Shown here: piece after piece, positions 1-64,000 of the stretch
How the letters are laid out: each line of letters begins with the position of its first letter
Numbering within the stretch: position 1 is the stretch's first letter
Assembly: GCA_902799185.1 (NCBI GenBank)
Contig: CADBZO010000010.1
Coordinates: 61,988 to 125,987, forward strand
Direction of reading: 5' to 3'
DNA from: an uncultured Bacteroidales bacterium
GTDB taxonomy: Bacteria > Bacteroidota > Bacteroidia > Bacteroidales > Paludibacteraceae
Length of the DNA: 64,000 bases
Program-made: the position numbers and the translations under genes
The notes under the pieces: model-generated
The model's database searches: none
Seen by the model: the letters and a program-made list of their open reading frames with translations, nothing else
Told to the model about the DNA's origin: nothing

Positions 1-109
1 CCAATACCTCTTTATTGACTAACTTGGCGGCTCGGTAACGGCTAATCTGTATAGCCTCTTTAATCGCTTTAACCGCTTCTATGTATTCTGCTCTATTGAG
101 TTGCTCCAT
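1..109 (-). CDS. DUF1016/YhcG-family protein, N-terminal fragment cut by the window edge
   Basis: The minus strand from the ATG at 109 encodes MEQLNRAEYIEAVKAIKEAI and continues QISRYRAAKLVNKEVL before the window ends. This start, with the SRYRAA...N.E segment, matches the N-terminal domain of DUF1016 (YhcG) proteins. That family joins this domain to a C-terminal PD-(D/E)XK nuclease-like domain and is common beside restriction and other defence genes. Only about 36 residues are visible, so the nuclease half cannot be checked. No vegetative promoter is evident in the 70 bp upstream. Confidence 0.6.
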   Translation of the reverse strand, partial: MEQLNRAEYIEAVKAIKEAIQISRYRAAKLVNKEVL

Positions 110-181
110 GTTGTCTTTTTTCTTCTCCGAACACCATTATTTCTGAAAAATATAAAATGGTCGTAAACATTATTATTTTTG

Positions 182-255
182 TGGAGTATAGCGGACTCGA
201 ACCGCTCACCTCAACACTGCCAGTGTTGCGCTCTAGCCAGATGAGCTAATACCCC
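182..255 (-). tRNA. tRNA-Ala (anticodon GGC)
   Basis: The reverse strand folds into a full cloverleaf. The acceptor stem is GGGGTAT with ATACTCC, the D-stem GCTC/GAGC, the anticodon stem CAACA/TGTTG around loop CTGGCAG, and the T-stem AGCGG/CCGCT around TTCGAGT. The anticodon GGC reads Ala GCC/GCU codons. No CCA is encoded after discriminator A. It starts two bases after the hairpin that follows the CoA-transferase gene, so it may be cut from that transcript. Confidence 0.95.
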
Positions 256-256
256 A

Positions 257-288
257 ACGTTAGCCTTTGTGCCTGCAAAGGCTAACGT
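257..288 (-). terminator. Perfect 13-bp hairpin between the CoA-transferase gene and tRNA-Ala
   Basis: The sequence ACGTTAGCCTTTG (257-269) pairs perfectly with 276-288 around a 6-base loop. It lies just past the stop of the minus-strand CoA-transferase gene and immediately before the tRNA. There is no strong U-tract, so it may be a processing or 3'-protecting hairpin rather than a classical terminator. Confidence 0.55.
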
Positions 289-300
289 AATCATTAAGAA

Positions 301-1794
301 TCAACGCAGGTAGTTCTCCCACTTGGTGTTGCGCATGTCGCCGGACTTGAGGAACTCCTCATGCATGGCGAACGCGAGGGAGAGGTTATGCGGCGTCTGA
401 CCGTGCTTGGCGTACTTGAGGTAATCACGCAGCATCTCTTTGTATTCGGGAGCGACGCAGTTGTTGATGACCTCTTCGGCACGCTGGCGCGGACTCTTGC
501 CACGGAGATCCGCTACACCCTGCTCGGTGACGATAACCTTCACGGAGTGCTCGGAGTGGTCGAGATGCGTTACCATCGGCACGATAGACGAGATAGCACC
601 GTTCTTCGCCGTCGATGCGGTCGTGAAGATACTAAGGTACGCGTTGCGCGCGAAGTCGCCCGAACCGCCGATACCGTTCATCATCTTTGTGCCCGTGACG
701 TGGGTGGAGTTGATATTACCGTAGATATCCGCCTCTAACGCCGTGTTGATGGCGATGATACCCAGACGACGTGCCACCTCCGGACTGTTCGAAGTCTCCT
801 GCGGACGGAGCAACAGCTTGTCGCGGTAGAAATCGAGGTCGGCCAGCACCTCCGCCATCTTGCTCTCCACGAGACGCAGGGAGCAGCCGGAAGCGAACTT
901 GCAGTGGCCTGCTTTGATGAGGTCCACCACGGAGTCCTGAATGACCTCGGAGTACATCTCGAAGGGCGGGATATGCGGGTTCTTGCCGAGCTCGCCGAGG
1001 ACAGCGTTGGCTACGTTACCTACTCCGCTCTGGATGGGCAGGAACGACGCAGGGATACGTCCGGCCTTCATCTCCGCCTCCAGGAAGAGTGCTACGTTCT
1101 CGCCTATCTTGGCGGTCGTAGCATCGACCGGCGTGAAAGCGGCAATCTCGTTCGGACGGTTGGTCTTCACGACTGCAGCAATCTTCGACGGATCGACCTT
1201 GATATGGTCGGAGCCGCAGCGGTCGGAGGGTTTGTAGATCGGTATCTCGCGACGGCAGGGAGGATCAAGCGGCTCGTAGAGGTCGTGCATGCCGCGCATG
1301 GTGGCGGGGAACATCTCATTGAGTTCGACGATGATCTTGTCCGCCATGCGGCAGATAGTAGGCATGATACCTACTCCGGCAGCCGGTACGATGGTACCAT
1401 CCTCGCCTACGTACGATGCCTCGATAATCGCCCAGTTAGGTTTCGGGAGGAAGCCGTAACGGAGGTCCTGCGCCATATGGCTCAGGTGCATATCGAAATA
1501 GTGCGTACCCTCGGCGTTAATCTCCTCACGCATGGACTTGTTGGACTGATACGGCGTACGGAACTCGACGGCATGTGCACGTGCCAAAGCACCGTCACAG
1601 CTGTCGCCCATCGACGCACCGGTCTCCAGTCCTACGCGGAAAGGTTTGCCTTCGGCATGCAGACGCTCTGCGCGTTGCGCCAGCGCAAAAGGAACCGCCT
1701 TGGGCACACCGGTGGCGGTAAAGCCACCCATGCCCAAGACGTCACCATTCTGAATCAATTCAGCGGCTTGCTCCGCTGTCATGAAATTAAGCAT
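301..1794 (-). CDS. scpC: Acetyl-CoA hydrolase/succinate CoA-transferase family protein
   Basis: This 497-residue cytoplasmic protein belongs to the acetyl-CoA hydrolase/transferase family, which moves CoA between acyl-CoA esters and carboxylates such as succinate, acetate or propionate. Recognisable segments are the N-terminal MTAEQAAELIQNGDVLGMGG, the glycine-rich GIGGSGDFARNAYLS near residue 400, and the C-terminal VTEQGVADLRGKSPRQRAEE typical of the family. The frame stays open back to 1890 through a 9-bp repeat tract giving a Tyr/Asn/Glu-rich peptide. I choose the ATG at 1794 (MLNFMTAEQ); the ATG at 1782 is also possible. It is last in an operon behind aldolase. A role in succinate/propionate fermentation is inferred. 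The symbol is tentative, because donor specificity cannot be read from sequence. Confidence 0.85.
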   Translation of the reverse strand: MLNFMTAEQAAELIQNGDVLGMGGFTATGVPKAVPFALAQRAERLHAEGKPFRVGLETGASMGDSCDGALARAHAVEFRTPYQSNKSMREEINAEGTHYFDMHLSHMAQDLRYGFLPKPNWAIIEASYVGEDGTIVPAAGVGIMPTICRMADKIIVELNEMFPATMRGMHDLYEPLDPPCRREIPIYKPSDRCGSDHIKVDPSKIAAVVKTNRPNEIAAFTPVDATTAKIGENVALFLEAEMKAGRIPASFLPIQSGVGNVANAVLGELGKNPHIPPFEMYSEVIQDSVVDLIKAGHCKFASGCSLRLVESKMAEVLADLDFYRDKLLLRPQETSNSPEVARRLGIIAINTALEADIYGNINSTHVTGTKMMNGIGGSGDFARNAYLSIFTTASTAKNGAISSIVPMVTHLDHSEHSVKVIVTEQGVADLRGKSPRQRAEEVINNCVAPEYKEMLRDYLKYAKHGQTPHNLSLAFAMHEEFLKSGDMRNTKWENYLR

Positions 1795-1888
1795 AATTTC
1801 GTAGTTTTCGTAGTTTACGTAGTTTTCGTAATTTTCGTAGCTTACGTAATTTACGTAAAATACGCAAGCTACGCAAACTACGCGAAGC
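1795..1888. repeat. 9-bp imperfect tandem repeat between aldolase and CoA-transferase genes
   Basis: About ten copies of a degenerate nonamer (gene-strand types CGTAGTTTG, CGTAAATTA, CGAAAACTA) fill the gap between the aldolase stop and the CoA-transferase start. Nine is a multiple of three, so the downstream frame is uninterrupted through the tract, which could be mistaken for an N-terminal extension. Confidence 0.85.
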
Positions 1889-1890
1889 AA

Positions 1891-2892
1891 TTATTCCGCT
1901 TTGCCGTCGGAACCGAGGACGTTGATGATCTTATGCTTGTAGAGCTCGGTCATCAGGTCGCGTGCAGGACCGCAGTACTTACGCGGATCGAACTCACCCG
2001 GTTTCTCTGCGAACACTTTGCGGACAGCAGCGGTGAACGCCAGACGGGAGTCGGAGTCGATGTTGATCTTGCAGACAGCGGACTTGGCAGCCTTGCGGAG
2101 TTGCTCCTCAGGGATACCTACTGCGTCAGGCAGCTTGCCGCCGTACTTGTTGATCATATCTACATACTCCTGCGGAACGGAAGACGAGCCGTGCAGCACG
2201 ATCGGGAAGCCCGGAAGCTGCTCCATGACAGCGTCAAGCACGTCGAATGCCAATGGCGGCGGAACGAGACGTCCGGTCTTCGGGTCACGGGTGCACTGCT
2301 CCGGAGTGAACTTGTATGCACCATGGCTGGTACCGATGGAGATAGCGAGGGAGTCGCAACCCGTGCGGGTAGCGAAATCAACTACCTCTTCCGGTTTGGT
2401 GTAGTGGCTAACCTCGGAAGCTACCTCGTCCTCAACACCTGCGAGCACGCCGAGCTCAGCCTCAACCGTTACGTCGAACTGGTGAGCGTAGTCAACGACT
2501 TTCTTGGTGAGAGCGATATTCTCCTCATACGGCAGCGACGAAGCGTCGATCATGACAGACGAGAAACCGAAGTCCACACAGCTCTTGCAGAGCTCGAAGC
2601 TGTCACCGTGGTCGAGGTGCAAGCAGATCTGCGGGTGCTCCCAACCGAGCTCTTTCGCATACTCCACAGCTCCCTGAGCCATGTAACGGAGAAGGGTCTG
2701 GTTAGCGTAGTTACGCGCACCTTTCGATACCTGGAGGATAACCGGGCTCTTGGTCTCAGCCGCAGCTTTGATGATAGCCTGGAGCTGCTCCATGTTGTTG
2801 AAGTTGAACGCAGGGATAGCATAGCCTCCCTTGATTGCCTTGGCAAACATCTCACGGGTGTTTACGAGGCCTAATTCCTTGTAAGAAACCAT
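1891..2892 (-). CDS. fba: Class II fructose-bisphosphate aldolase
   Basis: This 333-residue zinc-dependent aldolase cleaves fructose 1,6-bisphosphate to glyceraldehyde 3-phosphate and dihydroxyacetone phosphate in glycolysis and runs in reverse in gluconeogenesis. Family signatures are AIPAFNFNNMEQLQA near the start, the metal/catalytic LHLDHGD around residue 93, ISIGTSHGAYKF around 205 and VLHGSSSVP around 250. Length and start (MVSYKELGLVNTREMF) match the long class II form common in Bacteroidales. It sits between two isomerase-like genes upstream and a CoA-transferase gene downstream, on the same strand with repeat-filled gaps of 75 and 96 bp. The unit looks like sugar catabolism feeding fermentation. 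Confidence 0.95.
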   Translation of the reverse strand: MVSYKELGLVNTREMFAKAIKGGYAIPAFNFNNMEQLQAIIKAAAETKSPVILQVSKGARNYANQTLLRYMAQGAVEYAKELGWEHPQICLHLDHGDSFELCKSCVDFGFSSVMIDASSLPYEENIALTKKVVDYAHQFDVTVEAELGVLAGVEDEVASEVSHYTKPEEVVDFATRTGCDSLAISIGTSHGAYKFTPEQCTRDPKTGRLVPPPLAFDVLDAVMEQLPGFPIVLHGSSSVPQEYVDMINKYGGKLPDAVGIPEEQLRKAAKSAVCKINIDSDSRLAFTAAVRKVFAEKPGEFDPRKYCGPARDLMTELYKHKIINVLGSDGKAE

Positions 2893-2935
2893 AGTTGTAA
2901 TAAATTGTTATTTGTTATTAGTTATTAAAAAATAT

Positions 2936-2975
2936 CTAGTGGACTAGTGAACTAGCGGACTAGTGGACTAGTTTC
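2936..2975. repeat. 8-bp tandem repeat (CTAGTGGA type) upstream of fba
   Basis: Five imperfect copies of CTAGTGGA run from 2936 into the end of the neighbouring isomerase-like gene, whose TAG stop (2970-2968) lies in the last copy. It is the 8-bp counterpart of the 9-bp tract on the other side of fba. Confidence 0.85.
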
Positions 2976-3741
2976 TAAACTCTTTTGCGTGGTGAGCGTG
3001 GATGAGCACATGGTGGTTCGCAATGGGGTCTGTCAGGAAATAATTACTTACCTCGGGCGTTGCCTTGATCCATACCTGCGTGCGGCAGAGGTTAGGTTCA
3101 TACTGACACCTCTCCAGGGTGACATCCACCGCCAGGAGGCGGTTCATGTCTCCGGATAGTTTGACGAGTGTATAGTCCCCTGTAGGCAGTTCGCCATGGA
3201 TAGCCACTCCTATGCCGGATTCGAAATGGGTGGTATATTCATGGGAGGTAGTCATGCCGAGCGGCAGGGTACAATGGGCGAAGAGCATCTGTCCGTCGGC
3301 ATTGATACGCGCCGGGTTGACCTGGAAACAGAGTTCGCCGGTAAGCCGTTTGCACAGCATCATCGTCAGGAGCGTAGGTATATCTCCTTCACAGGCTGCG
3401 GGAATACCTTCGTCGTTGAGTTTGGAGAGCGCTATGCAGCCGGTGTTCTTGACAGTCTTCAGCAGGTCGAAGCATCGGAGCGTCACGCCCTGCAGGTCGT
3501 ATTTCAGAACCAGTTCTTTGAGACGTTGATAGACCGCTTCCGCCCCCCTCATGCCGGGATCGACTTCGCCGAGAGAGGTCATCTCTTCGATGGGGATGTC
3601 AACCAGCTCCAGATTCATTTTCTCCTTCACCTCCCGATAGTCCACCGTAGAAGCGATGAGCCAGTCGGAAGGTTTTCCGACGACGCCGAGCCGCATCGGC
3701 TGGGCGTTATACAGTTTCTCGTTAGAAGGTTTGAATACCAT
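2968..3741 (-). CDS. L-fucose/arabinose isomerase-like protein, shorter paralogue
   Basis: This 257-residue protein resembles the C-terminal part of fucose/arabinose isomerase-type enzymes, seen in LRCFDLLKTVKNTGCIALSK, ESGIGVAIHGELPTGDYTLV and the histidine-rich end HHVLIHAHHAKEF. It is clearly paralogous to the gene immediately upstream but lacks about 100 N-terminal residues present there. Its ATG overlaps the upstream stop by one base (TAATG), which suggests translational coupling and perhaps a hetero-oligomer. Substrate is unknown. Position before fba suggests sugar isomerisation feeding aldolase, which is inference. It could also be a non-catalytic subunit. Confidence 0.65.
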   Translation of the reverse strand: MVFKPSNEKLYNAQPMRLGVVGKPSDWLIASTVDYREVKEKMNLELVDIPIEEMTSLGEVDPGMRGAEAVYQRLKELVLKYDLQGVTLRCFDLLKTVKNTGCIALSKLNDEGIPAACEGDIPTLLTMMLCKRLTGELCFQVNPARINADGQMLFAHCTLPLGMTTSHEYTTHFESGIGVAIHGELPTGDYTLVKLSGDMNRLLAVDVTLERCQYEPNLCRTQVWIKATPEVSNYFLTDPIANHHVLIHAHHAKEFRN

Positions 3742-4829
3742 TATACTCTCCAGAATTTAGCGGCGTGATGACCTTTGATCAGTACATGGTGGTCGGACAG
3801 CGGATAGGTGAGCATATACTGGCTGACTATCGGTGTGGTCTGGATCCATATCTGCGTACGGCAGAGGTTCTGCTCGAACTGGCAGCGTGTCACTTTGACA
3901 TTGACGGCGAGGAGCCGTTTCATGTCGTTGCTGAGTTTGACGAGTGTGTAGTCTCCCGGCTCCACTTCTCCGTGTATAGCTACGCCTATGCCGGACTCGA
4001 AATGGGTGGTGAACTCATGGGACTTGGTCATCTTGAGCGCGATGGTACATTTCGCCAGGAGTATCTGTCCGTCTGGTTGCACCCGTGCGGGGCTTCCCAT
4101 CCATCCTATCTCACCCGTCAGTTTCTTGCACGCCATCATCGTGAGTAGTACCGGAATGTCGCTCTCGCAGCCGGCAGGGATACCTTCGTCATTGAGTTTG
4201 GAGACCGCCACACAACCGGTGTTCTTGACCGTAGTGAAGAGGTCGAAACAGCGGAGGGTGATGCCGTCCAGTTGGTATTTGGCAATAATCTCTTTGAGGC
4301 GTGTGTAGATAGCCTCAGCGCCTTTCATCCCCGGGTCCACCTCGCCCAGCGATGTTATCTCCTCAAAAGGGATGTCTATGAGTTCGGTATTGGTCTTATT
4401 CAGCACCTCTTTGTAATCCGTTTGCGAAGCGATGAGCCAGTCGGAAGGTTGACCGAGTACACCTAATCTCTGCTTTTTCTCATTCTTGAGCACTTTCTCC
4501 AGGGGTGTACGTGTCAGAGACTCTGTCTCGCTGGGGTCCGGAAAGATGATATCCCTTGGGTGCTGCATGATTTTCGCCATACCTTTGCGCTGACGAATAA
4601 AACTGAGGATCTCCAGGGCAGCCGGCAGGGAGTTGCTAAATCCGCTAACCATCAGATAAATAGGGTGTTGCAGGTCAATCTTTTTCTCCTTAATCAGATC
4701 GATAAACTGCGCCTCTGTTCCTCCGGACAGGACGGCTACTACTTGGTTTTCTGCCACAAACTCATCCGAAACCTTGAAAGGCATGTCGGATACTTCTGTG
4801 TGAAGTTGAGAGCAAAGTGTGTACAACAT
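3741..4829 (-). CDS. L-fucose/arabinose isomerase-like protein, longer paralogue
   Basis: This 362-residue protein of the fucose/arabinose isomerase-like group has an N-terminal Rossmann-like part (VVAVLSGGTEAQFIDL, YLMVSGFSNSLPAALEIL) and a C-terminal part shared with the next gene (ITLRCFDLFTTVKNTGCVAV, ESGIGVAIHGEVEPGDYTLV, DHHVLIKGHHAAKFW). A second in-frame ATG at 4784 (MPFKVSDEFVAEN) is an equally plausible start. Both lie downstream of the promoter at 4863-4898, giving leaders of about 30 or 75 nt. It is first in a four-gene operon with the paralogue, fba and the CoA-transferase. Normal fucose isomerases are much longer, so the precise activity is uncertain. Confidence 0.65.
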   Translation of the reverse strand: MLYTLCSQLHTEVSDMPFKVSDEFVAENQVVAVLSGGTEAQFIDLIKEKKIDLQHPIYLMVSGFSNSLPAALEILSFIRQRKGMAKIMQHPRDIIFPDPSETESLTRTPLEKVLKNEKKQRLGVLGQPSDWLIASQTDYKEVLNKTNTELIDIPFEEITSLGEVDPGMKGAEAIYTRLKEIIAKYQLDGITLRCFDLFTTVKNTGCVAVSKLNDEGIPAGCESDIPVLLTMMACKKLTGEIGWMGSPARVQPDGQILLAKCTIALKMTKSHEFTTHFESGIGVAIHGEVEPGDYTLVKLSNDMKRLLAVNVKVTRCQFEQNLCRTQIWIQTTPIVSQYMLTYPLSDHHVLIKGHHAAKFWRV

Positions 4830-4862
4830 AGGATTAATATTTAAAGGTTATTACTCAAATCC

Positions 4863-4898
4863 GCTGCAAAATTAATAAAAAAAAATCACATACGCAAG
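4863..4898 (-). promoter_or_regulatory. Vegetative promoter for the isomerase-fba-CoA-transferase operon
   Basis: On the minus strand CTTGCGTATG is followed by a T-rich spacer and TAATTTTGC, the Bacteroidota -33/-7 arrangement. The start site would be near 4859, about 30 nt before the first ATG. The same architecture recurs through the window. Confidence 0.75.
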
Positions 4899-4950
4899 TG
4901 CGCACGCGTTTTTTGCCAAAAAAAATCATCTTTTACCCATTTGTGTGGTC

Positions 4951-4983
4951 GCGGTCATATCGCGGTGATATCGCGGTCATATA
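4951..4983. repeat. 11-bp direct repeats upstream of the operon promoter
   Basis: Three consecutive copies of GCGGTCATATC (one base varies per copy), with a partial fourth, lie 50-85 bp upstream of the minus-strand promoter. An 11-bp period puts them on nearly the same face of the helix, as expected for a regulator-binding array. Confidence 0.6.
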
Positions 4984-5061
4984 TCGGTTTTGAGTCGAAA
5001 TTGCGTGCTTACATTGTGAACTTGGGGTCGAGAAAAATCCTTTCCGGAGGATTTGGGAGCG

Positions 5062-5562
5062 TTATTTATTTACACGGAAAGTGAAGTATTTCTGTCCGAA
5101 ATAGGAGAAGGCGACGGTGATGAGTGTGATGATCATCTTGGAGGGGGTTGGATACCACCCTATTATCTCGACGCATAGTTTGAGTCCGAAATAGTTTATA
5201 GCCAGGTTCACCGCCACAATCAACATATATCGTCCGAGCTGGCGGTAACTGTTGAGCCGGGAGGCAGTGAAGGTAACATATTTCTGTAGCCAGAATCCGG
5301 TGAGTAGCGTTATAGGAAAGACGATACAGAGGGTAGCGATGTGGGGGGTGAGGCAGAGGTTAAAGGTTAAAGGTGAAAGGTGAAAGTACACCAGGTCATG
5401 TCCAATAACAAAGTTATACAGGAAGAAGTAAAGCAGCCAGTCGAGTACGAGGTTTCCGCCTCCGCAAGCGGCATATCGAAAGAGCTGTTCCGGCATCCAT
5501 TTGGCGAACGGACGGTAAAAAAAATCAATGATTTGTGTGATTATTTGCGCTAATTTGTGCAT
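5062..5562 (-). CDS. GtrA-family membrane protein
   Basis: This 166-residue protein has four predicted membrane segments and GtrA features: FRYAACGGGNLVLDWLLYFF near residue 30, FWLQKYVTF near 95 and the end YFGQKYFTFRVNK. GtrA proteins are thought to flip lipid-linked sugars for polysaccharide or O-antigen glucosylation. Residues 60-69 (FHLSPLTFN) come from four heptamers of GGTTAAA/GGTGAAA type at 5358-5385 and fall in the loop between the second and third helices, which looks like an in-frame repeat insertion. It is divergent from rsmA. Confidence 0.85.
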   Translation of the reverse strand: MHKLAQIITQIIDFFYRPFAKWMPEQLFRYAACGGGNLVLDWLLYFFLYNFVIGHDLVYFHLSPLTFNLCLTPHIATLCIVFPITLLTGFWLQKYVTFTASRLNSYRQLGRYMLIVAVNLAINYFGLKLCVEIIGWYPTPSKMIITLITVAFSYFGQKYFTFRVNK

Positions 5563-5576
5563 TTTATGCGATTTTT

Positions 5577-5613
5577 CTTGCGTAATTCAAAAAAAAGTAG
5601 TACTTTTGCAGCC
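5577..5613 (+). promoter_or_regulatory. Vegetative promoter upstream of rsmA
   Basis: CTTGCGTAATTC is followed by an A-tract and GTACTTTTGCAGCC. The predicted start near 5616 leaves a leader of about 130 nt before rsmA. Confidence 0.75.
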
Positions 5614-5745
5614 GCAAAAGCCGAGTGCTTGTATGATTTGCGCACATGCCGGTATTCAAATCGGGCACAAAATTAGTAATAATTTTTTAATTGCGCAAAT
5701 ATTTTTAACTAAAATTAAACAGTATGGACGATTATCACCCTAACA

Positions 5746-6588
5746 ATGCAACAAGTACATGCCAAAAAATTTCTGGGGCAGCACTTTTTGACGGACTTGA
5801 CAGTCGCCCGCAGAATTGCTGAAACAATAACCCCACCCCAGCCCTCCCTACAAGGGAGGGAGAAAGCTATTCGGGTAATCGAAGTGGGACCCGGGATGGG
5901 TGTTCTGACCCAGTATCTCCTTAAAAATCCTGATATACAACTCACGGCGATAGAGATCGACCGCGAGAGTGTGGCGTATCTCAGAGAGTGGTACCCGGAG
6001 TTGGATCTGGTGGAAGGCGATTTTCTGAAGATTGACCTGAACAAGATGATTCCCGAAGGCGAGTTCAACGTCATCGGCAATTATCCATACAATATATCCA
6101 GCCAGATTTTCTTCAAAGTACTGGAATACAAAGACCGTATTCCCGTGTGCTCAGGTATGATCCAGAAAGAAGTGGCGGAACGTATAGCTTCCAAGCCCGG
6201 CAAGAAGGCATACGGCATCCTGTCCGTTCTTCTGCAAGCCTATTATGATATAGAATATCTGTTCACGGTAGATGAACATGTGTTCAATCCTCCTCCAAAA
6301 GTCAAGTCGGCAGTCATCCGCATGACGCGTAACAAACGACGACGGTTGGAGTGCGACGAAGCACTGTTCAAGACCGTCATCAAGACAGCTTTCAACCAGC
6401 GGCGAAAACAGATGAGAAACTCGTTACGGAGTTTAGTCGAAAGTCAAAACGGGACAGAGCCTGTCGAAAGCTCAGAACGATTAGAATGGTTCCTGACTCG
6501 AAGGCCGGAACAGCTATCTGTTGAAGAATTTATTGAACTAACCACTTTAATTGAACAAAGCCATGTCGGAAATCAAGATATTCTATAA
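5746..6588 (+). CDS. rsmA: 16S rRNA dimethyladenosine transferase (RsmA/KsgA)
   Basis: This 280-residue enzyme dimethylates two adjacent adenosines near the 3' end of 16S rRNA using S-adenosylmethionine. Motifs are KKFLGQHFLTD at the N-terminus, VIEVGPGMGVLTQYLL for the SAM loop, and NYPYNISSQIFF for the catalytic NxPY. The C-terminal part has FNQRRKQMRNSLR and FLTRRPEQLSVEEF. Residues 28-39 (ITPPQPSLQGRE) come from a GC-rich palindrome inserted just before the SAM-binding strand, where homologues run directly from helix to strand. A second odd segment is SQNGTEPVESSERL near residue 230. The stop overlaps the corA start by 26 bp. Confidence 0.95.
   Translation: MQQVHAKKFLGQHFLTDLTVARRIAETITPPQPSLQGREKAIRVIEVGPGMGVLTQYLLKNPDIQLTAIEIDRESVAYLREWYPELDLVEGDFLKIDLNKMIPEGEFNVIGNYPYNISSQIFFKVLEYKDRIPVCSGMIQKEVAERIASKPGKKAYGILSVLLQAYYDIEYLFTVDEHVFNPPPKVKSAVIRMTRNKRRRLECDEALFKTVIKTAFNQRRKQMRNSLRSLVESQNGTEPVESSERLEWFLTRRPEQLSVEEFIELTTLIEQSHVGNQDIL
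5828..5862. repeat. In-frame GC-rich palindromic element inside rsmA
   Basis: An ACCCCACCCC block is followed by CCCTCCCTacaAGGGAGGG, a hairpin. It encodes ITPPQPSLQGRE in rsmA. Near-identical sequence, in reverse orientation on the plus strand, is in tsaE at 24352-24386, and its core recurs at 9123-9152. Confidence 0.8.
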
Positions 6589-7513
6589 AGACAAAGAGAA
6601 AATCAAGGTAGCGCGTACCATCTCCACGCTCAAAGAGCTGGACAAGAAAGATATAATCTGGATTGACCTGCTGGACGTGAGTGACAAGACGGAGGACACC
6701 TTGGAGGGCTTTCTGAAGATTGATATTCAGGAAGATGAAGAGATGGAAGAGATCGAGCTCTCGTCCCGTTATATCCAGACGGACGACAGCATCGTGGCGA
6801 ACAGTAACTTCCTGAAATCCAATTTTGAGATGGAGCCGGTGAACTTCATCCTCAAAAACAGTATTCTGGTCTCTATCCGCGACAACGAGTTGGACACTTT
6901 CAACGAGACATTCAAGAAAGTGTTCGTCAACACCCGTAATTTCCCTACGGGCTATCACGTGTTGGTAGCGCTATTCGAGACGCGTGTGGAAAAGGATGCC
7001 GACTTGATTGAGGATACCACGGATATGATTACCGAACTGTCCCAGCGCATCAACGCAAACAGCGATCACGTGGATGAAGATTTGCTTGTTCAAATCAAGG
7101 ACCTGCAAGAAAAAGTGACTATCATCCGACAGAATATCATGGATAAACAGCGCGTTATCTCCAATATCCTCAAATGCGATTTCTTCCCCGAAGAACTCTA
7201 TCCGCGTCTGACGATGATTATTAAGGATATCAACTCGCTTTTTGACTATACCCGATTCGGTTTCGACCGTCTGGACTACCTCCAGGATACGTTCCTCGGT
7301 TTGGTAAACATCGAGCAGAACAAGATAATCAAGATATTCACAGTCATCAATATCATCTTCCTGCCTCCTACACTTATCGGCAGTCTGTATGGTATGAACT
7401 TTGACTTCATGCCGGAACTCCACTGGCGGCTCGGATACCTGTTTGCACTCGGTCTGATGGTGCTATCGGTAGTACTTATATTACTGATATTCAGACTGAA
7501 AAAATGGTTATAA
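6563..7513 (+). CDS. corA: CorA-type magnesium/cobalt transporter
   Basis: This 316-residue protein has a long acidic and helical cytoplasmic domain followed by two C-terminal membrane helices. The CorA signature YGMNFDFMPEL sits at the end of the first helix, before the basic tail FRLKKWL. The family forms pentameric channels for Mg2+ and Co2+ in the inner membrane. The ATG at 6563 (MSEIKIFYKDK) is preferred to an upstream TTG at 6551. The 26-bp overlap with rsmA implies co-transcription. Confidence 0.93.
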   Translation: MSEIKIFYKDKEKIKVARTISTLKELDKKDIIWIDLLDVSDKTEDTLEGFLKIDIQEDEEMEEIELSSRYIQTDDSIVANSNFLKSNFEMEPVNFILKNSILVSIRDNELDTFNETFKKVFVNTRNFPTGYHVLVALFETRVEKDADLIEDTTDMITELSQRINANSDHVDEDLLVQIKDLQEKVTIIRQNIMDKQRVISNILKCDFFPEELYPRLTMIIKDINSLFDYTRFGFDRLDYLQDTFLGLVNIEQNKIIKIFTVINIIFLPPTLIGSLYGMNFDFMPELHWRLGYLFALGLMVLSVVLILLIFRLKKWL

Positions 7514-7673
7514 ACATATTGTTAACAATGTAAATGGTACACAGTTTACAACCTGTTCCACGTTGCAGTTTTCAAAACCATTCACATTCGTATAACTATA
7601 AATTACAACGCTAAAACAACAAATATCAAAGAATTAGTTTATTTATCAACAATTTCAACATACATATATATCC

Positions 7674-8618
7674 ATGGATTTAAAAAATAAAGAATATATT
7701 GATAAGATTAAATCCTTAGCGAAGGAGAAGAAGGCAGTCATTTTTGCGCATTACTATACCCGTCCGGAAATACAAGAATGTGCCGATTTCATCGGAGATT
7801 CTCTGGCTCTTGCGCAACAGGCTACACGCGTGGACGCGGACATATTAGTAATGTGCGGTGTGCATTTCATGGGCGAGACGATGAAGATTCTCTGTCCTGA
7901 GAAGAAAGTGCTGATACCGGACATGAATGCCGGTTGTTCTCTGGCAGACAGCTGCAAGGCGGAGGACCTGGCTGCTTTCAAAGCGCAACACCCCGATCAT
8001 ATGGTGGTGAGTTATGTGAATACGAGTGCGGAGGTTAAGGCACTGACAGATGTGGTGGTGACCAGTTCGAATGCCAAGAAGATAGTGGATCAGCTGCCTC
8101 AAGACGCGAAGATCATCTTCGGTCCTGATCACAACTTAGGCAGTTATATCAATTCCGTGACAGGCCGTAATATGCTTCTTTGGAACGGAGCATGTCATGT
8201 ACACAGCCGTTTTTCGCTGGAGGCACTGCTGCAACTCAAAAAAGAGAACCCCGGTGTAGAGGTGCTGGCGCATCCCGAATGCAAAGCGCCTATTTTGGCG
8301 CAGAGCGACGTAATAGGTTCTACCCAGGCATTGCTCCAGCATACCATCCAATCGTTCGCCAAACGCTTTATAATAGCCACAGAGAGCGGTATTCTGCATG
8401 AGATGCAGAAGGCATGTCCGGACAAGGAGTTTATTCCCGTTCCTCCGGAGGTGACGGAAGGAGTAGGATGCAGCTGCAACGAGTGCGAGTACATGCGGAT
8501 GAATACTTTGGAGAAACTCTATGCGTGCCTGCGTGACGAGCAGCCGGAAATGGTAGTTGACAAAGAGGTGGCGGAGAAAGCCGTGAGCTCTATCCAGCGG
8601 ATGCTACAGATGAGCTAA
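7674..8618 (+). CDS. nadA: Quinolinate synthase A
   Basis: This 314-residue [4Fe-4S] enzyme condenses iminoaspartate with dihydroxyacetone phosphate to quinolinate in de novo NAD synthesis. Signatures include FAHYYTRPEIQECADFIGDS, VMCGVHFMGET, AGCSLADSC and the C-terminal VGCSCNECEYM; the cysteines in these segments include the cluster ligands. No nadB or nadC lies beside it. The 160-bp upstream gap is A/T-rich without a clear vegetative promoter. The stop overlaps the convergent endonuclease-family gene by 4 bp. Confidence 0.95.
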   Translation: MDLKNKEYIDKIKSLAKEKKAVIFAHYYTRPEIQECADFIGDSLALAQQATRVDADILVMCGVHFMGETMKILCPEKKVLIPDMNAGCSLADSCKAEDLAAFKAQHPDHMVVSYVNTSAEVKALTDVVVTSSNAKKIVDQLPQDAKIIFGPDHNLGSYINSVTGRNMLLWNGACHVHSRFSLEALLQLKKENPGVEVLAHPECKAPILAQSDVIGSTQALLQHTIQSFAKRFIIATESGILHEMQKACPDKEFIPVPPEVTEGVGCSCNECEYMRMNTLEKLYACLRDEQPEMVVDKEVAEKAVSSIQRMLQMS

Positions 8619-9586
8619 CGGAGCAACAGAACAACGGGCAGATGGTCCGAGAAACCGTTTTGGTAACGGAAACCGTTGAAGGTACGTTTTGGCTTTATAC
8701 CCAAGTATTTCTCATCTGTCTCTTGAATCCATTCAGCATCGTAAATATATACGGTGCTGTTTTTTTGTAAGTTATCGGATATATAGAACTGGTCGAGACA
8801 AGTCCAGCGTCCCTGATACTTGTGCGTGCCATAGTTTTCGACTTTTGACTTTTGACTTTCTACTACCATCCGGTTTATCAAACCTTTCAGGTTATCTTTT
8901 GGTTCGCCGTTCATATCGCCCATAACGATGATTTTTGCGTCCGAGTGAACAGCATAAACGCTGTCTATAGCGGTCTGCAACACGTCTTTCACGGTCCTGC
9001 GTTTCCATTCGCTCTCTGCCGCTCCGCCCCGTTGAGAAGGCAAGTGGCAGACGAACAAATGCAAGGTGTCTTTCCTGTCCACCTGTGCACATACATAGAG
9101 GATATCGCGGGTTATCAGTTTCTCCTCCCTTGAGGGGAGCGCCGGGGTGATGTGTCTTGTATTGATGGTGTCAATGCGTGCTTTTTTATATATCAGGGCG
9201 ACGTCTATTCCTCGCGGGTCCTTGCTCTCGTAATGTACAAAATCATACTCGCCCCGCCGGAGGGTATAACATAGTTTGCGCAGACAGGCAGCATTCTCGA
9301 CCTCCTGCAGACCCGCTATATCCACCCCATCCCACTCGCCTATATTCGTCAGCACACGTGCGATGTTCTCCACTTTGCGTTCATACCGCGAGTAGCTCCA
9401 CCGCCTCTCGCCATCCGGCGTCCATTCCAGGTCTTCTTTCGGTTCTCCTGCTACGCTGTCATGCGCAGGATGAAAGAGGTTTTCCACATTATAACTGACG
9501 ATGCGTAACTGCTCGGCAGATATAGTGTTTATACCTGCAAGAGCCATGATAATTATCCATGAAACGCTAAGAATAGCCGTTTTCAT
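8615..9586 (-). CDS. Secreted endonuclease/exonuclease/phosphatase-family protein
   Basis: This 323-residue protein has an N-terminal signal peptide (residues 1-24, ending TISAEQ) and the fold's motifs in order: IVSYNVENLF, AGLQEVE, HLPSQRGG, VMGDMN and FSDHLPVV. Such exported proteins act as metal-dependent nucleases or phosphodiesterases, substrate unknown. Two in-frame small-repeat insertions are visible: residues 145-155 (HITPALPSREE), from a palindromic element at 9123-9152, and residues 242-251 (VESQKSKVE), from heptamers at 8835-8862. It lies 12 bp downstream of an esterase gene on the same strand and probably shares its promoter. Confidence 0.85.
   Translation of the reverse strand: MKTAILSVSWIIIMALAGINTISAEQLRIVSYNVENLFHPAHDSVAGEPKEDLEWTPDGERRWSYSRYERKVENIARVLTNIGEWDGVDIAGLQEVENAACLRKLCYTLRRGEYDFVHYESKDPRGIDVALIYKKARIDTINTRHITPALPSREEKLITRDILYVCAQVDRKDTLHLFVCHLPSQRGGAAESEWKRRTVKDVLQTAIDSVYAVHSDAKIIVMGDMNGEPKDNLKGLINRMVVESQKSKVENYGTHKYQGRWTCLDQFYISDNLQKNSTVYIYDAEWIQETDEKYLGIKPKRTFNGFRYQNGFSDHLPVVLLLR
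8835..8862. repeat. Heptamer repeat (CTTTTGA type) inside the endonuclease-family gene
   Basis: Four consecutive 7-bp units (TTTTCGA, CTTTTGA, CTTTTGA, CTTTCTA) are in frame and encode VESQKSKVE. A nearly identical set occurs in sufS at 11548-11582. Confidence 0.8.
9123..9152. repeat. Palindromic element in the endonuclease-family gene
   Basis: The core CTCCCTTGAGGGGAG is identical over 15 bases to the tsaE copy at 24352-24386, and is followed by CGCCGGGGTGATG in place of GTTGGGTGGGGTTAT. It encodes HITPALPSREE in frame. Confidence 0.65.
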
Positions 9587-9598
9587 CGAAGAAATAGG

Positions 9599-10390
9599 TT
9601 ATTTGAATATCTTAGGCAAGAAGCGGCAGAGGTAGTCCTGCCAGTTGTCCCAAGTGTGACCTCCGGCGGATTCGTAATAGGTATATTCGAGATGGTTTGC
9701 CTCCAGCCAACGGCGGTATTCTTCGTTGAAACTATATAAAAAATCATCCTTGCCTATACCTATCCAGTAAAGCTTGGTGGTGTTCATCTGTTCTTTTACT
9801 TCCTCCTCCCAGTTGTCGTATATTAGGTTTGGGTCTAATGGAAGGATAGCTGCCGAAAAAAGACCCACATACGCAAACTGTCCGTGCAGATGGTGGGATA
9901 CGTGCATGGTGTGAAATCCTCCCATGGAGAGACCGGCTATAGCGCGTTGGTAGGGCTCGTTGCTGATCGGATATTTGCTTTCCGCTTCTGCCATAAACTG
10001 CGGGAATAGCCTCTCCCACTCTCCTGTCATCGCATTGGCTTTCTCCTCGTCCGAAGTGGGTCTGGCGGGACAGTTGTCCGGCATGATAACCACCATCTCT
10101 TTCACCTCGCCGGCTTGCAGCAGCGAGTCCATGATCTCCACCAGCCTACCCTGTTTGGTCCAGTCGTCCTCGTTGCCGTACATGCCGTGCTGCAGATAGA
10201 GGACAGGGAACTTTGTACATGGTGCATTGTCCCTTTGTACATTATCAGGCAGATAGACGCAGCAGGGCGTGCCGTTCAATGTGTCGCGCACTACTGTTCC
10301 TGCGTGCAGAGGTTCAGCACCCTTTGGGCTGCAACTACTTAAGATTCCTGCGGTCAAAAAAGCCGCAGCGATGTAGAGAATGTTTTTCAT
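9599..10390 (-). CDS. Lipoprotein esterase (esterase D/feruloyl esterase-like, alpha/beta hydrolase)
   Basis: This 263-residue protein has a lipoprotein signal peptide (lipobox ILSSC, Cys20) and the PF00756-type esterase core: VLYLQHGMYGNEDDW, the nucleophile elbow GLSMGGFHT and GGHTWDNW with the catalytic His near the end. Such enzymes deacylate plant-polysaccharide esters or short-chain esters, and the anchor points to a periplasmic or surface role. Residues 49-60 (DNVQRDNAPCTK) come from heptamers at 10213-10246 of the same type as an intergenic tract near 13.18 kb. The gene is driven by the minus-strand promoter at 10511-10545. Confidence 0.85.
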   Translation of the reverse strand: MKNILYIAAAFLTAGILSSCSPKGAEPLHAGTVVRDTLNGTPCCVYLPDNVQRDNAPCTKFPVLYLQHGMYGNEDDWTKQGRLVEIMDSLLQAGEVKEMVVIMPDNCPARPTSDEEKANAMTGEWERLFPQFMAEAESKYPISNEPYQRAIAGLSMGGFHTMHVSHHLHGQFAYVGLFSAAILPLDPNLIYDNWEEEVKEQMNTTKLYWIGIGKDDFLYSFNEEYRRWLEANHLEYTYYESAGGHTWDNWQDYLCRFLPKIFK

Positions 10391-10510
10391 AATTTAGCAG
10401 TCATTTTCATTCGCATTTCGTTACCATTACGGACGTCATTGTAGCGTTTGAGTTCCGCCGGAAAGGTAGTTAACTATTTCTTCCAAGTATTTTTGGTCGG
10501 TCCTTTTCCG

Positions 10511-10545
10511 CTGCAAAGGTACTGCTTTTTATTGACATACGCAAG
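10511..10545 (-). promoter_or_regulatory. Vegetative promoter for the esterase/endonuclease pair
   Basis: On the minus strand CTTGCGTATGTC, a T/A spacer and GTACCTTTGCAG give the window's consensus. The start near 10506 implies a leader of about 115 nt. Upstream (10588-10612) is a short GGTCAT direct repeat with an 11-bp period. Confidence 0.75.
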
Positions 10546-10619
10546 TATAGGAATGATTTTGTGCAAAATAATTAGGTGCTTATTGCTCGGTCATGTCTTG
10601 GTCATAGGTCGATGGAAAG

Positions 10620-10682
10620 TGGACAAAATGGCACTCAATATGGACATTTTGGCACACGGGATGGACATTTTGGCAGAGTTTT
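10620..10682. repeat. Three 21-bp direct repeats upstream of hsp20
   Basis: Three back-to-back copies begin TGGACAAAATGGCA (10620) and TGGACATTTTGGCA (10641, 10662). They are two helical turns apart and sit just upstream of the sigma-54-like element at 10688-10703, the usual place for activator sites. Confidence 0.7.
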
Positions 10683-10687
10683 GCGTC

Positions 10688-10703
10688 TGGCACAGACATT
10701 GCA
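10688..10703 (+). promoter_or_regulatory. Candidate sigma-54 promoter of hsp20
   Basis: TGGCACAGACATTGCA matches the sigma-54 consensus TGGCAC-N5-TTGCA, with GG and GC separated by exactly ten bases. The predicted start near 10714 would give a leader of about 115 nt to hsp20. No vegetative promoter is evident upstream of that gene. Confidence 0.6.
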
Positions 10704-10828
10704 ATAGATAGGGTGAAAACGTTTAAAACGCGAGCCGCAAAGCATACAAAACTCCTACAGCTCCGCACAACGCAAGATTGTTTAACTTGGGTTCTGGCAA
10801 CAGACCCGCAAAATTAGGAGATTTAATT

Positions 10829-11257
10829 ATGACACCTGCAATGTATCGTAGAAATGGATGGTTCCCGACAGTATTTGATGAGTTTCTGAACTCGGATTTA
10901 ATGAACACCGTAAGTACAACCGCTCCGTCGGTTAACGTCAAAGAAACCGAGAAAGCGTATATCGTTGAACTGGCAGCGCCGGGCGTAAAGAAAGAGTACT
11001 GCCGCGTTCATGTCGATGAGGATCACAACCTGTGCGTCGCCATCGAGAACAAGTTCGAACACAAAGAAGAAGACAAACACTCGCACTATCTGCGCCGCGA
11101 GTTCTCGTACACCAACTACGAGCAGAAATACAGTCTGCCGGATGATGTGAACGAAGAAGAAATCAACGCCAAGGTAGAAGACGGTATTCTGACTATCGAA
11201 CTGCCGAAAGTAAAGAAAGTAGAAGGCAAGACGACGAAACAGATTGAGATACAATAA
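10829..11257 (+). CDS. Hsp20/alpha-crystallin family small heat-shock protein
   Basis: This 142-residue ATP-independent holdase binds unfolding proteins. Its alpha-crystallin domain runs from about residue 35 (PSVNVKETEKAYIVELAAPG) to the IELPK segment near 128, with the family motif VEDGILTIELPK. The C-terminal end is basic (KVEGKTTKQIEIQ). The frame is open back to 10778, but ATG 10829 is preferred because an AGGAG sits 8 bases before it, unusual for this genome, and homologues start close to the RRNGWFPTVF segment. It is monocistronic, between a candidate sigma-54 promoter and a hairpin terminator. Confidence 0.92.
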   Translation: MTPAMYRRNGWFPTVFDEFLNSDLMNTVSTTAPSVNVKETEKAYIVELAAPGVKKEYCRVHVDEDHNLCVAIENKFEHKEEDKHSHYLRREFSYTNYEQKYSLPDDVNEEEINAKVEDGILTIELPKVKKVEGKTTKQIEIQ

Positions 11258-11301
11258 GTCGAAAGACAAAAGACCGCTTCGCTCAAAGTAGAAAGTAGAA
11301 A

Positions 11302-11330
11302 GAACGGCAACCGGAAGGCTGCCGTTTTTT
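11302..11330. terminator. Hairpin terminator shared by hsp20 and sufS
   Basis: AACGGCAACC pairs with GGCTGCCGTT around a short loop and is followed by TTTTTT on the plus strand. On the minus strand AAAGAAC also gives some U's, so it may serve both convergent genes. Heptamer-like AGTAGAA copies precede it. Confidence 0.85.
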
Positions 11331-11334
11331 GGTG

Positions 11335-12615
11335 TTAGCCGAGCATCATAATTGCTTTCTTCAGCGCTGCGATGAAAGCATCCACATCCCCCTTGTCGTT
11401 ATACAGACCGAATGACACCCGCACCGTTCCCGGCACGCCCAGTTCGTCAATCAGCGGTTCGGCACAGTGGTGTCCCGTACGGACCGCCACGCCCTGCTGG
11501 TCCAGCAATGTGCCGATATCAAAAGGATGGATCAGCCCTTCCGATGGCTTTTGACTTTCGACTTTGGGCTTTTGACTATTATATACGTTAAAACTGATGA
11601 CTCCGGCTTTGGGTTGTCCGGCAGCATAGACATGTACGCCCTCAATGGCTGCTAACTGCTGCTCGCAGTAGTCCGTCAGTTCACGTTCGTGCGCCTCGAT
11701 GGATTCCCAACCGATGGATTGCATGTACTCAATCGCTTTGTGCAGCGCATAGGAGCCTACGAAATTAGGTGTTCCGGCTTCGAACTTATAGGGCAAGTCG
11801 TTATAGGTCGTACCCGACCAACGGACATGGTTGATCATCTCGCCTCCACCCTCATGCGGCGGCAGTTGTTCCAGCCACTCACGCTTGCCGTACAGTACGC
11901 CGATGCCCGTCGGACCGTACATCTTATGTCCCGAAAACGCGAGGAAGTCGCAATCCAATGCCTGCACATTGACCTGCATATGCGGCACACTCTGTGCACC
12001 GTCAATGCACACCGGTATGTTGCGTTCGTGCGCGAGATGAATGATCTCCTCTACCGGATTGATGATTCCCAGCACATTGCTCACCTGCGCCACGGAGACC
12101 AGTTTCGTCTTTTCGTTCAGAAGCCCCTTGAAAGCCTCTATGTCGAGCGTTTGGTCTGCCTGTAGGGGAATATGCCGCAGCACCGCTTTCTTGCGCTCAC
12201 AGAGCATTTGCCACGGCACAATGTTGGAATGGTGCTCTACGGCGGAGACGATAATCTCGTCACCCTCGTGAATGTACGGTTCCTCCTGTAATTCGTAATT
12301 TTTAATTTTTAATTCTCCAATGGCGAACGCCAACGTATTGATACTGTCCGTCGTGCCTTTGGTGAAGATAATCTCGTCGCTACTCTCCGCTCCGATGAAT
12401 GCTGCCACAGCTTTTCGTGCCTCCTCATGTTTCATCGTTGCTACTTGGCTCAGGTGATGCACGCCGCGGTGGATGTTGCTGTTCCAATGGGTGTAAGCCT
12501 CCGTGATAGCATCTATCACCGCCTGCGGCTTCTGGCTCGTAGCGGCATTATCCAGGTACACCAACGGGCGTCCGTGTACCTTCTCGTTCAATATAGGGAA
12601 ATCGGTTCTGTTCAT
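11335..12615 (-). CDS. sufS: SufS-type cysteine desulfurase
   Basis: This 426-residue PLP enzyme removes sulfur from cysteine as persulfide for Fe-S cluster assembly. Motifs are YLDNAATSQKP at the start, EHHSNIVPWQ, DGAQSVPHMQV, the PLP lysine in FSGHKMYGPTGIGVLYG, and the catalytic cysteine in RTGHHCAEPL. It is about 20 residues longer than usual because of two in-frame heptamer tracts. Residues 101-110 (LKIKNYELQE) come from 12289-12315, and residues 345-356 (YNSQKPKVESQK) from 11548-11582. No sufBCD genes are adjacent; it has its own promoter. Confidence 0.93.
   Translation of the reverse strand: MNRTDFPILNEKVHGRPLVYLDNAATSQKPQAVIDAITEAYTHWNSNIHRGVHHLSQVATMKHEEARKAVAAFIGAESSDEIIFTKGTTDSINTLAFAIGELKIKNYELQEEPYIHEGDEIIVSAVEHHSNIVPWQMLCERKKAVLRHIPLQADQTLDIEAFKGLLNEKTKLVSVAQVSNVLGIINPVEEIIHLAHERNIPVCIDGAQSVPHMQVNVQALDCDFLAFSGHKMYGPTGIGVLYGKREWLEQLPPHEGGGEMINHVRWSGTTYNDLPYKFEAGTPNFVGSYALHKAIEYMQSIGWESIEAHERELTDYCEQQLAAIEGVHVYAAGQPKAGVISFNVYNSQKPKVESQKPSEGLIHPFDIGTLLDQQGVAVRTGHHCAEPLIDELGVPGTVRVSFGLYNDKGDVDAFIAALKKAIMMLG
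11548..11582. repeat. Heptamer repeat (CTTTTGA type) inside sufS
   Basis: Units CTTTTGA, CTTTCGA, CTTTGGG, CTTTTGA and a partial fifth are in frame. The matching tract in the endonuclease-family gene encodes a similar Ser-Gln-Lys-rich peptide. Confidence 0.8.
12289..12315. repeat. Heptamer repeat (TAATTTT type) inside sufS
   Basis: Units TAATTCG, TAATTTT, TAATTTT and TAATTC encode LKIKNYELQ in frame. The same heptamer type separates pfkB from plsC (45180-45214) and forms the end of the nfeD-like gene (58746-58766). Confidence 0.8.
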
Positions 12616-12670
12616 ACAGGTTTACTTGGGTTGGGATCCTTTCAGTTGGTTAAACATGAATCCTTAACGC

Positions 12671-12705
12671 CTGCAAAGGTACAACTTTTTTTTGAGATAT
12701 GCAAG
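12671..12705 (-). promoter_or_regulatory. Vegetative promoter for sufS
   Basis: On the minus strand CTTGCATATCTC, a T/A tract and GTACCTTTGCAGG. The start near 12665 leaves a leader of about 50 nt. Confidence 0.75.
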
Positions 12706-12719
12706 TTTTATGGCGATTT

Positions 12720-13318
12720 TCTTAAATTTGCGCCGGGTAGGAGTTTTCCCCCGAGAGAAAGAAAAAAGAAAAAGAAAAGAACCAAAAGAATAATAAAAAA
12801 GAAAGCCCAGCCCCGCCACCACCGCAGGTGGTAGCTACCACCTTTAAAAATAAAGGTGGTGGTACTGCACATACGCGCGAGGAGATGCCGGTGGCGTGGC
12901 GGTCGGTCGGACTATTTTTAAAGAAGATTTTTAGTTCTATGTGCCGATTTTCAGGATGTCCTTCGAACTTTGTCAGGTCGTTCCCGGGACATGGTCCCGT
13001 GATGGTCTTGTGCTTCATTCACCTTACCATCACGGGACCATCTTCCGAGAAACACCTAACGAAAGTACAGTCAGAACATAAGCGGAGTACCAGTAAACAC
13101 TCTGATAGAAGTTGCCAATTATTAAGATTCCTCAATAACGCAAACAGGCGGACATCTCTGCCCGCCTGATTACTTTGTACATTGTACATTGTCCCTTTGT
13201 ACATTACTTAACTTTCTGTCTTTTCCCGCGGAATTATATCCCGCTCGCCGCACGGTGCATTAGAGAAGCGAACATTCCGCTTTATTAGCGTTTATGCGCC
13301 GCTCATTTATGTGCGGCT
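12720..13318. other. 600-bp non-coding stretch with several hairpins
   Basis: No credible gene is present; open frames here read through purine runs and inverted repeats. It holds an A/G-rich tract (12755-12805) and a perfect 18-bp palindrome at 12826-12843 that overlaps a second hairpin at 12837-12860, so only one can form. It also holds a perfect 16-bp inverted repeat (12991-13006 with 13026-13041, 19-base loop) and a TTGTACA-type heptamer tract at 13174-13208. A GCCGC hairpin ends the stretch at 13299-13318, just past the adhesin stop. It may encode a structured RNA or be a decayed repeat element. Confidence 0.5.
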
Positions 13319-16300
13319 TTACTTCACCTCCTGCCCGGTGAGGGTATAGGTCTTGTCACCACGGAGGATGAAGATCTGACCGTTAAGGAGAATGAGCCTG
13401 CCTCTGTCTCCGCCCTGAAGGGATGAAGAAATATCATCTATGCCTGTTGCTATGCCGGTGGTTGTGAACAATCCGGATTTAGTATCTAATGAGTTGTTGC
13501 TGGCATCTTTAGATACGACTGAGTAACCATATTGGGTGTTACTTGTCAAACCGGTTACTGTAAATCTGAATCCTTCCACTTGTTGCTGTTTTGCCATTCC
13601 GCGTGCCGGTGCAAAAGCAATTCCTGCCAACAGACCTTGCGCATTAAATGTGAGCGTGCATACTATTTGGTTATCTTTAGTAATAGCTATTTCGTATGTT
13701 TCTGCTCCGGTTACTACAGGCCAAACTATCTCTGCCGAGTTTTCTGACGGAGTGACAACAACATCCTCGGTCGGTTCAGTAACGGCTTCCGCATTTTTTA
13801 CTTGAATGTCAAATTCTCCCCAATATGTATCGCGGAGATAAGCACGCTGACGACCTTCCGGCACATAAAGATAGATGTACTGCTTATTGCCTACATTAGC
13901 AAACGTATTCTCAGTAATCGTTGGAACGGTGGTTGCATAGCAGGTAATATCATCAAAATTCTTGCATTCTGCAAAGGCATAATCACCGATTGAGGCAACA
14001 CTTCCACCGATTACCAAATGATTGATAGTGCTCATTCCATAGAAAGCGCTATCTCCAATAGCCGTAACTTCATTGCCTATAATGAGATTTTGCATTTGTT
14101 CGGGTGCTTCAACTCCATACGTAAAGTTGGAAGTCAAGGCTCCGCTACCGCTAATGGTTAATGTTTTTGTCTCATCATCATAAGTCCATGTAAGTTGGTT
14201 ATCTTCGCCACATGTTCCGCTTTTGTCAACCGCAAACTCCGCAGTAAAAGTAGTATCTTGTGTTATAATGAAAGCACGCGGATTATCGGTATTTCCATCG
14301 CTCCATTGTGTAAAATGATAACCGTATTCAGAATTGGCGGTTAGTGTTACTTCTTCTAAGTATTCCGCCTCCTTACGAAATATGGAAATTTTATCGAAAT
14401 ACGGGTTCCAATCAGACTCATTTCGGTATAAATATATTGAGGATAAACTATCTACTCCTGCAGGAAGTTCTATTGTAAGGTCACCTATAATGCCTGTTGC
14501 ATCTTTTGGGTGTGTATAAATCAATTTGTCAGTATTAGGAGTAGCGTATAAATTCGGTCCTACAGATCTGTCCGCTGGTTTCGTAATGTGGATTACGAAC
14601 AAGTCCCCTTCGCGCAATGAGCCAGCGGCAAATTTTATTCCAAAATATTTTCCTATATCGAGTTTTGTTTTTCCATTTGATAAGTTAGTAGAGACACTAC
14701 CCGGAATAGGGCCGGTTACCGTTCTTTCTATCACGGACGCTTGCATCAACAGGATCTTGCTATTTTCACTCATGGAAACAGTACCTCTCTCTAAATTATT
14801 ACAGCTAACTGAAATCGTATATGTATCAAGGGCAAAAATAGCCATGAGGGCAGTATCTTGAGTAATTGTAATTACACGTGGGTTATCGGTATTTCCATCT
14901 GACCATTGTTTAAAATGATAGTGGTTATTGGGTATCGCTTCGTAGGTATGGGAACTTAAATAATCAAAACTACCGCTTTCGCCGACAATACTTCCATTTG
15001 CTTCATCACAACTAACATTGATTTCATACTGGTTGATTGCGAATTCAGCGGTAAAGGTAGTGTCTTGTGTTACGACAAAAGTTCTCGGATTATCAGTATT
15101 CCCGTCACTCCATCTTGTAAAATGATACCCATAATCCGGTATAGCCGTTAGTGTCACTTCATCCATATATTCAGCGGTGGGATTGCCGGAGATTGTACCA
15201 TTTGTTGCATTTGAGGTTATAGAATAAGTATTCTTGGCGAATGTCGCAGTAAAACTTGTGTCCTGCGTAAGAATAATTGTTCTGGGATTGTTGGTATTTC
15301 CATCGCTCCATTGCGTGAAATGATAGCCGTAGTTAGCCGAGGCAGATATCTCTACTTCGTCCAGGTATAAAGCCGTTTTGTTACCTTCTGTCGCTCCCCA
15401 TTCCGGGTTAGCAGATTCCGTTATGACCGAATACGAATTCTTTTCAAACTCAGCAGTAATAGTTGTGTCTCGTAACAAAACTATTACTCGCGGGTTATCG
15501 TTATTTCCGTCATTCCATTGAGTAAAGTGATAACCGCTATTAGGAACGGCAGTTAACTCAACATTAGTCAGATAATCATACAAGCCGGCACCTTCAACTC
15601 GACCATGAGTTTGATCACTTTCTGTTGTTACGGAATATTGATCTTGTCCTGAAATGGTTATTTTAAGATTTTTGATTTCCCACGTTGCGTATTTGGAACC
15701 TGTTGATTTATACCTAAAGGCAAAGACTGTATTTTTACCAACATATTCTATTGGTACGTTAATGGACACACTTACGAAAGTCCAGTTGGTATTGCTTGCA
15801 TACGGGGAAATAGTCAGTTGTTGCCACTCGGAATCTGCCCAATTACCTTTAAAATCTTTCGCTACCCACAAAGTTAATTCATCGGAAGGAGTTGTAGCGT
15901 ATCTATGGGTGTGTTCGAAGGATAGAGTTACATAAGAACTGGAACTCATATCTTTTATTGGAGTGAACAAAGTGCCAGTTGCACTTGACTTTTTACCTAC
16001 TGCACCATATTGAGAACTATAACTCCAAACATCTGTATTATCTGTTGTAATTGCTCCCCAATTAGATCCACCTGTTGCTAAATAGGACAAACTTATTTTT
16101 TCAGGTTTAAAGATTGCACCCAAAGCTTGGCTATCAGCAGTCAGTTTGAAGTGTCTATATGCATTTGTATTACCGTCAGTCCATTTTAAGAATGTATAAC
16201 CGGCATTAGGTAGCGCTGAAATGATTATAGTAGAATCACACTCATTAGGCTCGCTTTCTACGGTGATCCGTCCTTTCTTTTCATCTGCAAATAGTTGTAT

Positions 16301-18436
16301 TAAATGTGAATAATCAATAATATCGTTAGACTCTGCCCTTATAAGAGAACTATATTCTTTTAGTAATTCCATATAACGATTATATTCTTCGCAAGAAACA
16401 TATATTGATGCCTGACTACTTATACCATTGAAAGCACTATTTCCAATACTTGTGACTCCGTTGCCAATCGTCACAGAAGTCAAACCGATGCAATTATAGA
16501 AAGCACTATTTCCAATGCTTGTGACGCTATTGGGAAGCTCTACGGAGCTCAAACCGGTGCAATAATAGAAAGCATAATTTCCAATGCTTGTAACACTATT
16601 TGGAAGTTCAATAGAGGTAAGTTTTGACATCGTGTCACATAAACGAGAAGGGATATGTTCTACTTCATTGCCAAATAAAAATGATATGATATTAGATCTA
16701 TTATAGTAAAATGGAGAATAACTTTCAGATGAGAAATCAGCACATTTTTTTGCATTCCATATTACAGAAGTTAAACCTGTGCACCCTCCGAAAGCCGCCC
16801 TTCCAATGCTGGCGACGTTTTTTGGAATCGTCACAGAGGTCAAACCGCTACAACCATTGAAAGCATAATATCCAATGCTTGTGACGCTATTGGGAATCGT
16901 TACTGAGGTCAAACCGCTGCAACCATCAAAAGCATAATTTCCAATGCTTGTGATGCCGTTTGGTATATCGAAAGAGGTAAAACCTGTACAACCTGCGAAA
17001 GCATAATTTCCAATGATAGTGACGCTATTAGGGATGGTTACAGATGTTAGACCAGTACAACCATCAAAAGTACCATCAATGCTTGTGATGCCGTTTGGTA
17101 TATCGAAAGAGCTTAAACCTGTACAACCGGCGAAAGCATAATTTCCAATGCTAGTGACACTATTGGGAATTGTTACAGAGGTCAAACTGGTGCAACCACG
17201 GAAAGCACTATTTCCAATACTTGTGACGCTATTGGGTATCGTTACAGATGTCATGCCTGTACAACCAGAGAAAACTTGATCTCCAATGCTTGTGACACTG
17301 TCTCCAATTATGAAATTCGGTACTTGAGTGCCAAATATTATACTTAATTTGGAGGAAGTTGAATTATTGTTACCAACAATAGCATTAGAATTTAATGTAA
17401 CAGACTCCAAACTACTACATCCCCAAAAGGTGCTATCGCCAATACTTGTAATACCAGCTGGAATCTCTAATGAGGTCAAACTGGAACAATACCAGAAAGC
17501 TCTATTCTCTATACTTGTTACGCTATTTCCAAAAGTCAAATAGGTTAAACCTTTGCATCCGAAAAATGCATAAACCCCAATGTTTGTGAGGTTATCAGAG
17601 AATCCAATAGAGGATAACTTTTCGCACAATGCAAAAGATCTTGTTCCTATAGTGGAGACGCTATCGCCCATTGTAACAGAGACTAAATGGCTACAGTTCT
17701 CGAATGCATAGTTACCAATGCTTTTGACACTATTGCCTATTATTGTCGTGGTTAAGCTGTCACAACCACGGAAAGCACTATTTCCAATACTTGTGACATT
17801 ATTTCCAATAATATATGTTGTAACCTGATCTCCAAATTTATTCTTGAGATTAGATGATGAAGAATATGACTTACTAACTATTGCATTTGAATTTATGATA
17901 ATAGAATCTAAACTAGTGCAACCATTGAAAGCATAATTTCCTATACTTGATACCCTTTCGCCAATTGTTATGGATGTTAAACCGGAGCAATTAGAGAAAG
18001 CACTCTCTCCAATGCTTGTGACACTGTTGGGAATCGTCACAGAGGTCAAACCGGAGCAATTAGAGAAAGCACTCTCTCCAATGCTGGTGACACTATGGGG
18101 AATCGTCACAGAGGTCAAACTGGTGCAACCACGGAAAGCCCTATCTCCAATGCTGGTGATGCTATTAGGAATTGTTACTGAGGTTAAATTTGGGCAATCT
18201 GCGAAAGCATGATCACCAATGCTTGTGACCCTATATTTATCTCCCCAATATTTTATCGAATCTGGGATAATAATGTTTCCTGAATAAGTAGAATAAGTAC
18301 TCCACTGATATGTAACTTTTGCTGTTTTGTTACTTTCGTCGAGATCATACCAAATTTTGCCTACTTGCGTTGAGGCGAACATTGTTCCTGCATTTACCAC
18401 TATAGCAAACAGGAGAAGAAAGAAGTGTTTTTTCAT
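13319..18436 (-). CDS. Giant BspA-like leucine-rich repeat surface protein
   Basis: This 1705-residue protein has a signal peptide (MKKHFFLLLFAIVVNAGTMFA). By rough position: BspA/LRR_5 repeats of about 23 residues (VTSIGNSAFRGCTSLTSVTI type) at 40-700; a GYTFLKWTDGNTNAYRHF domain near 715-780; a jelly-roll-like domain at 785-930. Four more InlB/Bacteroides-type repeats (GYHFTQWSDGNTDNPR) follow at 930-1195, then a ZU5-like segment at 1215-1340, a sixth repeat, more LRRs at 1415-1545 and an FN3-like domain near 1550-1660. It ends ILRGDKTYTLTGQEVK, a tail shared with two other proteins here. Such proteins bind host matrix or other bacteria. The LRR DNA is highly repetitive, so copy number may vary or be mis-assembled. 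Confidence 0.88.
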   Translation of the reverse strand: MKKHFFLLLFAIVVNAGTMFASTQVGKIWYDLDESNKTAKVTYQWSTYSTYSGNIIIPDSIKYWGDKYRVTSIGDHAFADCPNLTSVTIPNSITSIGDRAFRGCTSLTSVTIPHSVTSIGESAFSNCSGLTSVTIPNSVTSIGESAFSNCSGLTSITIGERVSSIGNYAFNGCTSLDSIIINSNAIVSKSYSSSSNLKNKFGDQVTTYIIGNNVTSIGNSAFRGCDSLTTTIIGNSVKSIGNYAFENCSHLVSVTMGDSVSTIGTRSFALCEKLSSIGFSDNLTNIGVYAFFGCKGLTYLTFGNSVTSIENRAFWYCSSLTSLEIPAGITSIGDSTFWGCSSLESVTLNSNAIVGNNNSTSSKLSIIFGTQVPNFIIGDSVTSIGDQVFSGCTGMTSVTIPNSVTSIGNSAFRGCTSLTSVTIPNSVTSIGNYAFAGCTGLSSFDIPNGITSIDGTFDGCTGLTSVTIPNSVTIIGNYAFAGCTGFTSFDIPNGITSIGNYAFDGCSGLTSVTIPNSVTSIGYYAFNGCSGLTSVTIPKNVASIGRAAFGGCTGLTSVIWNAKKCADFSSESYSPFYYNRSNIISFLFGNEVEHIPSRLCDTMSKLTSIELPNSVTSIGNYAFYYCTGLSSVELPNSVTSIGNSAFYNCIGLTSVTIGNGVTSIGNSAFNGISSQASIYVSCEEYNRYMELLKEYSSLIRAESNDIIDYSHLIQLFADEKKGRITVESEPNECDSTIIISALPNAGYTFLKWTDGNTNAYRHFKLTADSQALGAIFKPEKISLSYLATGGSNWGAITTDNTDVWSYSSQYGAVGKKSSATGTLFTPIKDMSSSSYVTLSFEHTHRYATTPSDELTLWVAKDFKGNWADSEWQQLTISPYASNTNWTFVSVSINVPIEYVGKNTVFAFRYKSTGSKYATWEIKNLKITISGQDQYSVTTESDQTHGRVEGAGLYDYLTNVELTAVPNSGYHFTQWNDGNNDNPRVIVLLRDTTITAEFEKNSYSVITESANPEWGATEGNKTALYLDEVEISASANYGYHFTQWSDGNTNNPRTIILTQDTSFTATFAKNTYSITSNATNGTISGNPTAEYMDEVTLTAIPDYGYHFTRWSDGNTDNPRTFVVTQDTTFTAEFAINQYEINVSCDEANGSIVGESGSFDYLSSHTYEAIPNNHYHFKQWSDGNTDNPRVITITQDTALMAIFALDTYTISVSCNNLERGTVSMSENSKILLMQASVIERTVTGPIPGSVSTNLSNGKTKLDIGKYFGIKFAAGSLREGDLFVIHITKPADRSVGPNLYATPNTDKLIYTHPKDATGIIGDLTIELPAGVDSLSSIYLYRNESDWNPYFDKISIFRKEAEYLEEVTLTANSEYGYHFTQWSDGNTDNPRAFIITQDTTFTAEFAVDKSGTCGEDNQLTWTYDDETKTLTISGSGALTSNFTYGVEAPEQMQNLIIGNEVTAIGDSAFYGMSTINHLVIGGSVASIGDYAFAECKNFDDITCYATTVPTITENTFANVGNKQYIYLYVPEGRQRAYLRDTYWGEFDIQVKNAEAVTEPTEDVVVTPSENSAEIVWPVVTGAETYEIAITKDNQIVCTLTFNAQGLLAGIAFAPARGMAKQQQVEGFRFTVTGLTSNTQYGYSVVSKDASNNSLDTKSGLFTTTGIATGIDDISSSLQGGDRGRLILLNGQIFILRGDKTYTLTGQEVK

Positions 18437-18667
18437 AAATTATCCCTAAATTTGTGTCGGGCGCAACTTTAAATGGTTGATATTTGGGTTAGTCAGGTAT
18501 ATACAAAACAAAAGCGCGAACATTATTCACGCTTATTCTTTTCTATTGAGGTTCCGGAAATGACCCTGCCAACAAGAATAAACAATAACGTTCACGCCCG
18601 ATATGCTTAACCCTCCCGCCCTATGAGGGGCGCGAACGGATATTAACATACCCACGAGAACGCTTAT
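18437..18667 (-). promoter_or_regulatory. Leader of the large BspA-like gene, resembling that of the third BspA-like gene
   Basis: Going upstream from the ATG there is a hairpin (AAGCGTGAA pairing with TTCGCGCTT, 18512-18534, followed by TTTGTTTTG on the minus strand), a CCTCAAT block near 18545 and GGCGTG near 18595. The same order with changed stems occurs before the 62082-63227 gene. No vegetative promoter is visible between here and the 91-bp repeat at 18668. Confidence 0.45.
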
Positions 18668-18758
18668 TGCTGATTCCTCGTAGTGGGGACTAGTCGGGCA
18701 CTGCACTCGATATGCGTTTCATCGCATATCTTCACCTGTTTAACGTCAGTGAGTGACG
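18668..18758. repeat. 91-bp direct repeat, left copy
   Basis: It is identical to 19688-19778 except for one base (TAGTCGGG here, TACTCGGG there). It contains two stem-loops, GATATGCG/CGCATATC and CGTCA/TGACG. The copies start exactly 1020 bp apart and bracket the RhuM/PLD gene. Confidence 0.9.
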
Positions 18759-18793
18759 CACCGTTTTTTACGCTGTCGGCGGCAGCGGTATCA

Positions 18794-19648
18794 TTATTTA
18801 ACCTCTTTCAGTATCGTTTCAGGGTTTGTGCCCATAAGGGTGATCGCTGACAGCTTCTTGCCCATATCTTTAAGCGAGTGACCGCAATGGTAAAGGCTGT
18901 CATCTATTATCAGCCATCTGTCATGCGAGGGCGTTGACCATTTATGCGTATTCACGGGTTGCACACCTTTGGTGGTATTGTGCATGTCGCGCAAAGACTT
19001 ATGTTCGCTATCCGAATAGATGTCTGCCGTCACTCCTTTTGCACGCACATCCAACATCTCAAACGTAGCAGCATCTATATACGCATCAATGATAATAACA
19101 CGTTTTTGCGCTGTCTTAATCAAACTCTCCAATAGTGCTCGTGCAGCAAAGAACTCACCTTCAAAGAAAACCTGTTCTATCGGCGGTAATGATGTTCGCA
19201 CAAAGAAATCAATCTTCTCTTCGTGGTCTGCCAATTGTTTCTGTTGTAAGGCTAATTGATTCTCTATATTTAATAAACGTTGATTAACGGCATAGCCTTT
19301 GAGCATGTAATCTTTAAGCACTTTATTTGCCCATTGACGGAATTGTGTGCCTCGGATAGAATTGACGCGATAACCAACGGATATAATCATGTCTAAGTTA
19401 TAAAAGGGAACTTCACGCCTCACTTGCCTGTTTCCTTCCAAACGAACCTGTGCAATTTTTGCACATGTTGCTGCCTCTTCCAATTCGTGTGTCTTGTATA
19501 TATTATGGATGTGCCTTAAGACAGACGTTCTGTCTGTACCAAACAATTCTGCCATCTGTTGCTGGTTCAGCCAAACAGTCTCATCTTGCAGCCGCACCTC
19601 CAATTGGATAGTGGCATCAGGCTGATATAATACTATCTCGTCTTTCAT
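18794..19648 (-). CDS. RhuM-family DNA-binding protein with C-terminal PLD-like domain
   Basis: This 284-residue protein has an N-terminal RhuM-type winged-helix region (TVWLNQQQMAELFGTDRTSV, PFYNLDMIISVGYRVNSIRG, FRQWANKVLKDYMLKGYAVN), a coiled-coil stretch near 135-160, and a C-terminal segment with VIIIDAYIDAATFEML and HDRWLIIDDSLYHCGHSL. The last is like the HxK-type motif of phospholipase D-like nucleases. RhuM proteins are typical cargo of mobile and defence islands; substrate and phenotype are unknown. The ATG at 19648 is used rather than the TTG at 19657. The gene lies alone between two near-identical 91-bp direct repeats. Confidence 0.8.
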   Translation of the reverse strand: MKDEIVLYQPDATIQLEVRLQDETVWLNQQQMAELFGTDRTSVLRHIHNIYKTHELEEAATCAKIAQVRLEGNRQVRREVPFYNLDMIISVGYRVNSIRGTQFRQWANKVLKDYMLKGYAVNQRLLNIENQLALQQKQLADHEEKIDFFVRTSLPPIEQVFFEGEFFAARALLESLIKTAQKRVIIIDAYIDAATFEMLDVRAKGVTADIYSDSEHKSLRDMHNTTKGVQPVNTHKWSTPSHDRWLIIDDSLYHCGHSLKDMGKKLSAITLMGTNPETILKEVK

Positions 19649-19687
19649 TTTCGTCAATAAACGCCTTTTATTTCAATTCTATGTTTG

Positions 19688-19778
19688 TGCTGATTCCTCG
19701 TAGTGGGGACTACTCGGGCACTGCACTCGATATGCGTTTCATCGCATATCTTCACCTGTTTAACGTCAGTGAGTGACG
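19688..19778. repeat. 91-bp direct repeat, right copy
   Basis: One mismatch to 18668-18758. It lies 40 bp upstream of the RhuM/PLD start and 6 bp from the end of the KilA-N pseudogene. Confidence 0.9.
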
Positions 19779-19783
19779 GTGGT

Positions 19784-20114
19784 TTATGCTTTGGGCAATT
19801 GAGGTAGCCCAGAGATATCAAGAGCAGACAAGGTTTGTAACTGCTTTACATAAGATTGTTGTTCCACTTGGATGGCGTCATCACAAAGCGATTCAATCCG
19901 GCTTCATTTTTAAACGTGTCGAATTGCACACGGTTAAAATTCGGGTTATGCAATGTTTCCATAAGCCAAGGAATTCAATGGTATTGCGGTTTCGCATCCA
20001 GTTTTGTATGGCAAAACGCGGATCATCACTATTTCGGTAGCGAGCAATATCTGTCAATGAGATATACTCATTCCGATAATCTTCTGTGTAGATTCCTACA
20101 TTAATGCCTTGCAC
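19784..20114 (-). pseudogene. KilA-N domain protein, frameshifted and internally deleted
   Basis: From the GTG at 20114 the frame gives QGINVGIYTEDYRNEYISLT then DIARYRNSDDPRFAIQNWMR, a clear KilA-N domain. A one-base deletion near 19959 shifts it. The next frame restores LHNPNFNRVQFDTFKNEAG and FVMTPSKW, then hits a stop. A third frame supplies a plausible C-terminal tail ending SALDISGLPQLPKA with a stop at 19784. The middle of the gene is therefore missing. No normal start remains; the 5' end abuts a cut-off HEPN gene. KilA-N proteins are phage and mobile-element DNA-binding proteins. Confidence 0.75.
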
Positions 20115-20172
20115 GGTCTATATGTTCCAACATGTGTTGAAGGCGGCCTAAGTCTCTAATGGCTTCTCTCAT
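20101..20172 (-). pseudogene. HEPN-domain toxin gene truncated after 23 codons
   Basis: ATG 20172 starts MREAIRDLGRLQHMLEHIDR and stops after ARH at 20101. This is the usual beginning of the HEPN partner of MNT-type nucleotidyltransferases. The start overlaps the end of the nucleotidyltransferase gene by 17 bp, as in intact MNT-HEPN modules. After about 22 residues the sequence switches to KilA-N coding sequence, so the HEPN catalytic region (RX4-6H) has been lost. Confidence 0.7.
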
Positions 20173-20461
20173 ATAATAAGATTTTATCTTTATCTATATA
20201 TGGTTGTGCAAAAGGAAGCAGTCCATCTTCTGAAACCAAATCCACCGTGCGACCTAATTTCTGCTCCAAATCTGTAATCATGTGGAAAAACTTGAGACCA
20301 ATAGGCTGTGTATGATCAAGCCTTACCAAAATATCTATATCGCTATCCGGTCGCTCTTCGCCACGTGAACATGAGCCGAACAAATACGCTCGTTCGACAG
20401 GCTGCGTGGCGAGATAGGCTTGTATCTCAGGTATCATTTTTTGGATATCTGCACTTGGCAT
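20156..20461 (-). CDS. MNT-type minimal nucleotidyltransferase (antitoxin of an MNT-HEPN pair)
   Basis: This 101-residue protein carries the nucleotidyltransferase signature AYLFGSCSRGEERPDSDIDI, with GSxxRG and SDIDI, near residues 26-45. In MntA-HepT-type systems such proteins neutralise the HEPN ribonuclease, by AMPylation in studied cases. Its own frame and promoter (20508-20543) are intact, but the partner gene is truncated, so it is probably an orphan antitoxin. Confidence 0.85.
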   Translation of the reverse strand: MPSADIQKMIPEIQAYLATQPVERAYLFGSCSRGEERPDSDIDILVRLDHTQPIGLKFFHMITDLEQKLGRTVDLVSEDGLLPFAQPYIDKDKILLYERSH

Positions 20462-20507
20462 AACTCTGTTCTCCTTTTAACCCTTTTGGGCGATAAATTG
20501 ATTTTGC

Positions 20508-20543
20508 GCTGCAAAATTACACAAAAAAAACGACATACGCAAG
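20508..20543 (-). promoter_or_regulatory. Vegetative promoter for the MNT gene
   Basis: On the minus strand CTTGCGTATGTCG, a T-tract, then GTAATTTTGCAGC. The start is near 20503, about 40 nt before the ATG. The -33 block overlaps an inverted repeat (GCATACAC / CATACGC), a possible operator. Confidence 0.65.
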
Positions 20544-20598
20544 AGTGTATGCCATTTTTGAGCTATTTTTCTTTTTTCCTACTTTAGGTAGGGGAGAA

Positions 20599-21138
20599 TC
20601 AGAGCGTGTTGATATATTCTACGGTGTTGCCCACGGAGGCGAGGTATTGCTGAAAAGCTTCCCGGCTGATGACGACCGTTCCGCGGCAGTCATTGGGGTG
20701 AAAACTGAGCGTCTCAGCATCCTTCAGACGGCTGTCGAGGAACAGTATCACATGGTGCTCCGTGTCGTTGATAAGCCCGAAGGGACTGACGCTGCCGGGC
20801 TCTAATCCCAGGTACCGCATCATCCTCTCCGGAGAGGCGAAAGACAGTTTGCCGGGAGCTTTCTTGCCCTGCGAGACCAGGATATCTTTCAGCCAGTGCT
20901 CGATGTCATGGATAGCCAGGTCGTAGTCACAGGGGAAGCAAATCAGGTAATGCTGGTCACCCTTGTGGTTGCGCATGAAGATATTCTTGCAATGCACGGA
21001 ACCGTCGTCGTGCCACCACCGTTTCGCTTCCTCAATGGTCTTACCCTCGGGGTGGTTGTAGGTGGTGAAAGGAATAGCGTGTTCCTCCAGATAGCGCAGC
21101 ACTTTCTCCTGCCGCTCGGAAATAATCTCGTAGGTCAT
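20599..21138 (-). CDS. YbaK/ProX-type aminoacyl-tRNA editing domain protein
   Basis: This 179-residue stand-alone editing protein of the YbaK/ProRS-INS superfamily typically deacylates mischarged Ala- or Cys-tRNA(Pro). Family segments are IPFTTYNHPEGKTIEEAKRW, CKNIFMRNHKGDQHYLICFP with the conserved lysine near residue 50, LSFASPERMMRYLGLEPGSV and SPFGLINDTEHHVILFLDS. The ATG at 21138 is chosen; the open frame upstream to 21246 runs inside the neighbouring gene. It is last in the long mre-gld cluster, 14 bp after the MBL hydrolase gene. A promoter-like block is absent between them. Confidence 0.88.
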   Translation of the reverse strand: MTYEIISERQEKVLRYLEEHAIPFTTYNHPEGKTIEEAKRWWHDDGSVHCKNIFMRNHKGDQHYLICFPCDYDLAIHDIEHWLKDILVSQGKKAPGKLSFASPERMMRYLGLEPGSVSPFGLINDTEHHVILFLDSRLKDAETLSFHPNDCRGTVVISREAFQQYLASVGNTVEYINTL

Positions 21139-21152
21139 AGTTGTTCTATTTT

Positions 21153-22223
21153 TTACCACTCGATGACCGCGCCGATAGGCCGGTCGAGTAGGGTGAGGTG
21201 GTTTTTCCGGGCTATGGAGCGGGCCACGGAATCGGGTTCGTTCCACGCATGCGGAGCCAGTGAGAACTTGTCATGGTGGACGGTGATATACTGCTTGGCC
21301 TGCAGGTCTGTCATAGCCTTCTCCAAGTCTTCGGGTAACATATGTATATACGCCCAGTTGGGGTTGTACTGGCCGTTCTCCATAACCGCCAGGTCCACTT
21401 CTCCATACTGCTCACGGATACGCTTGAAACGGTCGTCATACCCTCCGTCTCCGCCGATATAGACCTTGCGTCCCCGGCTCTCCAGCAGGAACGACGCCCA
21501 GAGGGTCTCGTTGGCGCCGAAGAGGCGGTTGGAGAAATGGCGGGTGGGCAGGCAGGTGATATGTATTTGTGATTTGAGATTTGTGATTTGAGATTTGACA
21601 TTGGATATTTGGGTATGGTCATACCAGTTCATCTCGGTGATGATCTCCGGCGAATAACCCCAGAGGGTGAGGTATTCGGCGATACCGAGCGGACAGACAG
21701 CGTGCTTCACTCGCGGCCGCAGGTCACGCAGCGTAGCATAGTCCAGATGATCCCAGTGTTCATGCGTAATCACCAGTAAATCAATATCCGGCATCATATC
21801 AGGCGTGTAGTAGTCGGTGCCCGGAAAAGGCTTCATCATCACCGAGGCAGGGAACTCCATCTTCAGCAGCGGATCGACCAGAACGGTCTTGCCGCCGAGG
21901 GTGAAGAGGTACGATGAGTGGCCGAACCAGATGAACCAATCGCTCTCTTTGCTGAGGCTCCGTATATCTGTCTGAACGATCTCCAGCGGTTTCTTGGGCA
22001 CCCGCTCGTTCGTTCTGTCCGTCAGGAATTTCCACATAGCCGCCACTCCCGAAGAGCGTTCTCCGGTGAACTGCGGGGTAGGGACCTCGTTCCGGAAATG
22101 CCGTCCTGTATGGCCGAAAGGATGGGGACCGAAAGCAGGGTGGTGCAGCACCGCCATGACGGCGATGAGCAGTCCTGCCAAAATCCCGGTAATAATCAGT
22201 ATGTGTATCATTCGTCCGGTCAT
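21153..22223 (-). CDS. Membrane-anchored MBL-fold hydrolase (NAPE-PLD/RomA-like)
   Basis: This 356-residue protein has an N-terminal membrane anchor (residues 6-27) and a metallo-beta-lactamase core: WFGHSSYLFTLGGKTVLVDP, the metal motif THEHWDHLD, YIGGDGGYDDRF and a C-terminal ITVHHDKFSL. The arrangement fits the NAPE-PLD/RomA group of phosphodiesterase-like hydrolases; substrate unknown. Residues 205-220 (TQISNVKSQITNLKSQ) come from seven in-frame heptamers at 21564-21612, placed between two core strands (MNWYDH and ITCLPTRHF) where homologues have a tight turn. It lies 3 bp after gldB. Confidence 0.82.
   Translation of the reverse strand: MTGRMIHILIITGILAGLLIAVMAVLHHPAFGPHPFGHTGRHFRNEVPTPQFTGERSSGVAAMWKFLTDRTNERVPKKPLEIVQTDIRSLSKESDWFIWFGHSSYLFTLGGKTVLVDPLLKMEFPASVMMKPFPGTDYYTPDMMPDIDLLVITHEHWDHLDYATLRDLRPRVKHAVCPLGIAEYLTLWGYSPEIITEMNWYDHTQISNVKSQITNLKSQIHITCLPTRHFSNRLFGANETLWASFLLESRGRKVYIGGDGGYDDRFKRIREQYGEVDLAVMENGQYNPNWAYIHMLPEDLEKAMTDLQAKQYITVHHDKFSLAPHAWNEPDSVARSIARKNHLTLLDRPIGAVIEW
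21564..21612. repeat. Heptamer repeat (GATTTGA type) inside the MBL hydrolase gene
   Basis: Seven consecutive 7-bp units (TATTTGT, GATTTGA, GATTTGT, GATTTGA, GATTTGA, CATTGGA, TATTTGG) span 49 bp and encode a Ser/Gln/Lys-rich peptide in frame. Confidence 0.85.
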
Positions 22224-22226
22224 CTG

Positions 22227-23240
22227 TTAAGGCTTGTAATAACTCTCCTCCAGGATCTTCTGCGCGTCCGGTTCAGCCATCAGTTGCTGTAACGTAACGG
22301 TCTCGTTATGCTCCATATAACTCTCTACAATCCGCCATCCGAGCCATATGCCCAACCGTCCCGGGGCATCCTGTGAGACCTCCGAGGTGAAAGGACCGTC
22401 GTTCAGGTAGCTGGTCAACACCAGACTCTCGGTCTTGAACAAATCCCGCTTATCCATCACCAAATGCCAGATTGCCTGCTCGTTACTAAGGCACCATTTC
22501 CACTGCTCTTTCGTCCATCCCATGACTTCGTAGCCCGGTAACTCATCGAAGATCCGGGAGGTAAGGTACATCACCTTGCCCCGATACATCATCTGGTCCA
22601 GCAGACGGCTCTTGGTGGAGGTATAAGGCAGGTTGCGGAAGAGGAACGCACTGATGACATCTACCGGTATGCACTCCGGACGCATGGTCTGTTTCTGGTA
22701 GTCATAGACCACGCGGTTGTAGTACTCGTAGTCGCTTCCGAGATACATGTCCGCACCGATACCGATGAGGTCGTCGCCGAAATAGACGGGGGTCTGGAAG
22801 CCGGAGATAAAGAGATACAGGGTAGGGATCTCCGTCTCCGGATAGAGGTACCGGATACGCGCAAAAGCCTTGCCAAGCGTTTGCTCCAGACCGCTCACAT
22901 CGGCGAAGAGAGACTGCTCTCTCTCGTTCGTCTTCCGGAAACCGTAGGTGGTGTCGCTCAGGAACTGCGGCAGCGCTTGCGCCAGGTAGGCGGTGTCGGA
23001 GACAGGGATGCCGAGGATATCCTCTACCCACAGCGGCATGAACACCGGATAGGTGTCATACAGAACACGTATATCTTGCGCCACAGACGACTCGTGTACA
23101 TTCATCAACGCATTGTCAAAACGCACTATCTCAATATCTTGCGCCTCTATATCCTTCGGGAAATAGGTGCGCTCGGAGTGGCAGGAGGTCAGCGCAAGAA
23201 TAATGAATAATAGGTACTGAATAACGTAATAATTTTTCAT
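22227..23240 (-). CDS. gldB: Gliding motility lipoprotein GldB homologue
   Basis: This 337-residue lipoprotein (lipobox LALTSC, Cys20) has GldB features: IEIVRFDNALMNV near residue 37, LYPETEIPTLYLFISGF, YFGDDLIGIGADMYLGSDYE and the end WLGWRIVESYMEHN. GldB is required for Flavobacterium gliding; in non-gliding Bacteroidales it persists, probably supporting type IX secretion or the envelope. It lies between the LolD-like ATPase gene and the MBL hydrolase gene in the long cluster. Confidence 0.88.
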   Translation of the reverse strand: MKNYYVIQYLLFIILALTSCHSERTYFPKDIEAQDIEIVRFDNALMNVHESSVAQDIRVLYDTYPVFMPLWVEDILGIPVSDTAYLAQALPQFLSDTTYGFRKTNEREQSLFADVSGLEQTLGKAFARIRYLYPETEIPTLYLFISGFQTPVYFGDDLIGIGADMYLGSDYEYYNRVVYDYQKQTMRPECIPVDVISAFLFRNLPYTSTKSRLLDQMMYRGKVMYLTSRIFDELPGYEVMGWTKEQWKWCLSNEQAIWHLVMDKRDLFKTESLVLTSYLNDGPFTSEVSQDAPGRLGIWLGWRIVESYMEHNETVTLQQLMAEPDAQKILEESYYKP

Positions 23241-23243
23241 CTT

Positions 23244-23277
23244 TCAATCATCAATTATCAATCATCAATCCTCCATC
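23244..23277. repeat. Heptamer repeat (CAATCAT type) at the lolD-gldB junction
   Basis: Units CAATCAT, CAATTAT, CAATCAT, CAATCCT, CCATCCT fill the gap and overlap the 3' end of the ABC ATPase gene, including its TGA stop at 23267-23265. Confidence 0.8.
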
Positions 23278-23918
23278 CTGCCGTCTTTGATCTCGATGAC
23301 GCGGTCGGCAATAGAAGCGAGCTCTTTGTCGTGGGTGACCAGCAGAATGGTCTGGCCGTAGTCCTTGCGCAACTGCAAGAGCAGGGCTGCCAGCTCTTGC
23401 TTGTTCTTCTCGTCCAGACTGCCGGTAGGTTCGTCCGCCAGAATGATATCGGGACTCATCATCAGCGCCCGCGCTGCGGCTACACGCTGTTTCTCGCCGC
23501 CGGAGAGCTCGTTGGGCTTGTGGCCCATCCGTTCGCTGAGGCCTAAATCAGTCAGCATTTTCTTGGCACGGGCCAGGTACTCAGACTCTTGCTCACGCGC
23601 AATCATCGCCGGGATGCAGACATTCTCAAGGGCCGTGAACTCCGGCAGCAGCTGGTGGAACTGGAAGATAAAACCTATATGTTTGTTCCTGAACGCCGCT
23701 AACTGCTTGTCGTTGAGGGCAAAGACATCCGCTCCGTCAATGAGCACCTTACCGGACGAAGGTCTGTCCAGCGTACCGATGATCTGGAGCAGGGTGGTCT
23801 TACCTGCGCCGGACTTGCCGATGATAGCTACTATCTCGCCTTTCTGAACGCTGAGGTTCACACCCTTCAGCACTTCCAGCGTGCCGAACGATTTATGTAT
23901 ATCCTGTACTTCTATCAT
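23265..23918 (-). CDS. LolD/FtsE-like ABC transporter ATP-binding protein
   Basis: This 217-residue ATPase has Walker [13 protein letters not shown], the Q-loop in [20 protein letters not shown], the signature [16 protein letters not shown], Walker [13 protein letters not shown] and the H-loop [10 protein letters not shown]. This is the MacB/LolD/FtsE branch. The usual name in Bacteroidales is LolD, lipoprotein release from the inner membrane. The permease is not in the window, so assignment to LolD rather than another export system is open. It overlaps tsaE by 4 bp. Confidence 0.85.
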
Positions 23919-24415
23919 AGCTCAATCGTTAGTTTGCGGTCGCCGTTCTCCAGTGGGGTGATCTTCACATAGACGGTGTCTTCCGGCAGGAGAGGCTCGA
24001 TCATCTCCGGCCACTCGATGAAGCAGTAGTTGCCGGAATAGAGATACTCCTCCGCTCCGAAATCCATCGCCTCGCGGATGTCCTTCAGCCGGTAACAGTC
24101 GAAATGATACACCTCACCCTTGCATGGTTGTTCCACGTCATACACATTGACGATGGCGAAAGTAGGACTGTTGACAATATCGGCGGTACCCATCGCCTCG
24201 CACAGCGATTTGATGAACGTCGTCTTACCGGCACCCATCTGTCCGTCGAAAGCAAAGACCCGGTGCGGCTCGCACTCCTTCAGGATCTCCAGCGGACTTA
24301 CTTCTTCCCCCCGCTCGTTCAGCAGGACAAGATGACTTTCAGGTATTCCATTCCCCTCCCTTGAGGGGAGGTTGGGTGGGGTTATTTCCCTCTTTTTTAT
24401 CGTATAAATACTCAT
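23915..24415 (-). CDS. tsaE: tRNA threonylcarbamoyladenosine biosynthesis ATPase TsaE
   Basis: This 166-residue P-loop protein energises the TsaB-TsaD complex that makes t6A at position 37 of ANN-decoding tRNAs. Motifs: Walker [36 protein letters not shown] and [14 protein letters not shown]. Residues 11-22 ([12 protein letters not shown]) come from a palindromic element at 24352-24386, in the N-terminal segment where homologues are short; the related insertion in rsmA reads ITPPQPSLQGRE. The start overlaps nothing and lies 22 bp from uvrC. Confidence 0.92.
24352..24386. repeat. In-frame GC-rich palindromic element inside tsaE
   Basis: CCCCTCCCTTGAGGGGAGG is followed by TTGGGTGGGGTTATT. It is the same element as the reverse complement of 5828-5862 in rsmA, and shares a 15-base core with 9123-9152. 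Confidence 0.85.
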
Positions 24416-24437
24416 GGTCGTAAAAAATATTCAATTC

Positions 24438-26258
24438 TCAGAGCGTTATTTTGGACTGAAAATGCTCGTAAAGTGCTGATCCTTTGGTCTTTCCAAGCAA
24501 TTCTATCCATTCTTCTTTTTTCGCCAAACCAGCGCGTTTCACAGAGCCGAAACGGCGCAGTATCTTCTGCTTGGTAGCAGGGCCAACTCCTTGAATATCA
24601 TCGAGTTGGCTATGTATCTGCGCCTTACTCCGCTTGGATTTATGATAGGTGATGGCAAATCGGTGTACCTCGTCCTGTATATTCGTCAGCAGGCGGAACA
24701 CTTCGCTTGTCACCGGCATACTTATCTCCGCCGGAGGGAATCCGTAGAGGAGGGTCTGCGTACGGTGTTTGTCGTTTTTCTTCAGACCGGCGATAGGGAT
24801 AGAGAGGCCTAACTGGTCCTCCACTGCTTCGCGTATGGCGTGCATCTGTCCTATACCGCCATCGGCGATGATGAGGTCCGGCATCTGTCCGCCTTCGTCC
24901 AGGAGGTGCTGGTATCTTCTCCTTACTACCTCGCGCATGGACGCGTAGTCGTCGGCTCCTTCGACGGTCTTGATCTCAAACCGCTTATAGTCGCTCTTGC
25001 TGGGTTTGGCCATACGATAGACGACGCAGCCGGCCACGGCGTTGGTGCCTTGTATGTTCGAGTTATCGAAACACTCTATCCATCGGGGCAGGGTAGGCAG
25101 CCCCATCATCTGTTGCAGCTCCGTGAGGATACGCACTCCCCGTTGCTCGGGGTTCAGCTTGTCCTCCTGTTTGAGGCGGTCCATCTTATACTGGCGGACG
25201 TTTTGCATCGCCAAATCCAGGAGCTTCTTCTTGTCTCCGGAGACAGCGATATTGACATGCATCGTCTCGTCGAAAACCTCCGGTATGAACGGAACAATCA
25301 CCTCTTTGGTTCGGCTCTCCAGCCGCTCTCTAAGCTCCATCATTCCCATAGCCAGCAGCTCTTCTTTCTCCTCGTCCATCTTTCTGCGGTATTCGATCGT
25401 CTGTCCCTGTACGATAGAGCCGTTATGCACATGCAGCATGGAGATATATACTTTGTCGTCCTGTTCGTCGTAACCGAAGACGTCCATGTCGCCTGCGTGA
25501 GTGTTGGTGATGATCGTTTTGCTCTTGAACTGCTCCAGGAGTTCTATTTTTCGTTTGATCTCAGCGGCTTCTTCATACTTCATTTCTGCCGATTTTATCG
25601 CCATTTCTTCCTCTAACTGGCGGCCAATATCATGTGCATCACCTTTGATGAGTTTGCGAGCCTGGTCTATCCATTCGGCATAATGCTCACTGCCGGGCCG
25701 CATCTCGCATATACCGCAGCAGTTATGAAGATGGTATTTGAGGCAAACACGCACTTTGTTTTTCTCGATGGAATCGGGCGTAAGAGGGATGTTACAGGTG
25801 CGGATGGGGTAGAGTTTGTGAATCAGTTCAAGGACGGTATCTACGGTATAGCCGAAGGTATATGGTCCGTAGTATTCACCGCTTTTCTTATTGATAGTGC
25901 GTGTCTTGAAGATGCGAGGGTAGGGTTCTTTGGTAATGCAGATGGAGGGATACGATTTACCGTCCTTGAGCAGGATGTTATAATGCGGCTGGTATTGCTT
26001 GATGAGGTTGTTCTCCAGCAGGAACGCGTCCTGCTCGCTATCAACCACTACATAACGTATATCCGCTATATGGGCTACCAGCTGGCGGGTTTTCGAGGAC
26101 TGGTGGTCTTTGTTGAAATAACTATTGACGCGACGATGCAGGTTCTTGGCCTTACCGACATAGATAATCTGCCCGTCCTTGTCGAAGTACTGGTAAACCC
26201 CCGGATTTTCCGGTATGCGTTTTAATAGCAGGGCAATATGTTTGTCTTTCTCACTCAT
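24438..26258 (-). CDS. uvrC: Excinuclease ABC subunit C
   Basis: This 606-residue subunit makes the dual incisions in nucleotide excision repair. The N-terminal GIY-YIG domain reads NPGVYQYFDKDGQIIYVGKA and KNLHRRVNSYF. A UvrB-interacting UVR region follows near residues 205-240, then the RNase H-like nuclease half (WIECFDNSNIQGTNAVAGCV, PDLIIADGGIGQMHA) and a C-terminal helix-hairpin-helix (DDIQGVGPATKQKILRRFGS). Length is normal. The start overlaps apt by 8 bp. Confidence 0.96.
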   Translation of the reverse strand: MSEKDKHIALLLKRIPENPGVYQYFDKDGQIIYVGKAKNLHRRVNSYFNKDHQSSKTRQLVAHIADIRYVVVDSEQDAFLLENNLIKQYQPHYNILLKDGKSYPSICITKEPYPRIFKTRTINKKSGEYYGPYTFGYTVDTVLELIHKLYPIRTCNIPLTPDSIEKNKVRVCLKYHLHNCCGICEMRPGSEHYAEWIDQARKLIKGDAHDIGRQLEEEMAIKSAEMKYEEAAEIKRKIELLEQFKSKTIITNTHAGDMDVFGYDEQDDKVYISMLHVHNGSIVQGQTIEYRRKMDEEKEELLAMGMMELRERLESRTKEVIVPFIPEVFDETMHVNIAVSGDKKKLLDLAMQNVRQYKMDRLKQEDKLNPEQRGVRILTELQQMMGLPTLPRWIECFDNSNIQGTNAVAGCVVYRMAKPSKSDYKRFEIKTVEGADDYASMREVVRRRYQHLLDEGGQMPDLIIADGGIGQMHAIREAVEDQLGLSIPIAGLKKNDKHRTQTLLYGFPPAEISMPVTSEVFRLLTNIQDEVHRFAITYHKSKRSKAQIHSQLDDIQGVGPATKQKILRRFGSVKRAGLAKKEEWIELLGKTKGSALYEHFQSKITL

Positions 26259-26790
26259 CTACCTCAATACCAAACAGGCAATCGATATCTACGCCTCTCT
26301 CCTCCAGATATTTTCTGCCGTTCAGACCTTCCAACTCAATAATGCAGTTGGCGTATATTTTCCTGACGCCTGCTTTTTTAACCAGTTCTACTGCCGCCAT
26401 CAGAGAGCCGCCGGTAGCCAAGATGTCGTCATGGATAAGGACTACATCGTTTTCGTTCAGTGCGCCCTTGTGCATCTCAACAGAGTCCGTACCGTACTCT
26501 TTGGTGTAACTGACCGTTATGGTTTCTGCCGGCAGTTTGCCGGGTTTGCGGATAGGTACAAATCCTGCCCCTATCTCCATAGCTACCGCCGGAGCAATGA
26601 TAAATCCGCGCGACTCGATACCTACCACCTGAGTGATACCAAGCCCTTTATAGCGTTTTACCATCTCATCCCTCATCCACCGCAGACATTCCGGTTTTGA
26701 AAGTGCCGTAGTGATATCCTTGAATTGTATGCCCTTAATCGGGTAGTCGGGTACATTGCGGATACTTTGTTTTACTTCGTTTGCTGTCAT
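26251..26790 (-). CDS. apt: Adenine phosphoribosyltransferase
   Basis: This 179-residue enzyme converts adenine and PRPP to AMP in purine salvage. Motifs are DYPIKGIQFKDITTALSKPE, the flexible-loop region GIESRGFIIAPAVAMEIGAG, and the PRPP-binding VVLIHDDILATGGSLMAAV. Length and order are typical. It is separated from mnmG by 100 bp holding heptamer repeats and a parS-like site, so an internal promoter is possible, though none of the consensus type is visible. Confidence 0.95.
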   Translation of the reverse strand: MTANEVKQSIRNVPDYPIKGIQFKDITTALSKPECLRWMRDEMVKRYKGLGITQVVGIESRGFIIAPAVAMEIGAGFVPIRKPGKLPAETITVSYTKEYGTDSVEMHKGALNENDVVLIHDDILATGGSLMAAVELVKKAGVRKIYANCIIELEGLNGRKYLEERGVDIDCLFGIEVDE

Positions 26791-26797
26791 AAAGTTA

Positions 26798-26837
26798 TTT
26801 TGTCATTTAGTCATTTACTATTTGTTTGTTTATTGTT
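26798..26837. repeat. Heptamer-like repeats upstream of apt
   Basis: TTTGTCA, TTTAGTCA, TTTACTA, TTTGTTT, GTTTATT and GTTTGTT run with about 7-bp spacing up to the parS-like site. Confidence 0.6.
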
Positions 26838-26853
26838 TGTTCCACGTGAAACA
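26838..26853. promoter_or_regulatory. parS-like chromosome partition site
   Basis: The 16-mer TGTTCCACGTGAAACA matches the widely conserved ParB-binding consensus TGTTNCACGTGAAACA at every fixed position. It lies in the mnmG-apt gap. In many bacteria mnmG and parS are close to the origin. No parA or parB gene is in the window. Confidence 0.8.
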
Positions 26854-26890
26854 CTCCAAATTAGTTTGCTTGCAAACTAAAGCGCGTGTA

Positions 26891-28756
26891 TTACCGTCCC
26901 ATAAGCACCAATAAGACACTGATATCGTTAGGACTCACGCCCGGTATGCGTTGCGCTTCGCCTATAGAGCGCGGCCGGATGCGTGTCAGTTTCTGGCGTG
27001 CCTCGGTGCTGAGGCTCTGTACCTCCTCGTAGTTGAACGTCTCGGGAATGCGGATCTGCTCCAGACGTTGCAGTTTGGCGGCCTCCAGCTGCTCGCGTTT
27101 GATATATCCTGCGTACTTGATCTGTATCTCGCAACTTTCTGTGATTTCATCGGATATATCCGTCATCTTTTCTTTGAGGGACGGTAGTACTTCCGACAGC
27201 GCCTTGATACCGACCTGCGGGCGGAGGATAAGATCGCTGATCTTGCAGCCCTCGTGAAGCGGCGTGCTGCCGATAGACTCCAGCCAGGAGTCAATCTCTC
27301 CCTTATGAACGGTGGTGGACTGCATATATCCGATGAAATCGGCACAAGTAGCTTGTTTCTGTCTCAGTAAGTTGTACCGATAGCTGTCTGCCAGCCCCAT
27401 CTCATAACTGCGGGCAGTAAGCCGTTCGTCGGCATTGTCCTGGCGCAGGAGGATACGGTATTCCGCACGGGAGGTGAACATACGATAGGGTTCGTCCACT
27501 CCTTTGTTGACCAGGTCGTCTATCAGTACGCCTATATAACTCTCGTCCCTGCCCATGGTGAACGGAGCACCGCCGTGGACGTTGATATGTGCGTTCACAC
27601 CTGCCACCAGTCCCTGGCCGGCTGCCTCTTCATAACCCGTGGTACCGTTGATCTGTCCGGCGAAAAACAGATTTCTAATCTGTTTCGTCTCCAGTGTATG
27701 GTGCAGTTGGGTGGGGTCGAAGAAGTCGTACTCGATGGCATATCCGGGGCGGTACATCACTACATCTTCCAGTCCTTTGATGGTCTTCAGTCCCGCCAGT
27801 TGTACCTGCCACGGCAGGCTGCTGGAGAACCCGTTGACGTAATACTCATTACTATCCACCCCTTCGGGTTCGAGGAAGATCTGGTGGGCTTCCTTGTCGG
27901 CAAAGGTCACTATCTTAGTCTCTATGGAAGGACAGTAACGAGGACCGATACTCTTGATTTGTCCGTTGAAAAGGGGAGAATCTGCCAATCCGGCACGCAG
28001 TGCCTCGTGCGTAGCAGGATTGGTGTATGTAATCCAGCAGGGCATCTGTTTGAGTTCCCGGTGAACGGTATCCAAGTACGAGAATTGGTGCCAGTCGTTA
28101 TCACCGTCCTGGCGGATGAGTTCGTCAAAACGGATAGAGCGTGCATCTAAGCGTGCAGGCGTGCCTGTTTTCATCCTGTCGGCTCTGAAGCCGAGCGCTA
28201 CCAATTGTTCTGTCAGTCCGTAAGAGGCGGGTTCGGAGGTGCGTCCTCCTGCTATCTGCGTCTTGCCGCAGTGCATCAGGCCGTTGAGGAACGTGCCGTT
28301 GGTGAGCACTACGGCTTGCGCCTGCATCTCGATACCCAAGGCGGTCTTTACGCCGCAGACCTTATTATCTTTGATAATAAGCGAGATGACTGTGTCCTGC
28401 CAGATAGTCAGGTTATCGGTATGGGAGAGCACTTTCACCCATTCCTCGATAAAGTGCTTGCGGTCAGACTGACTGCGCGGGGACCACATAGCGGGTCCTT
28501 TGCTTTGGTTGAGGAGGCGGAACTGGATAGCACTCCGGTCGGTGACGATACCCATCTGTCCGCCGAGAGCGTCTATCTCCCGTACGATCTGGCCTTTGGC
28601 AATACCTCCCACGGCCGGATTGCAGCTCATCTGCGCAATCTTGTTCATGTCCATGGTGATGAGCAGCGTACGGCTCCCCATCCGGGCAGCTGCGGATGCT
28701 GCCTCACAGCCGGCGTGTCCGGCTCCTACTACTATGACATCGTATTTGAAATTCAT
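26891..28756 (-). CDS. mnmG: tRNA uridine-5-carboxymethylaminomethyl modification enzyme MnmG (GidA)
   Basis: This 621-residue FAD enzyme works with MnmE to modify the wobble uridine U34 of several tRNAs. The FAD-binding start is [20 protein letters not shown]. Other conserved segments are [69 protein letters not shown] and [20 protein letters not shown]; the end [19 protein letters not shown] is typical. No mnmE gene is nearby. It lies 22 bp after yraN. Confidence 0.96.
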
Positions 28757-28778
28757 CCGATCAAATCGACAATTATTG

Positions 28779-29228
28779 TTATTTTCTTCCTATGGTTTTA
28801 TTGCGGTGCAGCCATCTCCATATGCCCGAGAAGCTGTTAGCGGTTATTGTCCGGACATGAGGCGAGAAGGCGTTCTCTATATGGTTGCGGTACGTGATCT
28901 CATATGTTCCGGGGTGAACCAGAATACCGATGATGTCGAACCGCGGTGTTTTCTCTATCTTGCGATATTTGATATAGGCGTTAGCCGCTGCGATGATACG
29001 TTTTCTCTTGGTTTCATCGACATATTCCTCCGGCAGTATATTGCCGTAAGTGGAGGTCCGTGCCTTCACCTCGACAAAGACGATCTCTTTTCTGTTCTCC
29101 GCTATCAGGTCCACCTCCAGGTGCCCCATCCGCCAGTTGCGTTCTATCACCCGGAGTCTTTTACGCTCCAGTATCTTCGCGGCTTCCTCCTCGCCGATGA
29201 TGCCTATGGGGTTGGTGACAAATGCCAT
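28779..29228 (-). CDS. yraN: YraN family (UPF0102) predicted nuclease-fold protein
   Basis: This 149-residue protein of the UPF0102 group has a PD-(D/E)XK-like core: [20 protein letters not shown], the metal-binding [20 protein letters not shown] with the E...D...ExK pattern, and [20 protein letters not shown]. The cellular role is not established. It is about 25 residues longer at the C-terminus than usual ([20 protein letters not shown]). It lies 9 bp after rodA and is probably co-transcribed. Confidence 0.88.
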
Positions 29229-29237
29229 CGTATCGTC

Positions 29238-30701
29238 TTAGTTCAGTTGTTCCATACGCGCTGCATCGAGCCTCAGGAGGATAAACAGCAGCAGTGTGAA
29301 TCCCCATAACGAGCTACCGCCGTAGCTGAAGAACGGCAGCGGGATACCTATCACCGGCAGGAGTCCCAGTACCATACCCACATTGATAGTGAGGTGGAAG
29401 AGGAAGATACCTGCCACTGCGTACGCGTATATGCGCGTCGTTATGTTACGTTGCCTCTCGGCGATGAAGATCAGTCTCAGGATGAAGACCAGATATACCA
29501 GCAGTACGGCAACGGATCCTACAAATCCCCATTCCTCACCTACGGTACAGAAGATAAAGTCGGTGTCCTGCTCCGGGACGAACTGCAGTTTGGTCTGGGT
29601 GCCTTTGAGATAACCTTTTCCGAAGAAGCGTCCCGATCCGATGGCTATACGTGCTTGGTTGACGTTATATCCTGCTCCGGCAGGGTCCTCTTTCATACCC
29701 AGCAGCACCTCGATACGTATCCGCTGGTGGGGTTGCAGCACTTTCTGGAAGACGAAGTCGCAGGCGTGGGTGTATCCGATACATAAGAGGGTGAAAGCTG
29801 CCACAAAGAGCAGCATGTATTTCCGCCAATAGAGGCTGATGAAGGTGTTATAACCTATCAGCGCCAGCACCACTCCCATGGCCACCCAGTCGAACGGAAC
29901 GGCTATCCATATATTGACAATCAAGCAGATAGCATAGACAGCAACCACGCTGCTGATCATAATCAGCGCCTGGTAACGGATATAATGCTCCTTGCAGAGA
30001 AAATATATCTCCACGGCGGTGAGGACAAGCATACAGGTGAGGATACCGACAGAGCCTGTACCTAACGGCAGCGGCACTCCGCCGAACCGGATACTGATGA
30101 TAAACAGCGCTACCGCCGCCACGCCCATCCATAGTACGTAGCCGCTCATTCCCTGGCGGTAGAAGACGAGCAGGAAGGAGGCAAAGACGAGTGCCGAACC
30201 GGTCTCTTTCTGCAGGACCATGATGATGAGAGCCGGTACGCCGATGATAGCAAAAGGTACGATGAGATCGCGCCAAGTACGTATCTTATAGTCGTACCGT
30301 CCCATGTATTTGGCGATAGTCAGCGCCACTACGCATTTGGCAAACTCCGCAGGCTGCAGACTCACGGGGCCGAGTGATATCCAGGACATAGAACCTTTGA
30401 TATCGTGTGCCAGGAAAGGCGTAGCGAGCAATAGCAGGAGCATCGCGCCGTAGGCGAAATAGGTCAGCACATCATATGTCTTGTAGTCTATGAGCAGCAG
30501 GAAAATACCCAGAGCCAGCGAGCCCATGAGCCAAGCGAACTGCTTTCCTGCACGGTTGGAGAAGTCGAAGATGCCGGTCTGGTCAAAGGTATAGCTTGCG
30601 CCATAGATATTGAGCCATCCGAAGAGGGCTAAGAGCAGGAACAGACCTATCGTGATCCAGTCCACATGTTGCCATATGTTACCATTTCTTGACGCTCTCA
30701 T
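29238..30701 (-). CDS. rodA: RodA, SEDS-family peptidoglycan glycosyltransferase
   Basis: This 487-residue polytopic membrane protein polymerises lipid II glycan strands for lateral wall growth together with PBP2. SEDS features are WISLGPVSLQPAEFAKCVVA, KEDPAGAGYNVNQARIAIGS with FGKGYLKGTQTKLQFVPEQD, TDFIFCTVGEEWGF and the end IGIPLPFFSYGGSSL. It is longer than typical RodA (about 370-430) because of a loop and extra helices around residues 200-300. Its start overlaps mrdA by 23 bp. Confidence 0.94.
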   Translation of the reverse strand: MRASRNGNIWQHVDWITIGLFLLLALFGWLNIYGASYTFDQTGIFDFSNRAGKQFAWLMGSLALGIFLLLIDYKTYDVLTYFAYGAMLLLLLATPFLAHDIKGSMSWISLGPVSLQPAEFAKCVVALTIAKYMGRYDYKIRTWRDLIVPFAIIGVPALIIMVLQKETGSALVFASFLLVFYRQGMSGYVLWMGVAAVALFIISIRFGGVPLPLGTGSVGILTCMLVLTAVEIYFLCKEHYIRYQALIMISSVVAVYAICLIVNIWIAVPFDWVAMGVVLALIGYNTFISLYWRKYMLLFVAAFTLLCIGYTHACDFVFQKVLQPHQRIRIEVLLGMKEDPAGAGYNVNQARIAIGSGRFFGKGYLKGTQTKLQFVPEQDTDFIFCTVGEEWGFVGSVAVLLVYLVFILRLIFIAERQRNITTRIYAYAVAGIFLFHLTINVGMVLGLLPVIGIPLPFFSYGGSSLWGFTLLLFILLRLDAARMEQLN

Positions 30702-32517
30702 TGAGTACTGCTGAAGCTATACGGTTTTTCAGATCTTTGCGTTTCATCTCTCCTGTGAGATATTGCTCTATCATCATCGAGGCTACCGGGCACGCCCATG
30801 TGGCGCCGAATCCGGCGTTCTCCACTACTACCGCCACTGCTATCTGCGGGTTCTCCACCGGAGCAAAACCGATGAAGATAGCGTGGTCCCGTCCGTGGGG
30901 GTTCTGCGCCGTACCGGTCTTCCCCGCCATATGGAGGGTGTCGATAGCGTAATGGCGTCCCGTACCATAGACCATCACGCGGTGCATACCATCCTTGACC
31001 GCCTCGAAATGCTTCTTTTGGATAGCTATCTCGTGCCGGTGGGTCTGCATGGAATCGTTCTTGTTGAGGTGGGGCGTGATATAATAGCCTTCGTTGGCAA
31101 TCGCTGCTGCCTGGTTGGCTAACTGCAGCGGGGTAGCCAGTATCTCTCCCTGTCCGATACTGAGGGAGCGGATAGTGATGGCTTTCCATCCGGTCTTGCC
31201 GTAGAACTTATCGAAGAGCCGTGTGCTTGGTATGCTTCCGGAGGACTGTTCGCTTAGGTCCGTGTCGGTGAATTTCTGTCCCAGTCCGAAGCTCATGACC
31301 GTCTCTCTCCATAGCTCATAGCGACGGCGGAAGGCTTCGTTGTCCTTGCCGTACCCGTCTTTCTCCATCAGGTCTCTGAAGGCGCACCAGAAATAGGGGT
31401 TGCAACTCTGCTCGATCGCTTTGTCCAGCGCCACCGGCGAGCCGTGGTGGTGGGTACACTTGATAGGTTTGCTACCGGGGCCGGAGCAGGGGTACAGGGT
31501 GTTGGGCGTAATGCCGCCCTGCTCCAGACAGACGAGCGCCTGCACGGTCTTGAAGGTCGAGCCGGGAGGGTACATCGCCTGGGTCGCGCGGTTCATCAAC
31601 GGCTTGGTGGGGTCTTTGAGGAGTGCGTTGTAGTTCTTGCTGCGGTCTTTGCCCACCAGCACTTTCGGGTTCCACGAGGGGTTGGAGACGAGTGCCAGTA
31701 TCTCTCCGGTCTTGGGTTCGATAGCCACGGCGCTGCCTATCTTGCCCGCCAGCAGTTCCTCCGCCAGGAGTTGGAGCTTGATATCCAGCGTGGTATGGAG
31801 GTCTGTACCGGCTTTGGCGGTGACGTCGAGTTCGCCGTCCTGATAACTACCTTTTATCCGTCCCCGTACATCGCGCATGAGCACTTCCATGCCTTTCTCT
31901 CCGCGCAGTTCTTTTTCGTAGGTTCTCTCCAGTCCGTCCCGTCCGGAGTAGTCTCCGCGGGAGTAATAGGGGTCGCGGTCTATGTCGTTCTGGTTGACCT
32001 CCCCCACGGAGCCTAACACATGTGCTGCGGCTTTGTAGGTGTAGTCACGCAGCGTCCGTTTCCGTATCTGGATGCCGGGGAAGAGGAAGAGCGACTCCTG
32101 GATGGTGGCAATATCTTCTTTCTTGAGCTGGCTCATGAACACCTGAGGTGTCCAGCGTGAGTAGCCGCGGTTTTTACGCCGGTCTTTGATTTCCGCGATT
32201 CGTCCGTCAAACTCGGCGCGCGTGATAGAGAGTGTAGCGCAGAAGGCGGTGGTGTCCCAATCCTTGCCCATCTCCCTCATGGTCATCGTAATCTCATAGA
32301 TAGGCTGGTTGAAGACGAGCAGTTCGCCGTTGCGGTCGTATATCAGTCCGCGGGAAGGGTAGATGGTCTGTTTGACCAAGGCGTTGTTGTCCGCCTGGTC
32401 TTTGGTTGACTGGTCAATGATTTGCAGATAGAAAAGACGTATTATATACACCAATACTATCACAACGGCAATGCCGCTGATGACGTATCGGCGATTATAA
32501 TACTTATCGTTAATCAT
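30679..32517 (-). CDS. mrdA: Penicillin-binding protein 2 (elongasome transpeptidase)
   Basis: This 612-residue class B PBP has one N-terminal membrane helix, a PBP dimerisation domain (SRGLIYDRNGELLVFNQPIY) and a transpeptidase domain. Its active-site motifs are STFK (in YPPGSTFKTVQALV, about residue 320), SCN (in EQSCNPYFWCAF) and KTGT (in MAGKTGTAQNPHGRDH). It cross-links peptidoglycan during rod elongation. Gene order mreB-mreC-mreD-mrdA-rodA fixes its role. The end RKDLKNRIASAVLNESVKKW is typical of the Bacteroidales form. Confidence 0.95.
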   Translation of the reverse strand: MINDKYYNRRYVISGIAVVIVLVYIIRLFYLQIIDQSTKDQADNNALVKQTIYPSRGLIYDRNGELLVFNQPIYEITMTMREMGKDWDTTAFCATLSITRAEFDGRIAEIKDRRKNRGYSRWTPQVFMSQLKKEDIATIQESLFLFPGIQIRKRTLRDYTYKAAAHVLGSVGEVNQNDIDRDPYYSRGDYSGRDGLERTYEKELRGEKGMEVLMRDVRGRIKGSYQDGELDVTAKAGTDLHTTLDIKLQLLAEELLAGKIGSAVAIEPKTGEILALVSNPSWNPKVLVGKDRSKNYNALLKDPTKPLMNRATQAMYPPGSTFKTVQALVCLEQGGITPNTLYPCSGPGSKPIKCTHHHGSPVALDKAIEQSCNPYFWCAFRDLMEKDGYGKDNEAFRRRYELWRETVMSFGLGQKFTDTDLSEQSSGSIPSTRLFDKFYGKTGWKAITIRSLSIGQGEILATPLQLANQAAAIANEGYYITPHLNKNDSMQTHRHEIAIQKKHFEAVKDGMHRVMVYGTGRHYAIDTLHMAGKTGTAQNPHGRDHAIFIGFAPVENPQIAVAVVVENAGFGATWACPVASMMIEQYLTGEMKRKDLKNRIASAVLNESVKKW

Positions 32518-33008
32518 CTGTATGTAAGCGCGTTATATCCGATAATACAAAGAATGGTAATCAGGCTGCTGACGGCTGTCTCTACGAGCACAAAGCCGAA
32601 ATGCGACCAGCTCCATGCAGCGATTGTGAAGACCGTCAGATGGTGGAGAAGCACCAGAATCACGACATATTTGACGAACGCCTCCATGCCGAGGGTGTGC
32701 AGGCTGATCTGCTCGTTGAGTCTCTCTTTGTCGTTCACCACGGCACTCAGCAGATACGGCCGGATGAACATAATGAGGATGCAGGCGGCGGTATGGATGC
32801 CGAGCGAGTTACAGAAGGTATCCATGACTATTCCCGCAGCGGCTCCGAGGAGCATATCCACGCTGTGGGGCAGGGTGATGGGCATCATGAGGAGGCACAG
32901 CACGTATATATAGGGATGGCAGACGCCGAAGAGCTGCAAATGGTTGAAAAGCAGCACTTGCAACAGCATCACAATGACATATCGTCCTATTTGTTTAGTC
33001 CAGTCCAT
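32514..33008 (-). CDS. mreD: Rod shape-determining protein MreD
   Basis: This 164-residue membrane protein has five or six hydrophobic helices. Segments such as LLFNHLQLFGVCHPYIYVLC and MLLGAAAGIVMDTFCNSLGI are typical of Bacteroidales MreD. It links MreC to the RodA-PBP2 synthase. Identity rests largely on position between mreC and mrdA. It overlaps both neighbours (14 bp with mreC, 4 bp with mrdA). Confidence 0.9.
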   Translation of the reverse strand: MDWTKQIGRYVIVMLLQVLLFNHLQLFGVCHPYIYVLCLLMMPITLPHSVDMLLGAAAGIVMDTFCNSLGIHTAACILIMFIRPYLLSAVVNDKERLNEQISLHTLGMEAFVKYVVILVLLHHLTVFTIAAWSWSHFGFVLVETAVSSLITILCIIGYNALTYR

Positions 33009-33786
33009 GTTGCAGTTCCTCCATTTCGTTCAAGTCTTCGTTTTGCACGACCTCCACATATTTGAGCCGTTTGAAGTTCGTGTTGAGCCGTACGCGGATG
33101 GTATGGTATGAGTCACCTTCCTTGAGGGTGCTGTTTTCCACGATTCCAACGGGTATTCCTTCCGGGAAGACGGGGCTCAGTCCGCTGGTGATGATGGTGT
33201 CTCCGGGGTTGACCACCATGTGTGCCGCTACGTCGGTGAGCAGCGCAAAACGGCTGTCTTTCCCGTCCCATTGCAGAGTGCCTATATAGTCGTTTTTGGC
33301 AAACCGGCAGCTGAGGTTGGTGTGGGTGTTGATGAGCGGCAGGACGACGCTGTATTTCCGTCCCACAGTCCTGATGATTCCTACGACTCCTTCGCTGTTC
33401 CGTACTCCTTGTCCGCGCCGGATGCCGTCTATCTCTCCGCGGTCGATGGTGATATAGTTATGGAGCCGGTCGGTGGTCATCTGTACCGCTTTGGCGCTCA
33501 TGTGGTGCATGGTAGCGCGGTTATCGGTCGAGTCCATCGCGTCTATCATGTTGCGCAACCGGGCGTTCTCCTCCGCCAACTGCTCGTTCTGGGTGCGGAG
33601 TGAGAAATAGCCGGTTATCTCGCTGATCTGCCGGTTCTGCCAAGCTACGAAGCGGTTCGCCGTACTGAACATGCTGCTGCGGGGATAGGCGCTATTGAGG
33701 ATAATAAGCAAAAACGCAGCAACTTCCAAGGCTATGAATACCAGGAAGTTGCTATAACGGAGCAGTATCTTCAGCAAGTTCTGCAT
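32995..33786 (-). CDS. mreC: Rod shape-determining protein MreC
   Basis: This 263-residue bitopic protein has one N-terminal membrane helix (residues 13-32), a short coiled coil (ENARLRNMIDAM) and a periplasmic beta domain (ITIDRGEIDGIRRGQGVRNS, EGVVGIIRTVGRKYSVVLPL, DTIITSGLSPVFPEGIPVGI). MreC organises PBP2 and RodA. It lies 14 bp downstream of mreB. Confidence 0.93.
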   Translation of the reverse strand: MQNLLKILLRYSNFLVFIALEVAAFLLIILNSAYPRSSMFSTANRFVAWQNRQISEITGYFSLRTQNEQLAEENARLRNMIDAMDSTDNRATMHHMSAKAVQMTTDRLHNYITIDRGEIDGIRRGQGVRNSEGVVGIIRTVGRKYSVVLPLINTHTNLSCRFAKNDYIGTLQWDGKDSRFALLTDVAAHMVVNPGDTIITSGLSPVFPEGIPVGIVENSTLKEGDSYHTIRVRLNTNFKRLKYVEVVQNEDLNEMEELQHGLD

Positions 33787-33800
33787 ACTGCTGTGTCTTT

Positions 33801-34820
33801 TTAGCGGAGCAAGAAGCCGAAGTTATTCACGTTCTTGAGTGCAATGCCGGTTCCTCGTGCAACGGAGTGCAAGGGGTCGTCTGCTACGTGGAACGGAATG
33901 GTGATCTTGTCCGTGAGACGTTGTGCCAGACCGTGGAGGAGTGCGCCACCTCCGGTGAGGTATATACCGCGTTTGACGATATCGGAGTACAACTCCGGTG
34001 GTGTAGCCTCAAGGGCCTGCAGGATAGCGCCTTCTATCTTCGAGACACTCTTCTCCAGGCAGTGTGCTATCTCCTGGTAGCTGACTGGCACAGACATAGG
34101 CAGTGCGGTCACTTTGTTCGGTCCGATAACCACGAAATCCTCCGGTGCGTCCTCGAGTTCGGGGAGTGCAGATCCCACCTGGATCTTGATACGCTCTGCC
34201 GTCGGTTCGTCGATGCGCAGGTTGTGCATACGTCCCATATACTCGATGATATCCTGGTTGAAGTCGTCCCCGGCGATCTTGATAGACTTGTTGGAGACGA
34301 TTCCACCGAGTGAGATGACAGCAATCTCCGTCGTACCGCCGCCTATATCCACGATCATACATCCGTCGGGGCTCTCTACGTCCACGCCGATACCGATAGC
34401 CGCCGCCATAGGTTCGTATATCATATAAACATCGCGTCCTCCGGCATGCTCGGAGCTGTCACGCACCGCACGTATCTCCACCTCTGTCGATCCCGACGGG
34501 ATACAAACCACCATACGGATGGAAGGGGTGAACAGCCGTGCCTGCTTCGGTATCATCTTGATCATACCGCGGATCATCATCTCGCAAGCGTAGAAATCCG
34601 CGATCACACCGTCGCGGAGCGGGCGCACGGTACGAATCATGCTACCTCCCTTACCGATCATCTGCTGTGCCTTGCGGCCGACGGCCACCATCTTGTTGTC
34701 CGCCATGGAGATAGCAACTACCGACGGCTCATCCACCACGATCTTGTCATCGCACATGATGATCGTGTTCGCCGTTCCCAGATCGATTGCAATCTCTTGT
34801 GTAAAAGAAAAAAGTCCCAT
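33801..34820 (-). CDS. mreB: Rod shape-determining protein MreB
   Basis: This 339-residue actin-like ATPase forms membrane filaments that guide wall synthesis. Motifs: phosphate-1 IDLGTANTIIMCDDKIVVDE, CIPSGSTEVEIRAVRDS, IYEPMAAAIGIGVDVESPDG, phosphate-2 MIVDIGGGTTEIAVISLGGI and adenosine ITGGGALLHGL-like (YLTGGGALLHGLAQRLTD). It heads a long minus-strand cluster. Its leader of about 100 nt has a hairpin and heptamers, and the promoter lies at 34929-34962. Confidence 0.96.
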   Translation of the reverse strand: MGLFSFTQEIAIDLGTANTIIMCDDKIVVDEPSVVAISMADNKMVAVGRKAQQMIGKGGSMIRTVRPLRDGVIADFYACEMMIRGMIKMIPKQARLFTPSIRMVVCIPSGSTEVEIRAVRDSSEHAGGRDVYMIYEPMAAAIGIGVDVESPDGCMIVDIGGGTTEIAVISLGGIVSNKSIKIAGDDFNQDIIEYMGRMHNLRIDEPTAERIKIQVGSALPELEDAPEDFVVIGPNKVTALPMSVPVSYQEIAHCLEKSVSKIEGAILQALEATPPELYSDIVKRGIYLTGGGALLHGLAQRLTDKITIPFHVADDPLHSVARGTGIALKNVNNFGFLLR

Positions 34821-34825
34821 ATGTA

Positions 34826-34905
34826 TATTTATGATTGATGTTTATAATTGGGGTGTCCCGAGGACGGGACAAAAGTGATTGATGATTGATGATTTATAGC
34901 ACACA
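34826..34905 (-). promoter_or_regulatory. mreB leader with hairpin and GATTGAT heptamers
   Basis: TGTCCCG (34854-34860) pairs with CGGGACA (34865-34871) over an AGGA loop. Heptamers of GATTGAT/GATTTAT type flank it (34832-34848 and 34877-34899). The hairpin lies between promoter and start codon. Confidence 0.6.
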
Positions 34906-34928
34906 ATAATGCAATCTATAAAATTTCG

Positions 34929-34962
34929 TGCAAAGGTACAACTTTTTTTTGAATTATGCAAG
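34929..34962 (-). promoter_or_regulatory. Vegetative promoter of the mre cluster
   Basis: On the minus strand CTTGCATAATTC, an A/T tract and GTACCTTTGCACG. It overlaps nothing but sits against the 3' end of the phosphatase gene (stop 34971). Confidence 0.75.
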
Positions 34963-34970
34963 AGAAAAGG

Positions 34971-35444
34971 TCAAAAAGCAGTCATTATTTTGTTCAGAAG
35001 CCCTTTGCAGCCTTTCTCGATGTCTTTGTACGCCCGTTCAAAATCTCCGGTGTACCAAGGGTCTGCCACGTCGCGGTCCTCTCCTGCCCAGTGCATCATC
35101 AGACTCACTTTGTGCCGCTCGGGTGCTCCGGCATCCACCTCCGGCTCAAAGCCTAAGATATACCGCATCCATCGGAGATTGGAGCGGTCCATACAGACGA
35201 TGAAATCGTAATAATCGTAGTCGGCTTTGGTCATCTGCCGGGCTGCACGGTGCGTAAACGGAATACCTTTCTCCTGCATCTTACGCTGTGCAGGCGGGTA
35301 GATGTCGTTGCCGGTTTCTTCGGTGGAGACGGCGGCAGAAGCGATGTCAAAAGCTCCGTTTTCATCGAGGTTTTTGAGTACAAACTCCGCCATCGGGGAG
35401 CGGCATATATTCCCGTGGCAGACAAAGAGAATTTTCTTTTTCAT
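34971..35444 (-). CDS. Low-molecular-weight protein tyrosine phosphatase
   Basis: This 157-residue phosphatase begins MKKKILFVCHGNICRSPMAE, which contains the P-loop CHGNICRS (CX5RS). It has the general acid in VADPWYTGDF and the conserved YDFIVCMDRSNLRW. Such enzymes dephosphorylate tyrosine kinases of capsule synthesis or arsenate-like substrates; no kinase gene is adjacent. The ATG at 35444 overlaps the upstream gene by 4 bp (ATGA). The frame upstream to 35531 belongs to that neighbour. Confidence 0.92.
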   Translation of the reverse strand: MKKKILFVCHGNICRSPMAEFVLKNLDENGAFDIASAAVSTEETGNDIYPPAQRKMQEKGIPFTHRAARQMTKADYDYYDFIVCMDRSNLRWMRYILGFEPEVDAGAPERHKVSLMMHWAGEDRDVADPWYTGDFERAYKDIEKGCKGLLNKIMTAF

Positions 35445-35938
35445 GCGTGTTGGGACTTTAGTTTCTCCCGGATGAGGGCTTGGATGAACGTGTCGAGTTT
35501 GGAGTACTGCTTGCGTTTGAAGGCAGAGCATCCCGGATCGAGTTTCTTCTCGAAGGGAGCTTCCGGGTCGGGCTTTTTGAACTGGGCATAGAAACGTGTG
35601 CGGTAGTTTTCCAGTTGCGAGCGGAGTCCGTCTATACGAGCCCGTTCCTCCGGCGTCATGGCAGCGAGTTCATCCGCCGTGTAACGCTCTGAGCGGATGA
35701 TGTCCGTCGCCATACGGCTCACTTCTCCGAAAGCGCGCATGTTCGTGAGTTCGGCTCCCTGCGGCGGTGTCTTGTCAAAATTGCGCGGGGAAGCGACTTT
35801 GTAGGCTTCCTGTACGCCTACTTTGAGTACAGCTCCGTTGGGGGCGCGGTACTTTTTCTGCCGCATGACGACAGTGCCGTTTTTTTCCAATTTTCCGTGC
35901 ATCTCGGCGACGGGTGCATAAAGTGTGACTTGTGACAT
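35441..35938 (-). CDS. Unrecognised conserved-looking protein upstream of the tyrosine phosphatase
   Basis: I do not recognise this 165-residue protein. It starts MSQVTLYAPVAEMHGKLEK, continues RQKKYRAPNGAVLKVGVQEA, and has a charged helical middle (MATDIIRSERYTADELAAMT, PEERARIDGLRSQLENYRTR). It ends in a lysine-rich helix (LDTFIQALIREKLKSQHA). It has no signal peptide, membrane helix or cysteine pair. Its stop overlaps the phosphatase start by 4 bp, so the two are translationally coupled. A promoter at 36213-36249 would give a leader of about 270 nt. The ATG at 35938 is chosen over 35986. Confidence 0.7.
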   Translation of the reverse strand: MSQVTLYAPVAEMHGKLEKNGTVVMRQKKYRAPNGAVLKVGVQEAYKVASPRNFDKTPPQGAELTNMRAFGEVSRMATDIIRSERYTADELAAMTPEERARIDGLRSQLENYRTRFYAQFKKPDPEAPFEKKLDPGCSAFKRKQYSKLDTFIQALIREKLKSQHA

Positions 35939-36212
35939 AGTTTGGTATGTTTTTTGTAGTGTAATTATTGTTCCTGATCCGTCCAACCGGCGGATACTAT
36001 TTTCCCTTTTTTCTTATTGTTACCCTATAGTAATAACGTGGTAATGACGCGCTAATCACGCCGTTATCACGCGCTAATCACGCGCTTTTGGAGTTATCCG
36101 AGTGTTATAAAACCCCGTGGCGGGGTCGATACAGAGTGCAAGTAGTGCGTCCATTGCACGGCGCGGGTAGGCGTGGGGGGGAGGGGCGGGTATTGCGCAA
36201 TCCCTAAAAGCG
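35939..36212 (-). promoter_or_regulatory. Long leader with 11-bp repeats and hairpin
   Basis: This transcribed gap holds five 11-bp repeats (TAATCACGCGC type, 36031-36085), a hairpin ACCCCG-TGG-CGGGGT (36112-36126) and a G-rich run near 36170-36190. No coding frame is credible. Confidence 0.5.
36031..36085. repeat. Five 11-bp tandem repeats
   Basis: TAATAACGTGG, TAATGACGCGC, TAATCACGCCG, TTATCACGCGC and TAATCACGCGC follow without gaps. Confidence 0.85.
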
Positions 36213-36249
36213 GGTGCAAAGGTACGAAAAAAAATTTGAATATGCAAAT
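36213..36249 (-). promoter_or_regulatory. Vegetative promoter for the unknown protein/phosphatase pair
   Basis: On the minus strand ATTTGCATATTC, an A/T tract and GTACCTTTGCACC. Confidence 0.7.
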
Positions 36250-36359
36250 TCCGGAGGTGGTTTATGTTAAAAAAAGGTTTGCCGTGAGCGGCGGGTGGGG
36301 CGGCAGAACGGATGGAAGAGGCGCTCGCTGAGCGATGGGCTTCGGAGGGATGGAAAGAG

Positions 36360-36602
36360 CAGTGGAAGGGCGAAAGGAAGAACAGGACGGCAAAGCCGTG
36401 TCCAAATCAAATTTGGACGTAATGGACGAAGGAAGGAGCCCGATGGAAGGGTGAAAGGAAGAACAGGACGGCAAAGCCGTGTCCAAATATAATTTGGACG
36501 TAATGGACGAAGGAAGGAGCCCGATGGAAGGGTGAAAGGAAGAACAGGACGGCAAAGCCGTGTCCAAATCAAATTTGGACGCAATGGACGAAGGAAGGAT
36601 TA
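36360..36602. repeat. 81-bp tandem repeats, three copies, each with two hairpins
   Basis: The phase marker AACAGGACGGC occurs at 36381, 36462 and 36543. Each unit contains ACGGC-AAA-GCCGT and GTCCAAAT-(2-3 nt)-ATTTGGAC. The loop of the second hairpin differs between copies while the stem is unchanged. Because 81 is divisible by 3, long open frames cross the array on both strands; they look artefactual. Confidence 0.9.
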
Positions 36603-36607
36603 TCACA

Positions 36608-36640
36608 ATAAACGCGGGACTTGTTGGTCTCGCGTTTATG
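36608..36640. terminator. Hairpin downstream of the second BspA-like gene
   Basis: AAACGCGGGAC pairs with GTCTCGCGTTT around a short loop. It lies 45 bp past the stop of the minus-strand gene. Confidence 0.6.
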
Positions 36641-36650
36641 TTTATATAAG

Positions 36651-36696
36651 GTTAGACGATATTACTTTACCTCGTTAGACGATATTACTTTACCTC
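36651..36696. repeat. 23-bp tandem duplication across the stop codon of the second BspA-like gene
   Basis: Two exact copies of a 23-bp unit (36651-36673, 36674-36696) repeat the last codons (GAGGTAAAG) and stop TAA of the gene plus 11 bases. A separate exact 24-bp duplication (36760-36783, 36784-36807) lies in the coding region and duplicates EDELQPAK. Confidence 0.85.
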
Positions 36697-38676
36697 TTGA
36701 CCGGTGAGGGTGTAGGCCTTGTTGTGACGGAGGAGGATGATTTGTCCGTTGCGGAACACTTTAGCGGGTTGTAGTTCGTCCTCTTTAGCGGGTTGTAGTT
36801 CGTCCTCTTGCAGATTCTCTACTCCGGCGGCATGGATGATATCCGAATAAGAGGGGATTACCGGCGGAGTAGGGATGACTTCATTGCCGTCAAAGCGCAG
36901 TTCGCCGTCATAGCCGGTAGTGGCAAACTCGCCGACATAGACGTGCAAGGGTGTGCCTTCTTCGTTCAGCACCGAGAGGATATAGGTATAGCGCGAGGCG
37001 GATTCCAGTCCGGTGACTTTGAACGAGAGTGCCGAGGGGAGTTCATTGGTCATAGGGGCATTTGCCGTTCGGGCATTTCTTGAGGCGGGAGCATTGAAGT
37101 TGATGCCGAGAAGCTGGCCTCGTGCACCGAGGGTCAGTTTGCAGAAGACGACTCCATCCTTATATATATCTATCTGATAGGAGTGTGCGGCGGAGTCGGT
37201 AGGCCAGGTGAAGTCTGCTGTCGTTTCCGCCGGATCGACGGTGACGGATTTTTGCACGATGTCTTCCTTATCCAAAGCCACAATACGGAAGCGGGACCAG
37301 TATTGCGCAGCCTTGTATGCCGCTACGCTGCCGGCAAGCACATGTACGACTGCCGTATCCGGCACGCCGCCAAACGTAGCATCATAGATGAGCGGCGGCT
37401 GGGCGGCATAACAGGTGATGTCCTTCACCAGCGAGTCGCCCAAGAAACAGTCCTGGCCCAAGATAGACATGTTCTTGCCGATGACAAGGGTTTCCAGATC
37501 GTTCCAGTTGGCAAAAGTACTCATGCCCGTTGCTACCAACCGGTCGTTCAGGACCAGGTGTTTCGGGCTGGTGGTCAGGTTCAGTTGGTTGAACACGCCG
37601 TCGCCTAACACATTGAGCGAAGTAGGAAAAACCACCGTATCCAACGGACAATTACTGAACGCATTATTGCCGATATTCGTCACGGAGTTCGGTATCGTCA
37701 CTCTCCTCAAGGCACAACCGCTGAAGGCTTTCTGCGGAATGACCGTTAGACCGGCAGGCAGTTTGACAGAGTCCAATGCCAAGCATTGGTTGCATAATTG
37801 CTCCGGAAGTTCCTTGAGCGAAGAAGGGAGCACCAGCTGCTTGAGTTTCTTGCTGTTAGCGAAAGCGCCGGCACCTATGCGGGTTACCGATTCGGGGATG
37901 TTGATCTTCTGCAGACGGTTGCAGTTGGCAAAAGCCTCTGCTCCGATCTCCTTCACCGTTTCGGGCAGGCGGATCGAGTCGTTGTACATATATTTACAGA
38001 GGCTGTTCGGGATATATTCCACGGAGTCTCCGAAGATAATATAGCTGAAATGGCACTCTCCCGGTACATCGGATGCGTACTTAACAAAATCATCCGCGTG
38101 AATGGCTTCCCACACCATCACTTTGGAGGCATTGTTGTAATTCTCCGAGCCGAACGCATCCCATCCCATGGTCTTGAAGGTCTTGGGGAAGAAGACGGTG
38201 TCACCAAGCGCGGTACAGTTATAGAACGCCATAACACCGATGGATTCGAGACAATCCGACCATCTGACCTTCCGAAGCGCGGTGCAATAGAGGAATGTTT
38301 GGTCGCTGATGGATTTGATGCCTTTTCCCAAATCGGCAGTAGTCAGTTTGGTACATTCCTGAAAGGCATAAGCACCGACGGTGGTCACACTGTCCGGCAA
38401 GACAACCGATTGGAGGTTATAACACCCGTGAAAGGCATTGGCGCAGATAGATGTCAGTCCTTCCGGAAAGGAAATGGTTTTCACATACTCCCTCTTGGGA
38501 TAGTTGCTCAACTCGTCCGAGGTCATGGCGCCGCGACCTTCGATCACCAGATGTCCCGTACCCGAATCCAGGGTATAGGTCAACTCCGGACCACAGGTGC
38601 CGGTATAGACCGTTGCATAACTCTTGCCGGCGATGAGAGCCAGGCAGCTCGCAAATAAGAAAAATCGTTTTTTCAT
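36685..38676 (-). CDS. BspA-like leucine-rich repeat protein with shared C-terminal tail
   Basis: This 663-residue exported protein has a signal peptide (MKKRFFLFASCLALIAGKSYA), LRR_5 repeats from about 40 to 460 (ICANAFHGCYNLQSVVLPDS type), an FN3-like domain near 480-610 (TADFTWPTDSAAHSYQIDIY) and the tail GQIILLRHNKAYTLTGQEVK. The repeated LRRs are more diverged than in the 1705-residue protein. The last 30 residues contain a recent 8-residue duplication. It is probably a surface adhesin. ATG 38676 is used; the frame extends to 38739 through the promoter region. Confidence 0.88.
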   Translation of the reverse strand: MKKRFFLFASCLALIAGKSYATVYTGTCGPELTYTLDSGTGHLVIEGRGAMTSDELSNYPKREYVKTISFPEGLTSICANAFHGCYNLQSVVLPDSVTTVGAYAFQECTKLTTADLGKGIKSISDQTFLYCTALRKVRWSDCLESIGVMAFYNCTALGDTVFFPKTFKTMGWDAFGSENYNNASKVMVWEAIHADDFVKYASDVPGECHFSYIIFGDSVEYIPNSLCKYMYNDSIRLPETVKEIGAEAFANCNRLQKINIPESVTRIGAGAFANSKKLKQLVLPSSLKELPEQLCNQCLALDSVKLPAGLTVIPQKAFSGCALRRVTIPNSVTNIGNNAFSNCPLDTVVFPTSLNVLGDGVFNQLNLTTSPKHLVLNDRLVATGMSTFANWNDLETLVIGKNMSILGQDCFLGDSLVKDITCYAAQPPLIYDATFGGVPDTAVVHVLAGSVAAYKAAQYWSRFRIVALDKEDIVQKSVTVDPAETTADFTWPTDSAAHSYQIDIYKDGVVFCKLTLGARGQLLGINFNAPASRNARTANAPMTNELPSALSFKVTGLESASRYTYILSVLNEEGTPLHVYVGEFATTGYDGELRFDGNEVIPTPPVIPSYSDIIHAAGVENLQEDELQPAKEDELQPAKVFRNGQIILLRHNKAYTLTGQEVK

Positions 38677-38732
38677 ATGGGTTATATTTTTCAGTTTTTG
38701 TATTGTAGGCTTATTGCCAAACCGGCAAACCC

Positions 38733-38769
38733 GGTGCAAAGTTACTATTATTTTTCGATATATGCAAAT
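38733..38769 (-). promoter_or_regulatory. Vegetative promoter of the second BspA-like gene, inside the end of the upstream gene
   Basis: On the minus strand ATTTGCATATATCG, an A/T tract and GTAACTTTGCACC. The promoter overlaps the last codons and stop (38748-38750) of the upstream membrane-protein gene. Confidence 0.7.
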
Positions 38770-39710
38770 TGATTATAAGTTGTGCCGAAACAATGGCATT
38801 TTTGGGCTTTCTGTTTCCGTGCCGAGTAGGGTGCTATGCGATAGGCTATCTTGACGCCGATGGCAAAGGGTCTGCGGGAGGTGACGAGGCGTTTGTCTTG
38901 GCGGTAGGCAGAGACGACGGGCGTCATAATCCGATGGAGCGGAAAGCCGTCCCGTGTGTCGGAGAGCATGAGGAGCGAACCCCGGTCAGAGGGCGTGTCC
39001 CGAATGGAGGTGAAGGAATAGTCGCAATAGAGTCCGACGGAGAGGTAGGATTTCGTGCGGCGGGATGTGTACAGGTGCATGTCGTAGCTGAGTTCGGCGG
39101 AGAGTCCGTATTGAACTTCAAGGCGGGTCTGTACACCCTCTTGCGTCTCTGCGAATGAAGGGGAAGCGGCGAGCGGATAGGAGTGATAGACGCGGTTGTC
39201 CTGAAGGGCGTAATAGACGGACAGTGCGGCATTTTCGGCCGTCTCATGCCATGAGGTATGGAACGGGAATACGATCTCAGGTCCTATATAGAGGTTGATA
39301 TGAGACCATGAGAACGCCAGTTGCAGCGGGATGCCGACGGACCAGACGGTATGGTTCTCGCGCAAGAGTCCGATGGAGTAATCCACCTGCATGGGGTCGC
39401 CCTCTATGTCTATGACGGTGTAGGTGTCTGTATAACCGGCCTTACGGAACCCTGCCCGGTGGCAGTCTATCGTGGCACCCAGACGTACTCCGATTACCTG
39501 GGGCGAGTGGTAAGTATAGCTGGCCAGTAGTCCGGCGTGCATATCCGGCGCAGACGAGACATAGGTGCAACGGGCTTGGTATCCGGCGAGGCCTGCCCGC
39601 CCTCCGAGTTCGAACAGGTGCTCCGCAAAGGAAGGAAGAAAATGAAAGATGAGAGGAAGAAGGAACATCATCTTCATTGCAATATGTTTTATATAATGGG
39701 TGTTTTTCAT
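38748..39710 (-). CDS. Predicted outer-membrane beta-barrel protein
   Basis: This 320-residue protein has a signal peptide (residues 1-29, FHFLPSFA). Alternating amphipathic strands follow with frequent aromatic residues (AGLLASYTYHSPQVIGVRLG, SYLSVGLYCDYSFTSI), ending near RPFAIGVKIAYRIAP, then a short basic tail. This is typical of Bacteroidota 8- to 12-strand outer-membrane barrels, sometimes annotated PorT-like, but no family motif is decisive. It overlaps the upstream large secreted-protein gene by 4 bp (ATGA), suggesting the two work together at the surface. Confidence 0.65.
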   Translation of the reverse strand: MKNTHYIKHIAMKMMFLLPLIFHFLPSFAEHLFELGGRAGLAGYQARCTYVSSAPDMHAGLLASYTYHSPQVIGVRLGATIDCHRAGFRKAGYTDTYTVIDIEGDPMQVDYSIGLLRENHTVWSVGIPLQLAFSWSHINLYIGPEIVFPFHTSWHETAENAALSVYYALQDNRVYHSYPLAASPSFAETQEGVQTRLEVQYGLSAELSYDMHLYTSRRTKSYLSVGLYCDYSFTSIRDTPSDRGSLLMLSDTRDGFPLHRIMTPVVSAYRQDKRLVTSRRPFAIGVKIAYRIAPYSARKQKAQKCHCFGTTYNQFAYIEK

Positions 39711-42190
39711 GGGATCATTCTTTTTTCAGTCCATATAGTGCCGCCTTTCTCAAAACGATAAAGGTAAATGCCATGGGTGATTTGGTCTTCACGGACTTCT
39801 GCACCATGGCTGTCATAGATATGTACGCGGGCAGGTATTTCTTCGATGGAATCGGATATTTCTACTATGTTGGACCAGATGATCTGTTCCCCGTCCAGCG
39901 TGACGCGCAGCTGGAAGCGTCCGTGCAGCTCGTTCTGCTCGGCATAGTCATCTTCCGTAGCGCCCGGAACAGGGGAGTCGTTCTTGTACCATAGGAAGGC
40001 CTTGGCCGTCCGTCCCGGAAACAACCGTCGTAGCGCCATATTGTCACAGAGCAGTTGCCAGTTGTATTTGTTCACGATGATAGGATACAGCCGCTCGCAA
40101 TGGAAGGTATCTACTTTGTAGATATGCAGCATACTGTCGCAGCCGCGGGGGCTGAGTTCCATCACTTCGAGCACCGAGGGATCGTCGAACACCAAGCCAT
40201 TCCAAATGAAGGGCAAGAGCGTGTCGCAGACGATGGTGTCCTTCGGCGCGTACTGCAAATCGTAGCAGCAGATTTCCGTAGCGAGTTTCCATGTTGTCTC
40301 CAGGCTATTGCAGCCGCGGCGGTCTTGAAGCATTGTTTTTTGCTCACCCGGCGCTGTAAAAAGCAATCCCCTCCACGTGAAGGGCATGAGTGTGTCGCAG
40401 ACGGTGGTGTCTTTCTCGGCGAACTGCAGGTCATAACAGCATATCTCATTATGCAGCGTGTAAGTGGTTTCCAGACTGTCGCATCCTTTCGCGCTCTTAT
40501 AAAGGATGGAGAACGAGCGGGGTTCGGTCAGCAGGGTGTCATGCCAAAGGAATGGCATGAGGGTGTCGCAGACGGTGGTATCGACTTCGGCGAACTGCAG
40601 GTCGGGGCAACAGATTTCTGTTTGCAAGTTGTATGTCACGAGCACGCTGTCGCAGCCGTACTTATTATGATAAAGGATGGAGAACGAGCGGGGTTCGGTC
40701 AGCAGGGTGTCATGCCATAGGAAGGGCATGAGTGTGTCGCAAACGATGGTGTCCACTTCGGCGAACTGCAGTTCCGGGCAAGGGGGCGTACAGTCCTTCA
40801 CGATGAGATGGAATGGTTCACTCATGGCGCGGCAGTGGCGTTCCGTCTCTACATCCACACCTTCGGAAGTGACGCAAAGGCGGTACCAACCCGTGTCGGA
40901 CAGTTTGACGGAATCGAAAGACAGTTCCTCTCCCAAGGTGACATTGGTCCAGCCATCGCTGTTAAACGGCAGACTGTCCGTGGCATACTGCCAGAGGTAG
41001 TTATAAGGTGCTTTGAAACCTCCATCCGCAGTCACATTCGCCTCGAAAACATACGATGAATCCATACAAATCTCATGCTCCGAAAGGATGGACACTTCGG
41101 GTTTGCAGAGACGTATCTCGATATCATCCATGGCAAAGTCATTACCGGTGCCTGCGTCTTCATCATTGAAGATAGTGAGTCGCAGCAGACTCACTCCTTC
41201 GGGCACGTGGAACGAAGCTCCGACCAGGTGCCACGGAGCAGACATTGTTAGCGGTAAACCTATTTTTCTATAATCCGAAGGAGCCGGATTTATGGCTCCG
41301 GATGACTGTTCCAGAATCGTATCGCCTGTTATGTCATCCTGGATAAGGAACCGCACTTTGGGGCGGGCGAAATTATGACCGGGTTCCAAGACATTCGCTA
41401 CGTAGGCGGAGAAAGAGAGATCCAACTCATGGCAGACCGGAAAGGTGGTGGTGTAGAAAGCGTCATTTCCTCCGATTCCATCGACCTCCATGAGGTAACC
41501 TCGCGAGTAATCGTTCGGGTAAGTATGGTCATCCTGGATGAACCATTGTGAATTTAAATCAGCGGTAGTACTGGTCTGCAAGTTATTCTGCAAGCCGTGT
41601 TTGGCTACTATAAAATAGCCGCTGGCAGCCCGTGTCATGACGTCGAACCGCTGCCGGTACCGGCTACTCATGGTGGTCATGCGTTCCTGGCTTGTTACGG
41701 GGTCTGCCGGGTCATTGCCACCGAAATCCTCCCGGAAGAGCAATGTTCCCTGCGGACATACATTCTCGGATATCTCGTCCGGCCAGGGATTTCTGAAAGG
41801 CGTACAGCCTCCTTCTGTCTTCTCCATATAAACAGGTGCAGAGGTTATCCATCGGTCCGGTTGATCAGTTTCTCCTATACGCGCCGCCGAGACACGATAC
41901 CATCCCTCCTGCAGGTTTACAGGACGTTGGGTGTAACCCCATGTTGCACTATTAGTGGATGAAAGACGCGTCCATGCTACGCCGTCGGATGAATACTCAA
42001 AAATATAGGTATTTCCTGTTCCAAACGAACCGTCATCTTCAAAACTGATCAGGAAAGAGATAAAAGGGTTTGCGGAACAGAGTGCATCGGCGGTAGGTTG
42101 AATAGAAATATACGGCTCAGCGTACAAAGGGTTGCAAATAGCGCCCCCAATGCACAAAAATACAAGAATATGAAATTTTAATTTGCACAT
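39707..42190 (-). CDS. Large secreted repeat protein with type IX-like C-terminal domain
   Basis: This 827-residue protein has a signal peptide (cleavage near NPLYAEP) and an Ig-like N-terminal part. A jelly-roll-like domain follows near 135-370 (DFGGNDPADPVTSQERMTTM...FAMDDIEIRLC), then another Ig-like domain. Four tandem repeats of about 56 residues lie at 467-690 (DLQFAEVDTTVCDTLMPFLW...GCDSLETTY), each with conserved cysteines. The end VHIYDSHGAEVREDQ then THGIYLYRFEKGGTIWTEKR resembles the type A sorting domain of type IX secretion. Function beyond surface exposure is unknown. The ATG at 42190 lies inside the -33 region of the divergent gene's promoter. Confidence 0.8.
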   Translation of the reverse strand: MCKLKFHILVFLCIGGAICNPLYAEPYISIQPTADALCSANPFISFLISFEDDGSFGTGNTYIFEYSSDGVAWTRLSSTNSATWGYTQRPVNLQEGWYRVSAARIGETDQPDRWITSAPVYMEKTEGGCTPFRNPWPDEISENVCPQGTLLFREDFGGNDPADPVTSQERMTTMSSRYRQRFDVMTRAASGYFIVAKHGLQNNLQTSTTADLNSQWFIQDDHTYPNDYSRGYLMEVDGIGGNDAFYTTTFPVCHELDLSFSAYVANVLEPGHNFARPKVRFLIQDDITGDTILEQSSGAINPAPSDYRKIGLPLTMSAPWHLVGASFHVPEGVSLLRLTIFNDEDAGTGNDFAMDDIEIRLCKPEVSILSEHEICMDSSYVFEANVTADGGFKAPYNYLWQYATDSLPFNSDGWTNVTLGEELSFDSVKLSDTGWYRLCVTSEGVDVETERHCRAMSEPFHLIVKDCTPPCPELQFAEVDTIVCDTLMPFLWHDTLLTEPRSFSILYHNKYGCDSVLVTYNLQTEICCPDLQFAEVDTTVCDTLMPFLWHDTLLTEPRSFSILYKSAKGCDSLETTYTLHNEICCYDLQFAEKDTTVCDTLMPFTWRGLLFTAPGEQKTMLQDRRGCNSLETTWKLATEICCYDLQYAPKDTIVCDTLLPFIWNGLVFDDPSVLEVMELSPRGCDSMLHIYKVDTFHCERLYPIIVNKYNWQLLCDNMALRRLFPGRTAKAFLWYKNDSPVPGATEDDYAEQNELHGRFQLRVTLDGEQIIWSNIVEISDSIEEIPARVHIYDSHGAEVREDQITHGIYLYRFEKGGTIWTEKRMIP

Positions 42191-42218
42191 ATGAATTTTT
42201 TATGCTAATTTTGCAGCG
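42183..42218 (+). promoter_or_regulatory. Vegetative promoter of the TPR/HTH regulator gene
   Basis: TTTGCACATATG, A/T spacer and GCTAATTTTGCAGC. The predicted start near 42220 gives a leader of about 120 nt. Confidence 0.7.
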
Positions 42219-42232
42219 TGAAACGTGTTTCA
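42219..42232. promoter_or_regulatory. Candidate operator between two facing promoters
   Basis: The inverted repeat TGAAAC-GT-GTTTCA lies between the start sites predicted for the plus promoter (about 42220) and minus promoter (about 42236). Confidence 0.5.
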
Positions 42233-42237
42233 AAATC

Positions 42238-42275
42238 CGATGCAAAGGTACTGCTTTTTTCCGAGATATGCAAAT
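42238..42275 (-). promoter_or_regulatory. Vegetative promoter of the large secreted protein/OMP operon
   Basis: On the minus strand ATTTGCATATCTCGG, spacer and GTACCTTTGCATC. The start is near 42236, about 46 nt before the ATG. Confidence 0.75.
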
Positions 42276-42341
42276 TTAGCAGTTGTACGAGGTATGGTAA
42301 ACGATAATTATAATTCACAGAAAACAAACATATTAAGAAAT

Positions 42342-43814
42342 ATGCAAAGAAAAATAGTTGTACGTGTAGTATATGCTGTCCTTCCGTGCTTGCTTTTTTT
42401 AGCGTCGGGATGCCGGTCGGGTGGCAGCAGGGCCTCTCAACTGCTTGAGGAAGGGGAGCGGGCTTATGTGCAAGGAACCTCCTCCAACCACGCGAGTATG
42501 TATGAGGAATCTACCTATTATCTGAAGCAGGCGGAGGATGCGTTCTTGTCCATTCCGGATGCAGGTTTGGATATGGGGCAGCAAGAGAAGCGTGATTCGT
42601 TGCTGGGTCTCACGTGGTTTCATCTGGGTAACACCTCGGAGAGCGAGATGCTGTACGACATAGCGCAGGAATATTACCGCAAAGCCATTCCGCTGTTGGA
42701 GAAAGAGAAGAATGAGACCTATCTGGCTTGTGCCTACCGCGACATAGCCCGCACGACGGCCATTGCCGGAGGTGAGCGAGACAGCGTGTTATGGTATTTT
42801 GGCAGGGCGGAGGAATTTGCCCGCGCAGCAGGTAGTGATATTCTGGTGCTGGATGTGGATGCCTATCGCTATCAGTTGTGTTTTCCGGACAGCGTGGCTC
42901 ACCGGTTGCAGGTATGCCGTCTGTTGGCGGAACAATACGGCGTGCCTACCCGTTATTCGGAGATAGTAGAGTTGTTGTTGGCGCAACAGGAGACAGATTC
43001 CGCCGCCTATTACCTGGAACGTCTGCAGCCTCGTGACTCTGCCTACGCGTATTGGTTTGAGCAGAGCTATGCTTATCTGCATAGCAAAATCCTCCTCCAT
43101 CGCGGTCATACGGAAGACGCCTATCGTGTATTGCTTGATCTGTACGACCGTAAGATAGAGGAATTGCAGCGTGATGCGGGTGCCCGTACGTACGCTCTCT
43201 CGTTACATTATGATGTGGCTCATGAGCAGCAGTTGGCAGAGGAGGCTCACCGCGAGCGGCAGTGGCAGAGGACGGTGTCTGTGATTTTGGTGATGCTTCT
43301 GGTTTTGGTGGTGTTATTACTTTTCGTGTCCTGGCGGTATTGGCAGCACCGCCGTCGCGAGCAGACGGCCGCTCTTCAAGCCCTGCGCGCCAAATACACC
43401 CAGCAGCTGCAATCCGCTCTGGAGCGGCTGCAGCAGAAAGTGAGACTGACCAAGGAGATTGAGTTGCAGCGCTTGCGCGGCAACGAGGTGGAGTTTCCGA
43501 AATGGCTGCAGACCTTCCGCGACGAGCAGTTGACGATGAACAAGGAGAGTCTGGACGAACTGATCCGGTCCATAGACGGGGCGTTGGACGGAGCTGTGAG
43601 CCGATTGCGGAGAGAGTATCCGCCATTGACGGAGTCGGACATGCAGTTTGTGATACTGAGTATCATCGGCGCCTCCGACAGCGATATAGGAATCCTGCTC
43701 AATGTACAGAAACAGACGGTCTATCACCGCCGTCAGATAGTGCGCAGACATATCGACCAGAAGATAGATGATATAGACGCATGGCTCCGGGCTTACGTGC
43801 TCCGAGGTACATAA
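42342..43814 (+). CDS. TPR-containing membrane regulator with C-terminal HTH
   Basis: This 490-residue protein begins with a lipoprotein-type signal (MQRKIVVRVVYAVLPCLLFL then ASGC) and a periplasmic TPR-like helical region (LGNTSESEMLYDIAQEYYRK). A membrane helix follows near 308-333, then a cytoplasmic coiled coil (LQALRAKYTQQLQSALERLQ) and a C-terminal helix-turn-helix (LTESDMQFVILSIIGASDSD, IGILLNVQKQTVYHRRQIVR). This resembles the TPR/LuxR-like one-component sensors common in Bacteroidota. Its head-to-head position with the secreted-protein operon suggests it controls that operon. ATG 42342 is chosen; the frame is open upstream through the promoter. Confidence 0.8.
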   Translation: MQRKIVVRVVYAVLPCLLFLASGCRSGGSRASQLLEEGERAYVQGTSSNHASMYEESTYYLKQAEDAFLSIPDAGLDMGQQEKRDSLLGLTWFHLGNTSESEMLYDIAQEYYRKAIPLLEKEKNETYLACAYRDIARTTAIAGGERDSVLWYFGRAEEFARAAGSDILVLDVDAYRYQLCFPDSVAHRLQVCRLLAEQYGVPTRYSEIVELLLAQQETDSAAYYLERLQPRDSAYAYWFEQSYAYLHSKILLHRGHTEDAYRVLLDLYDRKIEELQRDAGARTYALSLHYDVAHEQQLAEEAHRERQWQRTVSVILVMLLVLVVLLLFVSWRYWQHRRREQTAALQALRAKYTQQLQSALERLQQKVRLTKEIELQRLRGNEVEFPKWLQTFRDEQLTMNKESLDELIRSIDGALDGAVSRLRREYPPLTESDMQFVILSIIGASDSDIGILLNVQKQTVYHRRQIVRRHIDQKIDDIDAWLRAYVLRGT

Positions 43815-43837
43815 TTTCTTAAAATTATGTCCTAAGA

Positions 43838-43873
43838 TTTGCATATATGCAAAATTTTTTGTACCTTTGCAGC
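43838..43873 (+). promoter_or_regulatory. Vegetative promoter reading toward pfkB, antisense to tRNA-Asn
   Basis: TTTGCATATATGC, A/T spacer and GTACCTTTGCAGCGG. The next plus-strand gene is pfkB at 44178, so the leader would be about 300 nt and cross tRNA-Asn in antisense. Confidence 0.7.
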
Positions 43874-43884
43874 GGATTTTTAAA

Positions 43885-43938
43885 TTGAAAGGTGAAAATT
43901 GAAAGGTGAAAGGGGAGAGGTGAAAAATGAAAGGTGGA
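43885..43938. repeat. Heptamer repeat (TGAAAGG type)
   Basis: Seven units of TGAAAGG/TGAAAAT/GGAGAGG type follow the plus-strand promoter. Confidence 0.8.
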
Positions 43939-43975
43939 CAAAGAAAAAGCACCTACGGAATGTAGATGCTCTTGC

Positions 43976-44048
43976 GCTCCCTCTAGGACTTGAACCTAGG
44001 ACCCCCTGATTAACAGTCAGATGCTCTAACCGACTGAGCTAAGGAAGC
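43976..44048 (-). tRNA. tRNA-Asn (anticodon GTT)
   Basis: The reverse strand gives acceptor GCTTCCT/AGGGAGC, D-stem GCTC/GAGC, anticodon stem TCTGA/TCAGG around CTGTTAA, and T-stem CTAGG/CCTAG around TTCAAGT. The anticodon is GTT. No CCA is encoded. A consensus promoter lies 19 bp upstream. Confidence 0.95.
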
Positions 44049-44066
44049 TTGCTTTTTCGAAAGCGG

Positions 44067-44103
44067 GTGCAAAAGTACTGCTTTTTTTTGACATGACCAA
44101 ATT
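44067..44103 (-). promoter_or_regulatory. Vegetative promoter of tRNA-Asn
   Basis: On the minus strand ATTTGGTCATGTC, an A-tract and GTACTTTTGCACCC. The start would lie about 12 bases before the mature tRNA. Confidence 0.7.
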
Positions 44104-44177
44104 TTTTGGCAAAAAAATGCATAAAAGATATCACTTTTTTGAAAAATCGCCCTGTTTGGGGTTAAAAATAGCATCAA

Positions 44178-45185
44178 ATGAAGAAAATTTTAGGTTTGGG
44201 TAACGCCCTGACGGACATCTTGCTTCAGGTAAGCGAGGATGATCTGCGTGAGTTAGGTTTTCCGAAAGGCAGTATGAACTTGATTTCTCGCGAGCAGGCG
44301 GAGCAGATCCAGTATCGTTTCCTGTCCGTACGCAAGCGTATGGTAGCCGGCGGTTCGGCATCGAACACCATTAACTGTATCGCCTCGTTGGGGGGCAAGT
44401 CTGCTTTTATCGGCAAGATCGGTAATGACGAGGTGGGTGATTTCTACCGGGAGGATATGATTAAGAACGGCGTGAAACCCATCCTTCTGCTTTCGCAGAA
44501 CTCGATGTCGGGTGTATCCATCGTGCTTGTCACGCCGGACGGAGAGCGTACGTTTGCAACGTATTTGGGTGCTGCGGCCGAGCTTTGCGCCGACGATATC
44601 CAGAAGGACGCATTCAACGGTTTTGACATCTTCCATATAGAGGGCTATCTGGTGCAAAACCATGAGTTGTTGGAGAAAGCTATCCGTATGGCCAAAGAGT
44701 CCGGATGTATGGTTTCGCTCGATTTGGCGTCCTATAACGTCATCAACGAGAACCATGCGTTCCTCAAAGAGTTGGTGAAGAAATACGTGGATATTGTCTT
44801 TGCCAATGAAGACGAGTCGTTTGCGTACACCCATCTCAATCCGGAGGAGTCGGTGCAGATGATTTCCGAGCAATGCGACATTGCGGTGGTGAAGGTAGGC
44901 AAGAACGGGTCGTATGTGCAGCAGGGCAGCAAGCGTCACCATATCGGTGCTATCACTACCTCTTGTACCGACTCTACCGGTGCCGGTGACTATTTCGCCG
45001 GAGGTTTTCTGCACGCTCTGTCGGACGGTTTTGATATCCGCCGCTGCGCAGAGATAGGTACGATAGCAGCCGGCCGCGTGGTGGAGGTGATAGGCACGAA
45101 ACTGCCGGACGAGCAATGGGAAGAGATACGCCGCATATGCGCGCTCTACCGCGGGTTTATGCAGAAATACGACAAGGAGAATTAA
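44178..45185 (+). CDS. PfkB-family carbohydrate/adenosine kinase
   Basis: This 335-residue ribokinase-family protein begins ILGLGNALTDILLQ, has the substrate-lid region VAGGSASNTINCIASLGGKS and GKIGNDEVGDFYREDM, and the signature DSTGAGDYFAGGFLHALSDG with catalytic Asp. The pattern is close to Bacteroidales proteins annotated as adenosine or sugar kinases; the substrate cannot be fixed. Its TAA stop comes from the first heptamer of the tract before plsC, so the two are probably co-transcribed. Confidence 0.9.
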   Translation: MKKILGLGNALTDILLQVSEDDLRELGFPKGSMNLISREQAEQIQYRFLSVRKRMVAGGSASNTINCIASLGGKSAFIGKIGNDEVGDFYREDMIKNGVKPILLLSQNSMSGVSIVLVTPDGERTFATYLGAAAELCADDIQKDAFNGFDIFHIEGYLVQNHELLEKAIRMAKESGCMVSLDLASYNVINENHAFLKELVKKYVDIVFANEDESFAYTHLNPEESVQMISEQCDIAVVKVGKNGSYVQQGSKRHHIGAITTSCTDSTGAGDYFAGGFLHALSDGFDIRRCAEIGTIAAGRVVEVIGTKLPDEQWEEIRRICALYRGFMQKYDKEN

Positions 45186-45214
45186 GAATTAAAAATTACG
45201 AATTACGAATTGAG
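45180..45214. repeat. Heptamer repeat (AATTACG type) between pfkB and plsC
   Basis: AATTAAG, AATTAAA, AATTACG, AATTACG and AATTGAG are consecutive. The first contains the pfkB stop and the last abuts the plsC ATG. Confidence 0.85.
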
Positions 45215-45215
45215 A

Positions 45216-45938
45216 ATGAAAAGCATACTAAAACCCTTTTATATCATTTATCAGTATCTGATAGCATGGCCGATATTGGTGGTACTGACTGCGTTTACAG
45301 CATTTTTTACGATATGCACGGTGCGCTGGAAGAATTCGGAGTGGGTGCATAAGGAGCAGCAGTTCTGGTCAAGGTCGTTTTTCCGGCTGATGTTTCTGCC
45401 GGTGACGGTAGATGGCGAAGAACATATCCGTCCGGGTCAGAGTTATGTGTTTGTAGCGAACCATCAGTCGATGTTCGATGTGTGGCTGGTTTATGGCTGG
45501 CTTCCGGTGATCTTCAAATGGCTGATGAAAGCGGAGTTGCGTAAGGTGCCGTTCATCGGTTCGGGATGCAAGGCAGCAGGGCACATCTTTGTTGATCGCC
45601 GTAACGCCAAGGCTGCTCTGGAGAGCCTCAAGGAGGTGGAGAAGCAGCTGGTAGGCGGTGTGAGTACGGTGATTTTCCCCGAAGGAACGCGTTCGCTGAA
45701 CGGCGAGGTAGGCCGATTCAAGCGAGGTGCTTTCCAGATAGCATGGGACTTGGGGCTGCCGGTGGTACCGCTGTCACTGGACGGATGTTTCGAGGTCTTG
45801 CCGAAAGGCAAGCCGTTCGTACATCGCCATCCGGTACACATGCATATCGGCGAACCGATTGATCTGAAGCAGTTTGCCGAACCCAATGAGGCAATCGAGG
45901 CGGTGCGTAATGCCGTCATCTCCGGCCGCCGGCAATAA
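45216..45938 (+). CDS. plsC: 1-acyl-sn-glycerol-3-phosphate acyltransferase
   Basis: This 240-residue membrane acyltransferase makes phosphatidic acid. It has an N-terminal hydrophobic helix, the catalytic block VANHQSMFDVWL (HX4D), AAGHIFVDRR, and the acceptor block IFPEGTRSLNGEVGRFKRGA, then VVPLSLDGCFEVLPKGK. The ATG at 45216 directly follows the heptamer tract. It is one of a run of short-spaced plus-strand genes. Confidence 0.93.
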   Translation: MKSILKPFYIIYQYLIAWPILVVLTAFTAFFTICTVRWKNSEWVHKEQQFWSRSFFRLMFLPVTVDGEEHIRPGQSYVFVANHQSMFDVWLVYGWLPVIFKWLMKAELRKVPFIGSGCKAAGHIFVDRRNAKAALESLKEVEKQLVGGVSTVIFPEGTRSLNGEVGRFKRGAFQIAWDLGLPVVPLSLDGCFEVLPKGKPFVHRHPVHMHIGEPIDLKQFAEPNEAIEAVRNAVISGRRQ

Positions 45939-45974
45939 ATGACCAAATGGTAAATGACCAAATAGTAAATAAAT
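45939..45974. repeat. Heptamer repeat (TAAATGA/CCAAATG type) between plsC and the HIT gene
   Basis: Alternating 7-bp units TAAATGA, CCAAATG, GTAAATG, ACCAAAT, AGTAAAT lie exactly from the plsC stop to the next ATG. Confidence 0.8.
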
Positions 45975-45975
45975 T

Positions 45976-46413
45976 ATGTATTCCGATCCTAAAAACTGTC
46001 TCTATTGTACCAATAATGAGACCCTTCATGACTTGATGATTGAAATCGCGCACCTGCGTGTGTCGCGCGCGTTTGTATTCAAGGAGCAGACCTATCACGG
46101 CCGCTGTCTGGTAGCTTATGACGGGCATGTGAATGACCTGAATGAGCTGAGTGACGAGCAGCGTAATCTGTTCATGGCCGATGTGGCGGACGTTACCCGC
46201 GCGATGCAGAAGCTCTTCCAACCGGAGAAGATCAACTACGGCGCCTATTCCGACAAACTGAGCCATCTGCATTTCCACCTGGCTCCCAAATACGTGGACG
46301 GTCCGGATTACGGAGGCACGTTCCAGATGAATCCGGGTAAGGTCTATCTGACAGACGAGGAGTACGCCGAGATGGTAGCGGCGATGAGAAGAGAGTTGAA
46401 AGGTGAAAAGTGA
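45976..46413 (+). CDS. HIT-family nucleotide-binding protein
   Basis: This 145-residue histidine-triad protein carries the motif LSHLHFHLAPKYVDGPDYGG near its C-terminus and the conserved N-terminal CLYCTNNETLHDLMIEI. HIT proteins hydrolyse nucleotide phosphoramidates or dinucleotides. The C-terminus LKGEK and the stop TGA are encoded by heptamers. Confidence 0.88.
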   Translation: MYSDPKNCLYCTNNETLHDLMIEIAHLRVSRAFVFKEQTYHGRCLVAYDGHVNDLNELSDEQRNLFMADVADVTRAMQKLFQPEKINYGAYSDKLSHLHFHLAPKYVDGPDYGGTFQMNPGKVYLTDEEYAEMVAAMRRELKGEK

Positions 46414-46426
46414 AAATTGAAAGGTG
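46396..46426. repeat. Heptamer repeat (TGAAAGG type) joining the HIT gene and holB
   Basis: Units TTGAAAGG, TGAAAAG, TGAAAAT, TGAAAGG supply the HIT stop and the GTG start of holB. Confidence 0.8.
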
Positions 46427-47581
46427 CTTTTCCGCGAGATCATAGGACAAGAGGCTGTCAAACGGCAGTTGCGTCAGTCGGTGCGTGAGGGCCGAATCCC
46501 TCATGCGCAACTTTTCGCCGGTATATCCGGTATAGGCAAGCTGCAACTGGCTCTGGCATATGCCCAGTATCTGAACTGTCCCCACCGTACGGATGAGGAT
46601 AGTTGCGGCGTGTGTCCTACCTGCCTGCAGTTCCATAAGCTGCAACACCCGGATCTGCATTTCGTTTTTCCGATAGTGGGTTCGGACGAAGTATGCGACA
46701 ACTTCCTGGAGAGCTGGCGCGAGATGATTCTGGTGAACCGTTATTTCGACCTTGACGACTGGCACCGGGCTTTGGGGGTAGAGACCAAGCAGAGTATGAT
46801 CTACGAGAAAGAGAGCGGCGAGATTCTCCGCAAACTCAGTCTCAAGCCTTATGGAGACGGCTACAAGGTGATGATCATCTGGCAGCCGGAGAAGATGAAT
46901 ATCACTACGGCTAACAAACTGCTGAAACTGCTGGAAGAGCCGCCCGAGCGGACGGTCTTTCTGATGGTGAGCGAGCATCCGGAGCAGCTGTTGGCAACCA
47001 TCCAATCGCGTGTACAGACGATTCGAGTACCGCGGCTGGAGACCGAGACTATTGCTGCGGCGTTGGTGCAGGAAGGGGTTGCCCCAGGGCGGGCTACGGA
47101 CATAGCCAGAATAGCCAACGGCAGTTATCTGGCGGCGAAGAAGAAAGCCGGAGAGGGGGACGAGAACAAGCAGGAACTGCGCGATTTCATCGCACTTTTC
47201 CGCGATGCCTATACCGTAGGCGTGCTTCGTGACCCGCAGAAGAAATACGAGTCTCTCAAACGGCTCAGGCAATGGAGTCTTGACATGGCTGACAGCAAGG
47301 TAGGCCGCGAGCGGCAGAAACATTTCCTGCAATACGCCCAGCAACAGGTGCGGGAGAACTATATCCGTAATGTGGGTCAGCCGGAGCTCAATTACCAGAT
47401 GGAAGAGGAGCGGGATTTCTCCGTTAAATTCGCGCCTTTTATCCATTCCGGCAATGTGGAGGGGATCATGAACCAGCTCGATCTGGCGGAGCGTCAGATA
47501 GAACAGAACGGGAACGCGAAGATGATTTTCTTTGACCTGTGCCTCCAAATGATCGTATTGATTAAAAAACCAAAGATATGA
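46424..47581 (+). CDS. holB: DNA polymerase III delta' subunit
   Basis: This 385-residue clamp-loader subunit begins LFREIIGQEAVKRQLRQSV. It has a P-loop GISGIGKLQLAL, a zinc-binding cluster CPHRTDEDSCGVCPTC, sensor regions MNITTANKLLKLLEEPPERT and LATIQSRVQTIRVPRLE. The start must be the GTG at 46424, because an in-frame TGA lies two codons upstream and the alignment begins at once. That GTG is part of the heptamer tract. It overlaps the PSP1 gene by 4 bp. Confidence 0.92.
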   Translation: MLFREIIGQEAVKRQLRQSVREGRIPHAQLFAGISGIGKLQLALAYAQYLNCPHRTDEDSCGVCPTCLQFHKLQHPDLHFVFPIVGSDEVCDNFLESWREMILVNRYFDLDDWHRALGVETKQSMIYEKESGEILRKLSLKPYGDGYKVMIIWQPEKMNITTANKLLKLLEEPPERTVFLMVSEHPEQLLATIQSRVQTIRVPRLETETIAAALVQEGVAPGRATDIARIANGSYLAAKKKAGEGDENKQELRDFIALFRDAYTVGVLRDPQKKYESLKRLRQWSLDMADSKVGRERQKHFLQYAQQQVRENYIRNVGQPELNYQMEEERDFSVKFAPFIHSGNVEGIMNQLDLAERQIEQNGNAKMIFFDLCLQMIVLIKKPKI

Positions 47582-48681
47582 ATAAATATACCGTAGGAAA
47601 TCCGCATGAGCAACTGGGTGCTCCGGCAACCAAGCGCAACTCCGCGCATATGCTGCCGGTGAGCGACTGGCTGAGTGATCTGCCGGAGAATACGCAATTG
47701 ACGGACCTGATTGAGGTGCAGTTCAAGAATACACGCAAGGGCTATTTCCATAACAGCGCGCACCTGCCGTTGGAGAAGGGCGTGAAGATCGTGGTGGAAG
47801 CCAACCCGGGGTACGACGTAGGTGAGGTAGTGCTGACGGGCAAGCTGGTGGAACTGCAGATGAAGAAGAACCGTATCGACACCTCCCGTTATGAGGTGCG
47901 CCAAGTTATCCGTATCGCCACCGACGAGGATCTGGAACGGGCTGCTGCGGCGCATGCGCGTGAGCAGGAGACGATGATCAAAGCCCGCCAGTTGGCCAAG
48001 TCGTTGGGACTGGAGATGAAGATAGGCGATGTGGAATACCAGGGCGACGGGTCCAAGGCGATCTTCTTCTATATAGCTGACGGCCGTGTCGATTTCCGCC
48101 AGTTGATCAAGGTCTATGCAGAGACGTTCCGCATCCGTGTGGAGATGAAGCAGATCGGTGCGCGCCAGGAGGCAGGCCGTATAGGCGGTACCGGACCTTG
48201 CGGAAGGGAGCTGTGCTGCTCGACGTGGATGATCAATTTCTCATCGGTGGGAACAGGTGCTGCACGGTTGCAGAATATATCCCCCAATCCGCAGAAGTTA
48301 GCCGGCATGTGCGCCAAGCTGAAATGCTGTCTCAACTATGAAGTGCCGGTCTATGAAGACGCATCGAAGAAACTGCCGAACCGGCATACGGAGCTGGAGA
48401 CGAAGGATGCCACATTCTATTTTTTCTCCTCCGACCCTCTGGCAGGAACTGTGACCTATTCGTCCGACCCGCATGTGGCGGCGAACCTGACGACGCTCTC
48501 CGCCGCCCGAGCGCATGAGATCATCGCGATGAACCGTCGCGGCGAGAAACCCGAGACCTTGGAAGGAGCCCGTGATGTCTCTGCGGAGATAGGATACCAG
48601 ACAGGTCACGGCGATGTGACGCGTTTTGACCGGAAGAAGAAACACCGCGGCGACAGACGGGACAAGAAAGGCAAAGCATGA
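47578..48681 (+). CDS. PSP1-domain protein (RicT-like)
   Basis: This 367-residue PSP1 protein contains LIEVQFKNTRKGYFHN, GDGSKAIFFYIADGRVDFRQ, the cysteine motifs GPCGRELCCSTWM and MCAKLKCCLNYEVP, and a basic tail RFDRKKKHRGDRRDKKGK. RicT in Bacillus is part of a Fe-S complex that acts on RNase Y. In Bacteroidota the order holB-PSP1-gldH is usual and the role is not established. It overlaps both neighbours by 4 bp. Confidence 0.9.
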   Translation: MNKYTVGNPHEQLGAPATKRNSAHMLPVSDWLSDLPENTQLTDLIEVQFKNTRKGYFHNSAHLPLEKGVKIVVEANPGYDVGEVVLTGKLVELQMKKNRIDTSRYEVRQVIRIATDEDLERAAAAHAREQETMIKARQLAKSLGLEMKIGDVEYQGDGSKAIFFYIADGRVDFRQLIKVYAETFRIRVEMKQIGARQEAGRIGGTGPCGRELCCSTWMINFSSVGTGAARLQNISPNPQKLAGMCAKLKCCLNYEVPVYEDASKKLPNRHTELETKDATFYFFSSDPLAGTVTYSSDPHVAANLTTLSAARAHEIIAMNRRGEKPETLEGARDVSAEIGYQTGHGDVTRFDRKKKHRGDRRDKKGKA

Positions 48682-49136
48682 GGAAGCGTATCATCATAGG
48701 GATTCTCGGGCTGGCAGCAGTGGCGCTGAGCGCCTGCTCCTCAAGGACGGTGTACAGCCGTTTTATCCCGATTCCATCGGAACAATGGCACATGGATTCC
48801 ATAGCGCGTTTTGACTATGCCATCTCCGACACGACGACGGATTACAGGGTACTGGTGTATGTACGTCACACGGAGCGGTATCCGTATCAGAACATGTGGC
48901 TTTTCTTAGGCGACAGTACCCGTCAGGACACGATAGAGTTCTATCTGGCGGACGACCGCGGACGGTGGCTGGGGGATCAAAGACACGGATTCATCGAGAT
49001 GCCGGTGCTCTATGAGGAGCATGTGCATTATGCCGATACGGGTATGTACCGTCTGGAGATAGCGCACGGCATGCGCGACAGCCTGCTGCGCGGCATCACC
49101 GATATAGGCGTGGAAGTCGTGAAAAATGAAAGGTGA
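48678..49136 (+). CDS. gldH: Gliding motility lipoprotein GldH homologue
   Basis: This 152-residue lipoprotein (lipobox LSAC, Cys20) has the GldH layout: ARFDYAISDTTTDYRVLVYV, YPYQNMWLFL and YRLEIAHGMRDSLLRGITDI followed by GVEVVKNER. GldH is needed for gliding and surface motility in Flavobacterium and persists in non-motile Bacteroidales. The final KNER and stop come from a TGAAAGG heptamer tract. Confidence 0.88.
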   Translation: MRKRIIIGILGLAAVALSACSSRTVYSRFIPIPSEQWHMDSIARFDYAISDTTTDYRVLVYVRHTERYPYQNMWLFLGDSTRQDTIEFYLADDRGRWLGDQRHGFIEMPVLYEEHVHYADTGMYRLEIAHGMRDSLLRGITDIGVEVVKNER

Positions 49137-49155
49137 AAGGTGAAAGGTGAAAGGA
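49125..49155. repeat. Heptamer repeat (TGAAAGG type) between gldH and trmB
   Basis: Four consecutive TGAAAGG units, preceded by TGAAAAA, run from the end of gldH to the trmB start. Confidence 0.85.
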
Positions 49156-49156
49156 G

Positions 49157-49954
49157 ATGGGGAAGAACAAGCTAAAGAAATTTGCAGAGATGGAGACGTT
49201 CAGCAACGTCTTCCAGTGCGGAGCGAGTGAGATGTCTTATGCCAGGATGGCGCAAGAGGGACGCGAGCCGGTGGATCCGATAGCCGGCCATTGGCGGGAG
49301 CGGTATTTCCATAACGACCATCCTATCGTGCTGGAGTTAGGTTGCGGCCGAGGGGAATATACGGTAGGGCTCGCCAGGCGCTATCCGGAGAAGAACTTCA
49401 TCGGCGTGGATATCAAAGGCGCGCGTATGTGGGCAGGAGCGAAAGAGGCGGAACAGGAAGGTCTGAGGAACGCTGCTTTCCTGCGGACGAACATAGAGGT
49501 CATTACGGCTTTTTTCGCCGCCAATGAAGTAGATGAGATATGGATCACGTTCTGTGACCCGCAGATGAAAAAAGCCACCAAGCGTCTGACCAGCACCTAT
49601 TTCATGCAGCGGTATCACCGTATCGTGAAGCCCGGCGGCCTGATCCATCTCAAGACGGACAGCCCCTTCCTCTATACCTATACCACGGAGATGCTGCGGC
49701 TGAACCCTTATCCGGTAGTAGCCCGTACGGAGGATCTGTATGGCGAGCAGGCGGTGAAGGAAAGTACGCCGTCGGTTTTCTCCGATGCCGCGGCGTTACA
49801 GACGCATTATGAGAAACAATGGTTGGACAGAGGATTGACTATCAAGTATATAGAGTGGCAGTTGGTGGCGATGGAGCAATGGGAAGAGCCTACCATAGAG
49901 ATTGAGAAAGACAGTTATCGTTCGTACGGACGCAATTATAACAGTCCGCAATAA
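49157..49954 (+). CDS. trmB: tRNA (guanine-N7-)-methyltransferase TrmB
   Basis: This 265-residue SAM enzyme methylates G46 of tRNA. Motifs: [60 protein letters not shown] and [20 protein letters not shown]. It is longer at the N-terminus than the E. coli enzyme, as is common in Bacteroidota. A sirtuin gene follows after 13 bp. Confidence 0.93.
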
Positions 49955-49967
49955 GAAAGGAGTTTTT

Positions 49968-50666
49968 ATGCCGAAGATTGTAGTTTTCACCGGTGCCGGC
50001 GTGAGTGCCGAGAGCGGTTTGGGTACTTTCCGCGACAGTGATGGTCTATGGGAGCATTACCGCGTGGAGGATGTGTGCACCCATGAAGCGTGGCTGACCA
50101 ACCCGCAGCTGTGTGTCAAGTTCTATAACGACCGCCGCCGTGACACCCTGGCTGCCAAGCCGAATGCGGCGCATGAAGCGATAGCGCGGTTACAGCAGGT
50201 GTTTCCCGATACGCAGATCATCACTCAGAATATCGACGATCTGCATGAGCGCGCAGGTGCCAAAGGGGTAGTGCATCTGCACGGCGAGATCACCAAACTC
50301 CGTTCGTCGCTCAATGAGACGGCTACCGTGCCTCTGCAGGGATGGGAGCAGCATTACGGCGACAGGCATCCGGACGGATCGCTGCTCAGACCGTATATCG
50401 TCTTCTTCGGAGAAGGCGTACCGTATTTCGACGAGGCCTGCCGCATTGCTGCTACGGCGGATATCATGATTGTGGTAGGAACGAGTCTGAATGTCTATCC
50501 GGCGGCGTCGCTGCTGCATTATACCAAGCCCGGTATTCCCATCTATTTCGTGGATCCCGGCCAGCCGGAGTTCGGCGTGTGGGCGGACCATATCACGCAT
50601 ATCAGGAAGAAAGCTACGGAGGGTGTGCCGGAGCTGGTGGAGCAACTGATCCGGGAGAATCGTTAG
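49968..50666 (+). CDS. Sirtuin-family NAD-dependent protein deacylase
   Basis: This 232-residue Sir2 protein has the NAD-binding VVFTGAGVSAESGLGTFRDS, the catalytic histidine in VVHLHGEITKL, TQNIDDLHERAG, and VVGTSLNVYPAASLLHY. The zinc-binding cysteine pairs of most sirtuins are absent; the region after LHGEI is RSSLNETATVPLQG with no cysteine. This matches the Bacteroidota short class. It should still deacylate lysines. ATG 49968 follows an AAAGGAG 8 bases upstream. Confidence 0.9.
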   Translation: MPKIVVFTGAGVSAESGLGTFRDSDGLWEHYRVEDVCTHEAWLTNPQLCVKFYNDRRRDTLAAKPNAAHEAIARLQQVFPDTQIITQNIDDLHERAGAKGVVHLHGEITKLRSSLNETATVPLQGWEQHYGDRHPDGSLLRPYIVFFGEGVPYFDEACRIAATADIMIVVGTSLNVYPAASLLHYTKPGIPIYFVDPGQPEFGVWADHITHIRKKATEGVPELVEQLIRENR

Positions 50667-50686
50667 ACCCTTCAACTGTTTAGCCT

Positions 50687-51589
50687 TTGCAACGTCTCAG
50701 ACGCATAGTAATGTGGTTGGGTATCATGGCCGTGCTGACCGTGATAGCAATGGGTGTATGGTTGGTGGTCTTAGGCGGCAGCCGGACGACAGAGGGGCTC
50801 AAATGGTTACAGTTCTTGCAGACGGTCGGTACATTTCTGCTGCCGCCTCTGTGCTGCGCATGGCTGTGGGAGGCGGAACATAAGCCTTTCCGATGGCTGA
50901 AACTGGACCGGGGGACGGAGTGGCAGGTCTTTCTGGCTGCCATAGGAATCATGGTCTGTGCTATCCCCGGTATCAACCTCCTGGCGGATCTCAACAGCCG
51001 GGTGACATTACCGGAAGGACTCGCCTCCATTGAGCATATCCTCAAGCAGCAGGAAGAAGCGGCGGCGGTGCTGACCGAGCAGTTCCTGCAGGCGGACGGT
51101 ATAGGGGGCTTGCTCGTCAATATAGGCCTGATGGCGCTGCTGCCGGCGATAGCGGAAGAACTCTCTTTCCGCGGCACGCTGCAACAGATCTTGGAGGAAG
51201 GACAAGGGGATAAGGTACAGCGCACAAGGGTGCATGCCGCCATATGGGTGACGGCGTTTGTCTTCTCTGCTATCCATATGCAGTTCTACGGTTTTGTGCC
51301 ACGTATGCTGATGGGTGCCATGTTCGGCTATGTGTTCCTCTGGACAGGCAGTCTCTGGGTGCCGGTCACGATGCATTTCACAAACAACGCGATTGCGGTT
51401 GTGAGTTATTATTTATTCGATGAAATCGGGGAGAATGGCAAAAATTATGCCGACACGATAGGTGCCGGCACAAATTGGTGGTTCGGTGTTCTGAGCCTTG
51501 CCGCGGTAGGCGGCCTGTTGTGGTGGCTCTACCGGAGGGTTACATATCCGGATCAACGAGGATACGACCGCAGAACTCACATACGATAA
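50687..51589 (+). CDS. CPBP-family intramembrane glutamic endopeptidase
   Basis: This 300-residue polytopic protein has the CPBP motifs AEELSFRGTLQQIL (EExxxR), FSAIHMQFYGFVPRMLMG and the C-terminal TMHFTNNAIAVVSYY. Such proteases act in prenyl-protein processing, bacteriocin self-immunity or signalling; no partner gene is evident. The start is uncertain. TTG 50687 gives a basic N-terminus MQRLRRIVMW, while ATG 50711 would begin directly in the first helix. Its end overlaps the convergent zinc-ribbon gene by 50 bp. Confidence 0.82.
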   Translation: MQRLRRIVMWLGIMAVLTVIAMGVWLVVLGGSRTTEGLKWLQFLQTVGTFLLPPLCCAWLWEAEHKPFRWLKLDRGTEWQVFLAAIGIMVCAIPGINLLADLNSRVTLPEGLASIEHILKQQEEAAAVLTEQFLQADGIGGLLVNIGLMALLPAIAEELSFRGTLQQILEEGQGDKVQRTRVHAAIWVTAFVFSAIHMQFYGFVPRMLMGAMFGYVFLWTGSLWVPVTMHFTNNAIAVVSYYLFDEIGENGKNYADTIGAGTNWWFGVLSLAAVGGLLWWLYRRVTYPDQRGYDRRTHIR

Positions 51590-52274
51590 TCTTCTTCCGC
51601 GTACGGATATCCAACTGACGCTGTGCAGGTATCTTGGCGTGGCAACCGCCGCAGGAGTCACGCTCTACTTTCACTACCGCCAGACCGTTACGTGCGTTTT
51701 TACGGATACGGTTGAAAGCGGTGAGCAGGCGCTCATCGATTTTCTTGGACAGGTCGTTGGCCTTGAGCATAAGTGACTCGGTTTCAGCTTTGGTCTCTGC
51801 CAGGATCTGGTCGAGCTCCGAGCGTTTCTGGTTCAGATCAACGGTACGCTCCTCAATGGTCTTGGTAGTAGTGGCTTTCTCTGCAATACGTGCCTCCAAC
51901 TCTGCGGAGTAATGTTTGATCTTACGCTGGGAGGCCTCAATCTCCAGTTCCTGGTACTCAATCTCCTTGTTGAGGTTGTCGAACTCACGGTTGTTACGTA
52001 CGGTGTTCTGCTGCTCTTTGTAACGCGAGATAGAGGCGTTGGCGTTCTCGGTACGTACGCGGTGGTCGGAGATCTGGGTCTCGCACTCTTTGATATCATT
52101 CTCGATATTGGTCAGACGGGTCTTGAGACCTTCCACTTCGTCAGCCATATCTTTCACTTCCTGCGGGAGTTCGCCCGCCAGGGTGCGCAAGTTGTCAATC
52201 TTGGTGTCCACTTGCTGCAGGTCGTAGAGCGCACGCAGGCGGTCTTCGACGGTTAATTCTTTTTTTGTTGCCAT
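51540..52274 (-). CDS. Coiled-coil protein with C-terminal zinc ribbon
   Basis: This 244-residue protein is a long helical hairpin coiled coil (residues 15-180, LYDLQQVDTKIDNLRTLAGE onward), ending in a C4 zinc ribbon CGGCHAKIPAQ...CEFCGRILVDPDM. It matches the zf-RING_7 group of conserved bacterial proteins. The function is unknown; nucleic-acid or tRNA binding is suggested for relatives. It is followed by no other gene on its strand and preceded by nif3 (12 bp). Confidence 0.85.
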   Translation of the reverse strand: MATKKELTVEDRLRALYDLQQVDTKIDNLRTLAGELPQEVKDMADEVEGLKTRLTNIENDIKECETQISDHRVRTENANASISRYKEQQNTVRNNREFDNLNKEIEYQELEIEASQRKIKHYSAELEARIAEKATTTKTIEERTVDLNQKRSELDQILAETKAETESLMLKANDLSKKIDERLLTAFNRIRKNARNGLAVVKVERDSCGGCHAKIPAQRQLDIRTRKKIIVCEFCGRILVDPDM

Positions 52275-52286
52275 AAATATAGGTTA

Positions 52287-53060
52287 TTATTTACAAATGA
52301 TCGGTGTTTGGTCAGCTTCGCTGATGTAGCAGGAGAGCCCTAAAGGAGCAAGGATCTCCCGGAATATCTCCCGTGCGTGCCGCTCGGAGTACCAGTGGTC
52401 GATGTCAATGAGTCCGATACGTCCGTCGGCGGACTGGAACTCATGGTATTTGCAGTCGGCGGTAAGATAGGCGTCTGCGCCTTGTGCTATCGCCTCTTCG
52501 ATAAACTCCGCTCCGCTGCCTCCGCATAGGGCTACGGTCCGGATCATCTCTTTGGGCGCGCGTGTGTAGCGCACGTACGTACATTCTAATATTGCGCGTA
52601 TATGTCCGATGAAATCGGCGTAACTCATCGCTTGGGGGAGTGTCCCGATGACGCCCAGGCCGGTGGTGCCGGTGGGGGAGGGGGCTAAGATACGGTAGTG
52701 GGTGAGTCCGAGTTTGTCCGCCAGCCGGGTGTTGATACCTCCGGGGACGGAGTCGAGGCTGGTATGGGCGGAATAGATAGCTATGTCATGCTTGATGGCT
52801 GTCTCTACCACGCGTGCCTGCGGCGTCTGGCCGCATACCTGTTTGAGACCGTGAAAGAGGAGAGGGTGGTGGGAGACGATCAGTTGGCATCCGCGCATAA
52901 CAGCCTCATTGACCACCTCCGGCGTAACGTCTGTGGTCAAGAGGACGGAGGATATATCACGTCCTGTGTCACCTACCTGCATTCCCGAGTTATCCCAATT
53001 CTCCTGGGCACTCCGTGGCGCTACAGATTCTATGCTATTGATAATGCTTTTTAAAAGCAA
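52287..53060 (-). CDS. Nif3-like dinuclear metal-centre protein
   Basis: This 257-residue member of the Nif3/YbgI family has the metal-binding VSHHPLLFHGLKQV near residue 65, IYSAHTSLDSVPGGIN, and DAYLTADCKYHEF and GLIDIDHWYSER toward the end. It lacks the extra PII-like insert of long forms. The family assembles into hexameric toroids; some members have GTP cyclohydrolase-like activity, but the role is unclear. Confidence 0.9.
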   Translation of the reverse strand: MLLKSIINSIESVAPRSAQENWDNSGMQVGDTGRDISSVLLTTDVTPEVVNEAVMRGCQLIVSHHPLLFHGLKQVCGQTPQARVVETAIKHDIAIYSAHTSLDSVPGGINTRLADKLGLTHYRILAPSPTGTTGLGVIGTLPQAMSYADFIGHIRAILECTYVRYTRAPKEMIRTVALCGGSGAEFIEEAIAQGADAYLTADCKYHEFQSADGRIGLIDIDHWYSERHAREIFREILAPLGLSCYISEADQTPIICK

Positions 53061-53084
53061 GTCTTCTAAGGCAGACCGCGGATC

Positions 53085-53504
53085 TTATTTCTCTTCCCCG
53101 GTCTCTTCCTCTTTGACCGTGAAGTCGGTGACTCCGGCTTTGACGAGGATATTGTACCACAGGATGAGTTTGCGGATATCCGACGGATAGACGCGGTCGC
53201 GGTCCCAGTTGGGCAACACCTCGTCAAACCAAGCCTGCAACTCTGCGTTGGAGGCTTTTTTCGGATCCATGGATACGGGTTTGAGTCCTTCTTTCTTGCC
53301 GGCGGAGGTCAGTACATCGCCCAGCGCCACGTCATCCGCGTCGGTGAACATGGACACATCGCTCAATGCTACAATCTTGTCACGCGCATAAGTAGGCATA
53401 CGTTTGCCGTCCACGAGACTCTCTACAATCAGCATATTATTGCCGCGACTTACCAATTTGTACAAACCCGGTTTACCGGTGATAGCAAGGATTTCTCTTA
53501 ACAT
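53085..53504 (-). CDS. DUF5606 domain protein
   Basis: This 139-residue protein matches the DUF5606 layout: LREILAITGKPGLYKLVSRG, MLIVESLVDGKRMPTYARDK, and FDEVLPNWDRDRVYPSDIRK then ILWYNIL. It is a highly conserved Bacteroidota family without known function; SH3-like and helical parts suggest a small binding module. It heads a three-gene operon with nif3 and the zinc-ribbon gene. Confidence 0.88.
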   Translation of the reverse strand: MLREILAITGKPGLYKLVSRGNNMLIVESLVDGKRMPTYARDKIVALSDVSMFTDADDVALGDVLTSAGKKEGLKPVSMDPKKASNAELQAWFDEVLPNWDRDRVYPSDIRKLILWYNILVKAGVTDFTVKEEETGEEK

Positions 53505-53513
53505 AAATATATG

Positions 53514-53541
53514 GATGATTTATGATTTCGGATTTATGATT
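53514..53541. repeat. Heptamer repeat (TATGATT type) in the DUF5606 leader
   Basis: GATGATT, TATGATT, TCGGATT, TATGATT lie between promoter and start codon. Confidence 0.8.
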
Positions 53542-53551
53542 TAACCAAATC

Positions 53552-53588
53552 GGCTGCAAAGGTACAACTTTTTTCGGACATACGCAAG
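53552..53588 (-). promoter_or_regulatory. Vegetative promoter of the DUF5606-nif3-zinc-ribbon operon
   Basis: On the minus strand CTTGCGTATGTCC, a spacer and GTACCTTTGCAGCC. A 12-bp direct repeat (CTAATGACCGAT twice, 53620-53643) lies about 35 bp upstream. Confidence 0.75.
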
Positions 53589-53649
53589 TTTTTGCGCATT
53601 TTTTTACCCCCAAAAGGGTCTAATGACCGATCTAATGACCGATTTGGGT

Positions 53650-55149
53650 TTAACGCTCGCTGGGCAGATGACCGAAGAAGTCTTTGTAGCATTTCGTGAA
53701 ATAACCGGCGGAGGAGAAGCACAATTCCATGGCTATCTGCTGGATGGTCATGTCTGTCGTGTGCAGCAACTCGTCGGCGCGGATGAGCCGGCGCTCACGG
53801 ATATAATCGAGCGGACCTTTGCCGGCTACCGTCTTGACACGGCGGAAGAGCTGGGTGCGGCTTAACTGCAGGATGGATCCTAAATACTCTACATTCAGGT
53901 TGGGATTCGTCAGATGGGCGTCCACCACTTCTCTCAGCCGCTCGGAGAAAGCCTCGTCCCGGCGGGAGAGTTGGATAGCCTCCTGTACGTTCTCCAACTG
54001 CGGCACCACTTCGTTTTTGATCTTGCTCTGCACACTCCTCAACCGGAAGTATTGATACATCTGGACGGAGAAGAACATCACCAGCACTACTATCAGGCAT
54101 ATCACCAGCAGCCGGTGTTCTCTGCGCATCTTGTGCCACTGGGTGTCCGATCTTAGCTGGACGATACGGAGGGTCTCGAGGTCATGCAGGCGCTCGTGGC
54201 TTTGCATCAGCATGGCTCTGGCGGCCACAGCGTCAATCATCGTGGTCTCCAGAATCGTGTCATGTACAAACGGCTCACCGGCTAAGATATGCGCAGCGGT
54301 AGCTATCACCAGATCGCCGCGGGAGGCGTACGTGGCCGTGCACTCAATCACGCCGTCCTCGATAGCCTGCAAGCCGACCTGGATGCCATCTACACCCATG
54401 ATAGGGATTGATGATTTATGGTTGGTGATGGATGATTGATGATTTGCCACCGCCTCGGCGGCGCCGACTGCCATCAGGTCGTTCTGCGCCACAATGACGT
54501 GGGGGCAAGGGTGGGACGTGAGATATTGCGCTACGGCTTCGCTGGCGTTCTCCTTGTGCCAATAGCCGTGAATGGAGTGTACCTCTACCGGCATCTCCTC
54601 CAAACCGTCCATCAGACCTTTATGACGGAGGGTAGCCGGGGTGGAACCTTCCAGTCCCATGACCTCCAGTACCACAAAAGGCTTGTCCTTGGTATAGCGG
54701 GTCTGACGGATAGACAGTTGCTCCTGAACCCATTCTGCCATGAGGCTTCCTACTTTGTAGTTGTCGCCTCCGATGAAGGCTGTCCATTCGTCTCCGGTCA
54801 CTCTTCGGTCGGCCACGATGACGGGGATGCCGGCCCGGTAGGCGCGCGTGACGGCAGGCTTGACCTCCTCCGCTTCGTTAGGACTGACAATCAGCAGATC
54901 CACACGCTCCGCGATGAACGAGTCTATCTGGGCGCATTGCAGCTCGTTGCTGCCGTGGGCTATGCGCGTAGAGAGCTTCATGTCCGGATGCAGCAGGAGC
55001 TCGCGTGCCATCTCCTGGTTCATCTTTTGCCGCCAGGCGTCGTCCAGACACTGGCTCACTCCGATATGGTACTCTTCTTTAGCCGGAGAACAAGCATAAA
55101 ACACTCCTGCAAGGAGAAAAAGAAACGAGTGAAGATAGATGTTTTTCAT
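53650..55149 (-). CDS. Hybrid periplasmic-binding sensor with AraC-type DNA-binding domain
   Basis: This 499-residue one-component regulator begins with a lipoprotein-like signal (FLLAGVFYACSPAKEE). A periplasmic sugar-binding domain of the RbsB/LacI type follows (IGVSQCLDDAWRQKMNQEMA, PVIVADRRVTGDEW, PHVIVAQNDLMAVGAAEAV). It has a membrane helix near 346-368 and a C-terminal AraC HTH (LTNPNLNVEYLGSILQLSRT, DYIRERRLIRADELLHTTDM, ELCFSSAGYFTKCYKDFFGH). It should sense a periplasmic sugar and act on cytoplasmic DNA. No sugar-utilisation genes are adjacent. Residues 234-249 (ANHQSSITNHKSSI) come from in-frame heptamers at 54405-54450. ATG 55149 is used. Confidence 0.88.
   Translation of the reverse strand: MKNIYLHSFLFLLAGVFYACSPAKEEYHIGVSQCLDDAWRQKMNQEMARELLLHPDMKLSTRIAHGSNELQCAQIDSFIAERVDLLIVSPNEAEEVKPAVTRAYRAGIPVIVADRRVTGDEWTAFIGGDNYKVGSLMAEWVQEQLSIRQTRYTKDKPFVVLEVMGLEGSTPATLRHKGLMDGLEEMPVEVHSIHGYWHKENASEAVAQYLTSHPCPHVIVAQNDLMAVGAAEAVANHQSSITNHKSSIPIMGVDGIQVGLQAIEDGVIECTATYASRGDLVIATAAHILAGEPFVHDTILETTMIDAVAARAMLMQSHERLHDLETLRIVQLRSDTQWHKMRREHRLLVICLIVVLVMFFSVQMYQYFRLRSVQSKIKNEVVPQLENVQEAIQLSRRDEAFSERLREVVDAHLTNPNLNVEYLGSILQLSRTQLFRRVKTVAGKGPLDYIRERRLIRADELLHTTDMTIQQIAMELCFSSAGYFTKCYKDFFGHLPSER
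54405..54450. repeat. Heptamer repeat (GATTGAT/GATTTAT type) inside the hybrid regulator gene
   Basis: GATTGAT, GATTTAT, GGTTGGT, GATGGAT, GATTGAT and GATTTGC are consecutive and in frame. The same heptamers are in the mreB leader. Confidence 0.8.
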
Positions 55150-55171
55150 GGTCGGTTGTTTTTTCGCTGGT

Positions 55172-56884
55172 TTATACCGGTTTGATATCCTGTGCATTCA
55201 TCTGTAGCGTAGTACGGCCGTGGTAGGTGTTCTCCTCCAGATAGAAGCATACATCTACGGCATTGCCGTTCTGCAGATGTGCGGCTTTGTCGCCCTGCCC
55301 GAATGCGATACCGTCCATGGCTACTGTCCGGTCGGTGAGGTCCAGATGGAGATGTCTCCCTTCGCTCACGGCACGGGTGTTGCGGTTGTTGATCAGGTGG
55401 CGGCAGAGGAACAGGGGACGCTCGTTGCCGGGGCCGAAAGGTTCCAGACATTGCAGGATCTTGTACATCTTCCAGTTCATATCGCTCAGTTCCACCTCCG
55501 CTTCTATCTCCAGCGTAGGGCGCAACTGCTCCGGTGTGATATGTGCGGCTACGTATTCCTCGAAACGGCGTTTGAACTCCGGTAGGTCTGTCCGGTGCAT
55601 ACTCAGTCCCGCAGCGAACTTGTGTCCGCCGAAATTGGTCAGCAGGTCACGGCAGGAGTCGATGGCCGCATAGATATCGAAATCGCTGACAGACCGGGCG
55701 CTACCGCTGATGATATCGTCGTCTCCGGCGGTCAGGACGATGGTAGGCCGGTAGTAGGTCTCGGTCAGCCGGCTCGCGGCGATACCTACCACTCCCTTAT
55801 GCCAACCGGGAGAGAAGACGACAGTAGTAAATCTCTTCGGATTCATCGGATCTTTTTGCAGCTGTTCCAGTGCCTCATCCGTGGTCTTGGTGTCGAAATC
55901 CCGGCGGTCCTGGTTATAGGAGTCAATGTCTCTGGCAAACAGCAGAGCTGCCTCTGCGTCGTCGGTGATGAGAAGCCGTACTGCCTCAGCACCGCTCTTG
56001 ATACGTCCTGCCGCATTGATACGCGGACCAAACTTGAAGACCAGATCGGTCATCGTCACCGTCTTTCCGCCTATGCCCGCTATCTCCATGATGGCCTTCA
56101 TCCCTACGGAAGGCGAGGCGTTCAGCGCCCTCAGGCCGTAGAAAGCCAAGATCCTGTTTTCACCCGTGAGCGGCACTACATCCGAGGCGATAGACATCGC
56201 CAGAAGAGGGAGTAACCGGTATGTCTCCTGAGGGTTGATGCCGCGCCGTTGGGCATAAGCCTGCACCAGCTTGAAGCCTACGCCGCAACCGCTCAACTCC
56301 TTATAAGGATAGAGACAGTCGCTTCTTTTCATGTTCAGCACCGCTACGGCACGGGGGATCGTGTCACCGGGAGTGTGGTGGTCGCAGATGATGAAATCGA
56401 TGCCTATGCTGTTGGCGTACTCCATCTTGTCCACCGCTTTGATACCGCAATCGAGCGCGACGACGAGGCTGCACCCTTGCTCGCGCGCGGTGTCGATACC
56501 CTTGGTGGAGATACCGTAACCCTCGGTGTAGCGGTCGGGGATATAATAGACCAGGTTGTCCGTCTGCGTCTTGAGAAACGAATACATCAATGCCACCGCT
56601 GTCGTGCCGTCCACGTCATAGTCGCCATAGACCATGATACGCTCGTGGGTGTCTATGGCACGGCAGAGCCTGTCCACTGCGGTCGTCATGTCACGCATCA
56701 GGAAAGGGTCGTGCAGGCTCTCCAGCGAGGGACGTATGTACGCCCGCGCTTCGGCTGCCGTGCGGATGCCGCGTCCGGCTAAGATACGACCCGCCACCGG
56801 ACTGATATCCAGTTCGGCGCTCAGACGCTCGGCTGCGTGTTGCTCTTCCGGCGAAAGGGTTTTTATGTTCCACTTGATTTCCAA
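55172..56884 (-). CDS. recJ: Single-stranded-DNA-specific exonuclease RecJ
   Basis: This 570-residue DHH-family 5'-3' exonuclease works in recombination and repair. Motifs: MVYGDYDVDGTTAVALMYSF, the DHH in FIICDHHTPGDTIP, GVGFKLVQAYA, KFGPRINAAGRIKSG and the C-terminal GGHKFAAGLSMHRTD. Frame and alignment both require the start to be the TTG at 56884. An in-frame TGA lies two codons upstream and the next ATG is around residue 62. The TTG belongs to a CTCTCAA heptamer (GAGAGTT on the gene strand). Confidence 0.93.
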   Translation of the reverse strand: MEIKWNIKTLSPEEQHAAERLSAELDISPVAGRILAGRGIRTAAEARAYIRPSLESLHDPFLMRDMTTAVDRLCRAIDTHERIMVYGDYDVDGTTAVALMYSFLKTQTDNLVYYIPDRYTEGYGISTKGIDTAREQGCSLVVALDCGIKAVDKMEYANSIGIDFIICDHHTPGDTIPRAVAVLNMKRSDCLYPYKELSGCGVGFKLVQAYAQRRGINPQETYRLLPLLAMSIASDVVPLTGENRILAFYGLRALNASPSVGMKAIMEIAGIGGKTVTMTDLVFKFGPRINAAGRIKSGAEAVRLLITDDAEAALLFARDIDSYNQDRRDFDTKTTDEALEQLQKDPMNPKRFTTVVFSPGWHKGVVGIAASRLTETYYRPTIVLTAGDDDIISGSARSVSDFDIYAAIDSCRDLLTNFGGHKFAAGLSMHRTDLPEFKRRFEEYVAAHITPEQLRPTLEIEAEVELSDMNWKMYKILQCLEPFGPGNERPLFLCRHLINNRNTRAVSEGRHLHLDLTDRTVAMDGIAFGQGDKAAHLQNGNAVDVCFYLEENTYHGRTTLQMNAQDIKPV

Positions 56885-56939
56885 CTCTCAGCTCTCAACT
56901 CTCAACTCTCAACTATCAACTATCAACTATCAACTCTCA
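56883..56939. repeat. Heptamer repeat (CTCTCAA/CTATCAA type) between nitrilase and recJ
   Basis: Eight units fill the junction. They provide the last two codons and TGA stop of the nitrilase gene at one end and the TTG start of recJ at the other. Confidence 0.88.
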
Positions 56940-57712
56940 ACCACCTCATACTTGTCGGCTTCTTGCCATTGCGGGAGGACCTCGCGGAAATGCCGGAGTT
57001 TCTCAATGGACAGATCTACGATACGGGTCCCCTCCTCATAGTCCTCAAATCCCGCTACGTCGTGCAACCATGTGTCATAGGCTGCCGAATGGCCGTTATA
57101 GTCTAATTGCAGTCCGTCCGTACCTACCATGTTGACTCCTACTGCATAGCAGTGGTTCTCCGCTGCTCTTGCCGGCAGGAGCACGTCCCAGTACTGTATC
57201 CGGACCGTAGGCCAGCAGGCTACGCAGACCAGGATGTCATACATATTCTCCTTGTCCTGTCTCAGCCAGACCGGAAAACGGAGGTCATAGCATACCGCCA
57301 GACGGATCTTCACCCCGCGGTATTCGAAGATCGTACGTTGCTCTCCCGGACTGAAGAAATCCGCCTCGCCGCCGGAGCGGTACAGGTGGTGCTTGTCGTA
57401 GTACTGGGGGCTGTCGTCCGGGCGGAAGATGAACCCGCGGTTATGGAGCTTGCCCTGATCAGTGACCATCATCGAACCGATGATGGCTATCCGGTACGTA
57501 TCCGCCATATGCTGCAGTGCTATACTGCTCTCACCGGTGAGCCAGTCGTCGGCCAGACCCGGACGGTCGGTGCAAAAACCGGTGGTGAACATCTCCGGCA
57601 CAACGGCTATGTCTGCCTGACCGGCTATAGCCCGCAACCGCTCGTCCAACAGACCGAGGTTAGCCTTCGGGTTCGCCCACTCAATGGAATATTGAAGAAG
57701 TGCAATTCTCAA
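56930..57712 (-). CDS. Nitrilase-superfamily amidohydrolase (omega-amidase-like)
   Basis: This 260-residue carbon-nitrogen hydrolase has the Glu-Lys-Cys triad in VVPEMFTTGF, YDKHHLYRSGGE and LAVCYDLRFPVW, as in YafV/omega-amidase enzymes that hydrolyse 2-oxoglutaramate. The start MRIALLQYSIEWANPKANL is typical. It lies between floA and recJ, with heptamer tracts on both sides. Confidence 0.9.
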   Translation of the reverse strand: MRIALLQYSIEWANPKANLGLLDERLRAIAGQADIAVVPEMFTTGFCTDRPGLADDWLTGESSIALQHMADTYRIAIIGSMMVTDQGKLHNRGFIFRPDDSPQYYDKHHLYRSGGEADFFSPGEQRTIFEYRGVKIRLAVCYDLRFPVWLRQDKENMYDILVCVACWPTVRIQYWDVLLPARAAENHCYAVGVNMVGTDGLQLDYNGHSAAYDTWLHDVAGFEDYEEGTRIVDLSIEKLRHFREVLPQWQEADKYEVVES

Positions 57713-57757
57713 ATGTCAACTCTCAACTCTCAACTCTCAATTCTCAATTCTCAAATC
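57703..57757. repeat. Heptamer repeat (CTCTCAA/TTCTCAA type) between floA and nitrilase
   Basis: About seven units of the same family as 56883-56939 run from the nitrilase start to the floA stop. Confidence 0.85.
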
Positions 57758-58736
57758 ACTTCTTCGCTCCCTTCTTTTCGCCTCCTCCGGCTATCTGCTC
57801 GCGCATGGCGGTGTCCGCTTGCATGTTCTGCATCCGGTAATAATCCATGATGCCCAGGTTGCCGTTACGGAAAGCCTCTGCCATGGCCTGCGGCACGAGT
57901 GCCTCCGCCTCTATCACTTTGGCGCGCGCCTCCTGGGCCTTGGCTTTCATCTCCTGCTCGCTGGCTATTGCCATGGCACGGCGCTCCTCGGCTTTCGCCT
58001 GCGCGATGTTCTTGTCCGCATTGGCCTGGTCCATCTGGAGCTGGGCTCCGATGTTCTTGCCTACGTCAATATCGGCGATATCAATGGAGAGTATCTCAAA
58101 TGCCGTACCGTCATCCAGACCCTTGGAGAGCACTAATTTACTGATGGAATCGGGGTTTTCGAGTACTGACTTATGGCTCTCGGCGCTACCGATGGAGCTG
58201 ACGATGCCCTCGCCTACACGGGCGAGAATAGTGTCCTCTCCGGCACCTCCGACGAGCTGTCTGATGTTAGCGCGAACCGTTACGCGCGCTTTGGCGATAA
58301 GCTGGATACCGTCTTTCGCCACTGCCGTTACCGGAGGCGTGTCTATCACCTTCGGGTTCACGCTCATCTGAACGGCCTCGAATACATCACGGCCGGCAAG
58401 GTCGATGGCAGTGGCCATCTGGAATGGAAGCGTGATGCCGGCTTTGCTCGCCGAGACAAGGGCGTGAACCACGCGCTCTATATGTCCGCCGGCGAGGTAG
58501 TGAGCCTCCAGACTGTCACGTTTGACATCTGTCAGACCGGCCTTGTGAGCCTCAATCATGCAGTTCACAATCTTGGTAGGAGGCACCTTGCGGATACGCA
58601 TCAGGAAAAGCTGTACCAAACTGATATGCACGCCGCTCACGACTGCGTTGATCCATAGCATGAAAGGTACGTAATAGAAGAAAATGCACAGCGCTACAAA
58701 AATCAGCGCAAGCAAAACAAATGTAATAGGATCCAT
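57756..58736 (-). CDS. floA: Flotillin-like protein FloA
   Basis: This 326-residue membrane-microdomain scaffold starts with a hydrophobic hairpin ([20 protein letters not shown]). An SPFH-like domain follows ([60 protein letters not shown]) and an Ala/Glu-rich flotillin region ([20 protein letters not shown]). It lies immediately downstream of an nfeD-like gene, the standard pairing. Confidence 0.94.
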
Positions 58737-58745
58737 GAGTATTTG

Positions 58746-58766
58746 TAATTTTTAATTTTTAATTTC
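58746..58766. repeat. Heptamer repeat (TAATTTT type) at the end of the nfeD-like gene
   Basis: Three TAATTTT units form the last codons (EIKN) and the TAA stop of the nfeD-like gene and the gap to floA. Confidence 0.75.
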
Positions 58767-59066
58767 CTTCTTGAGTTTGTTGTTCGCCAGTTCCACATGG
58801 CCCTCTATCTTGGTGTCCAGCGCCATCTTGTCCAGCGCACGGCTGCGCAGGAAACCCCAGATAGCCAGAGCGGACAGCAACACGCATGCCCCGAGAGTGA
58901 TATACCCCGCTGTCTTGCCGATACATAACCATGCTACGACCACGGAACCTGTCAGGCAAGCGAAACCGCTTATGCCTGCTATGCCGAAACCCGGCAGGAG
59001 AAACATCTCCACTAATAATAACGCGACGCCCGCGAGCACTAATAATACGACTAAAATGGTATTCAT
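58752..59066 (-). CDS. Short NfeD-like membrane protein
   Basis: This 104-residue protein has three hydrophobic helices (LVVLLVLAGVALLLVEMFLL, GFACLTGSVVVAWLCI, AGYITLGACVLLSALAIWGF) and the NfeD-type motif LLPGFGIAGI. It lacks the C-terminal OB-fold of full NfeD. Position before floA supports a membrane-organising partner role. ATG 59066 is used. Confidence 0.8.
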   Translation of the reverse strand: MNTILVVLLVLAGVALLLVEMFLLPGFGIAGISGFACLTGSVVVAWLCIGKTAGYITLGACVLLSALAIWGFLRSRALDKMALDTKIEGHVELANNKLKKEIKN

Positions 59067-59110
59067 GCAAGCCCTTTCTGTAAAAATTTTCAAATATTTT
59101 TTCTCAAATC

Positions 59111-59147
59111 GGCTGCAAAGATACTAAATATCTTTGATATATGCAAG
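59111..59147 (-). promoter_or_regulatory. Vegetative promoter of the nfeD-floA-nitrilase-recJ cluster
   Basis: On the minus strand CTTGCATATATC and GTATCTTTGCAGCC, with a start about 40 nt before the first ATG. Confidence 0.7.
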
Positions 59148-59161
59148 GAAATAAAAAAAAA

Positions 59162-59196
59162 TTTGCGCATATAAATAAATTATAGTACTTTTGCGG
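59162..59196 (+). promoter_or_regulatory. Vegetative promoter of topA
   Basis: TTTGCGCATATA, A/T spacer and GTACTTTTGCGGC. The start near 59198 leaves only about 14 nt before the topA ATG, so the message is nearly leaderless. Confidence 0.75.
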
Positions 59197-59211
59197 CAAA
59201 AATTTGAGTGT

Positions 59212-61527
59212 ATGAGCAAAAACTTAGTGATAGTGGAGTCTCCGGCGAAAGCCAAGACAATAGAGAAATTTTTAGGCACCGACTACCATGTACTCAGCAG
59301 CCAGGGGCATATCCGCGACATAGAGCCGCTGGGGAAGAACTCCATGGGTATTGATTTCGAGCACGGATACAAGCCTAATTACGTCATAGATGCACATAAG
59401 GAGCACCTGCTCGAACAGCTGCAACGCGAGGTGAAAAAAGCCGATACAGTCTGGCTGGCGTCCGATGAGGACCGCGAGGGAGAAGCTATAGCATGGCATC
59501 TCAAAGAGGTGCTCGGACTGGAGAACAAAGATACCAAGCGTATCGTCTTCCATGAAATCACCCAGAATGCCATCCGGGAAGCTATCCTCCATCCCCGGGA
59601 TATAGACTATAACCTGGTGAACGCCCAGCAGGCGCGGCGGGTCCTCGACCGTATCGTCGGTTTTGAACTCTCTCCTATCCTCTGGAAGAAAGTCACAACG
59701 GGGCTCTCCGCCGGACGTGTACAATCCGTAGCGGTGCGGCTGATCGTGGAGAAAGAACGGGAGATAGAGTCTTTCCGTGCCTCGTCATCCTATCGTATTG
59801 TGGCAGATTTTATCGGTACCAATCCGGGAGACGCATCGGTCCTCCGATGCGAACTCAACCACCGTTTCTCGCATAAAAACGATGCCATGGCGTTCCTCGA
59901 GAGTCTGCCTAAAGCACAGTTCATCGTACGTGACGTCCAGCATAAACCTACCACCCATATGCCGGCGCCTCCGTTCACTACATCTTCTTTGCAGCAGGAG
60001 GCGGCGCGCAAACTCAAGTTCTCCGTCTCCAAGACCATGAGGCTGGCACAATCGCTCTACGAGAGCGGACGTATCACCTATATGCGTACCGACTCCGTCA
60101 ACCTCTCTTCCCTGGCGCTGGCTACCTCCAAAGAGGTCATCGCAGAGCAGTACGGAGCGGAGTATGTGCACACACGCCAGTTCCAGACTAAGTCGAAGGG
60201 AGCGCAGGAGGCACACGAGGCGATTAGGCCTACTTATATGAATGTCCTCTCCGCCGGTGCTACCAAAGACGAACAGCGCTTGTATGAACTGATCTGGAAA
60301 CGTACTATCGCCAGCCAGATGGCGGAGGCGAAGAGCGAGAAGACCACCATTGAGGTCTCCGTACACGGCAGCAAATATGCGTTTGTGGCTACCGGAGAGG
60401 TGATTACTTTCGACGGCTTCACACGCGTCTATGTCCAATCGACGGATGACGAAGCCGAGGAACGCCGTATCCTGCCCGCTATGGCGCAGCGCGAGCGTCT
60501 GAAACTGCAAGGCGCGGAGGCGGTACAGACCTACGCCAAACCGCCTTTCCGGTATAACGAAGCGACGCTGGTCAAACGCATGGAGGAACTGGGGATCGGA
60601 CGACCCTCCACCTACGCTACTATCATCGAGACTATCCAGCATGTCAAATATGTGGAGAAAGGCTCTATCGCCGGACAAAAACGCGACACGACCATCCTCA
60701 CCCTCAAGAACGGCGAGATAACCGAGCATACCAAATCCGAACTCTACGGAGCCGAGACACAACGATTGATCCCTACCGACCTGGGACTCATCACCAACGA
60801 CTTCCTCGTCGCCCATTTCCCTACAATCCTAAATTATAATTTCACGGCAAACGAGGAGGAGCAGTTCGACCGTATCGCCGTCGGCAAGGCGGATTGGGTC
60901 AAGACCGTGGACACGTTCTATAAGACCTTCAAACCATTACTTTCTTCGATTCCATCGGGAAAAGTAGCAGGACGAGAACTCGGTATTGACCCCGTCTCCG
61001 GACAACCGGTCATCGCTAAAATCAGCAAGATCGGTCCTTGTGTGCAACTGGGCGATTCGGCTACGGAGAAACCGCGTTTCGCCAGCCTCAAGAAGGGACA
61101 GTCCATCTTCACGATCACCCTTGCGGAAGCACTCGAACTCTTCCGTACCGCTATGCCCTTTACCCTCGGCGAATATGAAGGGAAGGAAGTCACCGTCGGT
61201 GAAGGCAAATACGGACCGTATGTGCATTACGATAAATCGTTTATCAGTATCCCGCGCACCAAAGACCCGCTCAAACTGACGATGGAGGAGGCGGTAACGC
61301 TCATCTTGGAGAAACGTCTCTCCGAAACACCTATTCACCAATGGGGAGACATAGAAGTGCTGCACGGACGGTATGGTGATTATATCCATACCCCAAAAGG
61401 CAATTACCAACTCCCGAAAGGGATGAGCGCAGAGATGATCACCGAGGCGCAAGTGAAGGAAATAATGGCGAAAACAGAACCGATTATCCCCGGGAAACAC
61501 ACTTTTAGACGAAAAAGTGCAAAATAA
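59212..61527 (+). CDS. topA: DNA topoisomerase I
   Basis: This 771-residue type IA topoisomerase relaxes negative supercoils. Motifs: TOPRIM LVIVESPAKAKTIEKFLG and DEDREGEAIAWHLKEVL, the active-site tyrosine in GRITYMRTDSVNLSSLAL, and GIGRPSTYATIIETIQ. The C-terminus has repeated GKYGPYVHY/KIGPCVQLG-type domains instead of tetracysteine zinc fingers, as in Bacteroidales. ATG 59212 (MSKNLVIVES) is used. Confidence 0.96.
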   Translation: MSKNLVIVESPAKAKTIEKFLGTDYHVLSSQGHIRDIEPLGKNSMGIDFEHGYKPNYVIDAHKEHLLEQLQREVKKADTVWLASDEDREGEAIAWHLKEVLGLENKDTKRIVFHEITQNAIREAILHPRDIDYNLVNAQQARRVLDRIVGFELSPILWKKVTTGLSAGRVQSVAVRLIVEKEREIESFRASSSYRIVADFIGTNPGDASVLRCELNHRFSHKNDAMAFLESLPKAQFIVRDVQHKPTTHMPAPPFTTSSLQQEAARKLKFSVSKTMRLAQSLYESGRITYMRTDSVNLSSLALATSKEVIAEQYGAEYVHTRQFQTKSKGAQEAHEAIRPTYMNVLSAGATKDEQRLYELIWKRTIASQMAEAKSEKTTIEVSVHGSKYAFVATGEVITFDGFTRVYVQSTDDEAEERRILPAMAQRERLKLQGAEAVQTYAKPPFRYNEATLVKRMEELGIGRPSTYATIIETIQHVKYVEKGSIAGQKRDTTILTLKNGEITEHTKSELYGAETQRLIPTDLGLITNDFLVAHFPTILNYNFTANEEEQFDRIAVGKADWVKTVDTFYKTFKPLLSSIPSGKVAGRELGIDPVSGQPVIAKISKIGPCVQLGDSATEKPRFASLKKGQSIFTITLAEALELFRTAMPFTLGEYEGKEVTVGEGKYGPYVHYDKSFISIPRTKDPLKLTMEEAVTLILEKRLSETPIHQWGDIEVLHGRYGDYIHTPKGNYQLPKGMSAEMITEAQVKEIMAKTEPIIPGKHTFRRKSAK

Positions 61528-61538
61528 TTGCCCAAAAA

Positions 61539-61574
61539 TTTGCACATGTCAAAAAAAAGCAGTACCTTTGCAGC
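61539..61574 (+). promoter_or_regulatory. Vegetative promoter of tRNA-Pro
   Basis: TTTGCACATGTC, an A-tract and GTACCTTTGCAGCC. The start near 61580 is about 50 nt before the mature tRNA. Confidence 0.75.
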
Positions 61575-61631
61575 CGCTTTTGAAAAAAAGCAATTGAGGG
61601 ACTCCGAAGATATTTCGGTTTCCCGAAATAT

Positions 61632-61704
61632 CGAGAAGTGGCGCAGTTGGTAGCGCACTACGTTCGGGACGTAGGGGTCGCGTGTTCGAGTCACGTCTTC
61701 TCGA
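61632..61704 (+). tRNA. tRNA-Pro (anticodon CGG)
   Basis: Acceptor CGAGAAG/CTTCTCG, D-stem GCGC/GCGC, anticodon stem CTACG/CGTAG around TTCGGGA (anticodon CGG) and T-stem GCGTG/CACGT around TTCGAGT. Discriminator A, no encoded CCA. Confidence 0.95.
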
Positions 61705-61708
61705 CATC

Positions 61709-61743
61709 AAGCGATTTAGATGAAAAATCTAAGTCGCTTTTTG
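61709..61743 (+). terminator. Hairpin terminator after tRNA-Pro
   Basis: AAGCGATTTAGAT pairs with ATCTAAGTCGCTT over a GAAAA loop (one G-T), followed by TTTTT. Confidence 0.85.
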
Positions 61744-61783
61744 TTTGCTCATTTTCGTAAATATCTGATATATTGTGTATTAG

Positions 61784-62026
61784 CGAGAATACCTTATTTA
61801 CATCAGGTGTTCGATAATTGCATTTCGAGTTCATCTATGTGATAAGTTATCTCACACAATAATACAAAAAATTGCGGACGCGCTAAACGTGTCCATTGCG
61901 AGCCTATTCTACGACGAGAAGAAAGTTGAAGGTTACATCTCCGTAGATGGAAACATCATGCGCTTTCATACTGAGGAGGAGTTAAAAAATGCGCTTGCGA
62001 CCAAGCGCATTACCATAAAGGCATAA
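61784..62026 (+). pseudogene. Remnant of an XRE-family helix-turn-helix gene
   Basis: The plus frame ending at TAA 62026 reads IIQKIADALNVSIASLFYDE, then KKVEGYISVDGNIMRFHTEE and ELKNALATKRITIKA. This is the last third of a Cro/CI-type HTH domain plus a C-terminal tail, as in small Bacteroidales regulators. Upstream codons (REYL...IRCSIIAFRVHL) only faintly resemble the N-terminal half, no start codon is present and a stop lies at 61781. It looks like a decayed accessory gene stranded next to tRNA-Pro. Confidence 0.65.
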
Positions 62027-62028
62027 AA

Positions 62029-62058
62029 AACTATGCTGCGGATCCTCGCAGCATAGTT
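62029..62058. terminator. Perfect 12-bp hairpin between the XRE remnant and the third BspA-like gene
   Basis: AACTATGCTGCG (62029-62040) pairs with CGCAGCATAGTT (62047-62058). On the minus strand it is followed by TTTTTTATG, consistent with termination of the BspA-like gene. Confidence 0.85.
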
Positions 62059-62081
62059 CTCAATATCGGTTGTGAAGGTAA

Positions 62082-63227
62082 TTATTTCACCTCTTGTCCT
62101 TGTAGCGTATATGTCTTATCTCCACGGTTGATATACACCTTACCATCAATGATAACCTTGGCACTACGTACATTGTCAGCCTCAGCATTTTCTAATGCCT
62201 GTACATCTTCAATTGCACTTATCGAATAGAAGTCTCTCCAAACTGGAGCGTTCTTGTACAAGTTGATAGAGTTCCTCGGCACATACAATTTACATGTCGA
62301 CTTGTTTACTCCGTCAAAAACTGCACTATAAGCATTGGCGGGCGTTTCTCCATAATTATAGATTTCAGCCAAGCTAGAACATTCATAGAAAGCTCCGGCA
62401 TCAAAGAATCCGCTCCCTCCCTTAATGGTATTGACACTATTTGGAATAGTAACAGATTTGAGATTTGTACACTCTGCGAATGTTCCCGTCTCTATAGTTA
62501 TAATACCATTGGGAATATCTATTTTAGTTAAGTTTTCACATTTATTAAATGCATCCGCCCCAATACTTGTTACGCTACTGGGAATATCTATTTTAGTTAA
62601 GTTCTTGCATTCTGCAAATGCAAACTCCCCAATACTAGTTACGCTATTAGGAATTGTAACGGAAGTTAAAGTCTCTATGCGTTCTAATAGATGAGACGGG
62701 ATGCGCTGCACTCCATCACCAAATACAACCGTTGTAATCGGAGCGGTAGCATTATAACCCACACCTGCATATTCCCAAGGCGAAGCAGCTCTAAAGTCAT
62801 CGCATTTTACAGCGTTCCAAGCCAAAGAAGCAATTTTGTCACATCCGAAAAACGCACCATAATCCATCGTTTTCAGACTTGCAGGAATTGTCAGCGAAGT
62901 AATTTCGCAACTTCTAAATGCAAATCGTGCAATATCTGTAATGCCATCGGGAAGCGTTACTGATGTTATATTTAGACAATCCATAAATGCATCCTGCCCA
63001 ACAGCCATAACATTGTATGTTACTCCGTCATAAGTTACGGTTGCCGGAATGTTTACCGCTGTCAAATCAGCATAGTTATCCCCATCTTTGGTTTGATAGG
63101 TTACGGTTGCTGTTTTCTTAGATGTGTTGAGATTGTAGTACAACTCGCCGATAAGTGTTCCATCGGCAAACAATACGCTTGTTCCTGCAATGGCAGCAAA
63201 CAAGACTAAAAAGATTTTCTTTTTCAT
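62082..63227 (-). CDS. Small BspA-like leucine-rich repeat protein
   Basis: This 381-residue exported protein has a signal peptide (MKKKIFLVLFAAIAGTSVLF) and LRR_5 repeats from about 55 to 320 (VTSIGEFAFAECKNLTKIDI type). It ends GKVYINRGDKTYTLQGQEVK, the tail shared with the two other BspA-like proteins. Its mature N-terminus (IGELYYNLNTSKKTATVTYQ) closely parallels the 1705-residue protein (VGKIWYDLDESNKTAKVTYQ), so they are paralogues. It is probably a surface-exposed binding protein. Confidence 0.88.
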   Translation of the reverse strand: MKKKIFLVLFAAIAGTSVLFADGTLIGELYYNLNTSKKTATVTYQTKDGDNYADLTAVNIPATVTYDGVTYNVMAVGQDAFMDCLNITSVTLPDGITDIARFAFRSCEITSLTIPASLKTMDYGAFFGCDKIASLAWNAVKCDDFRAASPWEYAGVGYNATAPITTVVFGDGVQRIPSHLLERIETLTSVTIPNSVTSIGEFAFAECKNLTKIDIPSSVTSIGADAFNKCENLTKIDIPNGIITIETGTFAECTNLKSVTIPNSVNTIKGGSGFFDAGAFYECSSLAEIYNYGETPANAYSAVFDGVNKSTCKLYVPRNSINLYKNAPVWRDFYSISAIEDVQALENAEADNVRSAKVIIDGKVYINRGDKTYTLQGQEVK

Positions 63228-63530
63228 AATGTTTATCTTGTTTTAGTTGTTAGTGTGCATACAAAAAGCGGGACTGCACTATTGCCGTTCCGCTCATTGA
63301 GGCTCTAGCATTGCCCTCTCATCAAAACAGCAACACCGTAGCCCACGCCGTATGTATATGTACGCGCAATGCGTGTACGGAAATACACACTATGAGCATC
63401 CTAGTGTCACATTGTTTTGGATGAGGTAATTTGCTAGATTCCAATGAGCCAAAACAAAGCGCATAAGACGCTTTACAACATGTTAACATTCGATACAATC
63501 CCTGTTCTTAATAGAGTTGCACCAAATTTG
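63228..63530 (-). promoter_or_regulatory. Structured leader of the third BspA-like gene
   Basis: This region of about 300 nt between promoter and start has no coding frame. A terminator-like hairpin (AGCGG at 63290-63294 pairing with CCGCT near 63267-63271, then TTTTTG on the minus strand) lies near the start codon. It is preceded by CCTCAATG (63295-63303) and GGCGTGGG (63341-63349). This order matches the leader of the 1705-residue gene. Confidence 0.45.
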
Positions 63531-63568
63531 GGTGCAAAGTTACTGCTTTTTTTCGACATGTGCAAATT
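63531..63568 (-). promoter_or_regulatory. Vegetative promoter of the third BspA-like gene
   Basis: On the minus strand AATTTGCACATGTC, a T/A tract and GTAACTTTGCACCC, giving a leader of about 300 nt. Confidence 0.7.
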
Positions 63569-64000
63569 TTGAGCGTTCAAAATAACTTTTTTGGTTTCTT
63601 TCGTCCTCGCGTCTCTTATTCCGTATATTATTCGGCACACCTCTTTTTTCCTTCCAATATCGCATAGGAGTGTAATAAATTCAAATACATTTGAAAAAAA
63701 TTATACTGCTGTTGCGATATTTTAAGTTTTGTGAGATGTAAAGCATTATTATATAGTTACTTATAAGTCTATTCATTTTTTTTGATTTGATCAGCAATGC
63801 AAATTTTTGAATCATTGTTGGTAATTTTTGACTAATAAAAATGTTTTTTATGTTTATTGCTTTTGAAGGCTTTTACTCGCAGAGTTGCGGAGTTTGATGG
63901 AAAAAACTATCCGAAAGCTTGCTTGCGGGGAGTTTTTAGCAGCAAAGTACGCGAGAGCGAAGCTCAAAAGCATTCAAAAGGGTTTATCTCTGTTTATGTT
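63569..64000. other. A/T-rich non-coding end of the window with a structured 121-nt element
   Basis: No coding frame is supported here. The left 290 bp are A/T-rich. From 63860 to 63980 a nested set of complementary segments can fold into one long stem-loop: CTTTTGAA with TTCAAAAG, GCTTTT with AAAAGC, CTCGC with GCGAG, TTGC with GCAA, AAAAACT with AGTTTTT. It may be a leader, a small RNA or the end of a mobile element whose body lies outside the window. Confidence 0.4.

What the first reader, a model, noticed from the sequence alone, without database searches (positions are those of the whole stretch)
5358..58766. Heptanucleotide tandem repeats scattered at gene junctions and, in frame, inside conserved genes
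At least eighteen sites carry 3-8 imperfect copies of a 7-bp unit. Each site has its own heptamer, but a limited set of types recurs (TGAAAGG, AATTACG/TAATTTT, CTTTTGA, GATTTGA, GATTGAT, CTCTCAA, TTGTACA). Intragenic copies are in gtrA-like (5358-5385), endonuclease (8835-8862), esterase (10213-10246), sufS twice, MBL hydrolase (21564-21612) and the hybrid regulator (54405-54450). All keep frame and add short Ser/Gln/Lys/Asn-rich peptides. Heptameric STRR repeats are known in cyanobacteria. A Bacteroidales counterpart that also enters coding sequence suggests an active generating mechanism rather than drift.
Basis: partly seen in the sequence, partly recalled or inferred. Interest (0 to 1): 0.85.

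Follow-up and report, generated by a model that had tools for sequence, protein, structure and literature searches.

The report
Seven-base repeats scattered through rumen bacterium
This gut bacterium carries hundreds of short tandem repeats with a seven-base unit, at gene junctions and in frame inside ordinary genes; they are a dense, many-typed form of a repeat class known from other bacteria, and relatives show them changing by whole units and, for one subset, apparently travelling with a small hairpin element.

Summary
Confirmed: the window has 19 period-7 arrays against 0.23 expected; 855 kb of the genome (about a third) has 212 against 1-8, with 54 unit types where random intergenic heptamers give about 183. 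66 of 212 lie inside genes. By its relatives the organism is a rumen/gut Paludibacteraceae. Against a sister species (about 90% identical) 62 arrays could be compared: 25 positions carry an array in both (not always the same units), 13 keep only a unit word, 24 have neither. Non-zero length differences inside genes are multiples of 3 in 10 of 11 cases, outside in 15 of 38. Several sites differ by whole units (-7 to +49), as slippage would give. A small repertoire, two-site unit 'alleles' and one composite in mostly unrelated flanks argue that arrays or units are also copied about. New here: a genus-restricted ~84-bp element whose two arms are heptamer arrays (at least 3 units on both sides in 24 of 27 copies), with empty sites. 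The sister sample has arrays but no such element, so it is not the sole source. Heptanucleotide repeats in genes and over stop codons are published: a new variant of a known kind. Mechanism partly shown.

The parts
2903..2928 (.). array TTGTTAT/TAGTTAT between two minus-strand genes; identical in the sister species
5354..5387 (.). array TGAAAGG (coding strand CTTTCAC) in frame in GtrA-like gene 5062-5562; peptide FHLSPLTFNLC; shared with sister, shorter by 6 residues in two other homologues
8835..8864 (.). array TTTTGAC in frame in Exo_endo_phos_3 gene 8615-9586; peptide SQKSKVEN; shared with sister, missing, shorter or different in the ten non-sister homologues
10213..10246 (.). not an array by the rule used (period-7 identity 56%); by eye a decayed copy of the dispersed composite ATGTACAAAGGGACAATGTACAATGTACAAAG in the esterase gene
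11284..11305 (.). array AAAGTAG between convergent genes; sister has a shorter segment with other units
11545..11565 (.). array CTTTTGA/CTTTCGA in frame in sufS (second site; SQKPKVESQKPS); shared with sister, no insert in 18 of 20 same-genus homologues
12288..12317 (.). array TAATTTT/TAATTCG in frame in sufS (first site; LKIKNYELQEEP); +33 nt against sister; G012 carries another heptamer and G002 and G018 a palindromic-repeat peptide at this place
13170..13197 (.). array TTGTACA: copy of the dispersed composite GGGACAATGTACAATGTACAAAG; no sister alignment here
21565..21605 (.). array ATTTGAG/ATTTGTG in frame in metallo-beta-lactamase-fold gene 21153-22223; same length but several substitutions in the sister
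23244..23279 (.). array TCAATCA at the junction of gene 23265-23918 (LolD-like by eye) and gene 22227-23240; contains the upstream stop codon; shared with sister; other species have other heptamers, 11-mers, 15-mers, palindromes or nothing here
34874..34898 (.). array TGATTGA upstream of gene 33801-34820 (MreB-like by eye); no array in sister
43893..43920 (.). core of a TGAAAGG array (43882-43936) near tRNA-Asn; segment 49 nt (7 x 7) longer than in the sister
45177..45217 (.). array AATTACG/AATTAAG over the stop codon of gene 44178-45185; relative G042 (L134) has an equally long near-perfect GAATTGA array, the sister a different heptamer
46394..46423 (.). array TGAAAAG/TGAAAGG over the stop codon of gene 45976-46413; no array in sister
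49120..49158 (.). array TGAAAGG over the stop codon of gene 48678-49136 and up to the start codon of the next gene; no array in sister
53515..53535 (.). array ATGATTT; sister keeps one unit TGATTTA (24 nt shorter)
54424..54444 (.). short array GATTGAT in frame in periplasmic-binding/AraC-type regulator 53650-55197 (NHQSSITNHKSS); no sister alignment here
56882..56942 (.). array CAACTCT/CAACTAT covering the gene junction; 44 matches genome-wide, itself included; no array in sister; relative L155 carries the TGTACAA composite at this junction
57709..57759 (.). array CAACTCT/CAATTCT at the gene junction; sister keeps one unit CAATTCT (47 nt shorter)
58740..58767 (.). array TAATTTT over the stop codon of minus-strand ORF 58752-59093; no array in sister

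Best explanation
The sites are members of one dense, polymorphic population of heptanucleotide simple-sequence repeats (the LSSR/STRR class), about 250 arrays per Mb in the sampled third of this genome. Step 1 (inferred): an array or a short run of units is placed at a new site, largely by copying units already present elsewhere in the genome; one likely vehicle is a small hairpin-forming element with heptamer arms. Some arrays instead start from one or two local unit-like words. Step 2 (shown as a pattern): arrays differ between relatives by whole 7-base units, as expected of replication slippage. Step 3 (shown as a pattern): selection keeps those at gene junctions, where the stop-rich strand is favoured if the array covers the upstream stop codon, and those in tolerant places inside proteins, where the frame stays open and net length is a multiple of 3. 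The same places are filled again and again by unrelated repeats. The peptides are then tolerated by-products. Why the step is 7 bases is not explained here.
For: Period 7: 212 arrays against 2-47 at the other periods tested and 1-8 in Markov copies. Repertoire: 54 canonical units among 212 arrays against mean 182.5 (minimum 171) in 300 random draws of intergenic heptamers. Discrete units: TAATTNN units are CG 60, TT 44, with one-step intermediates CT 6 and TG 4. A composite of unlike heptamers, GGGACRATGTACRATGTACRAAG, stands 17 times in the genome and in 14 of 61 genus genomes including this one, mostly in unrelated flanks. Slippage: +35, +35, +21, +21, +42, +14, +7, -7, +49 between sister orthologues; a two-unit (14-nt) difference between two close species (L136/L137); 14 of 49 non-zero length differences are multiples of 7, 7 expected. 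Seeds: one unit left in the sister at 53515 and 57709. Selection: 10 of 11 in-gene differences divisible by 3 against 15 of 38 outside; of 66 arrays covering the upstream stop, 51 have more stops on the sense strand and 12 more on the antisense strand, against 19 and 23 of the other 61. Refilled places: sufS loop, TsaE N-terminus and lolD-gldB junction, L240/L247.
Against: Dispersal of free-standing arrays is inferred: 81 of 424 array flanks, against 23 of 400 random controls, match another place in the sampled genome, so about four in five flanks show no repeated neighbour that could have carried the array. A small repertoire could also come from sequence-dependent slippage. Within single arrays substitutions are not packed into fewer columns than chance (187 against 189 expected). 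In 17 ungapped orthologous arrays substitutions are not confined to the variable unit positions. The composite was sought with a pattern that fixes all but four bases, and some of its copies share flanks (L043 twice; L045/L174; L163/L182; L176/L178) or sit in paralogous C-terminal tails. Many differences from the sister are replacements of unequal length, not clean unit steps, and segments with two arrays count twice. The shared/seed/absent classes are rough: 23244 was scored 'seed' although it differs from the sister by one base. Polarity of gain and loss was not established for most sites; gene calls come from a home-made caller.
Confidence: 0.6

Rival explanations
1. Purely local slippage: each array grew in place from a chance one- or two-unit word, with no copying between sites; the recurring types reflect which heptamers slip well and which local words (stop codon plus A-rich junction) are common.
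For: Single units at orthologous sites in array-less relatives (53515, 57709, junction after gene 44178-45185) and whole-unit length steps; the 7-base preference was published for other bacteria with a polymerase-contact hypothesis (passages of PMC4679880 and PMC4692102 seen).
Against: 54 unit types where about 183 are expected from local words; the same composite of unlike units in mostly unrelated flanks and several species; 24 of 62 sites show neither array nor unit word in the sister; different heptamers at the same coding site with 96-97% identical flanks (L240/L247).
Confidence: 0.2
2. A dedicated mobile system makes and places the arrays: a hairpin (MITE-like) element whose terminal repeats are heptamer arrays, or its unseen enzyme, seeds arrays across the genome, and free-standing arrays are its remnants.
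For: 27 copies of an 84-bp core (some orthologous between species), 25 with at least 2 and 24 with at least 3 heptamers on both sides (random positions: 4 of 3000 reach 3 on one side); CAAT/ATTG kept at nearly every 7-base step of the arms in 25 aligned copies; arms pair in folds of the 10 own copies; four empty sites in the sister lack core and both arms, one with a possible 5-6 bp duplication; 10 copies in 855 kb here, none in 800 kb of the sister.
Against: The sister has 140 arrays per Mb without the element; 54 of 61 genus genomes lack it although the genus has arrays; L231 shows no clear target duplication; two of the 27 copies have one unit on the left side; no compensatory pair changes; no autonomous partner was found, and beyond one weak Y1_Tnp match none was searched for.
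Confidence: 0.15
3. The arrays are kept because the sequence has a job, for example repeated protein- or ribosome-binding motifs between genes; in-gene copies are accidents.
For: 127 of 212 arrays lie at co-directional junctions; fixed and variable unit positions in the CAAHTNY and TAATTNN classes (chi-square 51.6 and 55.9, 6 d.f.); a translational role was proposed for TAACTGA repeats (abstract and passages of PMC4679880).
Against: Co-directional junctions hold 88% of the non-genic arrays but also 73% of the intergenic bases, a modest excess; unrelated heptamers, 11-mers, 15-mers, palindromes or nothing at the same junction in related species; 17 ungapped orthologous arrays change at about 0.11 per base against 0.09 in their flanks; one third are in genes.
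Confidence: 0.05

Closest known systems
TAACTGA heptamer direct repeats of Beggiatoaceae, Cyanobacteria and five Bacteroidetes (MacGregor 2015, PMC4679880; abstract and passages seen)
   Same: Tandem heptamers, mostly intergenic, in forward orientation overlapping the upstream stop codon, in reverse orientation inside ORFs; patchy across lineages; Paludibacter propionicigenes has two sets.
   Different: There one heptamer dominates and its one-base neighbours are rarely repeated; here TAACTGA arrays are absent from the 855-kb sample (0 of 212) and 54 units occur. There in-ORF copies lie mainly at the periphery of proteins; here they are spread along genes (12, 12, 20, 12, 10 by fifths).
GGGAATC / GGGGA(C/T)T heptamers of Xanthomonas and Nostoc (PMC4692102; passages seen)
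   Same: Heptameric, genome-wide, close to or over the stop codon of the upstream gene, length-variable between close species; in the Nostoc strain studied only 68% intergenic.
   Different: G-rich and quadruplex-forming; here 3 of 212 arrays have a unit with GGG or CCC and many types coexist.
Long simple sequence repeats of 5-11 nt, heptanucleotides the commonest class (Mrazek et al. 2007, seen only as cited in PMC4679880), and cyanobacterial STRR repeats (recalled; not read)
   Same: Unit length, excess over chance, slippage proposed as the cause.
   Different: The organism group, and the in-frame insertion shown here against array-less homologues.
Rickettsia palindromic elements and bacterial MITEs (recalled; only search listings seen)
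   Same: Small repeats that enter coding sequence in frame (compare the palindromic peptides seen in TsaE); small hairpin elements with inverted termini.
   Different: The heptamer arrays themselves are direct, not inverted; the 84-bp element has heptamer arrays as termini.

Membership tests
Heptanucleotide long simple sequence repeats (LSSR/STRR class) | tandem 7-nt units in excess of chance | tested here: met
   19 against 0.23 in the window; 212 against 1-8 in 855 kb
Heptanucleotide long simple sequence repeats (LSSR/STRR class) | length differences of whole units between close relatives | tested here: met
   14 of 49 non-zero differences are multiples of 7, 7 expected
TAACTGA repeats (MacGregor 2015) | unit TAACTGA | tested here: not met
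   0 of 212 arrays and no exact double copy in 855 kb
G-quadruplex heptamers of Xanthomonas/Nostoc | G-rich unit GGGAATC or GGGGA(C/T)T | tested here: not met
   0 of 212 arrays; GGG or CCC in 3 of 212 units
MITE (for the 84-bp core with heptamer arms, not for the arrays in the window) | terminal inverted repeats | tested here: met
   arms of outward heptamers, at least 3 units on both sides in 24 of 27 copies, pairing in folds of the 10 own copies
MITE (for the 84-bp core with heptamer arms, not for the arrays in the window) | target-site duplication at empty/filled pairs | tested here: inconclusive
   possible 5-6 bp duplication at L044, none clear at L231; L307 and L040 have replaced bases at the site
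MITE (for the 84-bp core with heptamer arms, not for the arrays in the window) | autonomous transposon with the same ends | not tested
   only the Y1_Tnp family was sought in the own genome, one weak match; its ends were not compared
Structured RNA family | match to an Rfam model or compensatory pair changes | tested here: not met
   no Rfam match at gathering level on the core copies in L038, L040, L044, L231; 0 of 21 predicted pairs with changes on both sides in 25 aligned copies

The most novel reading that the evidence does not exclude
An active, copy-based system spreads ready-made heptamer arrays: a library of discrete 7-base units is written into new sites, including conserved genes in frame, and a genus-restricted hairpin element whose termini are themselves heptamer arrays is one product or carrier of that system. 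Heptamer repeats elsewhere (cyanobacteria, Beggiatoaceae) might then be the residue of similar writing rather than of slippage alone.
Probability: 0.2. Interest if true: 0.85.

Novelty: new variant of a known kind. Interest (0 to 1): 0.5.

Why it matters
Why bacterial simple repeats of 5-11 bases prefer a 7-base unit, and why only in scattered lineages, is to my knowledge still open (a polymerase hypothesis of 2007 is cited in PMC4679880). A genus with dozens of sequenced species (46 named loci at 73-99% UvrC identity), up to about 250 arrays per Mb, empty sites that can be read, and unequal densities between species (248 and 140 per Mb in the two sampled genomes; 0-8 arrays per locus elsewhere) makes birth, growth and loss of such arrays countable. 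It also shows how short non-coding repeats donate new peptides to conserved enzymes (SufS, TsaE, a nuclease), which matters for annotation of gut MAGs.

Tried and rejected
Ancestral peptides: rejected for SufS; 15 of 19 readable same-genus homologues have no insert at the first site and 18 of 20 none at the second, and the best solved SufS homologue (5vpr) has gaps at both. Not tested beyond the sister for the MBL-fold and regulator genes (the MBL alignment came out blank). Chance or composition: rejected by Markov and codon-shuffle controls. Assembly artefact: unlikely; independent assemblies share arrays at the same bases. RNA family: no Rfam match on the core and no covariation. Purifying selection on fixed unit positions: suggested by within-array variation but not borne out between species (17 ungapped arrays only). 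The idea that the 84-bp element explains all arrays: rejected, because the sister has arrays without it. Plasmid and phage collections (one copy as query) and viral contigs (one exact pattern): no match to the element. An indel-length spectrum from pairs of genus loci was too thin (88 clean gaps); the BLAST gap spectrum against the sister was fragmented, so anchored comparison was used. In one search only two candidates per genome were scored, so its 56 of 395 positive genomes is a presence test, not a count.

Dropped before counts: the genus set of 46 loci was drawn by UvrC identity; L097, L098 (66%) and L107 (short, labelled Bacillota) were left out. Two window arrays (13170, 54424) had no sister alignment. 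The esterase site is not an array by the rule used. Two of the six empty-site pairs (L233, L238) were too diverged to read. Two of the 27 element copies, those with short left arms (L296:1502, L298:1502), were left out of the alignment and so. Names such as LolD-, GldB-, MreB- and KsgA-like are read by eye from translations; only eight proteins were checked against Pfam.


Full report
WHAT WAS CHECKED. Tandem Repeats Finder and own scans show that the window is full of short arrays with period 7. At >=13 of 14 matches there are 13 clusters with period 7 and 0-2 with periods that are not multiples of 7; 20 order-3 Markov copies of the window give none at period 7. At >=12 of 14 matches there are 19 arrays; 100 order-4 Markov copies give 0.23 on average, at most 2. 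Of the named intragenic sites, 10213-10246 is not an array by this rule (period-7 identity 56%) and 54405-54450 is weak (64%); the first looks like a decayed copy of a dispersed composite described below.

WHERE IT COMES FROM. The window lies in a 2.43-Mb, 55-contig genome, 86.7% complete. A UvrC search of named genomes gave 79 loci; 46 of them, at 73-99% identity, I took as the same genus: uncultured Bacteroidales/Paludibacteraceae MAGs, many from rumen. I sampled 855 kb of the own genome (window plus 40 stretches). It holds 212 arrays (248 per Mb), median 33 nt, longest 88 nt. The 46 genus loci hold 72 in 846 kb, and 17 of 46 have none; two more distant loci hold 1 in 44 kb, seven other Bacteroidales loci 1 in 106 kb, and 23 Flavobacteriia loci 9 in 419 kb, no more than their period-6 count of 12. 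The CAACTCT type was found in 56 of 395 genomes drawn from the phylum (presence only). The spectrum has a second, smaller peak at 11 and its multiples.

WHERE THE ARRAYS SIT. A home-made codon-usage gene caller (about 91% coding) puts 66 of 212 arrays inside genes, 127 between co-directional genes, 13 between convergent and 5 between divergent genes, 1 at an edge. Per base, non-coding DNA is about twenty times richer (my arithmetic), yet 73 arrays lie wholly inside called genes where one codon shuffle gives 1. In-gene arrays are spread along genes (12, 12, 20, 12, 10 by fifths). Of the 127 co-directional junction arrays, 66 contain the upstream gene's stop codon, and of these 51 have more stop codons on the sense strand and 12 more on the antisense strand; the other 61 show no bias (19 against 23). 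In genes the coding strand is the stop-poorer one in 37, the stop-richer one in 7, equal in 22 (all frames counted; the frame used is open). This is what random orientation followed by selection against run-on or truncated proteins would leave.

ARE THE PEPTIDES ANCESTRAL? For SufS, no. It carries two: LKIKNYELQEEP and SQKPKVESQKPS. At the first place 15 of 19 readable same-genus homologues have no insert; G002 and G018 have a palindromic-repeat peptide (KPTPTPSLKGGE), G012 another heptamer peptide (WKMDNGKWKI), G008 a few extra residues. At the second, 18 of 20 have none; G018 has a longer array peptide and G009 an unrelated insert. Nine members of the order lack both. The best solved homologue (5vpr) has gaps at both places. 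In the endonuclease the peptide SQKSKVEN is missing, shorter or different in the ten non-sister homologues, and two non-sister GtrA homologues lack six residues. The TsaE N-terminus carries a palindromic-repeat peptide in the window and eight relatives, a heptamer peptide in L057, L065, L066 and L081, and little or nothing in most of the rest. Against this, the sister species shares four of the five in-gene window arrays that could be compared, so these are older than that split. Such places are filled repeatedly by unrelated repeats.

WHAT HAPPENS BETWEEN CLOSE SPECIES. RUG12032 (G041) is a sister: 84-85% identical to the window over 41-61 kb and 91-96% over most aligned parts of 2-35 kb, with a stretch at 99-100%. 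Of 19 window arrays 17 could be compared: six are shared, nine have no array in the sister, and two positions carry different arrays (11284, 45177). Over 232 kb aligned at 89.8% mean identity, 62 arrays could be compared: 25 of these positions carry an array in the sister too (not always the same units), 13 keep at least one unit word without an array, 24 have neither; the classes are rough, since 23244, one base different, fell among the 13. Many differences are exact unit steps: +49 at 43893, +35 twice in L039, +21 twice in L040, +42 at L240:840, +14 at L236:15243, +7 and -7. Two other close species differ by two units (14 nt) in one junction (L136/L137). At 57709 the sister keeps the single unit CAATTCT; at 53515 the single unit TGATTTA. 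In all, 14 of 49 non-zero length differences are multiples of 7 where 7 would be expected; a few segments hold two arrays and count twice. Inside genes 10 of 11 non-zero differences are multiples of 3 (4 of 11 multiples of 21); outside, 15 of 38 (2 of 38 multiples of 21). Junctions turn over: between gene 23265-23918 (LolD-like by eye) and the next one different species have TGATTGA arrays, TGAAAGG arrays, 11-mers, 15-mers, palindromes or nothing; the junction under the window's CAACTCT array carries the TGTACAA composite in L155.

WHY LOCAL SLIPPAGE ALONE IS NOT ENOUGH. Heptamers drawn at random from this genome's intergenic DNA give about 183 types in 212 draws (minimum 171 in 300 trials); the arrays show 54. 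Units behave as discrete alleles: among TAATTNN units CG occurs 60 and TT 44 times, the one-step intermediates CT and TG 6 and 4 times. A composite of unlike heptamers, GGGACRATGTACRATGTACRAAG, occurs 17 times in the genome and in 14 of 61 genus genomes including this one, with no match for the reversed control pattern in the genomes listed. Its flanks are mostly unrelated, but several pairs of copies share flanks, some lie before a C-terminal 'LRDGQLYI' tail and so spread partly by paralogy, and the search pattern itself fixes all but four bases. At one coding site with 96-97% identical flanks this genome has an AAAAGTC array and the sister the TGTACAA composite. These facts say that arrays or units are also copied between sites. 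Against it: 81 of 424 array flanks, against 23 of 400 controls, match elsewhere in the sample, so most free-standing arrays show no carrier; sequence-dependent slippage could also shrink the repertoire; and tests for a conserved motif disagree, with variation placed at particular unit positions across arrays but not packed within arrays (187 against 189 columns) nor between species.

AN ELEMENT WITH HEPTAMER ARMS. Three long insertions against the sister (141, 153 and 178 bp) share a core of about 84 bp with heptamer arrays on both sides. In 27 copies from this and other species, some of them orthologous, 25 have at least two and 24 at least three outward heptamers on both sides, 14 of 27 exactly four and four by my matching rule; random positions reach three in 4 of 3000. 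In the 25 copies that I aligned (the two with short left arms left out) the arms keep CAAT/ATTG at nearly every 7-base step. The arms pair with each other in folds of the 10 own copies, but no predicted pair shows compensatory change. Four empty sites in the sister lack core and both arms: L044 and L231 cleanly, L307 and L040 with replaced bases; L044 suggests a 5-6 bp duplication, L231 none. The element occurs in 7 of 61 genus genomes, in none of the other 294 genomes drawn from the order, and gave no match in plasmid and phage records or, as one exact pattern, in viral contigs. No copy was found in the window. The sister sample has 112 arrays in 800 kb and no copy, so the element is at most one carrier. 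The name MITE-like is mine; no enzyme is known for it.

COMPARISON WITH THE LITERATURE. In PMC4679880 (abstract and passages seen) TAACTGA heptamers in Beggiatoaceae, cyanobacteria and five Bacteroidetes, Paludibacter among them, overlap upstream stop codons in one orientation and lie in ORFs in the other; mobility is discussed without a mechanism, and Mrazek 2007 is cited for heptanucleotides as the commonest class in most genomes and a polymerase-contact hypothesis. PMC4692102 (passages seen) describes G-rich heptamers in Xanthomonas and Nostoc that overlap stop codons and vary in length, 68% of them intergenic in one Nostoc. Neither unit type forms arrays in the 855-kb sample. Ten searches of the held library listed no paper whose title or opening abstract concerns such repeats in this genus; most subscription journals are not held. 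The class is known; the many-typed density, the spread through genes, the orthologue comparisons and the heptamer-armed element are the additions.

VERDICT. Observation confirmed and extended; interpretation partly supported. Shown: excess, repertoire, non-ancestral insertion (SufS, endonuclease), whole-unit length differences, frame and stop selection, refilled places, heptamer-armed element. Inferred: copying of units between sites, and slippage as the enzyme-level cause. Unexplained: why 7 (and 11).

Noticed in passing
window about 24349-24390 (TsaE) and about 5825-5860 (KsgA-like by eye): Palindromic repeat peptides [11 protein letters not shown] and TPPQPSLQGRE in frame in conserved genes; at the TsaE place some species have heptamer peptides instead.
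   Followed up: partly
window 36031-36086, 4949-4982; L058:12963, L094:13001: Second period peak at 11 bp (and 22, 33), with its own recurring units.
   Followed up: no
window 45936-45970: 15-bp unit TAAATGACCAAATAG; this segment of the query gave many further short matches, seen in all ten genus genomes searched, in a capped list.
   Followed up: no
window 1797-1882: 9-bp array TTTCGTAGT/TTTACGTAG in the 5' part of ORF 301-1890.
   Followed up: no
window 36363-36599: 81-bp unit repeated 2.9 times at 96% matches.
   Followed up: no
window 13319-18436: 1705-aa BspA-type leucine-rich repeat protein with 69-bp DNA repeats and a C-terminal sorting-like tail.
   Followed up: no
window against L093 and L143-L152: Mosaic divergence from the sister RUG12032: 99-100% at 18.7-19.8 kb, about 95-96% at 20-35 kb, 84-85% at 41-61 kb, which suggests recombination.
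   Followed up: no
L044:8434-8508: Rfam RF04319 BTncRNA_FopS match in this genome.
   Followed up: no
L035, L232, L236, L156, L157, L172, L179: The TGTACAA composite sits in the linker just before a C-terminal 'KVLRDGQLYI'-like tail in several paralogues (some read by eye from the DNA).
   Followed up: partly
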